Made by a program: the position numbers and the translations under genes | Part shown: positions 1-35,632 of the stretch, piece after piece | Layout of the letters: the number at the start of each line of letters is the position of its first letter | Position numbering within the stretch: the stretch's first letter is position 1 | Assembly: GCA_905234705.1 (NCBI GenBank) | Contig: CAJOIB010000025.1 | Location: forward strand, 1 to 35,632 | Source: an uncultured Selenomonadaceae bacterium | GTDB lineage: Bacteria; Bacillota; Negativicutes; Selenomonadales; Selenomonadaceae | Length of the DNA stretch: 35,632 bases | Direction of reading: 5' to 3' | The notes under the pieces: generated by a model | Seen by the model: the letters and a program-made list of their open reading frames with translations, nothing else | The model's database searches: none | What the model was told of the DNA's origin: nothing

Positions 1-890
1 GCGTCATAGATACCGGCGCGTTTGAGTGTTTCAACAACAGTTTCGCCGATATGTGCAACGGTGTCAGCCACTTCGATACCAACAGAATTTAACGCCTTGA
101 TTTTGTCAGCAGCTGTACCTTTGCCGCCAGAGATAATTGCTCCAGCGTGCCCCATACGTTTACCAGGTGGCGCTTGACGCCCTGCTATGAACGCTGTAAC
201 AGGTTTATTAGGCATATTCTCAGCAATCCATTTAGCGGCGTCTTCTTCGGCTGTTCCACCAATTTCGCCAATCATCAAAACTGCAAGAGTTTCATCGTCA
301 TTTTTGAAAAGTTCGAGCGCGTCAATAAAATCAGTGCCTTTAACGGGATCTCCGCCAATTCCCAGCGAAGTTGTAATGCCAATACCCGCATTCATCAGTT
401 GGAAAGCCGCTTCGTACGTCAAAGTTCCACTGCGCGAGACTAAACCAACACGCCCGCGTTTCTGCACATTGCCAGGAATAATACCAAGTTTGCATTCGCC
501 CGTCGTCATAATGCCAGGACAATTCGGACCAATCAGCCGCGTCTTTTTGCCTTCCATATAGCGGCGAACTTTTATCATATCCTGTACCGGAATATGCTCA
601 GTAATGCAGACAACCAAATCTAAGCCCGCGTCAACGCCTTCCATAATCGAATCAGCCGCAAATCGCGCAGGTACATAAATAACTGAAGCAGTCGCGCCCG
701 TCGCCTTCACAGCGTCAACCACAGTATTAAAAACCGGTACGCCTTCAACGGTCTGCCCAGCTTTGCCTGGCGTCACGCCGCCCACAATTTTCGTACCGTA
801 AGCTATCATTTGTTTTGTATGAAAAGTCGCCTGTTTGCCGGTTATCCCCTGCACAAGGACTTTCGTATCTTTATTAACAAGAATACCCAT
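1..890 (-). CDS. sucD: Succinyl-CoA ligase [ADP-forming] alpha subunit (3' end cut by window)
   Basis: This subunit carries the CoA-binding Rossmann domain and the phosphohistidine loop of succinyl-CoA synthetase, which interconverts succinyl-CoA and succinate with substrate-level phosphorylation. The reading frame on the minus strand starts [15 protein letters not shown] and contains [13 protein letters not shown] (CoA-binding loop), [20 protein letters not shown] and GHAGAII, which holds the active-site histidine. It runs off the left edge after GIYDA. About 296 codons are visible against a usual length of about 290-300, so only a few residues can be missing. The ATG at 888-890 has an AGGAG ribosome site 7 bases upstream. 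It follows sucC by 74 bases on the same strand, so the two are probably one operon. Confidence 0.96.
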
Positions 891-964
891 AACTATTCTC
901 CTATAAATATCAATTTAATTTTCCGGCATATTAAATTCGACGCAAACAATTTTGCAAAAAAATA

Positions 965-2152
965 TTATTTAGCCTCATTGACGAGCCGCACAATTTCTTT
1001 CGCGCCGCCTTCCATAGTTTCAGCCATAATCACGTTCGCAATCGGCGAATCTTTCAAAATCTGCCGCCCAAGTTCAACGTTCGTGCCTTCCAAACGAACA
1101 ACAACCGGCACAGGAATTGATTTACCGTCTTCAGAAATAATCTTAGCCGCTTCAACGATACCCGCCGCTACAGCGTCACAGCGATTTATCCCGCCAAAAA
1201 TATTTACAAAAATACCCTTAGCCTGCCCGCCGTCCAACATAATCTTGAAAGCAGTAGCAATTTTTTCGGGCGTAGAATCGCCGCCCACGTCAAGGAAATT
1301 CGCAGGTTCGCCGCCATAATGTTTCAAAATATCAACCGTCGCCATAGCCAAGCCCGCGCCATTAACCATACAAGCAACATTGCCGCCCAAATTTACGTAG
1401 CTTAAGCCTTCCTTAGCCGCCGTGCGTTCCTTAACATCTTCCTCAGATTCGTCGCGCAGAGCCTCAATATCGGCGTGGCGGAAAAGCGCGCTGTCGTCGA
1501 AATTCAATTTAGCGTCAAGGGCGATAACTTCATCTTCCGCCGTAACAACCAACGGATTAATTTCAGCCAATGAGCAATCTTCACCGACAAAAACATTGTA
1601 CAACTTCATCATAAACGCAGACGCCTTGCGAATGACAGCCGCCGGAAAATTCATTCTATAAGCCATCCTCGACGCCTGGAAGGGCATTAAACCAACCGCG
1701 GGGTCAATATATTCGCGGAAAATTTTATCGGGCATTTCAGCGGCGACTTTCTCAATTTCCATACCGCCCTCTTCAGAGCCCATCATAACCACGCGCGCCG
1801 TTGTCCTGTCAATGACGAAGCTAAGATAATATTCTTTTTTAATGTTAGAGCCTTCCTCAATGAGCAGGCGATTAACTTTTTTGCCGTCCGGACCGGTTTG
1901 ATGCGTGACAAGAATTTTTCCGAGCAATTCCGCCGCGTAATTTTTAACTTCATCAAGATTTTTCGCCAATTTGACGCCGCCAGCTTTACCGCGTCCGCCA
2001 GCGTGAATTTGCGCCTTGACAACCACAACCGGCTTGTTCAATTCCTGCGCGACTGCAACCGCCTCGTCAACGCTAAACGCAGGTTTGCCATTCGGTACGG
2101 GGACGCCATAACGTTTGAGTATGCCCTTGCTTTGATATTCGTGAATGTTCAA
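965..2152 (-). CDS. sucC: Succinyl-CoA ligase beta subunit
   Basis: The beta subunit has an ATP-grasp domain and binds nucleotide and succinate in the succinyl-CoA synthetase complex. The 395-residue product has the usual family length (about 388). It starts [20 protein letters not shown] and contains [18 protein letters not shown] in the ATP-grasp part, [11 protein letters not shown] (metal/nucleotide site) and [12 protein letters not shown] near the C-terminus, all standard SucC motifs. The start is a TTG at 2150-2152, supported by AGGAGGGAG 5 bases upstream; there is no in-frame ATG near it. A good sigma-A promoter lies directly upstream. Function is confident; whether the enzyme runs toward ATP formation or succinyl-CoA synthesis in this anaerobe cannot be told. 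Confidence 0.97.
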
Positions 2153-2183
2153 ATTTTCTCCCTCCTAAAAAATACTTGATAAT

Positions 2184-2212
2184 ATTTTAAACGAAATTTT
2201 TAATCTAAGCAA
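2184..2212 (-). promoter_or_regulatory. Promoter for sucCD
   Basis: Reading the minus strand, a -35 box TTGCTT (2207-2212) and a -10 box TAAAAT (2184-2189) are separated by 17 bases and lie about 30 bases before the sucC start. The -35 box sits only 5 bases from the -35 box of the divergent promoter for the glycosyltransferase gene. Confidence 0.6.
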
Positions 2213-2217
2213 GTAAT

Positions 2218-2246
2218 TTTACTCAAAGCGGCAAATGTAGTATAAT
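2218..2246 (+). promoter_or_regulatory. Promoter for the GT2-GT4 glycosyltransferase gene
   Basis: TTTACT (2218-2223), a 17-base spacer and a perfect TATAAT (2241-2246). Transcription should start near 2253, immediately before the GAGGTGG ribosome site (2254-2260). The leader would then be only about 13 bases, which argues against the upstream ATG at 2245. Confidence 0.6.
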
Positions 2247-2265
2247 GATTTTTGAGGTGGACTTG

Positions 2266-4539
2266 ATGGATTTTAAAATGACAATATACAATACCTTGAC
2301 CAGCGAAAACGTCAGAAATCTAGTTAGGCGGGTCGATGGTTTTTGTGCTCGGAAATTGCCCAAATTTCACGAAAAAGTATTCTTGCCGGTGAAATTAATG
2401 GCAAAATCTGCACTGCTAAAATTGGTAATGACGCCGTCCGAGCCGGAAGAATTGCCGCCGCCGCCCGCTCAACCCGAACAATCCGGACAAACTGAACAGA
2501 TTCAAGCACCGGCGCGCGCGGCACTTTGGCAATATTCGGAGCAGGCTAATGATAAATTTCAGCCGTTGGTCAGCGTAGTTGTGCCGAATTTCAATCACGC
2601 TGAATATTTGCGGCAAAGATTGGAAACCGTTTACAGTCAAACTTACAAAAATTTCGAGGTAATTTTGCTGGACGACGCTTCCACCGATAACAGCCTTGAC
2701 ATTCTGCGCGAATTTCACGCTCTGCACAAAGATAATACGCGGCTCTTTCCAAATAAAACAAATTCCGGCAACGTTTTTAAACAATGGCAAAAAGGCATTG
2801 ACGCGGCGCGCGGCGATTTGATTTGGATAGCCGAATCCGACGATTACAGCGCTGAAAATTTTCTTGAGACGCTCGTTGGCGCATTTATCGATGAATCTTT
2901 GCAAGTGGCGTTTGTACGTACCGATTTTATTCAAGACGGCGTTAAAACTTACGACACGGAAAATTATTTAGCGGATATTCCGGACTTCGATTGGCGCGCG
3001 AAATTCACCGTAACCGCCGCTAATTTCGTTGCGCGCGGTATGGCGATTAAAAATATTATTCCGAATGTCAGCGGCGTAGTTTTTCGCAAGCCGTCGCAAA
3101 TTCGCGCAGAGATTATCGAAATTTGGCAGAATATGAAACTTTGCGGCGATTGGCTTTTTTACCTTGAAATTATGAAGGGCGGCTGCGTGCATTATAATCC
3201 CGCCGCCACGAATTTTTATCGCGTCCATCAACAAAGTACATCTCTCAAAATCCAGAAAGAATACCGTTATTACGAGGAACACGAGCGCATTGCTGAATTT
3301 ATCGCGCAGAATTACAACGTCCCCGCTGAATCTCACACGCGCCATTTGCGCCAACTCGAAGAACATTATCTAAGTTATTTTGGCGGCACTGATAAGGCTG
3401 ACGTTTCCAAATATTTCAGCCTGGAAAAAATTCAGAGTGTCGAACGCAAGCCGAATATTTTGATGTGCGTTTTTTCAATGTGCATTGGCGGCGGCGAAAC
3501 TTTCCCGATTATTCTTGCGAACGAAATGCACCGCAAAGGTTATCCCGTGGCAGTTTTGGATTTTCAAATGTCAGACGATTTGCCCGAAATTCGCAAAAAA
3601 GTTCTGCGCGATATTCCGTTTCTGCGCTTGAAGAAAATTCAGCCGCTCTCTGAAGTTATCGACCAAATGAAAGTCGATATTGTTCACAGCCACCACGGCT
3701 CTGTCGACGAGGCTTTGACGCATATCACTTCGCCGAATATCCGCCACATTGTTACACTTCACGGAATGTACGAGGCGACGATTCAGCCGCATTTGAATAA
3801 TCTTTTGACGCGCACCAAAAAAAGTGTCAGCGCCTTTGTTTATATCGCCGATAAAAATTTGCAGCCGTTCATTGATTTTAATTGGCAGCCGGACGAACAT
3901 TTTTACAAAATTGGCAATGGGCTCGAGAATTTTCCGATTAAGCCGGTGTCGCGCAAAAGCCTTGACATTCCGGCGAAATCTTTTGTGTGCTGTGTAGTGA
4001 GCCGCGCCATTCCAGAAAAGGGCTGGCAAGCCGCCATTGATGCCGTTGAACTTGCCAATAAAAAATCTTCGCGCAGGATTGATTTACTTTTGGTCGGTGC
4101 GGGCGAAATGTACGACAGATTGAACGGCAAAGTTTCAAAATTTGTGCACTTAACCGGATTTAAAAGCAACGTCCGCGATTATTTATCCACGGCGGATATT
4201 GGGCTGTTGCCGAGCGAATTTGCTGGTGAAAGTTTTCCGCTGATGATTATCGACAGCTTTTTTAGCGGCAAGCCGGTTGTCAGTTCAAATTTGGGCGAAG
4301 TTACGAATATGATGAAAGATGCGCAGGGAAATTTCGCGGGCGTAGTTTTTGATTTGGTTGACGGCAAAGTTCCTGTTGAAAAGCTTAGTCGGATTTTAAA
4401 AAAATTGGCGAATGACGCGGGCGAATATAAAAAGCTTGCCGCGCGCGTTCCCAGTGCCGCTCAAAAATTCTCTATCGATTGCGTGACTGATAAATATCTC
4501 GAAGTGTACAGCGCCGCTTTGCAACAAAAAAGACCGTAA
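2266..4539 (+). CDS. Two-domain glycosyltransferase (GT2 family A fused to GT4 family)
   Basis: A 757-residue cytoplasmic protein with two glycosyltransferase modules. After a basic N-terminal stretch and a Pro/Glu/Gln-rich linker (about residues 60-85), a GT2 domain begins with VSVVVPNFNHAEYL. It contains the nucleotide-sugar aspartates in LLDDASTDNS and IAESDDYS. The second half, from about residue 395 (NILMCVFSMCIGGGE), is a GT4/GT-B fold with VSRAIPEKGW, LLLVGAGEM and EFAGESFPLMIIDS; the last replaces the usual second glutamate of the E-x7-E motif with aspartate. It probably adds two sugars to a surface glycan, which is inference. The start is set at the ATG at 2266 because GAGGTGG lies 5 bases upstream; an in-frame ATG at 2245 overlaps the -10 box. 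No other glycan genes are adjacent. Confidence 0.88.
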   Translation: MDFKMTIYNTLTSENVRNLVRRVDGFCARKLPKFHEKVFLPVKLMAKSALLKLVMTPSEPEELPPPPAQPEQSGQTEQIQAPARAALWQYSEQANDKFQPLVSVVVPNFNHAEYLRQRLETVYSQTYKNFEVILLDDASTDNSLDILREFHALHKDNTRLFPNKTNSGNVFKQWQKGIDAARGDLIWIAESDDYSAENFLETLVGAFIDESLQVAFVRTDFIQDGVKTYDTENYLADIPDFDWRAKFTVTAANFVARGMAIKNIIPNVSGVVFRKPSQIRAEIIEIWQNMKLCGDWLFYLEIMKGGCVHYNPAATNFYRVHQQSTSLKIQKEYRYYEEHERIAEFIAQNYNVPAESHTRHLRQLEEHYLSYFGGTDKADVSKYFSLEKIQSVERKPNILMCVFSMCIGGGETFPIILANEMHRKGYPVAVLDFQMSDDLPEIRKKVLRDIPFLRLKKIQPLSEVIDQMKVDIVHSHHGSVDEALTHITSPNIRHIVTLHGMYEATIQPHLNNLLTRTKKSVSAFVYIADKNLQPFIDFNWQPDEHFYKIGNGLENFPIKPVSRKSLDIPAKSFVCCVVSRAIPEKGWQAAIDAVELANKKSSRRIDLLLVGAGEMYDRLNGKVSKFVHLTGFKSNVRDYLSTADIGLLPSEFAGESFPLMIIDSFFSGKPVVSSNLGEVTNMMKDAQGNFAGVVFDLVDGKVPVEKLSRILKKLANDAGEYKKLAARVPSAAQKFSIDCVTDKYLEVYSAALQQKRP

Positions 4540-4557
4540 CTTTTCAGCTACAGTCTT
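4525..4557 (-). terminator. Rho-independent terminator at the end of the lpxD transcript
   Basis: On the minus strand an 11-base stem with two mismatches (AAGACTGTAGC pairing with GTTACGGTCTT, loop TGAAAA; 4530-4557) is followed by TTTTTT (4525-4530). It overlaps the last codons of the convergent glycosyltransferase gene and could also slow transcription from that side. Confidence 0.7.
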
Positions 4558-4573
4558 GAAATTTTCGCGCAGA

Positions 4574-4940
4574 TTATTTTTTCAACAGTTTACCAAAATC
4601 TTGGAAAAAGGATTTGCAAATGCGCTCGTACATTCCATGGTGAGCGTCTTTGTCTGTACGGTCGCGGACGTCTTCACGCCCAAAAACCATATCGCCGGTT
4701 TGCGTATCATAAACTTCAAAAGAAACCGCAATTCTGGAAACATCGACGCGCCGCTCTCAGAAAAATCGTCGAAGCGCGCCATTCTGCTTGCCTGCTCTTC
4801 AGTCATAATTTCGCATTTCATTTTGCGGGCATTGTCAAGATAAACGCTATGTATTTTATGCGCAAGGATATTACTTTCGGGGAAATCTGAATCTACGTCA
4901 ATCAAAACGATACTTTTTCAACCTGCACACAATAATACCC
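4574..4940 (-). pseudogene. Frameshifted remnant of a conserved hypothetical gene
   Basis: No single frame is complete, but three stretches in different frames join into one plausible protein end. These are CVQVEKVSF; then IDVDSDFPESNILAHKIHS continuing to ARFDDFSE; then RRVDVSRIAVSFEVYDTQTG continuing to FQDFGKLLKK and a TAA at 4574-4576. The shifts fall at about 4905 (run of T) and about 4755 (GAGAG). Each breaks a frame that reads well on both sides. No start codon with a ribosome site is visible, and lpxD ends only about 12 bases upstream. I do not recognise the family. A sequencing error at one site is possible, but two shifts plus a missing N-terminus suggest real decay. The remnant ends just before the terminator. 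Confidence 0.6.
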
Positions 4941-4951
4941 CCGTGAATTTT

Positions 4952-5977
4952 TTATTTGTTATTATCAATTTGTTTTTCAAGCTGGCGGATTCTCTTAATG
5001 AGTTCGGGAATTTTTTGCATAGAAGTCTGCATTCTGAGCCAATCGCCGTGCGGTTGAACCGGAAAACCAGAGCCGAAAAATCCTTCGGGCATATTTTTAG
5101 TTATACCGGAGCGCGCCGCGTAAACCGAATTGCCGCCGATTTTTATATGTCCGACAGTGCCGGTTTGCCCGCCGAAAGTTACGTTATCGCCGACAATCGT
5201 TGAGCCGGAAATTCCAGTTTGCGCCACGATTAAACAATTCGCGCCGATTTTGCAGTTGTGCCCAATGTGAACGAGATTATCAATTTTCGTGCCGTGTCCA
5301 ATGACAGTCGAACCCATAGCCGCGCGGTCAATCCCTACGCACGCGCCAATTTCAACGTCATCTTCCACAACCACATTGCCGATTTGCGGGACTTTCGTAT
5401 GAACGCCATCTGTTGTGGTAAAACCAAATCCGTCAGCGCCGATAACCGCCGAACTGTGAATGACGCAACGCGCGCCTATCGCGCAGTACTCCCGAATCGT
5501 CACGTTGGAATAAATAATCGTATCAGCGCCGATTTTCGCGTGCTGCCCAATGTACGTGTGCGGATAAATCACCGCGCCGTCGCCAATCTGCACATTTCTA
5601 TCAATGTAAGCGAACGCCATAATCTTGACGTTGAAACCGATTTTCGAGCCAGCGCCGATAAAAGCTTTGTTGCTGATACCGGCGGGAATTTCGATTTTCG
5701 GCATAAAAATTTCCATTAATTTCGCGAAGGCAATTTTCGGCTCAGCGGATTTAATGCTGTTTGCGGGAATATCGCCGTCAAAATTCGCGGGAATGATAAC
5801 CGCCGACGCGTTACAATTTTTCGCCAGCGCTACGTGATTTTCGTCCGCAAAAGTTATATCGCCGGTTTGGGCAGTGTCAATGCTACCTAAGCCGGTTATT
5901 TTTATTTCGCCGTTCCCAATCAATTCGCCGCCGATTATCTCAGCTATCTCGCGCAGAGTTTTATTAACGCCGCTCAT
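4952..5977 (-). CDS. lpxD: UDP-3-O-(3-hydroxyacyl)glucosamine N-acyltransferase
   Basis: LpxD transfers a 3-hydroxyacyl chain from acyl carrier protein to the amine of UDP-3-O-acyl-glucosamine, the third step of lipid A synthesis. The 341-residue product has the N-terminal uridine-binding domain (about 1-100, with [15 protein letters not shown]). A left-handed beta-helix of hexapeptide repeats follows (about 100-310, for example [14 protein letters not shown]), with [12 protein letters not shown] containing the catalytic histidine. A C-terminal helix ends in [10 protein letters not shown]. Length matches the family. Its ATG overlaps the stop of the upstream lipoprotein gene (ATGA), so the two are translationally coupled. 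Its presence shows that the organism makes lipopolysaccharide, that is, has an outer membrane. Confidence 0.97.
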
Positions 5978-6396
5978 TGCAATTTCTTGATGACTTCATC
6001 GGTAACATCGATACCGCCTTTCAAAATAAGTGGCCGTTCCTCGGAACTGTCAATAACCACGTCAAGATTTTTTTCCTGCGCGATGCCTGCAAGCACTTCA
6101 TTCAGCTTGTATTTAAATTGCGTGGCGTAAGCTTGATCAATCCCCATAATTTTGCGCTGCATATCGGCTTGAGCCTTAGCAATTTCTTCTTCGGTCCAAT
6201 CGGGATTATTTTCAAATTCAGCCGCCGCTTCGGTTTGAACATCAGCCATTTTTTTCGCGCCCTCGTCCATAATGGCTTTAATCTGCGGCGCGTCAGTCAT
6301 AACTTTTTCAACGTCGATAACGCCAACATTCGCCTCACTGCCGCACCCCGTCATTAAAAACGTCGCCACTATCAACGCGGCTATTTTGCATTTCAT
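5974..6396 (-). CDS. OmpH/Skp-like lipoprotein
   Basis: A 140-residue protein starting [20 protein letters not shown]: a type II signal peptide with lipobox MTGC, so it is probably a lipoprotein. The rest ([20 protein letters not shown], a helical middle rich in Glu, Ala and Lys, and [29 protein letters not shown]) follows the OmpH/Skp pattern. Family members chaperone outer-membrane proteins in the periplasm. The ATG at 6394-6396 is chosen because AGGGTG lies 9 bases upstream; a longer reading from a GTG at 6408 would start inside that site. It overlaps lpxD by 4 bases. With two further OmpH-like genes upstream, it belongs to an outer-membrane biogenesis block. Confidence 0.88.
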
Positions 6397-6452
6397 TAAT
6401 AACTTCACCCTTTGAATTTTTATTCGCTATTCTAACAGTATGAAAAGAATTT

Positions 6453-6520
6453 TTGACATACTCCCCGCGTTTGGGGATTTTGCTATGAACTGTCTCCTGC
6501 AAAGGTCGATGCCACAACCT
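6453..6520. mobile_element. Possible IS605/TnpB-type right-end scar
   Basis: The 212-base gap between two OmpH-like genes holds TTGACATACTCCCCGCG (from 6454) with a CCCC-GCGTTT-GGGG hairpin (6463-6476) and then ATTTTGCTATGAACTG. A GC hairpin next to GACATACTCCCCGC is, from memory, typical of the right end of IS200/IS605-group and stand-alone TnpB elements, where it belongs to the guide-RNA scaffold. No transposase or TnpB gene is present, so at most an end remains. It could instead be a chance hairpin or a weak terminator of the upstream gene. Confidence 0.35.
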
Positions 6521-6608
6521 TATGGATTATACACAAGAATTTTACTATATTCAAGGATTTTTGCGTCATTTGCAATGAGCTTTCGCGGCGCGTTTCCGTG
6601 AAGAAAAA

Positions 6609-7664
6609 TCAACGCCGCAACGCCCTTAGCAAATCCTTAGTCAAATCTTTGGTATCCTTGCCCGCGATAATAATTGCGCCGTATGATTTATTTTGTTCCA
6701 ATTTAAAATTCGTAGCATTATTGAAAAATTTTTCTTCAGCGTAGGAATTTTCCCGCTTGATAAAAACCATTTCCAGCCGATACAACGCGCCCAATTTCCC
6801 CGCCTCATCGACAATCGAATTTAAAATTTTATCTTCAAGTTCTGCGCGAGCATTGGAAGTTTCGGTTAATTCGTCAAGAATTTCTTTGCGCCGCCGTTGC
6901 CGAAAAGCAATTTCATTCGTCGCCGCTTCCATCAATGCGCGGTTTCGTTCCTGCAATTCCCGAATTTTATTCATTGCCTCGTCGTTGTACTTGTTGTAAG
7001 TTTCTTCCGCCTCGCGTTTAATCCGCGCCTCTTCGTCTGCAAATTGCGCGTCAACATAATCATTAATTTCCGCCGTCCATTCCTCAAGGAGTACCTTTTG
7101 CGCCTCATTGCGCCTAATAACAATATCGTCAAGCTGTTTTTCCAATTCTTGAATTTGTTCCAGCGTCAAGCGCAAAATATCGGCGTTTCTAAGTTTCATA
7201 GTGACGTTGAAAGATTCATTCAAATAATCGTCGCGTATGGCATCTCGCCGCTTGATATAATCCGGCTCAGTTTTTTTCTGGTATTCGTCAGCGGCGCGTT
7301 GTTTTTTGGCGCGAATTTCGGCAAGTTGGCTGATTAAATTCTGCATATTTTTTTCGCGGGCGGATTCTTCAAAAGGCGTAATGTCAATTTCCGGCAATTT
7401 CGGCGGTAGGACGGGGCGCATAACTTCATCGAGTTCCAGGCGCAGTCGAATTTCTTTAGCGTGCAGATTTTTCAATTCGTCACCCGCTGGATTATTTTTC
7501 TGAATTTGCTCAAGGTCGATTATTCCGAAACCGCGAACAGGATTTTCTTCCTCAATTTGTTTGGGACGCTCGACTTTAATTTTTGGCGGAGGCTCGTAAA
7601 AGTACAATCCGCCGCCTATCACCAATGCCATTAACGCCGCCGCTGTCAGCCTGTAATGCGACAA
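6609..7664 (-). CDS. Long OmpH/Skp-like coiled-coil protein
   Basis: A 351-residue protein with an N-terminal hydrophobic segment (LTAAALMALVIGGGLYFY) that is a signal anchor or signal peptide. The phrase GFGIIDLEQIQKNNPAGDEL then matches the first strand of OmpH-family proteins. About 220 residues of charged, probably coiled-coil helix follow (for example IQELEKQLDDIVIRRNEAQK). The end, SYGAIIIAGKDTKDLTKDLL, again matches the last strand and helix of the family. It is about twice the length of a normal Skp, the extra length lying in the tentacle-like coils. The start is a TTG at 7662-7664 with AAAGGA 9 bases upstream. It lies between two shorter paralogues. A periplasmic chaperone or an envelope-spanning scaffold are both possible. 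Confidence 0.8.
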   Translation of the reverse strand: MSHYRLTAAALMALVIGGGLYFYEPPPKIKVERPKQIEEENPVRGFGIIDLEQIQKNNPAGDELKNLHAKEIRLRLELDEVMRPVLPPKLPEIDITPFEESAREKNMQNLISQLAEIRAKKQRAADEYQKKTEPDYIKRRDAIRDDYLNESFNVTMKLRNADILRLTLEQIQELEKQLDDIVIRRNEAQKVLLEEWTAEINDYVDAQFADEEARIKREAEETYNKYNDEAMNKIRELQERNRALMEAATNEIAFRQRRRKEILDELTETSNARAELEDKILNSIVDEAGKLGALYRLEMVFIKRENSYAEEKFFNNATNFKLEQNKSYGAIIIAGKDTKDLTKDLLRALRR

Positions 7665-7684
7665 TTATACCAATCCTTTTACAT

Positions 7685-7720
7685 AAAAAAGGGAAAGACT
7701 TCAAGCAAACAGCCTTTCCC
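7685..7720 (-). terminator. Terminator after ompH
   Basis: On the minus strand GGGAAAG (7714-7720) pairs with CTTTCCC (7691-7697) around a 16-base loop that can pair further, followed by TTTTTT (7685-7690). It lies between ompH and the long OmpH-like gene, so it may attenuate rather than end transcription. Confidence 0.7.
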
Positions 7721-7746
7721 TGTGAAATATTTTCGCGAAATCGATT

Positions 7747-8217
7747 TTATTTTTTATTGAGCTGTGAAATAACGTTCTGGGTAATATCAGTGCCGCCGTA
7801 AATTACGACCGAATTGTCGATAACAACGCTTAAACCTTTGGAATCCGCAACTTTTTTGACTGCAGCCTCAACCGACTTTAATATCGGTTCCATGAGCTCG
7901 GTTTCTTTCTGATTAACGCGATTTATGCATTGCTGATAATAATCAACTTTTTCTTGCTCGGACATACCGGCGGATTTTTCATTAAAGTCTTTTTGAACTT
8001 CGTCGGCAAAAGCCTCACGTGCTTTTACTGCATTTTGATAATCGGGATGTTGAAAAACAATTTGTCGATAATTGACGACGCCGACATTTGCGGAACTTGC
8101 CGCAGAGGCGATACCGCTACCGGTTTGCGTCAACGCTATCGCTACCACACTGCCTATAAATACAAGCGCAATCGCAATGCTGATAATTTTCACGTGTCTT
8201 TTTTCCAATTTGAGCAT
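7747..8217 (-). CDS. OmpH/Skp family periplasmic chaperone
   Basis: A 156-residue protein with an N-terminal membrane segment (about residues 9-30, IISIAIALVFIGSVVAIAL). The OmpH core follows: VGVVNYRQIVFQHPDYQNAV, a charged helical hairpin, and GLSVVIDNSVVIYGGTDITQ at the C-terminus. Proteins of this family bind unfolded outer-membrane proteins in the periplasm and hand them to the BAM complex. Length is normal. The ATG at 8217 has AAGGAGAC 8 bases upstream, and a near-consensus promoter lies about 40 bases further up. It is the first of three OmpH-like genes on this strand, followed by lpxD. Confidence 0.9.
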   Translation of the reverse strand: MLKLEKRHVKIISIAIALVFIGSVVAIALTQTGSGIASAASSANVGVVNYRQIVFQHPDYQNAVKAREAFADEVQKDFNEKSAGMSEQEKVDYYQQCINRVNQKETELMEPILKSVEAAVKKVADSKGLSVVIDNSVVIYGGTDITQNVISQLNKK

Positions 8218-8252
8218 TCTATCAAGTCTCCTTCGATTTTCAAACTTTATTC

Positions 8253-8281
8253 ATTATAGCAAACTAAGTTTTTCTTTGCAA
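8253..8281 (-). promoter_or_regulatory. Promoter for ompH
   Basis: Minus-strand TTGCAA (8276-8281), 17-base spacer, TATAAT (8253-8258). It lies between the end of the small membrane protein gene and ompH and gives a leader of about 30 bases. Confidence 0.7.
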
Positions 8282-8289
8282 GATAATTT

Positions 8290-8547
8290 TTAAATGCGCC
8301 AAATTCCGCCCAACAGTAAGAAACAAAGCACAACGAGCGCTATGCAACCGGCTAATAAAAGAATCCAGTCCGGCAGGTATTTCCAAACTATGTCGTTTGT
8401 CAATTTTTCAAGCGGTATTTTCGATTCGTAATGAGCCACCGGCAGATAACATACCGCGCCGATTACCACGCCTATCAGCAATATGCACAAAAAGCCCATC
8501 AACACGTCAACGTGCGGCAGGTATGACATTATGACGTCCAAATCCAT
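8290..8547 (-). CDS. Small two-TM membrane protein of unknown function
   Basis: An 85-residue protein with two hydrophobic segments, about residues 16-36 (GFLCILLIGVVIGAVCYLPV) and 59-82 (WILLLAGCIALVVLCFLLLGG). They are separated by a short charged loop (YESKIPLEKLTNDIVWKY). The ATG at 8545-8547 has a TAGGAG ribosome site 8 bases upstream, so the start is well supported although it lies inside the 3' end of nrdG (41-base overlap in another frame). The overlap implies co-transcription and coupled translation with nrdG. I do not recognise the family and assign no function. Confidence 0.72.
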   Translation of the reverse strand: MDLDVIMSYLPHVDVLMGFLCILLIGVVIGAVCYLPVAHYESKIPLEKLTNDIVWKYLPDWILLLAGCIALVVLCFLLLGGIWRI

Positions 8548-9001
8548 TTAACCAACTCCTAACCTCAATTATTCGCTGATTTTTTGAGCCCCGAAAATCC
8601 AAATCCAAATCGCGCAGTTCCTCAATATACTCGCCGTCAACCAAAATGTCGACAAAATTTAAAAGTTCCATTGCCGCCGCAGGAATTTCTTCAATCTTGT
8701 AACCGGTATAGCACCAAACATTTAAGCCGAGATTTTTAGTCGCCTTAGCAAGTTCGATAGCCGCCGGTATCTGCAAAAAAGGTTCGCCACCCGTCAAGGT
8801 TATTCCCATTAGCAATGGATTTTTTTTAATATCAGAAATAAGTTCAGCAGTGTCAACAATTTTGCCGCCGTCCAATGCGTGCGTCGCCGGATTGTGGCAG
8901 CCTTTGCAATTTCTCAAACAGCCTTGCATAAAAATCGCGTATCGAATGCCCTCACCGTCAACATAAGATTCTGGAACTACGCCCGCTATCCTCACCTCCA
9001 A
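8507..9001 (-). CDS. nrdG: Anaerobic ribonucleoside-triphosphate reductase activating protein
   Basis: NrdG is a radical SAM enzyme that installs the glycyl radical on the class III ribonucleotide reductase NrdD under anaerobic conditions. The 164-residue product shows the 4Fe-4S ligands as C-LRN-C-KG-C (Cys28, 32 and 35) and the SAM-binding TLTGGEPFLQ, and has the usual length. The start is set at the TTG at 8999-9001, with GAGGTG (9008-9013) 6 bases upstream. A GTG at 9010 would lie within the ribosome site and about 3 bases after the predicted transcription start. nrdD is not in the window. The gene overlaps a small membrane protein gene at its 3' end. Confidence 0.94.
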   Translation of the reverse strand: MEVRIAGVVPESYVDGEGIRYAIFMQGCLRNCKGCHNPATHALDGGKIVDTAELISDIKKNPLLMGITLTGGEPFLQIPAAIELAKATKNLGLNVWCYTGYKIEEIPAAAMELLNFVDILVDGEYIEELRDLDLDFRGSKNQRIIEVRSWLNGFGRHNVIPAAR

Positions 9002-9019
9002 ATTAATCACCTCAAACGT

Positions 9020-9048
9020 AGTATAAGCAATAAAATTTTAGCAGTCAA
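9020..9048 (-). promoter_or_regulatory. Promoter for nrdG
   Basis: Minus-strand TTGACT (9043-9048), 17-base spacer, TATACT (9020-9025). The predicted transcript start near 9013 is at the edge of the ribosome site, so the leader is very short and supports the TTG start at 9001. Confidence 0.65.
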
Positions 9049-9054
9049 TATAAT

Positions 9055-9197
9055 CAGTATCAACTTTCTTTCTCAGTCGCCGAAAGAAAGTTGCAAAGAA
9101 AGTGCTTGTTTGCCGGATAATTCGCGTCACGCTCAACTAAAGAGCATGCCTTGCGGCAAACGGGTTCGGCGCGCATCCGTGCGCGCTCCTATTTGCA
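9055..9197. repeat. Three-hairpin intergenic element, copy A
   Basis: Hairpin 1 pairs AACTTTCTTTC (9062-9072) with GAAAGAAAGTT (9082-9092) perfectly over 11 bases. GCAAAGAAAG follows. Hairpin 2 has an 8-base closing stem GTTTGCCG (9108-9115) with CGGCAAAC (9154-9161). Hairpin 3 pairs GGCGCGCA (9168-9175) with TGCGCGCT (9180-9187) around TCCG. It fills the space between nrdG and the stop codon of rqcH. It is the most divergent of four copies in the window but keeps the same order of stems. Confidence 0.75.
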
Positions 9198-9202
9198 AGT
9201 TT

Positions 9203-10855
9203 TCAGCCGTCAATATAAAGCGTCCGTTGATTCGTGAAAATTACAAAGCCAGGTTTTGCGCCCGAAGGTTTTTTCACAAATTTACAAAGTGTATAGTCAA
9301 CAGGAACGTTTGATGAGCCGCTCGCCTTAGAAAAATTCACAGCCAATTTCGCCGCGTACAACAAAGTTTCAGCCGCCGGTTCAACGCCGCCGCAACGAAT
9401 TATGACGTGCGAGCCGGTAATGTCCTTGGTATGCAGCCAAATGTCATTGTCGTCAGCAATTTTGCAAGTCAAGCGGTCATTCTGCGCGTTATTTTTACCG
9501 ATAAGAATTTCCGTACCGTCAGGCGCGGTGAATTTGAATGGCTCAGATTTTTTGCTAAGCGCAGTGCGTTTGCGATTCTCTTTCAAATAGCCGCCCGCCG
9601 TCAATTCTGCGCGAATTTCTTCAATGTCAGCCAAAGTCGCGCTCGCCGTTAGCGAATGTTCAATGCTCTCAAGGTAAATAATTTCGGCGCGGCACTTGTC
9701 GATTTGCTCCAAAATGTGGCTCGTCGAACGTTTCAGTTTATCGTATTTTTTATAAAAGTTTTGAATGTTCGTGGCGATTGTAAATTTTTTATCCAGCGGA
9801 ATTGAAATTTCGTCGCCGGTTTCGCTGTAAATATTTTTCACAGTCACAATTTCGTCGGCGTGGTCTTTGAATTGATACCGATAAGTGGAAAGGTTATCTG
9901 CGCGAATCCGCCAATCGTCGGCATTTTCGGCGGCGGCAAGTTCACTTTCCAGCACTGTAATTTTATTCGTGGCGCGCCGGAGTTCATTGTGTACCAGCTT
10001 AGAAAATTTTTCCTTATCGGGCGGCGTGTAACTTCCAATCATTTCGTCAGCCGCTTCAAGCATTTCGGAAAGCGTGTCGAAAATTTTTACCGGTTTATCA
10101 AAATAATTCAGCTTAATCGCCGAAATTGCCAAAACTTTGCCGCCATCTTCGACGAGGCACGGCGCAGGTTCAGCGTCGCGAATTTTTATCAGCGCGTCAG
10201 TTAAATCAGTCAAACCGGCTTGATAAACAACCTCATTGACGGTTTGCGGTCCGAAGCCTTGACAAACATTCATTATCGCCTTGTCAATTCGCGCAGGAGC
10301 GGCATTAATCCTTTCGACAATCTCAGAAATATTCGCCGAAAAAATATCCAATTTATTTTGAGTGGGCGGCATTTGATAAATCTGATTGGGCAAAACGGTT
10401 CGGACGCGGCTTGAATTTGTGCCAATTTTTTTCAGCGCGTCGATAATTTTTCCGTCCGCAATTAAAATAATGTTGCTGTATTTGCCGATAAGTTCAACCG
10501 CCAGCGTCACGGTTTGAATTTTGCCGCCCGCGCCGATTGTGTCAATGTCGATAAAAATAATCCGGTCGCGCTCAAATTGGCGAATGTCAGCGATTCTGCC
10601 GCTCTCAAGATTTTTCCGCAATACCATACAAAAAGTCGAAGGTTCGGGCAAATTTTCCTGCGAATTTTTCACGGCGTAAATCGCGGGATTTTGCGGCGCG
10701 ACTGAAATTCTTATCGCGTGGCTTTGATATTGGTTGCGAACCGTGATTGTAAAATTCGCCTTATTCTGCTGAGTAATTTTTTCTACGCGCCCGCCGATTA
10801 AAATTTTCGCCAATTCGGCTGTCAACGCGCGCATTGAAAATCCGTCAAGATTCAT
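9203..10855 (-). CDS. rqcH: RqcH / NFACT family ribosome-quality-control protein
   Basis: RqcH (also called FbpA or NFACT) binds stalled 50S subunits carrying peptidyl-tRNA and recruits tRNA-Ala to add C-terminal alanine tails. The 550-residue product has the family layout. The NFACT-N domain begins MNLDGFSMRALTAEL and includes the D97-R98 pair (EFERDR-like RQFERDRII), known to be needed for tRNA recruitment in Bacillus RqcH. A helix-hairpin region and coiled coil lie at about 270-400. The NFACT-R domain includes NDIWLHTKDITGSHVII. The length is normal. The ATG at 10855 has GAGGTG 5 bases upstream. It follows the terminator of the chemotaxis operon. Confidence 0.94.
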   Translation of the reverse strand: MNLDGFSMRALTAELAKILIGGRVEKITQQNKANFTITVRNQYQSHAIRISVAPQNPAIYAVKNSQENLPEPSTFCMVLRKNLESGRIADIRQFERDRIIFIDIDTIGAGGKIQTVTLAVELIGKYSNIILIADGKIIDALKKIGTNSSRVRTVLPNQIYQMPPTQNKLDIFSANISEIVERINAAPARIDKAIMNVCQGFGPQTVNEVVYQAGLTDLTDALIKIRDAEPAPCLVEDGGKVLAISAIKLNYFDKPVKIFDTLSEMLEAADEMIGSYTPPDKEKFSKLVHNELRRATNKITVLESELAAAENADDWRIRADNLSTYRYQFKDHADEIVTVKNIYSETGDEISIPLDKKFTIATNIQNFYKKYDKLKRSTSHILEQIDKCRAEIIYLESIEHSLTASATLADIEEIRAELTAGGYLKENRKRTALSKKSEPFKFTAPDGTEILIGKNNAQNDRLTCKIADDNDIWLHTKDITGSHVIIRCGGVEPAAETLLYAAKLAVNFSKASGSSNVPVDYTLCKFVKKPSGAKPGFVIFTNQRTLYIDG

Positions 10856-10872
10856 AGCTACACCTCTTGCAC

Positions 10873-10901
10873 AAAAAAATAGCTAGCAGTTTTCACCACT
10901 A
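10873..10901 (-). terminator. Terminator of the chemotaxis/sigma-D operon
   Basis: On the minus strand TAGTGGT-GAAA-ACTGCTA forms a 7-base stem (10884-10901, two G-U pairs) with a GAAA loop. After GCTA comes a run of seven T (10873-10879). It lies 10 bases after the stop of the SwrB-like gene and before rqcH. Confidence 0.6.
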
Positions 10902-10911
10902 ACTTTAATAT

Positions 10912-11670
10912 TTATCGCCGTTCCAACTGGCGGCGCATCATTTGTTGTACTAATTCTATTGCGCTGCGCCCTAATTTCGTTTCGCGCGAAATTTCCTCGA
11001 TTGTTTTGCCGGATAAAAGCATATCGCGTATTTTCGCCGAATCTGCGACTTTTTCCAATTTGGTAATTTTTTTTGGCTGGAATGGCACAACTTTTTTTTC
11101 TGCAGGTTTTGAAGGGGCGTCGGCTGCCTTCATTGACTGCTCTAAAACTTTCGCGAAATCTTCAGCCTGCGTGGCTCGGACTTCGATTGTTTTTGAATCC
11201 GGCGGCTCAGCGGGCTTTATGGTTACTGTGGGCGGCTCGATTTGCGGCTGTACACTTGGCGGAGGTAATTTTTGAACTGCCTGTAATTTCCGTTCGATTA
11301 ATTCAATTTGTTTTTGCATTAGCGAAACGTCTTCAACCGCCTCGTCGAGCCTGGCGAGCAAATCTTTAATTTCAGTCGATTGTCCTTCAGATTTTTTTAG
11401 CAGTTTCTTCAATTCGGCAATGCGCCCTTCCAACTGCGTTCGGTCTCGCGTGGTATCGTCTAATAAATTTTCGATTTGCGAAGCTTGCCCTTCCATGCGA
11501 TTGATTATTTCGTTTGCCGTGCTTTCCAAATCTTTTTTAAAGCGCTCGGTTGAATCCGCAACTTCCTTTCGCTCCAGTTCCTTAGATTTTCGCCGCTTAT
11601 TACTTATCCACACCAACAAAACTATCGCCGCGCCGACCGCCGTCGTTATCAACATTAATTCAGTTATCAC
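10912..11670 (-). CDS. SwrB-like / DUF6115 membrane-anchored coiled-coil protein
   Basis: A 252-residue protein with one N-terminal membrane segment (LMLITTAVGAAIVLLVWI), a basic stop, a long coiled coil (about 30-135) and a Pro-rich linker. A C-terminal helix-turn-helix-like segment follows (IRDMLLSGKTIEEISRETKLG then RSAIELVQQMM). This arrangement matches the DUF6115 family, and the position just after the sigma-D gene is that of Bacillus swrB, which promotes flagellar export-apparatus assembly. Orthology to SwrB is inference from position and architecture; sequence similarity to SwrB was not tested. The GTG start at 11668-11670 overlaps the stop of the preceding gene (GTGA), so it is coupled to it. 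An alternative ATG lies five codons in. Confidence 0.75.
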   Translation of the reverse strand: MITELMLITTAVGAAIVLLVWISNKRRKSKELERKEVADSTERFKKDLESTANEIINRMEGQASQIENLLDDTTRDRTQLEGRIAELKKLLKKSEGQSTEIKDLLARLDEAVEDVSLMQKQIELIERKLQAVQKLPPPSVQPQIEPPTVTIKPAEPPDSKTIEVRATQAEDFAKVLEQSMKAADAPSKPAEKKVVPFQPKKITKLEKVADSAKIRDMLLSGKTIEEISRETKLGRSAIELVQQMMRRQLERR

Positions 11671-11990
11671 AGCGAAATATCCAATAACCGCCCGCGCCTT
11701 GGGTCTACTGCTAATTTTGCTTCGGGCTCTTCGTCATTTTGACGCCGCTTGGTTGCTTTGTAATAATATCCGCCGCCGCGCCCGCGTCTATCCGGATCGT
11801 CTTTAATTGTGCCGCCTTCCGCGTCAGATTTATTCCGAACTTGCGTCTGTTTCAATTCGGCGTCTTTTTCCTGGCGCGTGGTTTCAAAGCCTTGCTGTAC
11901 TGCCGCTTCGTGATTTAAATTGTGCTGTACTTGACTTGCATTTGCCGCGTTTGCGTAAGTCATTTGCACTCCTACTGGCGCAATTTCCAT
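11667..11990 (-). CDS. Small soluble protein in the chemotaxis/sigma-D operon
   Basis: A 107-residue hydrophilic protein starting MEIAPVGVQMTYANAANASQ, with an Asn/Gln/Ala-rich N-terminal half and an Arg/Lys/Gly-rich C-terminal half (DDPDRRGRGGGYYYKATKRR). The last residues (EAKLAVDPRRGRLLDISL) look like a conserved tail. No membrane segment or known domain is visible. The ATG at 11988-11990 has GAGGTG 6 bases upstream and is preferred to a GTG at 11999. It sits between fapA and the SwrB-like gene and overlaps the latter by 4 bases. A motility role is suggested by position only. Confidence 0.75.
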   Translation of the reverse strand: MEIAPVGVQMTYANAANASQVQHNLNHEAAVQQGFETTRQEKDAELKQTQVRNKSDAEGGTIKDDPDRRGRGGGYYYKATKRRQNDEEPEAKLAVDPRRGRLLDISL

Positions 11991-12002
11991 TTCAATCACC
12001 TC

Positions 12003-13661
12003 TTAATAAGCACCTAAAACAATTTCGCCGTCCTCCAAATGCATTGTGCAATGGTGATATTCTTCCTGCACATTTTTAACTATCGAATTAACCGACAACC
12101 GCACGCCTGGATAAATTACATCTTCTGCGCGAATCCTGCCGTGTTTCATTTCCGCCAATTTCGCTTCCAATTCCAATATGCGCTTTTCGTCGCGTTTCAA
12201 CTGTCCGGCTATAGGAAATTGCGAACGCGTCAGAGCATTCAGCTGATTAAGGCGCTCTTGCGGGATTTTGCTCATATCGATTTTTGAAAGTGTGTTAAGC
12301 GTCTGCGTAATGTGCAGCAGTTTTTTCTTGCCTTCCTTGTAACTTTTGCAAACAGCATGATATTCTTTCTGCAAATTAGGATCTACGCCGACCGATACGC
12401 GCGTGATAACGTAAGCGTCATTGCCGATAACTTTTGCTTGAACTTCTTCGCCGGAAACTGCCAAGCCGCCCATAATCTGCCCGTGCTTGCCTTCGACGAT
12501 AATTCTCTTGCCTGCGCGAAGAGTCGAATGTAAAGCCACGTCAACCACGTAAATATCTTTGCCAGCTTCGATAACCGCATTTTCAGCAAACGCAATCCGA
12601 ACGTCGCCCTGCGCGACAACTTTACAACGATTAGCGCCCGTGACGCCGCCGCCTATCGCAACGTTTCTGCCTTCGACTTCGCCACCATTGACACTGCCTT
12701 TAATCTCGACGTCGCCCGTAGCTTTGACTTTGAAACCTTGCTTGACATCGCCGCCAATTACCACTGCGCCGTCAAATTCAATATCGCCCGTCGCCACGCC
12801 CACTGAGCCTTTTATCGTGAGTTGCGGCTCAACGCTAATCTTTGTACCGGTGTCAACAATCTGCCCATTAATCGCCGCGATTAATTGATTTTCGCCGAGC
12901 ACGATTGTATTTTTACCATTTGGCATAGGAATAGGACGCCCATTTTGCGCGGGGACATTATCGCCGAAAATATTTTTGCCTGGCGTGCCTTTCGTCCAAG
13001 GGATTCTAATTGCAAGCGTATCATTTGCTTTAACCAAAACAAACAGATTCAGATTTTTATAATCAACGCGGTCGTATTCGTCCATAACCGGACGCCCTTT
13101 GACGCCCAAATTAAATTTTCTGTCAATGTAAGCATTTTCGCCAGGTATAGGCGGGTCGCCTTCAGCCGCCACGAACATTGAAAAATGCTTAACGCCTTCT
13201 TCAATAGCATCTTCGTCGATACCGTAAACGACGCCTTTACTTTTCAGTTCCGCCATAACCATTTCAGCTGTCGGCAATTTCGAGCCTTTTTTGGTATCGA
13301 ATTTGACGGTAGCCTTCATTTTGTCGCGCGTAATTTCAACGACTATTCGCGCGTATTCGTCATCTTCGTCGCCGATAATTTCTTCTTCGACCTGGTTAAA
13401 TTTTTTTAAGTCTTCTTCGCTAATTTCAATAGGTTCAGCGATTCTTTGCGGCTCGCCGGTAGCTTCACGAACTGTCCGCGCCAGCAATGCCACATCATAA
13501 TCCAATACGCCGTAGTCTTTCAATATTTGGCGCATATCTGAAAGTTCAAATAGCAGTTCATCTTCGACAGGATAAACCGTGAGGTATACGCCGTCATTTC
13601 GGAACTCGTATTTATAGCCCGATTCGGGATTGCCTATCGACGGATAATTTGTATCTGCCAC
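12003..13661 (-). CDS. fapA: FapA/DUF342 flagellar-assembly-like protein
   Basis: A 552-residue protein of the FapA (DUF342) family. The N-terminal region to about residue 160 is acidic. The middle (about 165-420) has the repeated beta-strand pattern of a polymer-like helix, for example IKGSVGVATGDIEFDGAVVI, GDVEIKGSVNGGEVEGRNV and IRAGKDI-like turns. The C-terminus (about 430-500) is coiled coil and ends in a small beta domain (VYPGVRLSVNS-like IYPGVRLSVNS). Members are common in Firmicutes motility clusters, but the molecular role is poorly defined. The start is a GTG with GAGGGGG 7 bases upstream. It follows fliA by 12 bases. Confidence 0.88.
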   Translation of the reverse strand: MADTNYPSIGNPESGYKYEFRNDGVYLTVYPVEDELLFELSDMRQILKDYGVLDYDVALLARTVREATGEPQRIAEPIEISEEDLKKFNQVEEEIIGDEDDEYARIVVEITRDKMKATVKFDTKKGSKLPTAEMVMAELKSKGVVYGIDEDAIEEGVKHFSMFVAAEGDPPIPGENAYIDRKFNLGVKGRPVMDEYDRVDYKNLNLFVLVKANDTLAIRIPWTKGTPGKNIFGDNVPAQNGRPIPMPNGKNTIVLGENQLIAAINGQIVDTGTKISVEPQLTIKGSVGVATGDIEFDGAVVIGGDVKQGFKVKATGDVEIKGSVNGGEVEGRNVAIGGGVTGANRCKVVAQGDVRIAFAENAVIEAGKDIYVVDVALHSTLRAGKRIIVEGKHGQIMGGLAVSGEEVQAKVIGNDAYVITRVSVGVDPNLQKEYHAVCKSYKEGKKKLLHITQTLNTLSKIDMSKIPQERLNQLNALTRSQFPIAGQLKRDEKRILELEAKLAEMKHGRIRAEDVIYPGVRLSVNSIVKNVQEEYHHCTMHLEDGEIVLGAY

Positions 13662-13673
13662 TACTTTACCCCC

Positions 13674-14420
13674 TCATCTGTCAACAAAGTGTTCTTTATT
13701 CCGCGCCAAATAATTGCGCATTCTAAATATCGCTTTGGTATGCAACTGCGAAATTCGCGCTTCGCTCAAGTGCAATATCAAGCTGATTTCTTTCAACGTT
13801 AATTCTTCATAATAATACAATGATACTACCGTGCGTTCCTTTTCCGGTAAGCGGTCAATGGCTTTGGCGAGCATGTCTTTCATTTCCAAAAATTCGATTG
13901 AGTCTGCCGGATTCGCGTCAACCGCTTCTTGCGTGTCGCTTTGTAAATATTCCTCCAGCGGTATTATCGTCGCCGCGTTGCATTGCCCGATTAATGTTTG
14001 CAATTCTTCTAGCGTTATCCCAAGCGCCTCCGCTACTTCCGCGTCCGTTGCACTGCGCCCTAATTCGTTTTCCAATTTATATACCGCTTGCTCGTACTTG
14101 CGAATTTTTTGCCGCATCGTTACCGGTATCCAATCTTTGGAGCGCAAATAATCTATCATCGCCCCGCGGATTCGCACGCCTGCATATGTTTCAAATTTAA
14201 TATTCCTGGATAAATCAAATCGGTCTATCGCGTCCAGCAACCCGAAAAATCCACTGCTCATTAAATCGTCGCGGTCTAGGTGCGGTGGTAAACTTATTGC
14301 CAAGCGCCCTCCCACGATTTTTATCAATGGTAAATAATGCTCCGCTAATTTATTTCGCAATTCTACGCTTTTCGTCGCCTTATATTCGCGCCACACTGCC
14401 GTTACATCAATTTTTTCCAT
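13674..14420 (-). CDS. fliA: RNA polymerase sigma factor for flagellar operons (sigma-28/sigma-D)
   Basis: A 248-residue sigma-70 family protein of the FliA/WhiG group, which directs transcription of late flagellar and chemotaxis genes. Region 2 is seen in DDLMSSGFFGLLDAIDRFD, FETYAGVRIRGAMIDYLR and DWIPVTMRQ. Region 3 covers about 110-165. Region 4 with its helix-turn-helix is LPEKERTVVSLYYYEELTLK followed by EISLILHLSEARISQLHTKA. Length matches the family. The ATG at 14420 has AGGTGG upstream. No flgM anti-sigma gene is in the window. The gene lies in the middle of the che operon, as sigD does in Bacillus. Confidence 0.96.
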   Translation of the reverse strand: MEKIDVTAVWREYKATKSVELRNKLAEHYLPLIKIVGGRLAISLPPHLDRDDLMSSGFFGLLDAIDRFDLSRNIKFETYAGVRIRGAMIDYLRSKDWIPVTMRQKIRKYEQAVYKLENELGRSATDAEVAEALGITLEELQTLIGQCNAATIIPLEEYLQSDTQEAVDANPADSIEFLEMKDMLAKAIDRLPEKERTVVSLYYYEELTLKEISLILHLSEARISQLHTKAIFRMRNYLARNKEHFVDR

Positions 14421-14451
14421 AGTTCACCACCTGCTTCCTGCGCATTTTGCG

Positions 14452-14793
14452 TTATTTTTCGACGTTCGGCAAATCGTTTACATTCATTGGTTGAAAGCCC
14501 TCGGCGGGCGGATTTTCTTCAGTGGTAGCGGCTTCAACTCCGGTATCGCTGACGGCGGGATTTGCGGCGGCTTCCATTTCCGCTTTTAATCGCTGTAACT
14601 TCTTTTCGTGCAATTCACAGTACAAATCATACAGCATCATAAAAAAGTAACTCGCCACGCCCGCAAACGCAAACGAAAATACCGTTCGATAAATTATCGT
14701 CCCAGCGCGCACGACCCCAGATGTTATCCCAGATACCAGCACGATTAGCATACACACTAGCCCTATTACCAATGCTATTATTATCGTCTTCAC
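14452..14793 (-). CDS. Small membrane protein between cheD and fliA
   Basis: A 113-residue protein with two membrane segments, about residues 3-24 (TIIIALVIGLVCMLIVLVSG) and 36-57 (YRTVFSFAFAGVASYFFMML). A charged helical, probably cytoplasmic tail follows (ELHEKKLQRLKAEMEAAAN) and ends in an acidic Pro-rich end. The GTG start at 14793 has TAGGTGA 6 bases upstream, 10 bases after the cheD stop. The family is not recognised. Its place in the operon suggests a role in motility or its assembly, without direct evidence. Confidence 0.75.
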   Translation of the reverse strand: MKTIIIALVIGLVCMLIVLVSGITSGVVRAGTIIYRTVFSFAFAGVASYFFMMLYDLYCELHEKKLQRLKAEMEAAANPAVSDTGVEAATTEENPPAEGFQPMNVNDLPNVEK

Positions 14794-14803
14794 GGCTATT
14801 CAC

Positions 14804-15295
14804 CTAGATTTCCTTTTCGCCGCGGTCTATCGTCTTAACTTTGTACGCACCATTATTCAAATCGATTTGGACTGTGCGCCCGTAATTGCCGCCGGTATCT
14901 TCCGCTATTACTTTGATGCCATTCCGCCGCAAGATTTGTTTAACTGCCTCTGCATTGCGGTTTCCTACGCGCATTATATCAGTCGCATTGGCAAACGCGA
15001 ACATCTGAGCTCCGCCCGCCAATTTCGCCACCAATCGACTTTTCGACGCCCCCAATGCAATTACATCATTCAGCATTAATGGTATACCAGTATCGGCGAA
15101 TTTTGCGGGATTGTCACTTGCCCGCGCCTGCGTACTGTCAGGGAGCATTATATGCAACAGCCCGCCGATTTTCGTTTGAGGATCGTACAATGAGACGCCT
15201 ATGCACGAACCTAAGCCATAGCTGATAAGAGTGGACGGACTGCGACCGACCTTGTAGTCAGCCATGCCGACTTTTATAAGGTCTGCCATTTTCAT
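14804..15295 (-). CDS. cheD: Chemoreceptor glutamine deamidase
   Basis: CheD deamidates glutamines of methyl-accepting chemotaxis receptors and, in Bacillus-type systems, binds CheC and stimulates it. The 163-residue product shows the catalytic cysteine in ISYGLGSCIGVSLYDP (Cys31), histidine in IGGLLHIMLPD (His48), the nearby threonine (T22), and GGNYGRTVQIDLN at the C-terminus. Length is normal. Its ATG overlaps the cheC stop (ATGA), which fits the known CheC-CheD partnership and ensures matched synthesis. Confidence 0.95.
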   Translation of the reverse strand: MKMADLIKVGMADYKVGRSPSTLISYGLGSCIGVSLYDPQTKIGGLLHIMLPDSTQARASDNPAKFADTGIPLMLNDVIALGASKSRLVAKLAGGAQMFAFANATDIMRVGNRNAEAVKQILRRNGIKVIAEDTGGNYGRTVQIDLNNGAYKVKTIDRGEKEI

Positions 15296-15906
15296 TCAAC
15301 TCCTACTGCTTTTATTAACGTCCCCAGTGAACCAGGATCTGGCACTAAGAAAAAATGACCATTAATGCCTTCGTCCTCGGCGAGAAATTCAGTTTCGATA
15401 ACCATAGCTTGGTCGCCCATTTGCCCCAGCTGAACCAAAACTACATTCAAGATAGCGCCCGCCATATCCATTGCGAGAGCGGGGATAGACGGCAACATTG
15501 AGATGTGAGTGAAATTGAAAAAAGCGTTGAGGTACGCGCCGGATAAGATATTTCCGATTTCCATTAGAGCGGATTGATCCATTTCGTCGAGGGCTTTGGT
15601 AGTGCCGTGGGGGCGTCCCATTAAAGCGTCAACGAGGTAAAAAGCGCTGTGTTGTGGCATTAAAAATAAAATGTTGGAAGGGGCTTTACCGTAAACGCGA
15701 AGGAAAATACCAACGACGATAGTATCTGGACCGCCGACCAAATCGGGGACGTCCTCAATGGGAATGAAGGCAACTTTAGGCACATTCATATCGATGCGTT
15801 TATTGATAATTTGAGAGAGCGCAGTAGCGGAATTACCCGCGCCGATATTGCCAATTTCGCGCAGAGCGTCAAGCTGTATGGGAGACAAATTAAATTCATC
15901 AGTCAT
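15292..15906 (-). CDS. cheC: CheY-P phosphatase CheC
   Basis: CheC dephosphorylates CheY-P and takes part with CheD in adaptation. The 204-residue protein has the two duplicated phosphatase motifs: LREIGNIGAGNSATALSQ near residue 16 and LMEIGNILSGAYLNAF near residue 113, each with the Glu/Asn pair. The ATG at 15904-15906 is preferred because GGAGG lies 8 bases upstream; a TTG five codons earlier overlaps that site. It sits between cheW and cheD, the usual Firmicutes order. The C-terminal half (INGHFFLVPDPGSLGTLI) is typical of the family. Confidence 0.95.
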   Translation of the reverse strand: MTDEFNLSPIQLDALREIGNIGAGNSATALSQIINKRIDMNVPKVAFIPIEDVPDLVGGPDTIVVGIFLRVYGKAPSNILFLMPQHSAFYLVDALMGRPHGTTKALDEMDQSALMEIGNILSGAYLNAFFNFTHISMLPSIPALAMDMAGAILNVVLVQLGQMGDQAMVIETEFLAEDEGINGHFFLVPDPGSLGTLIKAVGVE

Positions 15907-15921
15907 AAAAATAGCCTCCAA

Positions 15922-16398
15922 TCAGGCAGGAAGCCCGACGATTTCTTCAAGATTTAACATGATAACAAGGCGACCGTCGATATTACCGATACCGCTTAAA
16001 AATTTGCCGATATCCTTATCGTTAATCGCCTTTTTAGTATCGACGAGCTTGGAGCGAATGGTTAAAACTTCAGTAACGGAATCGACGAGCATACCGACGG
16101 GCAAATCGCCGACGGTAACGGTAACGATACGCGTTTTATCGGTGTAAGGAGTAGGCTCAAGTCCGAGGCGTTTTTTTAAATCGATAACTGGGAGAACAGA
16201 GCCGCGGAGATTGATAACGCCCTTAATGTAGCTGGCGGAAAAAGGCACGCGAGTAATATCGACGAGGTTACGAATTTCCTGGACGTGAAAGATATTAACG
16301 CCGTATTCTTCATCACGGAGTTTGAAAGCGACGATTTGCATACCCTCGCCCATAGAAATATCTTCGCCGAGGTCGTTAGTAAGAACTTCTTTAGCCAT
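15922..16398 (-). CDS. cheW: Chemotaxis adaptor protein CheW
   Basis: CheW couples chemoreceptors to the CheA kinase in the polar array. The 158-residue protein has the two SH3-like subdomains, with MQIVAFKLRDEEYGVNIFHV and IKGVINLRGSVLPVIDLKKR at the receptor and kinase contact face. VGMLVDSVTEVL and GRLVIMLNLEEI follow. The ATG at 16398 follows AAGGATG, 12 bases after the cheA stop. A 17-residue N-terminal extension precedes the core; length otherwise is normal. Confidence 0.96.
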   Translation of the reverse strand: MAKEVLTNDLGEDISMGEGMQIVAFKLRDEEYGVNIFHVQEIRNLVDITRVPFSASYIKGVINLRGSVLPVIDLKKRLGLEPTPYTDKTRIVTVTVGDLPVGMLVDSVTEVLTIRSKLVDTKKAINDKDIGKFLSGIGNIDGRLVIMLNLEEIVGLPA

Positions 16399-16410
16399 AG
16401 TAACACATCC

Positions 16411-18558
16411 TTATTGCAACATAGTGGCAACGTCGAGAATAAGAGCGATTCTGCCATCGCCGAGGACAGTTGCGCCGGAGAACATTTTTAATCCCATGAA
16501 CAAATTGCCGAGAGTTTTGATAACGATTTCCTGTTGCCCGATTAATTTATCGACGACGAGACCCGCCTTCGATTCGCCGGAATGAACGACGACGACGAAA
16601 ATTTCGTCCCAATCTTTAACGTGGGGGACGGCGAGAGTTTCTTCCATGCGGATAATAGGAATAATTTCGCCGCGCAGGACGATAACTTCGCGATTTTGGA
16701 CGGTTTTAATATCTTCGGGCTGAATGGAAATGGTAGAGTCAATCGAGCCGAGCGGGATAGCGTACATTTCATCTTGAACGCGAACCATCATAGCCTGGAT
16801 AATAGCCAAAGTTAATGGAAGTTTTATTTTGAAAATAGAACCTTCGTTAACGTGGGTTTCGACGTCGACGTGACCGGAAAGAGCCTCGATTTTGGAGCGG
16901 ACAACGTCCATACCGACGCCACGGCCGGAAATATCGGAAATTTTTTCAGCGGTAGAGAAACCAGGCAGGAAGATAATTCTGACGGCGTCCTGGTCGTCCA
17001 TTCTATCGACTTCATCTTGAGTGTAAAGCCCCTTTTCAACGGCTTTTTTACGAATGACATTAGCGTCAATGCCCTTACCGTCGTCAGTAACCATGATAAC
17101 GACGTTGTTACCTTCGTGGCGAGCGATTAATTTAACTTCACCGACTCTTGGCTTCCCCTTAGCAACGCGGTCGTCGGGCATTTCAACGCCGTGGTCGAGC
17201 GAATTTCTGAGTAAGTGCATAATTGGGTCGCCGATTTCGTCAATAACGGTACGGTCGAGTTCGGTTTCTTCACCTTCGATAGTAAGGTTAATTTCCTTGT
17301 TAAGTTCCTTAGTGACGTCGCGAACCATACGCGGGAAGCGGTTAAATACTTGCGAAACCGGAACCATGCGGACCTTCATAACGATATTCTGCAAATCGGT
17401 AGTAACGCGATCCATTTGTTCGAGCGTTTCAGTCAATTCAGCGATTCTATGAGTTTGCCCAATTTGTTCGATACGTACTTTATTAATAACCAGCTCGCCC
17501 ATTAAATTCATCAAAATATCGAGTTTATCAATATCGACGCGAACTGATTGGCTGGCGTGGCTCTTTTTCTGAGCACCAGCACCACCAGAAGCGGTCGCGG
17601 CAGGTTTAGCAGCAGCGGGCGGTTTAGCAGCGGGCGCAGGAGCATTAGCAGGCGCGGCAGGAGCCGAAGCGGCAGGTGCGGCTGGAGCAGTTGCGGCAGG
17701 CGCGGCGGCTGGAGCTGCTGCTGCGGCTGGAGCGGGCGCTGGTTTTGCGTCTGGGTCGATTATGTAAGTTACAGCATTTTCGACTTCAGAAACATTCATT
17801 GCGGCGTCTTTAACGGCGGATTCTTCACCGTCAGTAATTAATACCACGTCAAATGAGCGGTCGAATTTTTCTTGTTCAAGTTCTTCAGCGGCAGGAACGG
17901 ATTTTATAACTTCGCCGACTTCGTCAAGAGCATTCATAACCATGTACGAACGCGCAGATTTCAGCAAGCAAGTTTCAGACAGCGTAACAACTAGGTGAAT
18001 ACCGCGAAGCCCGCTGGCTTTTGCCTCGCGAATAACGGATTTTTCAGTTTCAGACAAATCAAGAATAGCGTTAGGGTCGTCTGCCGCCGCGGGAGCAGTC
18101 GCTGCTGGTGCTGCAGGTTGAGCCGCTGCTGCCGGTTGTGCAACTGTTGCAGGAGCAGGTGAACTGGGAGCGCCGCCGCCTTTTAAAATCGATGACAACT
18201 TTGCAACCAACTCTGAAACGTCAACAAGATCTTCGGGGTCGCCGTTGCCGACGTTGTCAATCATTTGTTCGAGCGAGTCAACGCATTTAAAAAGAGTGTC
18301 AACAATATCTTCGGTAATTTTAAGTTGTTCCTTACGCAGGGCGTCAAGGACGTCTTCCATTTCGTGCGTAAGTTCGGCAATTTTGTTATATCCCATAGTT
18401 GCAGACATACCTTTAAGAGTATGAGCGTTACGGAATATTTCATTAAGCACAGACAAGTCACTGGAGTTATCTTCCAAACCGAGCAGACCGTCGTTAAGGG
18501 ATTGTAAATGTTCGTGCGATTCGTCCAGAAACATCTCCATGTATTGATTAGTTTCCAT
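16411..18558 (-). CDS. cheA: Chemotaxis histidine kinase CheA
   Basis: A 715-residue class II histidine kinase that phosphorylates CheY and CheB. Domains in order: P1/HPt (1-110) with the phospho-accepting His46 in FRNAHTLKGMSATMG; P2 (about 165-270) docking CheY/CheB; a long Ala/Pro linker (about 275-335); P3 dimerisation with VRVDIDKLDILMNLMGELVI; P4 kinase with the N box (IMHLLRNSLDHGVE), G1 (VTDDGKGID) and G2 (GRGVGMDVVRSKIE); and P5, CheW-like, at the end. The ATG at 18558 has AGGAGG 7 bases upstream. A second low-complexity Ala/Pro stretch links P1 and P2 (about 130-160). The 70-base gap to cheB holds a repeat hairpin. Confidence 0.97.
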   Translation of the reverse strand: METNQYMEMFLDESHEHLQSLNDGLLGLEDNSSDLSVLNEIFRNAHTLKGMSATMGYNKIAELTHEMEDVLDALRKEQLKITEDIVDTLFKCVDSLEQMIDNVGNGDPEDLVDVSELVAKLSSILKGGGAPSSPAPATVAQPAAAAQPAAPAATAPAAADDPNAILDLSETEKSVIREAKASGLRGIHLVVTLSETCLLKSARSYMVMNALDEVGEVIKSVPAAEELEQEKFDRSFDVVLITDGEESAVKDAAMNVSEVENAVTYIIDPDAKPAPAPAAAAAPAAAPAATAPAAPAASAPAAPANAPAPAAKPPAAAKPAATASGGAGAQKKSHASQSVRVDIDKLDILMNLMGELVINKVRIEQIGQTHRIAELTETLEQMDRVTTDLQNIVMKVRMVPVSQVFNRFPRMVRDVTKELNKEINLTIEGEETELDRTVIDEIGDPIMHLLRNSLDHGVEMPDDRVAKGKPRVGEVKLIARHEGNNVVIMVTDDGKGIDANVIRKKAVEKGLYTQDEVDRMDDQDAVRIIFLPGFSTAEKISDISGRGVGMDVVRSKIEALSGHVDVETHVNEGSIFKIKLPLTLAIIQAMMVRVQDEMYAIPLGSIDSTISIQPEDIKTVQNREVIVLRGEIIPIIRMEETLAVPHVKDWDEIFVVVVHSGESKAGLVVDKLIGQQEIVIKTLGNLFMGLKMFSGATVLGDGRIALILDVATMLQ

Positions 18559-18574
18559 TCATATTCCTCCTGTT

Positions 18575-18625
18575 TAGGTTATAGGCTACAGGCTATAGGT
18601 TAGGAAAACCTAAGACCTAAAACTA
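18575..18625. repeat. AGGNNTA-type repeat hairpin between cheB and cheA
   Basis: The plus strand reads as tandem degenerate units (TTAGGTTATAGGCTACAGG, CTATAGGTTAGG). AAAA and the inverse units CCTAAGACCTAAAAC follow, so CCTATAGGTTAGG-like arms can pair with CCTAAGACCTA. It ends just before the cheA ribosome site. A similar but not identical structure follows paaK. Confidence 0.5.
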
Positions 18626-18628
18626 TTT

Positions 18629-19798
18629 TTAACGTCGAACAGCTTCAACGATAGCCTCCGCGATTTTAGTAAGTGGTTGAATTTCATCAGCGAGTCCGGC
18701 GTCTACTACCGATTTTGGCATACCATAAACCACGCAACTTGGTTCGTCCTGCGCGATGGAATAGCCGCCGCAAGCTTTAATTTTTTTCATACCTTCGCAA
18801 CCGTCCGAGCCCATACCAGTCATAATTACAGCAACTAAATCTTTGCCGAATTGAGCGGCGGAATCGTACATAACGTTAACGGCGGGGCGGTGGTTACCAA
18901 CGGGCGGCTCTTGGCTCAAAAGAATTTTTCTGCCGCCGGTCGTTGGAGCAACGCGCAAATGAAAATTACCAGGCGCAATGTATACTTGCCCGTTTTTGAT
19001 AATTTCGTCATTTTCGGCTTCTTTAACGGCAATTTCGCTAATGGAGTTGAGCCTGTCAGCTAAAGATTTTGTGAAACCGGCTGGCATATGTTGAACGACG
19101 ACCACGCCGCAGGGTAAATTTCCTGGCAGGCGCGTTATCACCGTTTGCAAAGCTTGAGGTCCGCCGGTTGAAGTGCCAATTACCACAAGTTTTTTTCCTG
19201 TTGGGGCTAATGGCGCGGTAGGTTTTATTGAAGTTGTTGTCGGCGTAAATGTAGGAATTTTACTAGTCGTAGGTTTTTGCCCAAATATAAAGCCGGTTCT
19301 TGGTTTAATTTCGGTACGTTTTACAAATGGCGAATCCGGCTCATTTGGTTTCGGTTTATAAATCAAAGGTTTAGAATCAGCGGCATTATGTCTATCACTT
19401 TCAACGTGAGCCAAAGCGGCTTCACGGCATTTTTCGAGAATTTCTTGTTCAATGGTATCGATTTTAGAAATTGGACCGCCAGCTTTGCTTACGAAATCGA
19501 CTGCTCCCAATGCCAGCGCTCTAATTGTTGCGTCAGTGCCGCGTTGTGTCATACTGCTTACCATAATTACCGGCAGGGGGCAGTCTTCCATTATCACGGC
19601 TAACGCTTCAAGCCCGTCCATTACCGGCATATTAACGTCGAGCGTCAATACGTCCGGCTTTAATTTTTTTACTTTATCGATTGTGTCCTTCCCGTTGACT
19701 GCTGTGCCAACAACTTGGAAGTCGCTTTGCCCGTTGAATAAATCGGACAAGACTTTTCGCATAAATGCCGAATCGTCAGCAATCAATACACGAATCAT
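18629..19798 (-). CDS. cheB: Protein-glutamate methylesterase / glutamine deamidase CheB
   Basis: CheB removes methyl groups from chemoreceptors after phosphorylation by CheA. The 389-residue protein has an N-terminal receiver domain (MIRVLIADDSAFMRKVL; phospho-acceptor Asp54 in LTLDVNMPVMDG) and a Thr/Pro-rich linker (about 150-205). The methylesterase domain has the triad serine in GTSTGGPQAL, histidine in VVQHMPAGFT and aspartate in TGMGSDGCEGM. The ATG at 19798 is preferred over an upstream start because AAGGAG lies 8 bases before it. It is the first gene of the che operon. No cheR is present in the window. Confidence 0.96.
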   Translation of the reverse strand: MIRVLIADDSAFMRKVLSDLFNGQSDFQVVGTAVNGKDTIDKVKKLKPDVLTLDVNMPVMDGLEALAVIMEDCPLPVIMVSSMTQRGTDATIRALALGAVDFVSKAGGPISKIDTIEQEILEKCREAALAHVESDRHNAADSKPLIYKPKPNEPDSPFVKRTEIKPRTGFIFGQKPTTSKIPTFTPTTTSIKPTAPLAPTGKKLVVIGTSTGGPQALQTVITRLPGNLPCGVVVVQHMPAGFTKSLADRLNSISEIAVKEAENDEIIKNGQVYIAPGNFHLRVAPTTGGRKILLSQEPPVGNHRPAVNVMYDSAAQFGKDLVAVIMTGMGSDGCEGMKKIKACGGYSIAQDEPSCVVYGMPKSVVDAGLADEIQPLTKIAEAIVEAVRR

Positions 19799-19845
19799 CA
19801 GCGTCACTCCTTTTCCTAACGCCCGCGACAATATTTCAAACAATT

Positions 19846-19851
19846 ATTATA
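19846..19851 (-). promoter_or_regulatory. Possible -10 box of the che operon
   Basis: TATAAT on the minus strand about 48 bases before the cheB start, in the 101-base gap after the HAD gene. The -35 region is only a T run, so this is a weak sigma-A candidate. No TAAA / GCCGATAA sigma-D pattern was found here. Confidence 0.35.
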
Positions 19852-19899
19852 TACTATTCGCCTGTCTTAAAAAAGTTCCTTCATTAATTAAACAAAATT

Positions 19900-20538
19900 T
19901 TAACGAATAGCCTTTGCTGCGTCGCTTAAACTGGCGTAAATTCCTGTACAAAGTTTCTTAATTTCCTCATTCGGCTGGTTGGTATCGGGAATCATTATCG
20001 GCGAACAGCCTGCTTTATTAGCGCCGCGAATCCCGTTAAATGAATCTTCAAAGACGTAGCAATCTTCCGGCGGCAGATTTATTGCATTAGCCGCTTTCAA
20101 GAAAATATCGGGTGCGGGTTTGCCGTTTTTAATATTGTCGCCGCCGATTATTGCGTCGAAATAATGTTTAATATTTGTTCTGGTAAGATTTTGTTCAACG
20201 AGCCACGCTGGCGATGAACTTGCCACGGCGATTTTTACGCCATTATCTTTAAATAACTGCAAAATTTCTTCGACGCCGCGCATTAATTCAACGCCTTTAT
20301 CGAATTGAGCGCGCGCCAATTTCACTATGTACGAAAAAAATTCTTCAACGTCAAGTTCGGGGTAAAATTCGTGAATTGTATCTCTGCAATATTTATCGCT
20401 GCCGCCGCTAACCTTTGAAGCCAATTCTGCGCCGTTATCCTTCCCGAAATGTTTTGCCGTTTCAATCCACGCTTGTCTATAAACTTTTTCGGTATCAAAG
20501 AGCAACCCGTCCATATCAAAAATCGCGCCTTTTTTCAT
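19900..20538 (-). CDS. HAD-superfamily phosphatase, beta-phosphoglucomutase-like
   Basis: A 212-residue HAD hydrolase of subfamily IA. Motif I is GAIFDMDGLLFDTEKVY with the nucleophile and general-acid aspartates. Motif II is VASSSPAW, motif III the lysine in NGKPAPDIFL, and motif IV VFEDSFNGIRGANKAG. An alpha-helical cap lies between motifs I and II. Such proteins are sugar-phosphate phosphatases or beta-phosphoglucomutases; the LLFDTE sequence does not settle which. The ATG at 20536-20538 has GGAG upstream, and the longer reading to 20571 has no ribosome site. It is last in the prfA-prmC-tsaC group, separated from tsaC by repeat copy B. Confidence 0.9.
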   Translation of the reverse strand: MKKGAIFDMDGLLFDTEKVYRQAWIETAKHFGKDNGAELASKVSGGSDKYCRDTIHEFYPELDVEEFFSYIVKLARAQFDKGVELMRGVEEILQLFKDNGVKIAVASSSPAWLVEQNLTRTNIKHYFDAIIGGDNIKNGKPAPDIFLKAANAINLPPEDCYVFEDSFNGIRGANKAGCSPIMIPDTNQPNEEIKKLCTGIYASLSDAAKAIR

Positions 20539-20560
20539 ATTAAGCTCCTTTCCAAAAGTA

Positions 20561-20744
20561 TTAATCGGCATTTCTTTCTTTTTGTAAAAAGCAAGAAACG
20601 CCTAGCAAAGAAAGAAAAACAGATGAAAATTGGTCGTGGAAATCCTTGACAAGTGCTAGAGCAACTGGCGGGCAGCCGCGCATTAGTCGCATCACGCGAC
20701 TAGGCGCGGGGGCGCTCATCCGTGAGCGCCCTCACCTATTGCGT
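20561..20744. repeat. Three-hairpin intergenic element, copy B
   Basis: Hairpin 1 pairs TTTCTTTCTTTTT (20571-20583) with AAAAAGCAAGAAA (20586-20598) with one mismatch. GCAAAGAAAG follows, then about 45 bases not found in the other copies. Hairpin 2 has stem CCGCGC (20676-20681) with GCGCGG (20704-20709) and inner stem AGTCGC (20685-20690) with GCGACT (20696-20701). Hairpin 3 pairs GGCGCTCA (20711-20718) with TGAGCGCC (20723-20730). The distal end, CTATTGCGTA, lies inside the last codons of tsaC. Confidence 0.8.
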
Positions 20745-21352
20745 AAACAATGTTCTATTTCAGTAATTGTGATTGTACCTCGACGCAAAATTTTTAAGCC
20801 GTCAGTAATGTCAATAACCGTTGAAGAAATTCCCACCGAACATTTACCGCCGTCCAATATAATCTGCACTTTGCCATTCAAGCCGTTAAAAACTTCTTGC
20901 GCAGTAACCGGCGCAATTTCACCGGAAATATTTGCACTCGGCGCGGCTATCGGACAGCCGGATATTTTTATCAAGTCCTGCGCGATTTTGTTATCCGGAA
21001 AGCGAATGCCCACGCCGCCAGAGCCGCACGTCACAAAATCCGGTACAACGTTTTTTTTAGGCAAAATCAATGTCAATGGACCAGGGCAAAAATTTTTAAT
21101 CAGCCTTTCAGCTACCGTCGAAATTTCCGCCAATTCCACTATCTGAGCAAAATCAGCTACGTGCAATGTCAACGGTTTATTTTCCGGTCTGCCCTTCGCA
21201 ACATAAATTTTCCGGCAAGCGTCAACATTCAAGCCGTCAGCGCCCAATCCGTAAACCGTTTCAGTAGGAAAAGCAACGAGTTCACCGCGTCGAATAAGTT
21301 CACCTGCGCGAATTAAATTTTCAGCGGTCGGTTGCAAAATTTCAGTCGTCAT
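20732..21352 (-). CDS. tsaC: Threonylcarbamoyl-AMP synthase (Sua5/YciO/YrdC)
   Basis: This enzyme makes threonylcarbamoyl-AMP from threonine, bicarbonate and ATP for the t6A modification of ANN-decoding tRNAs. The 206-residue product is a single YrdC domain with FPTETVYGLGADG, the KGRPENKPLTLH signature, GPLTLILP, GVGIRFPDN, APSANISGE and SSTVIDIT. It lacks the extra C-terminal Sua5 domain. The ATG at 21352 overlaps the prmC stop (ATGA), so it is coupled to prmC; a GTG three codons earlier has no ribosome site. Its last residues (LRNR) are encoded by the end of repeat copy B. Confidence 0.93.
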   Translation of the reverse strand: MTTEILQPTAENLIRAGELIRRGELVAFPTETVYGLGADGLNVDACRKIYVAKGRPENKPLTLHVADFAQIVELAEISTVAERLIKNFCPGPLTLILPKKNVVPDFVTCGSGGVGIRFPDNKIAQDLIKISGCPIAAPSANISGEIAPVTAQEVFNGLNGKVQIILDGGKCSVGISSTVIDITDGLKILRRGTITITEIEHCLRNR

Positions 21353-22206
21353 TTCTTCCACGCGGCTACAACTCGCTCAATATTAGCTAAGTCTTTCCAA
21401 ACTTGAATGGAACTAAATTTGCCGCTCGCCTCAATCAATTTACTAACCGAATCGGCTTGATTCTGCCCAACTTCAAAGACCAAAAAGCCGTTGTCAGTCA
21501 AATAATCGGGCGCGGTATCGATAATTTTTTTGTAAAAGTCTAAGCCGTCAGCGCCGCCGTCAAGGGCAATGTGCGGTTCTTCGGAAATTTCGGGCTGAAG
21601 ATTTTTAAATTCGCCGGTTGGAATATAAGGCGGATTTGAAACAATCACGTGGAATTTTTGCCCCTTCAAAGGCTCAAGCAAATTTCCTTCATAAAAATTA
21701 ATTCTGTCAGCCACGTTAAATTTTTCCGCGTTAAATTGGGCAATGTCCAGCGCATTTTTTGAAATATCGACAGCCGCCGCTGTGATGTGTTCGATGTACT
21801 TCAAAATGGAAATACAAATTGCGCCGCTGCCCGTGCCGATGTCAGCCAATTTCAAATCGCCGGTGTATTCGTGCAAATGCTCAATGACGCCCTGCGCGAG
21901 CACTTCGGTATCGGGGCGCGGAATTAAAACGTCCGGAGTTACGGCAAAGTTCATGCCCATAAATTCCTTACTGCCAACCAAATAAGCTACGGGAACGTGA
22001 TTGATACGGCGCTTAATCAAATTTTCGTAGCGGGCGATTTGAGCCTCGGTAATATTTTTGGCAATGTGAACATAAAGCGCCAAACGACGGGTATTAAGAA
22101 CATACGCCAGCAAAACTTCAGCGTCGAGGCGCGCGGATTCGATACCGGCGGCTGTAAGTTTCGCGGTAGCTTCACTTAATTGTTTGGAAATAGTCATTTC
22201 TTTCAA
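21349..22206 (-). CDS. prmC: Release-factor glutamine methyltransferase
   Basis: PrmC N5-methylates the glutamine of the GGQ motif in release factors RF1 and RF2. The 285-residue protein has an N-terminal helical domain (1-85) and a SAM-dependent methyltransferase domain with LADIGTGSGAICISI (SAM binding) and the catalytic SNPPYIP near residue 187. It starts at a TTG (22204-22206), which has AAGGAGGG 7 bases upstream; the next in-frame ATG is too far from that site. It follows its substrate gene prfA by 24 bases, the standard arrangement. Confidence 0.95.
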   Translation of the reverse strand: MKEMTISKQLSEATAKLTAAGIESARLDAEVLLAYVLNTRRLALYVHIAKNITEAQIARYENLIKRRINHVPVAYLVGSKEFMGMNFAVTPDVLIPRPDTEVLAQGVIEHLHEYTGDLKLADIGTGSGAICISILKYIEHITAAAVDISKNALDIAQFNAEKFNVADRINFYEGNLLEPLKGQKFHVIVSNPPYIPTGEFKNLQPEISEEPHIALDGGADGLDFYKKIIDTAPDYLTDNGFLVFEVGQNQADSVSKLIEASGKFSSIQVWKDLANIERVVAAWKK

Positions 22207-22230
22207 AATATGTCCCTCCTTAGAAAAACT

Positions 22231-23307
22231 TTAAATCATATCGTCGCTAATCGATAATTTTTTCGACTGGTCGGCGGTAATAAGCGCTGAAATTAATTCG
22301 TCAAGGTCGCCATTCAAAACGCTATCCAATTTATAAAGCGTCAAATTAATTCTGTGGTCGGTAACTCTGCCCTGCGGGAAATTATAAGTTCTGATTCGCT
22401 CACTGCGGTCACCACTGCCGACTTGATTTTTTCTGTCAGCGGCGATAGCTTCATTTTGCTCACGAACGGCTAAATCTTTGACGCGCGCGCGCAATACGCG
22501 CATAGCCTTTTCCTTATTTTTAAGCTGAGATTTTTCATCTTGACACTGAACAACGATACCGCTCGGCAAATGCGTAATGCGAATGGCGCTCTCAGTTTTA
22601 TTGACGTATTGCCCGCCAGCGCCGCTCGCGCAGTACGTATCGATTCGCAAATCTGCCGGATTAATTTCAACGTCAACTTCTTCAGCTTCCGGCAAAACTG
22701 CCACTGTAACCGCGCTGGTATGGATTCTGCCGCTGGATTCCGTGACGGGCACACGTTGCACGCGGTGAGTTCCGCTCTCGTATTTCAATTTACTGTAAGC
22801 GCCGACGCCATCCACTGTAAACGAAATTTCTTTGAAGCCGCCAATCGTCGTAGCATTTGAATCGACAATATCAACTTTCCAGCCCTGTCGCTCACTGTAG
22901 CGCGTGTACATTCTGAATAAATCGCCAGCAAATAAAGCCGCCTCTTCGCCGCCAACTCCGCCGCGAATTTCGACAATTACGTTTTTGTCGTCGTTAGGAT
23001 CTTTCGGCAAAAGTAAAATTGGCAATTCCTTATCAAAGTCAGCCTTGGTTTTTTTCAATTCGGCAAATTCCTCAGCGGCTAGATTTTTCAATTCTTCGTC
23101 TTCGGCGGTATCGATTAAATTTTTATCTTCGTCAATCTGCGCGAGAATTTTTTTATATTCACGGATTTTTTGAACGATAGGCTCTAAACTGGAAAGTTCG
23201 CGCGTCAATTTGGTAAAGCGGTCGACTTCAGAAACAATCGCGGGGTCGCCGAGTTGCGATTCAATTTCACGAAATCTGTCTTCAACTTTTTGCAATTTGT
23301 CAAGCAA
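22231..23307 (-). CDS. prfA: Peptide chain release factor 1
   Basis: RF1 ends translation at UAA and UAG. The 358-residue protein has the N-terminal helical domain ([19 protein letters not shown]), a stop-codon recognition loop in [14 protein letters not shown] (PVT in place of the usual PAT or PTT) and the peptidyl-hydrolysis motif [15 protein letters not shown], followed by [12 protein letters not shown]. The TTG at 23305-23307 is preferred: it lies 6 bases after GAGGTG, and the family usually begins MLDKLQ. A GTG three codons earlier overlaps the ribosome site. It heads an operon with prmC, tsaC and the HAD gene. Confidence 0.96.
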
Positions 23308-23342
23308 GCGCGTCACCTCTTTTCAAATTTTGTTGTGAATGT

Positions 23343-23371
23343 ATTCTACACTTTTCACGGCGATTAGGCAA
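23343..23371 (-). promoter_or_regulatory. Promoter for prfA operon
   Basis: Minus-strand TTGCCT (23366-23371), 17-base spacer, TAGAAT (23343-23348), about 36 bases before the start codon. It is divergent from the paaK promoter, with the -35 boxes 27 bases apart. Confidence 0.55.
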
Positions 23372-23398
23372 TTATCAATCTTGCCCCGAAAAAAAATC

Positions 23399-23427
23399 TT
23401 GAAACATAGCGCGGCAGGAAATATAAT
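23399..23427 (+). promoter_or_regulatory. Promoter for paaK
   Basis: TTGAAA (23399-23404), 17-base spacer, TATAAT (23422-23427). A ribosome site (GTGAGG) follows 7 bases before the ATG at 23475. Confidence 0.7.
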
Positions 23428-23474
23428 ACGCGCGGTATAAGTTTTGGTTTTATTTTTGAAAGTGAGGCAGATTT

Positions 23475-24776
23475 ATGGGAAAATATTTTCAAGAGGAAAT
23501 TGAATGCGCGCCGATTGAGAAAATCCGCGAAATTCAAAATGAAAAACTCGTTAAGCAAGTGCGTCACGTTTGGGATAATGTTGCTTATTATCGCCAGAAA
23601 ATGCAGGAGCAGAATTTGACGCCGGAAGATATTAAATCCATTGACGATTTGCACAAATTGCCGTTGTTGTCGAAGGCTGATTTGAAGGCGGCGTATCCGT
23701 ACGGATTGTTAGCTTGCCCGCTGAAAGATTGCGTGCGTATTCAATCAACGTCTGGGACGACCGGCAAGCGCGTTGTAGCTTTTTACACGCTCAAGGACAT
23801 TGACATTTGGGAAGAATGTTGCGCGCGTGCGATCGTTGCGGCTGGCGGTACGAATGAAGATGTTTGCCAAGTTTCCTACGGCTACGGTTTATTTACTGGC
23901 GGACCTGGTTTGAATGGCGGCAGTCATAAAGTTGGTTGCTTGACGATACCGGCGAGTTCCGGCAATACTGAGCGGCAGATTATGTTCATAATGGATTTAA
24001 GCGCAACGATACTTTGTTGCACGCCGAGTTATGCGGCTTATTTGGGCGAATCTATGAAGGAAATGGGATTGACGCCGGAGCAAATTCCGTTGAAGGCTGG
24101 CATTTTCGGCGCTGAAGCCTGGTCTGAAGAAATGCGTCGCGACATTGAAAAAACTCTTGGAATTAAAGCGTATGACATTTATGGGCTTACTGAAATTTCT
24201 GGTCCTGGCGTTTCCTTTGAATGTTCGGAACAGCGCGGCATGCACATTAACGAAGATCATTTTATCGCCGAAATTATTGACCCCGACACGTGTGAAGTTT
24301 TGCCGGAAGGTACTCAAGGCGAATTAGTTTTCACTTCATTGGACAAGGAAGCTTTTCCGCTGTTGCGCTATCGTACTCGCGACATTTGCACACTTACGCG
24401 CGAAAAGTGTTCCTGCGGCAGAACTCACGTTCGTATGACTAAGCCGAAGGGGCGCTCTGACGATATGCTGATTATTCGCGGCGTTAATGTTTTCCCCAGC
24501 CAAATTGAAACTGTTTTGCTCAATAACGGTTACGCTGCTAATTATCAGATTATCGTTGACAGAATTAACAATACTGATACTTTCGATATTAATGTTGAAA
24601 TGACGCCGGATATGTTTACTGATAATGTTGGTGAAATTCAATCGCGCAAGAAGATTTTGGAAGATGGGCTGAAGTCGATGCTCGGTATCAAGGCGAAAGT
24701 TAATCTTGTTGCGCCGAAAACTATTACGCGCAGTGAAGGTAAAGCCGTCCGCGTTATCGACAAGCGCAAAATTTAG
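23475..24776 (+). CDS. paaK: Phenylacetate-CoA ligase family protein
   Basis: A 433-residue adenylate-forming enzyme of the PaaK family, which activates aryl acids such as phenylacetate or indole-acetate to CoA thioesters with ATP. Visible motifs are STSGTTGKRVV (P-loop), FGAEAWSEEMR, YGLTEISGPGVSFEC, LLRYRTRDIC with a Cys-containing loop after it (KCSCGRTHVRM), GRSDDMLIIRGVNVFPSQIE and a C-terminal catalytic lysine in ITRSEGKAVR. Length is typical. The ACT-domain gene that follows is a common partner of paaK in anaerobic Firmicutes, where the pair is linked to aromatic amino-acid catabolism. The exact substrate cannot be read from sequence. Confidence 0.93.
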   Translation: MGKYFQEEIECAPIEKIREIQNEKLVKQVRHVWDNVAYYRQKMQEQNLTPEDIKSIDDLHKLPLLSKADLKAAYPYGLLACPLKDCVRIQSTSGTTGKRVVAFYTLKDIDIWEECCARAIVAAGGTNEDVCQVSYGYGLFTGGPGLNGGSHKVGCLTIPASSGNTERQIMFIMDLSATILCCTPSYAAYLGESMKEMGLTPEQIPLKAGIFGAEAWSEEMRRDIEKTLGIKAYDIYGLTEISGPGVSFECSEQRGMHINEDHFIAEIIDPDTCEVLPEGTQGELVFTSLDKEAFPLLRYRTRDICTLTREKCSCGRTHVRMTKPKGRSDDMLIIRGVNVFPSQIETVLLNNGYAANYQIIVDRINNTDTFDINVEMTPDMFTDNVGEIQSRKKILEDGLKSMLGIKAKVNLVAPKTITRSEGKAVRVIDKRKI

Positions 24777-24852
24777 GGGATAGTGTAAAGGGAATAGGGA
24801 ATAGGGATTTTTACACTAATCCCTAGCACCTAATTCCTAACCCCTAAAAAAC
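24770..24852. repeat. AGGNNTA-type repeat hairpin after paaK
   Basis: Tandem AGGGAAT units (AAGGGAATAGGGAATAGGG) are followed by inverted units (ATCCCTAGCACC, TAATTCCTAACCCCTAA). The outer TTAGGGGATAG and CTAACCCCTAA arms pair, and AGTGTAAA (24782-24789) pairs with TTTACACT. The first arm includes the paaK stop codon. The same style of repeat lies between cheB and cheA. Confidence 0.55.
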
Positions 24853-24872
24853 GACTGAAAGGAGTTTTTTCC

Positions 24873-25298
24873 ATGAGCGTAAATCAAGTTTCTGTGTTTC
24901 TTGAAAATAAACCTGGTACTCTGAACAAAATGACTGAGATTCTTGCTCAGCACAATATTAATATTCGCGCGTTGTCCCTTGCCGATACTAACGATTTTGG
25001 GATTGTGCGAATGATTGTCAATGATGTTTACGAAGCCACCAATGTTTTGAAGGAAGAAAATTTTGTAGCGACTTTTACACCGGTTTTGGCTTATAAAATT
25101 TCCGATGAAACTGGCACGCTTAACAATTTGCTGAAAGCTTTTACCGATGCTGATGTTAATATCGAATATATGTATGCATTTTCGGGCAAAAAAAATGCGT
25201 ATATGATTTTCCGCGTCAAGGATACTAAAAATGCTGAGTCGGTTTTAGCTAGCAAAGGTTTAAAATCTCTCACGCAAGAAGAAATTGCTGAAGTTTAA
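24873..25298 (+). CDS. Tandem ACT-domain protein
   Basis: A 141-residue protein made of two ACT domains, residues about 1-70 (VSVFLENKPGTLNKMTEILA) and 72-141 (YKISDETGTLNNLLKAFTDA). ACT domains bind small ligands, usually amino acids, and regulate enzymes or act as stand-alone sensors. It probably senses the aromatic amino acid or its derivative for the neighbouring paaK ligase; this is inference from the widespread pairing. The ATG at 24873 has AAAGGAG upstream. Repeat copy C begins 7 bases after the stop. Confidence 0.9.
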   Translation: MSVNQVSVFLENKPGTLNKMTEILAQHNINIRALSLADTNDFGIVRMIVNDVYEATNVLKEENFVATFTPVLAYKISDETGTLNNLLKAFTDADVNIEYMYAFSGKKNAYMIFRVKDTKNAESVLASKGLKSLTQEEIAEV

Positions 25299-25304
25299 AG
25301 TTTG

Positions 25305-25424
25305 TATCAGCATTTCTTTTCACGAAAAGAAACGCTGGCAAAGAAAAGGGCGGCGCGGATAGTCACATCACGTGACTAGCGCGCCGCGGGGGGCGCTCAT
25401 CCTTGAGCGCCTCTCTATTGCGTA
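25305..25424. repeat. Three-hairpin intergenic element, copy C
   Basis: Hairpin 1 pairs TTTCTTTTC (25313-25321) with GAAAAGAAA (25324-25332). GGCAAAGAAAAGG follows. Hairpin 2 has closing stem GCGGCGCG (25350-25357) with CGCGCCGC (25380-25387) and inner stem TAGTCAC (25360-25366) with GTGACTA (25372-25378). Hairpin 3 pairs GGCGCTCA (25392-25399) with TGAGCGCC (25404-25411). A CTATTGCGTA tail follows (25415-25424). It is over 90% identical to copy D in inverted orientation. Confidence 0.85.
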
Positions 25425-25444
25425 GTGTTGTTGGAGGCAATATT

Positions 25445-26476
25445 TTGACGGATAAAATTTCTTTCGCGTCCGACTATCAAGAAGGCGCTCACCCAAAAAT
25501 TATTGACGCGCTAATTCGTACCAATTTAATTAAAAGCGCTGGCTACGGCTCTGACGAATTTTGCCAATCTGCGCGAAAAAAAATTTGCGCGGCGTGCAAT
25601 GCCCCTGACGCTGAAGTTCATTTTATGGTTGGCGGTACTCAAACTAACGCTGTTGTGATAAATTCGGCGCTCAAAAGTTACGAAGGCGTCATTGCGGCGG
25701 AGAGCGGGCATATTTCCATTCATGAGGCGGGCGCAATTGAATTTGGCGGGCACAAAGTTTTTACCTTGCCGCACATTCACGGTAAAATTTCTGCTGATAA
25801 AATCCGTGAGCTGATTGAAAACTTTGAAGGCGACGGTAACCGCGCCCATATGGTTAAGCCGACGATGGTTTATATTTCTCAGCCGACCGAATATGGCACG
25901 CTTTACAGCCTCAGCGAATTAGAAAATATTTCAGCTGTTTGCCGCGAAAAAAATTTGCCGCTCTACCTTGACGGCGCGCGGCTGGCTTATGCTCTTGCAA
26001 CTCCAAAAAATGACGTGACGCTTGCGGATATTGCGCGGCTTTGTGAAATTTTTTATATTGGCGGGACGAAGTGCGGCGCTTATTTCGGTGAAGCTGTTGT
26101 TATGCGCAAAAATTTTATCCCGCATTTCTTCACTATTATGAAACAGCACGGCGCTCTTTTGGCTAAGGGCAGGATTTTGGGGTTGCAATTCGATACCCTA
26201 TTCACTGACAATTTGTATATGAAAATCGGCGAGCCTGCGATTAAAGCGGCTGATAAAATTCGTACGGCTTTGAAAAATCGCGGCTATGAGTTGTACTTTG
26301 ACACGCCGACCAATCAGATTTTTGTTGTGCTTGACGATAAAAAATTGGCTCGGCTGTCCAATGCGGTTGAATTTAGTTTTTGGGAAAAACTTCCGCCCAA
26401 CAAAACGGTTATCAGATTGGCGACCAGTTGGGCGACTCAAGATTCAGATGTGGAAAACTTAATTAAAAATTTGTAA
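25445..26476 (+). CDS. Threonine aldolase family PLP enzyme
   Basis: A 343-residue fold-type I PLP enzyme of the beta-eliminating lyase / low-specificity L-threonine aldolase family, which cleaves threonine or allo-threonine to glycine and acetaldehyde. It starts MTDKISFASDYQEGAHPKI. Motifs are AGYGSDEFCQSA, FMVGGTQTNAVVI, SGHISIHEAGAIE (PLP stacking His), PLYLDGARLAYAL (PLP Asp-Arg) and FYIGGTKCGAYFGE with the Schiff-base lysine. The TTG at 25445-25447 is chosen because GTTGGAGG lies 7 bases upstream; a longer reading to 25403 lies inside repeat copy C. The 3' end overlaps the convergent MBL gene by 14 bases. Confidence 0.9.
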   Translation: MTDKISFASDYQEGAHPKIIDALIRTNLIKSAGYGSDEFCQSARKKICAACNAPDAEVHFMVGGTQTNAVVINSALKSYEGVIAAESGHISIHEAGAIEFGGHKVFTLPHIHGKISADKIRELIENFEGDGNRAHMVKPTMVYISQPTEYGTLYSLSELENISAVCREKNLPLYLDGARLAYALATPKNDVTLADIARLCEIFYIGGTKCGAYFGEAVVMRKNFIPHFFTIMKQHGALLAKGRILGLQFDTLFTDNLYMKIGEPAIKAADKIRTALKNRGYELYFDTPTNQIFVVLDDKKLARLSNAVEFSFWEKLPPNKTVIRLATSWATQDSDVENLIKNL

Positions 26477-27098
26477 ACCACGGACGAAATTTTTCATCGC
26501 GTACGGTAGTTGGCGGCGTATGTCCGGAAAGTAAAATCGTTTCCGCGGGCAATGTCAAAATTTTTTCCTTGATATTTTTAAACAAAGTTTGCTCATCGCC
26601 GCCGTAAAAATCCGTACGCCCATAAGCCGCTTTGAAAATCGAATCGCCCACAAATGCGGCGCTGTCTTTTTCGCTGTAATAAATCGCGCCGTCCGTCGTA
26701 TGTCCGGCAACCGGAATCATCTTCAGCTTAAAATTCGGATTCGCGGCTAAAATAATTTCGCTGTTATCGTCAAGGTACGTCACATTTTCCAAAATTATAT
26801 CCAAGCCAAATTCAGCCGACAAATTCCAAACAGGATTTTCAACATAGGCGCGCCCATTTTTTTGCATACAAACCGGAATATTCAAGGTGCGTTGAATTTC
26901 GGCAACCGCTCCGATATGGTCAAAATGCCCGTGCGTCAGCAAAATTTTTTCAATGGTGAATTTTTGTTTGTCAATTATCTGCAAAAGTTTTTTAGCCTGC
27001 GCGCCAGGGTCAATCAAAAAGCCGTGGCTGGTTTCGTCGTCAATGTAAAAATAAGCGTTGGTGGCAAATACGCCGTGAACTTCAACCGGATAAATCAT
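26463..27098 (-). CDS. Metallo-beta-lactamase-fold hydrolase (glyoxalase II-like)
   Basis: A 211-residue MBL-fold protein. The metal-binding motif is LLTHGHFDHIGA (His56, His58, Asp60, His61), with further ligands in VAGHTTDGAIY, FVGDSIF and LSGHTPPT. This set is typical of the glyoxalase II-like/YcbL group that hydrolyses thioesters such as hydroxyacyl-thiols; the substrate is not known here. Length fits. The ATG at 27098 is 27 bases from the divergent HxlR regulator gene, which may control it. Confidence 0.9.
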   Translation of the reverse strand: MIYPVEVHGVFATNAYFYIDDETSHGFLIDPGAQAKKLLQIIDKQKFTIEKILLTHGHFDHIGAVAEIQRTLNIPVCMQKNGRAYVENPVWNLSAEFGLDIILENVTYLDDNSEIILAANPNFKLKMIPVAGHTTDGAIYYSEKDSAAFVGDSIFKAAYGRTDFYGGDEQTLFKNIKEKILTLPAETILLSGHTPPTTVRDEKFRPWFTNF

Positions 27099-27125
27099 TT
27101 TAACACCGCCTTGGGGAAGATTTTT

Positions 27126-27434
27126 ATGGAAACGAAAAAGGATTGCCCGCTCGAGCGCGCCGTCGATATTCTGAGCGGCAAATGGAAAATCAAACTCATT
27201 TGGATTATTTATGAATGCGGGACAATTCGATTTAATCAGCTGAAACGCGAATTGCCTGGAATTACCGATTTGATGTTATCGAAAATCTTAAAAAATCTTG
27301 TGGCTGAAAATATCGTACACCGCGAACAATTCAATGAAATTCCGCCGCACGTCGAATACTCATTAACTGAAAACGGAATAAAATTAGTTGAATCCTTATC
27401 GGAAATTCGGCAATGGGTACGCGACCAAGATTAG
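27126..27434 (+). CDS. HxlR-family transcriptional regulator
   Basis: A 102-residue winged helix-turn-helix protein: ERAVDILSGKWKIKLIWIIY, TIRFNQLKRELPGITDLMLS, then KILKNLVAENIVHREQF and VEYSLTENG in the wing. It starts METKKDCPLERAV; the single cysteine (Cys7) just before the first helix matches the position of the redox cysteine in YodB/HypR-type regulators. It may therefore sense quinones, aldehydes or disulfide stress (inference). The ATG at 27126 with GGGGAAG upstream is preferred over a longer frame from 26862, which would overlap the MBL gene. It overlaps the convergent FrnE-like gene by 4 bases. Confidence 0.9.
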   Translation: METKKDCPLERAVDILSGKWKIKLIWIIYECGTIRFNQLKRELPGITDLMLSKILKNLVAENIVHREQFNEIPPHVEYSLTENGIKLVESLSEIRQWVRDQD

Positions 27435-28111
27435 CCGTCGAATTTGCAACCGTCAACGCCGCAAGTCATACCGTCAAATGAAGTTTCGGCGAGATAATCT
27501 TCAATCGCCTGCCGGAGAATGTTAACGGGCTGCGCGCCGCTCAAGGTATATTTTTCGCCGATTATGAAAAATGGCACGCCGTGAATACCGAGCATAGTAG
27601 CTTCGCGTTCGTCGGCTCTGACTTCGGCGGCGTACTTATCGCTGTTCAAAATTTCGGCGACTTCTTCAGAATCAAGTCCGCATTCGGCGGCAATTTTTTT
27701 GAGTACGTCAAAATCGGCGAGTTCGAGATTTTTTGTAAAATAAGCGTCAAAAAGTTTCGCGATAATTTCAGTGTGCCCTTTGTCCTGCGCGAATTTTGTA
27801 AGGCGCAGAGCGTCAAAAGTATTCGTATAGCGCGTCGTGGCGTATTTAAAATCAATGCCTTCGCGGCGTCCCATCAAAGAAATCTGTTCGATTCTGTCAG
27901 CCGCCTCAGCCTTGCTCAAACCGTACTTTTCGGCGAATCTGTCAACGGTCGATGAAACAACATTTTTGCTGGCGGCAGGGTCGAGTTCAAAACTTTTAAA
28001 AACAACTTCGATTTTGTCAGCGTCCGGAATTGCGGCAATGGCTTTTTCAAGGCGCTTTTCGCCGATATAACAAAACGGGCAGGCATAATCCGAATAAATT
28101 TCAATCTTCAT
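27431..28111 (-). CDS. FrnE-like DsbA-family oxidoreductase
   Basis: A 226-residue thioredoxin-fold protein without a signal peptide, so cytoplasmic. The active site CPFC (residues 11-14, in YSDYACPFCYIGEKRL), a helical insert (about 50-150) and the cis-proline loop GIHGVPFFIIGEKY place it in the DsbA/FrnE group (2-hydroxychromene-2-carboxylate isomerase-like). A C-terminal cysteine pair (TCGVDGCKFDG) is an addition also seen in some FrnE proteins. The ATG at 28111 has AAGGA upstream and a promoter at 28146-28173. It is convergent with the HxlR gene and forms a likely thiol-stress cluster with it. Confidence 0.9.
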   Translation of the reverse strand: MKIEIYSDYACPFCYIGEKRLEKAIAAIPDADKIEVVFKSFELDPAASKNVVSSTVDRFAEKYGLSKAEAADRIEQISLMGRREGIDFKYATTRYTNTFDALRLTKFAQDKGHTEIIAKLFDAYFTKNLELADFDVLKKIAAECGLDSEEVAEILNSDKYAAEVRADEREATMLGIHGVPFFIIGEKYTLSGAQPVNILRQAIEDYLAETSFDGMTCGVDGCKFDG

Positions 28112-28145
28112 AGTGCGTTCTTCCTTCCAAGAAATATTTTCCGCT

Positions 28146-28173
28146 ATTATACATTTACTAAAATTTTTGGCAA
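28146..28173 (-). promoter_or_regulatory. Promoter for the FrnE-like gene
   Basis: Minus-strand TTGCCA (28168-28173), 16-base spacer, TATAAT (28146-28151), in the 77-base gap after the amidohydrolase gene. Confidence 0.6.
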
Positions 28174-28188
28174 GAACGCAGTTTTTGT

Positions 28189-29040
28189 TTAGATACTATA
28201 CAAAAGTTTAGCGGCATTTTCACCGAGAATTTTATTTTTATCGGCGTCGCTGATTGGCAGATTTTTTATAAAAGCAATGGATTCGTCGGGCGCGCTCCAA
28301 GGGCTGTCAGTCCCGAAAAGAATTTTATCCGCGCCGAAAATTTTGTACAGCGTCATAAATCCATTCTCGTCAAGCAAATTTAAATCGTCTGCCGCCCAAT
28401 GAAAATCACTTCGCGCAGGAATTTTGCCCGTCGAAAAAGCCGTATCAATAAAAACATTCGTACCGGCGAGAAATTCAGCAACTTCAGCCCAACTTTTCCA
28501 GCCGCCCATATGCGCCAACACAAATTTAAAATCGCCAATTTCGCTGATAACATTTCGCGCCATTTGCGGCGTACAGCGCACAACGCCAGGAAAACCAATG
28601 TCAAGTCCGGCGTGCGTCACGACAATTAAATCTAATTCGGCGGCGCGCTCGATTATTCGCAGAAATTTTTTATCGTCCAAATCGGTATCTTGATAAACCG
28701 GATGAATTTTAATCCCGCGCAAGCCCAAATTTTTAATGCGGCTGATTTCTGCGCGATAATTTGTAAAATCCGGATGAATGCAACCGAAACTGATAACGCC
28801 CTGCGCGCTGAATTTTTCTGTGAGCGCGGCGGAACTGTCATTGATTTTTTCGACTTGATGAGTATTGGTAGCAACCGGCAAAACGATTGAGCGGTCGACG
28901 CCAAATTTTTTCATAGAATCTAAAAGCCCGTGCAAAGTCCCGTTGGTAAAAGCGCGCGATTTACTTGTGCGGCTGAGTTTGTCGATAACGTCAGCGGCGA
29001 TTTTGTCGGGGAAAATGTGCGTGTGCATATCAATAATCAT
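28189..29040 (-). CDS. Amidohydrolase-2 family metal-dependent hydrolase
   Basis: A 283-residue TIM-barrel hydrolase of the amidohydrolase-2 family. Metal ligands appear in IDMHTHIFPD (His6, His8), IKIHPVYQD, VVTHAGLDIG, VLAHMGGWKSW and FGTDSPWSAPDES (catalytic Asp). The family includes decarboxylases such as aminocarboxymuconate-semialdehyde decarboxylase as well as hydrolases; the substrate is unknown here. The ATG at 29040 has GGAG upstream. It is divergent from the secreted protein gene, only 42 bases away. Confidence 0.88.
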   Translation of the reverse strand: MIIDMHTHIFPDKIAADVIDKLSRTSKSRAFTNGTLHGLLDSMKKFGVDRSIVLPVATNTHQVEKINDSSAALTEKFSAQGVISFGCIHPDFTNYRAEISRIKNLGLRGIKIHPVYQDTDLDDKKFLRIIERAAELDLIVVTHAGLDIGFPGVVRCTPQMARNVISEIGDFKFVLAHMGGWKSWAEVAEFLAGTNVFIDTAFSTGKIPARSDFHWAADDLNLLDENGFMTLYKIFGADKILFGTDSPWSAPDESIAFIKNLPISDADKNKILGENAAKLLYSI

Positions 29041-29082
29041 TTAATCAGCTCCAAACTTCAAATTTTTCAAAGGAGATATTTT

Positions 29083-29634
29083 ATGTTCAAGAAATTTTTT
29101 ATTGCGGCGATGTTTAGCGTGGTCGTAATTCAATTAAGCGTGTGCGGCGCGAATATGCCGCGAAATGAAATGTATTTAGGCGGGCTCACGGTTGGCTCGA
29201 CGCTCGACGAAATGACTGGAATTTACGGGAATTATGATTCATACAATCCAGGCGTCGAAGGTCTGGCTTTGTACGAATACGGCGACAGCGTGGCTATTGG
29301 CTACAACAGCTTTTCTAAAAAAATAATTTCGATACTGGTGAACGCCAATAACGGCTGGACGACGCCCGCGGGGCTTGCCGTTGGAATGAATATTTCTGAT
29401 TCGGTTGATTTGTACGGCGCTCCGGATTACAGCGAAACCGGCGATTATAAGGCGGCGCATTGTTATTTTTTCTATGACGATTCTGGGAATGTTCGCAAGC
29501 TGGCTTTTATAATTTTGTTCGACAAAAACAGCGGAGAAATTCTTGAAATGCGTTGTTTTGGCAATAACCCGATGCAGAGCGTTGACGAATATTTTTTTGG
29601 GGAAACGCCGCTGAATTATCTGTTAAGTGATTGA
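29083..29634 (+). CDS. Secreted hypothetical protein
   Basis: A 183-residue protein with an N-terminal signal peptide (MFKKFFIAAMFSVVVIQLSV then CGA, possibly a lipobox-like LSVCG). A repeated motif follows: LGGLTVGSTLDEMTGIYGNY (about 32-51) and LAVGMNISDSVDLYGAPDYS (about 93-112). Each half looks like the small fold found in SmpA/OmlA-like proteins, where a strand is followed by a helix ending in YG. I do not recognise the family. The ATG at 29083 has AAGGAG 9 bases upstream. It lies 16 bases before the symporter gene, so they are probably co-transcribed. Confidence 0.8.
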   Translation: MFKKFFIAAMFSVVVIQLSVCGANMPRNEMYLGGLTVGSTLDEMTGIYGNYDSYNPGVEGLALYEYGDSVAIGYNSFSKKIISILVNANNGWTTPAGLAVGMNISDSVDLYGAPDYSETGDYKAAHCYFFYDDSGNVRKLAFIILFDKNSGEILEMRCFGNNPMQSVDEYFFGETPLNYLLSD

Positions 29635-29650
29635 GAGGTAAAAATTTTAA

Positions 29651-31186
29651 ATGAAAATCGCATTACTTATAGCATATTTTGCAGTTTTGATTGGAATAGG
29701 TTTGTACTGCCGCAAGCACGCTACTGACGTTGACGGATTTGTTTTAGGCGGGCGGAGCGTTGGTCCGTGGCTTACGGCGTTTGCTTATGGCACGAGTTAT
29801 TTTTCTGCGGTAGTTTTCGTAGGATACGCCGGACAATTCGGTTGGAAATACGGAATTGCGGCGACTTGGGCGGGTATCGGCAATGCTTTCATCGGCTCGT
29901 TAATGGCGTGGTTTATTTTAGGGCGTCGAACGCGCATAATGAGCCAGCATTTGGATTCCGCCACTATGCCACAATTTTTCGGTAAAAGATTTGGCTCGAA
30001 CTCATTAAAAATCGGCGCGTCGATAATCATTTTTATTTTTATGATACCCTACACGGCGTCGCTGTATAACGGCTTATCCAGATTATTCGGGATGGCGTTC
30101 GACATAGATTATTCGGTGTGTATCGCGCTTATGGCGGTATTGACGGCAATTTACGTAATCGCGGGCGGCTACATGGCAACGGCGATTAACGACTTCATAC
30201 AGGGCTTAGTAATGCTGGTAGGGATATCGGCGGTAATTTATGCGGTGCTGGAGTCTAAGGGCGGCTTTATGGGCGCGCTCGACGGATTAGCGCGAATCAC
30301 TGACGAAAAAGTTGCAACAACGCCAGGAATTTTCGCGTCATTTTTCGGACCAGATCCGCTGAATTTGCTCTTCGTAGTAATTTTAACTTCACTGGGAACT
30401 TGGGGCTTGCCGCAAATGGTACAAAAATTTTACGCCATTAAAAACGAACAGGCAATTCAAAAAGGCACGATAATTTCAACAATGTTTGCGTTCGTAGTGG
30501 CGGGCGGCTGTTACTTTTTAGGCGGATTCGGAAGATTATTTTCCGACCAAATTGACATCGCAGCGAACGGCTTTGACTCAATCGTCCCGACAATGTTATC
30601 CGGTTTATCGGCGGGAATGATAGCGCTCGTAGTAATTTTAGTTCTTTCGGCGTCAATGTCAACCTTATCGTCGCTGGTTATCGCGTCAAGTTCGACGCTG
30701 ACAATCGACTTGATAAGCGGTAACATTGTAAAAAATATGAGCCAATCCGCGCAAGTGTTTTTAATGCGAATATTAATCGTAGTTTTCATAGCAATTTCGG
30801 CGGTATTGGCGCTGATACAATATAAAAGTTCGGTAAACTTTATCGCGCAGTTGATGGGCGTATCTTGGGGCGCAATGGCGGGCGCATTTTTAGCGCCGTT
30901 TATGTATTCGCTGTACTCAAAGAAAGTCACAACGGCGTCGTGTTGGGCATGCTTTTTGTTCGGGACAATTTTAATGACGGCGAATATGTTAATGCGACCG
31001 GAATTTCCGCCGATAATGCAATCGCCAATTAACAGCGGCGCAATCGCTATGCTCGCCGGATTAATCATTGTGCCGGTTGTTAGCCTGTTTACTTCCGCGC
31101 CCGACAAAGATTTGGTTGATAACGCTTTTGCCTGCTACGATAAAGAAACAACAGTTCCGCAAAGCGTTGCTCTTGGTAAAAAATAA
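29651..31186 (+). CDS. Sodium:solute symporter family transporter
   Basis: A 511-residue inner-membrane protein of the SSS family (PutP/PanF-like) with about 13 hydrophobic segments. It shows DVDGFVLGGRSVGPWLTAFA, a typical SSS N-terminal signature, and YVIAGGYMATAINDFIQGLV in the middle. The Na-site serine-rich segment of TM8 is LVLSASMSTLSSLVIASSST. The family imports proline, pantothenate, sugars or carboxylates with Na+; the substrate is not predictable. It starts at an ATG after GAGAGGT. Its stop overlaps the start of the next gene (TAATG). Confidence 0.92.
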   Translation: MKIALLIAYFAVLIGIGLYCRKHATDVDGFVLGGRSVGPWLTAFAYGTSYFSAVVFVGYAGQFGWKYGIAATWAGIGNAFIGSLMAWFILGRRTRIMSQHLDSATMPQFFGKRFGSNSLKIGASIIIFIFMIPYTASLYNGLSRLFGMAFDIDYSVCIALMAVLTAIYVIAGGYMATAINDFIQGLVMLVGISAVIYAVLESKGGFMGALDGLARITDEKVATTPGIFASFFGPDPLNLLFVVILTSLGTWGLPQMVQKFYAIKNEQAIQKGTIISTMFAFVVAGGCYFLGGFGRLFSDQIDIAANGFDSIVPTMLSGLSAGMIALVVILVLSASMSTLSSLVIASSSTLTIDLISGNIVKNMSQSAQVFLMRILIVVFIAISAVLALIQYKSSVNFIAQLMGVSWGAMAGAFLAPFMYSLYSKKVTTASCWACFLFGTILMTANMLMRPEFPPIMQSPINSGAIAMLAGLIIVPVVSLFTSAPDKDLVDNAFACYDKETTVPQSVALGKK

Positions 31187-31674
31187 TGAATAGGCGACAG
31201 CGTAAAAAATTAAAATTTCTGAAGGGCGCAAAACTTACTGACGTGCAACGCTGGAATTTGCATCATACTTTCGCGGCGTATATTGCTAATGGGCTGAGAC
31301 AATTTTTAGCTCACGATATTTCCGGTACGCCGCTAGATCCGCCCAATCAGAAAAAAAGTCCAAATATGACGGCGATGTCTGAAGAAAAATGGCGCGGCAT
31401 TCTCAAGGAAATGTTGTGGGCGTTTGAGCAAGTTGAAAATGAATATCCGGCTAGCCCGCTTAGCAAATGGAACAGCGAACAATTAGCCGAACTTTATAAG
31501 CGCGGAATAATGCCGTTTGAATTTATTGAAAAAGATGCTAATGGACTTGTTCGCGTTAAGGATAATAAGCCGGAAGTTCCAGATGAAATTTGGGTGGCTG
31601 AGGATGAATACAACGTTCGCATTCAGCATGGTGTGAATTTATTTGCCGAGTATTTTTTTAATTTATGGGATTGA
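31186..31674 (+). CDS. Hypothetical protein following the symporter gene
   Basis: A 162-residue soluble protein with a basic start (MNRRQRKKLKFLKGAKLTD), a helical middle (WNLHHTFAAYIANGLRQFLA, MSEEKWRGILKEMLWAFEQV) and the end VRIQHGVNLFAEYFFNLWD. The pattern of a Trp-rich helical body ending in GxxLFAxYFxxLWD is, from memory, shared by a family of uncharacterised phage-linked and gut-bacterial proteins; this was not tested. The start codon overlaps the symporter stop (TAATG), implying coupled translation. No function is assigned. Confidence 0.75.
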   Translation: MNRRQRKKLKFLKGAKLTDVQRWNLHHTFAAYIANGLRQFLAHDISGTPLDPPNQKKSPNMTAMSEEKWRGILKEMLWAFEQVENEYPASPLSKWNSEQLAELYKRGIMPFEFIEKDANGLVRVKDNKPEVPDEIWVAEDEYNVRIQHGVNLFAEYFFNLWD

Positions 31675-31690
31675 ATTTAATTTATCAAAC

Positions 31691-31716
31691 AAAAAAGGCG
31701 CTCAAGGATGAGCGCC
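31691..31716 (-). terminator. Terminator of rpsB-tsf, formed by hairpin 3 of repeat copy D
   Basis: On the minus strand GGCGCTCA-TCCT-TGAGCGCC (31697-31716), an 8-base GC-rich stem, is followed by TTTTTTG. It is a textbook Rho-independent terminator made from the last hairpin of the repeat. Confidence 0.85.
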
Positions 31717-31802
31717 CCCGCGGCGCGCTTGTCACGTGATGTGACAATCCGCGCCGCCCTTTTCTTTGCCAGCGTTTCTTTTCGAGAAAAGAAATGCTGA
31801 TA
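31691..31802. repeat. Three-hairpin intergenic element, copy D (inverted)
   Basis: Read on the minus strand it is almost the same as copy C: TTTCTTTTC-tc-GAAAAGAAA, then GGCAAAGAAAAGG. The middle hairpin has outer stem GCGGCGCG with CGCGCCGC and inner stem TTGTCAC with GTGACAA (31731-31745 core). GGCGCTCA with TGAGCGCC follows. It abuts the tsf stop codon and lacks the CTATTGCGTA tail. Confidence 0.85.
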
Positions 31803-32801
31803 TTATTTGAGTTGAGCCGCAACTTCCGCCGCGAAATCAGATTGTTTTTTCTCGATACCTTCGCCGAGCTGATAACGTGTAAACGCCAAAACTTTAACAT
31901 TGCCGAGAATATCTTGTACAGTTTTTTCGTTGTCTTTGACGAAAATCTGTTCCACGAGGCAAACTTCCTTGTAGAATTTCTTGATACGACCTTCAACCAT
32001 TTTGTCAACGATATTAGCCGGTTTGCCTTCTTCAAGAGCCTGTTTGCGGAGAATTTCTTTTTCGTGTTCGAGTTCAGCCGCGTCAACGCTGTCGCGATCA
32101 ATCGCTGAAGGATTCGACGCCGCAATCTGCATAGCAACATCTTTGCCGAGTTCGTCAGAGCCGCCGCTAAGAGCCACTAAAACGCCAATTTTGCCGCCAG
32201 CGTGAATGTAGCTGGTAATTTTACCGTCAGTCGCATAACGTACGAAACGACGCACGGAAATTTTTTCGCCAATCGTAGCCGTAGCTTCAGTTACAATATC
32301 ATTAACGGTTTTTTTGCCTTCGATAACGCTTGCATTCAGCGCGTCAACATCAGTCGGATTTGTTTTAGCAATGTGCTCGGTGATTTTCTTTACCAACGCG
32401 CGGAAATTCTCATTGTTAGCCGTGAAGTCGGTTTCGCAGTTAATCTCAACAACAGCGCCAATTTTACCGTCAGCAGAAACATAAGCCGCACAAGCACCTT
32501 CAGCTGCAATGCGTCCGGATTTTTTAGCCGCCTTAGCAATTCCTTTTTCGCGCAGATAATCAATCGCCTTTTGCATATCGCCGCCGGTTTCACTCAAAGC
32601 TTTTTTGCAGTCCATCATGCCCGCGCCGGTTTTTTCGCGCAGGTCTCTAACCATACCTGCAGTTATCGCAGCCGCCGGTTTTTCTGCAGGTTTTTCAGCA
32701 ACTTTCTCAACCGGCTTTTCTACAGGTTTAGCAGTTTCTTTTTTAGTTTCAGTGGTTTGTGCCGCAACTTTTTTAGCCGCGTCCTTAGTTTTTTTAGCCA
32801 T
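31803..32801 (-). CDS. tsf: Elongation factor Ts with a Lys/Pro/Glu/Ala-rich N-terminal extension
   Basis: EF-Ts is the guanine-nucleotide exchange factor of EF-Tu. The 332-residue protein has the family core from about residue 46: [20 protein letters not shown] then [20 protein letters not shown] (UBA-like domain), [14 protein letters not shown] with the TDFV-like TDFTA contact, and [11 protein letters not shown]. The first 45 residues are an added low-complexity tail ([20 protein letters not shown]) with repeated EKP units, absent from most EF-Ts proteins. The ATG at 32801 has GGAGG 10 bases upstream, so the extension is really translated. It follows rpsB by 18 bases. Confidence 0.96.
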
Positions 32802-32819
32802 TTATTTTAAGCCTCCAAA

Positions 32820-33599
32820 TTATTCCTGTTCCTCAGCGTCTTTATCGGCGTAGTCTTCTTGAGTAACTTCTTCTTCAGTTTCAACGCTCGACGAAGAATA
32901 ATCAACCGAACCGCTCTCGCCTTGGTTGCCTTCGATAATCGCGTCAGCAACTTTCGCCGTCAAAAGTTTCACCGCACGAATCGCATCGTCATTGCCAGGA
33001 ATTACATAATCAATTTCGTCGGGGTCGCAGTTTGTATCGACAATACCGACAATCGGAATATTGAGCTTGCGAGCTTCAGCAACGGCGATTCTTTCTTTGC
33101 GCGGGTCAACTACGAAAAGCGCGCCTGGAAGTTTATTCATTTCCTTGATACCGCCGAGATATTTTTCAAGGCGGCTCATTTCGTGCTTAAGCTGCATAAC
33201 TTCTTTTTTGGTAAGCACGTCGAAAGTTCCGTCTTCCTGCATTGCCTCAAGTTCCTTTAAGCGACGAATACGGCGTTGAATCGTCTGGAAATTGGTAAGC
33301 ATACCGCCCAGCCAGCGCTCATTGACGAAAAATTGTCCTGCGCGAATAGCTTCTTCCTTAACGGCTTCCTGCGCCTGCTTCTTCGTGCCGACGAACAAAA
33401 CAGTTTTGCCCTCTTCAGCGATACTGCGGACGAACATATAAGCCTCGTCAACTTTTTTTACAGTTTTCTGAAGGTCGATAATGTAAATTCCATTGCGCTC
33501 GGTGAAAATGTATTTCGCCATTTTCGGATTCCAGCGGCGGGTTTGATGCCCGAAATGTACGCCGGCTTCCAAGAGCTGTTTCATTGAGATAACTGCCAT
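32820..33599 (-). CDS. rpsB: 30S ribosomal protein S2
   Basis: S2 sits on the back of the 30S subunit and is needed for S1 binding and translation initiation. The 259-residue product starts [20 protein letters not shown] and includes [60 protein letters not shown] and [13 protein letters not shown], all S2 hallmarks. The C-terminal 30 residues are acidic and Ser/Glu-rich ([20 protein letters not shown]). The ATG at 33599 has AGGAGG upstream. It forms the conserved rpsB-tsf operon. Confidence 0.98.
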
Positions 33600-33693
33600 T
33601 TGAAAAATCCTCCTGTTACAATTTCGCGGGGAATTTACGCGCCGTCAAACCCAAAGGCACAGGTCGACGCTCCGCCCCGTGTTTTTTTCAACG
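33600..33693 (-). promoter_or_regulatory. Structured leader of rpsB mRNA
   Basis: The transcript should begin near 33693. CCGTT near its 5' end can pair with ACGG about 50 bases later, and an inner CACGGG pairs with CCTGTG (one G-U). The AGGAGG ribosome site lies beyond the fold. rpsB leaders in several bacteria bind S2 for feedback control; that this one does so is inference. Confidence 0.35.
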
Positions 33694-33699
33694 GCGTAA

Positions 33700-33729
33700 A
33701 TTATACCACAAAACTTTTTGTATTTGCAA
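33700..33729 (-). promoter_or_regulatory. Promoter for rpsB-tsf
   Basis: Minus-strand TTGCAA (33724-33729), 18-base spacer, TATAAT (33700-33705), about 100 bases before the rpsB start. It is divergent from the promoter of the helicase remnant. Confidence 0.65.
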
Positions 33730-33741
33730 GGGTTAATTAAG

Positions 33742-33770
33742 TTGACCGATATTTTCATTGGTGGTATTAT
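33742..33770 (+). promoter_or_regulatory. Promoter of the helicase remnant
   Basis: TTGACC (33742-33747), 17-base spacer, TATTAT (33765-33770). A leader of about 65 bases with AGAGGAGAG before the broken start follows. The promoter appears intact although the gene is not. Confidence 0.55.
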
Positions 33771-33828
33771 TTTTAAAATGATATTCAATGTAAATAGCCA
33801 ATGCAAAAAAATTGGTACGTACCTTTGA

Positions 33829-35566
33829 GAGGAGAGTGCCATTCTGAATAATTTTTTAACAAATAAAATCCGCGACAAAATTAAAAATCTGCCCGCTAAT
33901 TCCATTTTTGTTTTGAAGGGCATCCCAATTAGCGCCGTCGAAAAAATAAATCCTGCAGATCTGGATTTGCTTATTAAAAGTCCCTATAAATATTTCGGGC
34001 GGCTAATCGAGGGCAGACGTAAATTCATAACCTACGAAGAATTTTTGTGGCTAAACAGGGGCATTCGCGGCGAATTTTCAGCGATTTACATTCTCAATAA
34101 TAATTTGTATTCGGAGCAATTTCCGCTTGAGCCGAATTTTAGTCCCGCGACGAAAAATAAACTCCTGGAATATTTTAGCGAAAATGTCAGCGATACCGGC
34201 GAAATTCCAGCTGAAGTCGATATTAACGATTTTGCTATTATTTTTAACGGCGTCAAGGCTTACAAGGATATTTTGATTTGCGCTTACAATGAAAATGAAA
34301 TTCCAAATGACTCCAAAATTGAAACGCTGAATTTATTTGACGCGCCGACGAATCTTGATTTGCCAGAAATTGACGCTGAAAATTTTATCGAAATACAAGA
34401 CGAATCCGATTTTATTTGGGTGGTACAAAAAATTATCGCGCAGTCGCCAAAAAATATTTTCTTGAGGATTAGCAATTACCTCGGCGATAAAGATAATCTG
34501 AAGCGACGAATTAAAATGTTGCAGGAATTTTTTTCTCCGCAGACAAAAATTTATTGCGCGCGTCCGGCGAAATTTGAGCAAACCTTTGAACATAGGGCGG
34601 AATATAACGAACTTTTGAAACGCCATTGGAACGTAAATAATTTTAGAGATTTCACGGTTTACGATTTACAAGCTTTGAGCCGCGGCGTCAAGTCAACTAA
34701 AAAAGTTTCTCAAGAACAAATTATCGCAAATATCGTTAAGCAAGTTGAAAGTTGCGAAATTGGCGATAACAGCAAGACATTTTCGTCACCGCTCCGACTG
34801 GCGCTGGTAAATCGCTCATTTTCCAATTGCCCGCAATATATCTTGCCGAAAAGTACGGGCTAATGACTATTGTTATTTCGCCGCTTATCGGGCTTATGAA
34901 TGACCAAGTGAAAAATCTTGAAATTCGCAATTACCCGCACGTCAAAACAATTAATTCGGATATTTCGCCGATTTTGAAGGAAGAAATTATTTCCGAAGTG
35001 GCGAAAGGCGATTGCCATATTCTGTACATTTCGCCGGAAACTCTTTTGAGCCGGAGCGACCTTGAGCAATTGATGCAGATTATAATATTTTTCGCGTGAA
35101 TTTGAAAATGATTTGGGAAAAAAATTTTCGCGATATGTCTTTTCCGCAATTCAAATATCTGCTTTACACCAACAGCCGCAATTTAAATTTTGAATATGTT
35201 ATGTATCCCGTCGCGTGCATTTCCGTGGAAGAAATTCCAAATCCGCCATCCGATAAAAATGTGTGGCAAGCTTTTCGCACAATAATTAATCGCAACGTCC
35301 GGAGCAGGAAATATACTACGCGCGAGGGAATCACAAATCTTTTGCGCGCGGAATGCGGCATTTCAGAATACCGAGCCAGGGAAATTTGCGATATTTTAGT
35401 GGCGTCAATGAGCTTGTACAACGATGAAAAAATTCGCGGGAATACGCCTTCGATTTTTGCCAACAAAAGAGGCGAATATTTTTCCTTCAACGCCGCAGTG
35501 AATATTTATTTCAATTGGGTGCAGGATACTTACAGCCGAATGCTTGAAGCAAAATCCGAAAATTAA
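33829..35566 (+). pseudogene. Decayed RecQ-like helicase gene (lost start, frameshift, internal deletion)
   Basis: Three pieces of one gene are visible. Piece 1 (33829-34780) reads LNNFLTNKIRDKIKNLPANS and on to VESCEIGDNSK. The codon after the AGGAGAG site is ATT or CTG, with no ATG or GTG in frame nearby. Piece 2, in another frame from about 34780, reads DIFVTAPTGAGKSLIFQLPA (Walker A), then VISPLIGLMNDQV (motif Ia) and HILYISPETLLSRSDLEQLM (35066). The shift fits loss of one A in AGCAAGAC. Piece 3, in a third frame (about 35075-35566), reads ADYNIFRVNLKMIWEKNF and on to the end. The DEAH box and motifs III-VI are missing between pieces 2 and 3. Walker A plus FQLPA and LMxDQV fit RecQ-type helicases. 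The reading as a pseudogene is strong; the exact family is not certain. Confidence 0.8.
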
Positions 35567-35584
35567 ATTTTAAAAATAAAAAAA

Positions 35585-35620
35585 TGCCGGTACGTTAAAT
35601 GTATCGGCACTAATTTTTTT
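35585..35620 (+). terminator. Terminator after the helicase remnant
   Basis: TGCCGGTAC (35585-35593) pairs with GTATCGGCA (35601-35609) over 9 bases (one G-U), loop GTTAAAT, followed by CTAATTTTTTTG. An A run precedes the stem, so it could work in both directions. Confidence 0.8.
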
Positions 35621-35632
35621 GTGCGAATTTGA

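Follow-up and report, generated by a model that had tools for sequence, protein, structure and literature searches.

A dispersed three-hairpin element at gene ends of a Selenomonadaceae genome carries a triplex-like module and differs in subtype at sites shared with a sister genome

Background

Four intergenic copies of a short, apparently folded element lie within the window, a stretch of 35,632 nucleotides from the genome of an uncultured Selenomonadaceae bacterium, and raise the question of whether the fold is maintained, what it could do at its sites and how its copies come to resemble or differ from each other. The initial annotation of this DNA considered that compensatory changes among the four copies pointed to a structure that is selected or is part of a copying mechanism. 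We provide here the anatomy of the element, its distribution within and beyond its genus, and a comparison of the sites occupied in two sister genomes.

Results and discussion

Anatomy of the four copies

All four copies were recovered where they had been annotated, by re-reading the sequence and as covariance-model matches (9058-9189, 20563-20732 and 25305-25413 on the + strand, 31695-31802 on the - strand), and the stem sequences previously quoted for them were correct. Copy C (25305-25413, +) lies 6 nt 3' of the stop codon of ORF 24873-25298 and is composed of hairpin 1 (25308-25336), the box GCAAAGAAAAG (25338-25348), a middle hairpin GCGGCGCG/CGCGCCGC with inner stem TAGTCAC/GTGACTA (25350-25387) and hairpin 3, GGCGCTCA/TGAGCGCC, with a TCCT loop (25392-25411). 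Copy D, on the - strand, begins immediately 3' of the TAA of ORF 31803-32801 (-), which we take from its sequence to be an elongation factor Ts-like gene (tsf), and displays hairpin 1 at 31771-31799, the box GCAAAGAAAAG at 31759-31769, the middle hairpin at 31720-31757 and a terminator-like hairpin 3 with its T-run at 31691-31716, the latter also found by the consensus scan.

The two other copies, both on the + strand, vary this plan. In copy A, hairpin 1 (CAACTTTCTTTC ... GAAAGAAAGTTG, 9061-9093) is followed by the box CAAAGAAAG (9094-9102), a putative third strand whose G at position 8 goes with a C-G pair of the stem, by the middle hairpin with outer stem GTTTGCCG/CGGCAAAC (9108-9161) and by hairpin 3 with a TCCG loop (9168-9187). 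Its middle hairpin encloses a piece of a smaller nested palindrome of 36 nt (9136-9154, +), which occurs in both orientations. Hairpin 1 of copy B (20566-20602) is of a long-stem type with one T.C mismatch, the box GCAAAGAAAGAAAAA (20605-20619) is longer, as is its stem, and about 56 extra nt (20620-20675) separate the box from the middle hairpin CCGCGC/GCGCGG, with inner stem AGTCGC/GCGACT (20676-20709); hairpin 3, with a TCCG loop, follows at 20711-20730.

Copy number and covariation

Many further copies exist in the genome of the window (hereafter G000; 2.05 Mb, 85% complete, draft in 128 contigs), as had been anticipated: the genome-wide covariance-model search returned 92 matches at E<=0.001, including the 19 copies from which the model was built, and blastn with copy C gave 42, counting itself and a few split copies. 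Among the 19 model-building copies 95.6% of the cells were paired and changes on both sides occurred at 12 of the 33 pairs, a level reached by none of 500 shuffles; a second measure, that of further pair types, was no higher than in shuffles (330 of 500 equal or higher). The 148 distinct rows fitted to the covariance model were paired in 97.1% of the cells, with both-side changes at 31 of 33 pairs and a covariation score of 0.397, against 0.133 once rows were shuffled and no more than 0.070 when partners were slid. Covariation above both controls in this alignment shows the predicted three-hairpin anatomy and agrees with the earlier proposal of a maintained fold. The changes on both arms, previously taken as a sign of selection, do point to a maintained structure; they do not by themselves prove stepwise selection, because whole modules are replaced at shared sites and because template switching can change both arms in a single event, as described in PMC8794818.

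Hairpin 1 and its box form a triplex-like module

The T-rich/A-rich hairpin and the GCAAAGAAA box follow each other in the order of a class II (purine-motif) intrastrand triplex, a fold that is predicted here from the letters of the arms. A feature absent from the initial annotation is that the box repeats the purine strand of the hairpin 1 stem in mirror order. In the 112 of 141 copies from G000 and its sister genome G006 that could be parsed (the other 29 include several long-stem copies with a single T.C mismatch), A at stem position 8 goes with A in the box in 68 of 68 cases and G with G in 34 of 34, and stem and box agree in 199 of 203 cells over positions 8-12, position 9 being weaker evidence because a G often stands 3' of the box anyway. 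The same rule was found in a Lentisphaerae genome, where the box has G in 95 of 100 listed C-G-type stems, under a pattern that permits only A or G there, and A in all four T-A-type copies read. This mirror-type link, which templating from an inverted repeat cannot write, is the stronger sign of a selected fold.

In other phyla, the loop of hairpin 1 often also pairs with bases 3' of the box, which would form a possible pseudoknot; inspection by eye revealed no evident pairing of this kind in the window's genus, where loops are mostly short. Many loops and linkers of this genus fall within the 1-6 nt range of the ITxF search, and several loops from other phyla measure 7-10 nt. According to PMC4666352, the purine-motif triplex is held to form in DNA and not in RNA, bacterial intrastrand triplex motifs are known from catalogues with no clear role assigned to them, and footprinting of the best studied of them did not favour stable folding in the cell.

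Distribution across genomes and phyla

Under strict filters, the full three-hairpin model was present in 30 of 36 further genomes of the same genus and in 0 of 23 from elsewhere in the class. Loci of Quinella and other Selenomonadaceae present second and third hairpins that look similar by eye. The first module alone (hairpin 1 and box) occurs in multiple copies in genomes scattered over several phyla. Its exact pattern was detected in a single genome, the window's own, among 149 sampled from the window's phylum. Viral contigs yielded 6 stretches and genome contigs at least 118, a hint, given the different sizes of the two collections, that most carriers are not viral.

Placement at gene ends and terminator make-up

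With gene ends called by a simple ORF scan, a co-directional stop codon lies within 60 nt of 102 of the 138 copies of G000 and G006 that have flanks, and 95 of them start -7 to +11 nt from such a codon; for 13 copies, neither side has a gene end inside the 60-nt limit. These positions in the sequence show a placement at the 3' ends of genes. Set against an intrinsic terminator, in which a GC-rich stem is followed by a T-run, hairpin 3 leads into such a run on the top strand in 70 of the 138 copies and into no clear one in 68, the frequency among 1518 background windows being 7.1%. On the opposite strand, 109 of 141 copies have a T-rich tract past the middle stem. Examined by eye at 30 loci, the tsf site has no separate terminator in the 5 genomes carrying the element, and most of the 25 genomes without it have an ordinary hairpin and T-run there. 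The scan of the window itself revealed no excess of terminator-like sites over shuffles (24 vs 28.9; 27 vs 27.1), and A and D were the only copies whose hairpin 3 it picked up. The composition of the element suggests an intrinsic terminator for both directions, and we infer that, as RNA, it would stop transcription either way. Hairpin 3 and its T-run would act in the direction of the gene, and the middle hairpin with TTTTCTTT behind it (complementary to the box) in the reverse direction.

Gene ends could instead be merely tolerated by a selfish replication-structure element, the triplex hairpin of which would stall or prime DNA synthesis and so copy itself, termination being incidental. The class II order with its mirror rule, the patchy occurrence across phyla and a gene-end bias that is weaker outside the window's genus agree with such an element, as does the finding of only 8 of 90 copies between divergent genes, expected if it is purged from promoters. 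By itself, this explanation accounts neither for starts a few nt from stop codons nor for the terminator make-up of the middle and third hairpins, and we consider it possible and rather unlikely.

The strand that folds

Another explanation, to which we attach a low probability, is that of a structured regulatory RNA made from the opposite strand, for instance one binding CsrA like TwoAYGGAY. Every one of the 112 copies parsed (out of 141, with TCC demanded by the parser) has RTCCNT as the loop of hairpin 3, which reads ANGGAY on that strand, and directly next to the Psychromonas module, on its opposite strand, there is an Rfam TwoAYGGAY match. At the base of hairpin 1, a conserved A.C (in 96 of the 122 rows that have letters there, out of 148) argues for the other strand, where the pair would be G.T. 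Against this, the wobbles of helices 2-4, with the loop-closing pair left out, favour the top strand (57 G.T vs 8 A.C, in an alignment that itself also favours G-U), the commonest middle-hairpin loop, ATCAC, gives no GGA on the opposite strand, and 6 loci of the genus and 2 related ones gave no TwoAYGGAY match at E<=5. The CsrA gene, found in 36 of 41 genomes of the genus, was rejected as a discriminating partner, being nearly universal in the genus and present also where strict filters detect no element (e.g. in G003).

Probable replacement at sites shared with a sister genome

The sister genome G006 (99% complete, 63 matches, a metagenome assembly by its name) has 27 element sites in common with G000, with flanks 90.2% identical. 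At only 2 of these 27 sites is the orthologous copy the best match (median rank 18 of 91), and orthologous copies are 75% identical, random copies 72% and the best copy anywhere 91%. The middle type TTGTCAC accounts for 30 of 47 typed copies in G006 (50 in all) and 6 of 63 in G000 (91 in all). Shared sites, as read in these assemblies, are thereby shown to carry different subtypes, and most changes between the sister genomes are whole-module replacements at common sites. Part of this replacement could be imitated by mis-joining at repeats, as G006 is a metagenome assembly and G000 a draft in 128 contigs. A separate comparison of the two genomes, over retrieved stretches, had no ortholog there for 57 of the 91 copies in G000 and for 15 of the 50 in G006; at five sites the other genome has a remnant at most. 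A clean before/after pair was never found in this G006 comparison, at the tsf site or at an ACT-domain-gene site (30 loci, about half of them script-readable and these, G006 aside, no longer syntenic). What the three comparisons yielded were sites in common, remnants or broken synteny, so that the data bear on replacement and not on insertion itself.

Such replacement would also be expected of a mutational by-product, in which the stems stay paired and alike without the fold being selected, through template switching from arm to arm, which can make and mend stems (PMC8794818), and through ordinary gene conversion. The box speaks against it, since it mirrors a stem strand instead of being its inverted copy and, in at least two phyla, changes together with the stem, and so do the loops of other phyla, which pair with downstream bases using many different sequences; we judge this explanation improbable. 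Movement as a miniature transposon-type element by a Y1 (HUH) transposase, like REP by RAYT or IS200/IS605 derivatives, would fit the hairpin anatomy, the multiple copies and the nested palindrome in both orientations and is very improbable, a resident enzyme being rejected as mobiliser because PF01797, with a positive E. coli control, was not found in three element-rich genomes (G000, G006 and G004, the latter 93% complete with 58 matches) and occurs in 6 of 41 genomes of the genus, 5 above the cut-off.

Proposed explanation: a gene-end repeat overwritten by its own family

The explanation that we favour, and to which we give an even chance, is that of a dispersed gene-end repeat of ~110 bp, whose sequence at a given site gives way to that of other family members. 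Its spread would rely on copying at the level of DNA, either conversion-like or by removal and re-insertion. The folded top single strand, exposed during replication or repair, would be the likeliest substrate for copying from site to site, given that the purine-motif triplex is held to be DNA-only and that G.T far exceeds A.C in helices 2-4. A bolder proposal, which we advance tentatively and hold to be rather unlikely, is a new kind of DNA-level drive element, lacking a gene of its own and spread between phyla, in which the top-strand purine-motif triplex, pseudoknotted in other phyla, would serve as the handle for a copying system that overwrites about 100 gene-end sites with the currently favoured subtype.

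A three-strand rule kept by sequence in at least two phyla, with a possible pseudoknot closing the module in others, is tied here to terminator-like hairpins at gene ends, and the subtype differs at shared sites although flanks have diverged by only ~10%. Taken together, the sequence rule, the gene-end hairpins and the subtype swaps make two open questions testable in laboratory strains: whether intrastrand triplexes arise in cells and have a role there, and what is responsible for copying repeats that lack genes from site to site.

Comparison with known systems

No Rfam family or paper describing the element was found, the literature search giving TwoAYGGAY, BoxC/PIT and general work only; the window has no Rfam match at gathering level, in keeping with the initial failure to recognise a named family. 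At this level, 18 foreign loci gave one tRNA and two TwoAYGGAY. At E<=5, 8 loci gave a group II intron and RAGATH-18 above the cut-off, both away from the element, and three weak matches, only one of which touches it (ctRNA_p42d, L212 2453-2489, over hairpin 3 and its T-run). This sub-gathering match (22.4 bits vs a cut-off of 50) was taken as a terminator-like chance match.

TwoAYGGAY RNA (RF01731) resembles the element by hairpin loops that read ANGGAY on the element's opposite strand, whereas the DNA scanned from the window's own genus gives no match to the Rfam model. REP sequences and REPINs, with their RAYT, are short, dispersed, palindromic and extragenic, as is the element, and have a GTAG-type foot at the hairpin. 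The element differs from them by its triplex-like module, by replacement at shared sites and by the lack of any Y1 transposase found in the three element-rich genomes. Uptake-sequence pairs of Haemophilus, Pasteurella and Neisseria are likewise repeated hairpins thought to end transcription, as presented in PMC2267715, and differ from the element, which has another sequence, three hairpins and the triplex order.

The closest known kind is BoxC/PIT. As portrayed in PMC4666352, these elements (BoxC/PIT/TM_ECO) are dispersed in many genomes with unstable surroundings, and earlier work cited there saw no terminator activity. The element departs from the BoxC/TM_ECO consensus CCCTCNCCCN3-6GGGNGAGGGN3GGGNGAGGG, its arms being A/T-rich (TTTCTTT/AAAGAAA/AAAGAAA vs CCCTCNCCC/GGGNGAGGG/GGGNGAGGG in BoxC/PIT); it also has a GC before the third arm, as written into our search patterns, a module whose loop often pairs behind the third arm in other phyla, and two more hairpins joined to it at gene ends. 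What it shares with them is a dispersed occurrence, unstable surroundings and the succession of pyrimidine arm, loop, purine arm, short linker and mirrored second purine arm, and thus the arrangement that defines class II PIT, with a Y arm, an R arm and a mirrored R third arm on one strand.

Copy number and fold of the element

Direct reading of the window confirmed the four copies of the ~110-bp element reported in the initial annotation, with stems as described there: a T-rich/A-rich hairpin (hairpin 1), a purine box, a middle hairpin and hairpin 3. The model matches lie at 9058-9189, 20563-20732 and 25305-25413 on the forward strand (copies A, B and C) and at 31695-31802 on the reverse strand (copy D). 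In the window's own genome (G000; assembly of 2.05 Mb, 85% complete), blastn with copy C gave 42 matches, including copy C itself and a few split copies. A covariance model (R1) was built from 19 copies, and the whole-genome search proposed in the annotation returned 92 matches (E<=0.001), 91 of which were extracted for later comparisons. Under strict filters, the search of other genomes gave matches in 30 of the 36 others of the genus and in none of 23 from the rest of the class.

The covariation claimed from the four copies was strong by all measures but one of five in the first, 19-copy alignment. Among 148 distinct rows, in an alignment fitted to the covariance model and thus biased towards it, 97.1% of cells are paired, both sides have changed in 31 of 33 pairs, and the covariation score is 0.397 versus 0.133 after shuffling and at most 0.070 with slid partners. 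Hairpins with an RTCCNT loop are rare without the box (2 vs 57 in stretches of G000, 0 vs 44 in those of its sister genome G006), which makes the third hairpin part of the element. Triplex modules (hairpin 1 plus box) whose RTCCNT-loop hairpin is broken or interrupted account for 13/43 and 6/43 in the same stretches, respectively.

Several copies display structural variants. About six stop immediately past the RT of the hairpin 3 loop, a recurrent break point, and have lost the right arm (G000 C87:17811, C18:1469, C3:46259, C27:16488, C97:7570 and C5:2019). The middle hairpin can harbour a nested 36-nt palindrome (ACTAAAGAGCATGCCTTGC...GCAAGCCACGCA), a small element within the large one; a variant of it occupies hairpin 1, and its reverse orientation the hairpin 3 loop (copy A at window 9136-9154; loci L011, L019, L022, L025, L024, L010, L018 and L028). 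Four copies share ~56-60 additional nt that separate the box from the middle hairpin (window 20620-20675 in copy B; G000 C32:7124-7293, C17:40466-40550 and C40:1520-1616). The Y1 transposase family had no match in G000, G006 or G004, three genomes of the genus. A group II intron D1-D4-5 match lies near an element in G000 (L007, 325-471), and a RAGATH-18 RNA near tsf in genome G035 (L212, 1394-1454).

Correspondence between stem and box

Hairpin 1 pairs a pyrimidine arm, TTTCTTT(Y..), with a purine arm, (..R)AAAGAAA, behind which stands the box, AAAGAAA(R..); arm and box are mirror copies, not direct copies, and the box grows with the stem. At stem position 8, T-A is accompanied by box A in 68/68 parsed copies of G000 and G006 and C-G by box G in 34/34, and positions 8-12 agree in 199 of 203 cells, counts which are not independent events since the copies are related; position 9 is weaker evidence because G often follows the box regardless. 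Parsing covered 112 of the 141 copies, and several of the other 29 have a long stem with a single T.C mismatch. In a Lentisphaerae genome, the box has G in 95 of the 100 C-G stems listed (113 in total) and A in 5, the pattern permitting only G or A, and all four T-A stems read by eye have box A. The multi-phylum listing of modules, also read by eye, contained one exception, a C-G stem with box A. Recurrence of the rule in two phyla is a better argument than the copy counts.

Range of the triplex module

A pattern scan of genome contigs retrieved at least 118 stretches, the listed matches including Pseudomonadota, Selenomonadales, Clostridia, Bacteroidetes, Lentisphaerae and others, some of these groups being presumed from genus names. 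Of the 30 genomes from which 30 of these loci come, 29 matched a slightly changed pattern, which is no measure of frequency as they were picked because a related pattern matched them; copies reached 151 per genome, and a reversed control pattern had no match in the 30. Among 149 genomes sampled from the window's phylum the exact pattern occurred in G000 only, and six stretches of viral contigs matched. The module is thus patchy and can be abundant.

In the Lentisphaerae SIG96 genome G091, several modules are paired ~126-130 nt apart (e.g. C47:34958-35121, C34:118-281), and a Lentisphaeria locus (L322) carries array-like runs. In a Psychromonas locus (L099), the Rfam family TwoAYGGAY is matched twice on the opposite strand (7775-7936 and 6101-6262), once directly adjoining a module.

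A pseudoknot may form in other phyla: in the genome-contig scan, the loop pairs by at least 4 bp with the 11 nt behind the box in 49 of 106 distinct sequences (from 133, related ones included), versus a mean of 12.8 and a maximum of 23 in 1000 shuffles; the other 57 fall below 4 bp. The pairings are diverse, e.g. TCGCC/GGCGA, GGTCC/GGACC, CACCC/GGGTG and GTTCCC/GGGAAC. In the window's genus, loops are mostly short and no pseudoknot is evident.

Placement at gene ends and folded strand

The 90 copies of G000 with flanks lie between convergent genes in 34 cases, co-directional genes in 48 (31+17) and divergent genes in 8. Of 138 copies pooled from G000 and G006, 102 lie within 60 nt of a co-directional stop codon, 95 of these at -7 to +11 nt; for 13 copies, the 60 nt to either side contain no gene end. 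Behind hairpin 3, 70 of the 138 copies carry a T-run, versus 7.1% of 1518 background windows; among copies with a co-directional stop, it is found in 38/58 when a convergent gene comes next and in 18/44 otherwise (Fisher p 0.017). On the other strand, 109 of 141 copies have a T-rich tract behind the middle stem. The preference weakens outside the genus (23 convergent, 26 co-directional, 14 divergent and one undetermined, against 80, 257 and 100 for all gaps of these loci), in a set that includes a few own-genus loci and 36 copies inside long, possibly spurious ORFs, 63 at contig edges having been dropped.

Wobbles on the top strand, which carries the box as AAAGAAA, are G.T in 179 cases versus A.C in 10, and 57 versus 8 when helices 2-4 are counted less the loop-closing pair, in an alignment that favours G-U; at one basal position of hairpin 1, however, 96 of the 122 rows with letters show A.C. 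According to PMC4666352, RNA cannot adopt purine-motif triplexes. Together with the wobble bias, this suggests that the triplex rule reflects folded single-stranded DNA of the top strand; the terminator reading would apply to the transcript.

Probable subtype replacement at shared sites

G000 and G006 share both flanks at 27 element pairs (mean flank identity 90.2%). In only 2 of the 27 does the ortholog rank first among the matching copies (median rank 18 of 91), with element identity of 75% for orthologous pairs, 72% for random copies and 91% for the best copy anywhere. Among 17 parsed pairs, hairpin 1 is identical in 2, the middle hairpin in 1 and hairpin 3 in 3; at the copy C site, the flanks are the same in G006 and the element differs. 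Favoured subtypes differ by genome, the TTGTCAC middle stem being found in 30/47 typed copies of G006 versus 6/63 of G000, where the 63 typed copies form 35 distinct module triples. At five further sites the other genome has only a remnant or no element. The sequence of the element has probably been replaced at shared sites; repeat-related assembly error may have produced part of the pattern.

Comparison with intrastrand triplex repeats

Hairpin 1 and the box have the same strand order as that described in PMC4666352 for class II (purine-motif) intrastrand triplexes, of which BoxC/PIT is an example. On sequence grounds, the element is a real, new A/T-rich variant of intrastrand-triplex repeats, coupled at the ends of genes to terminator-like hairpins.
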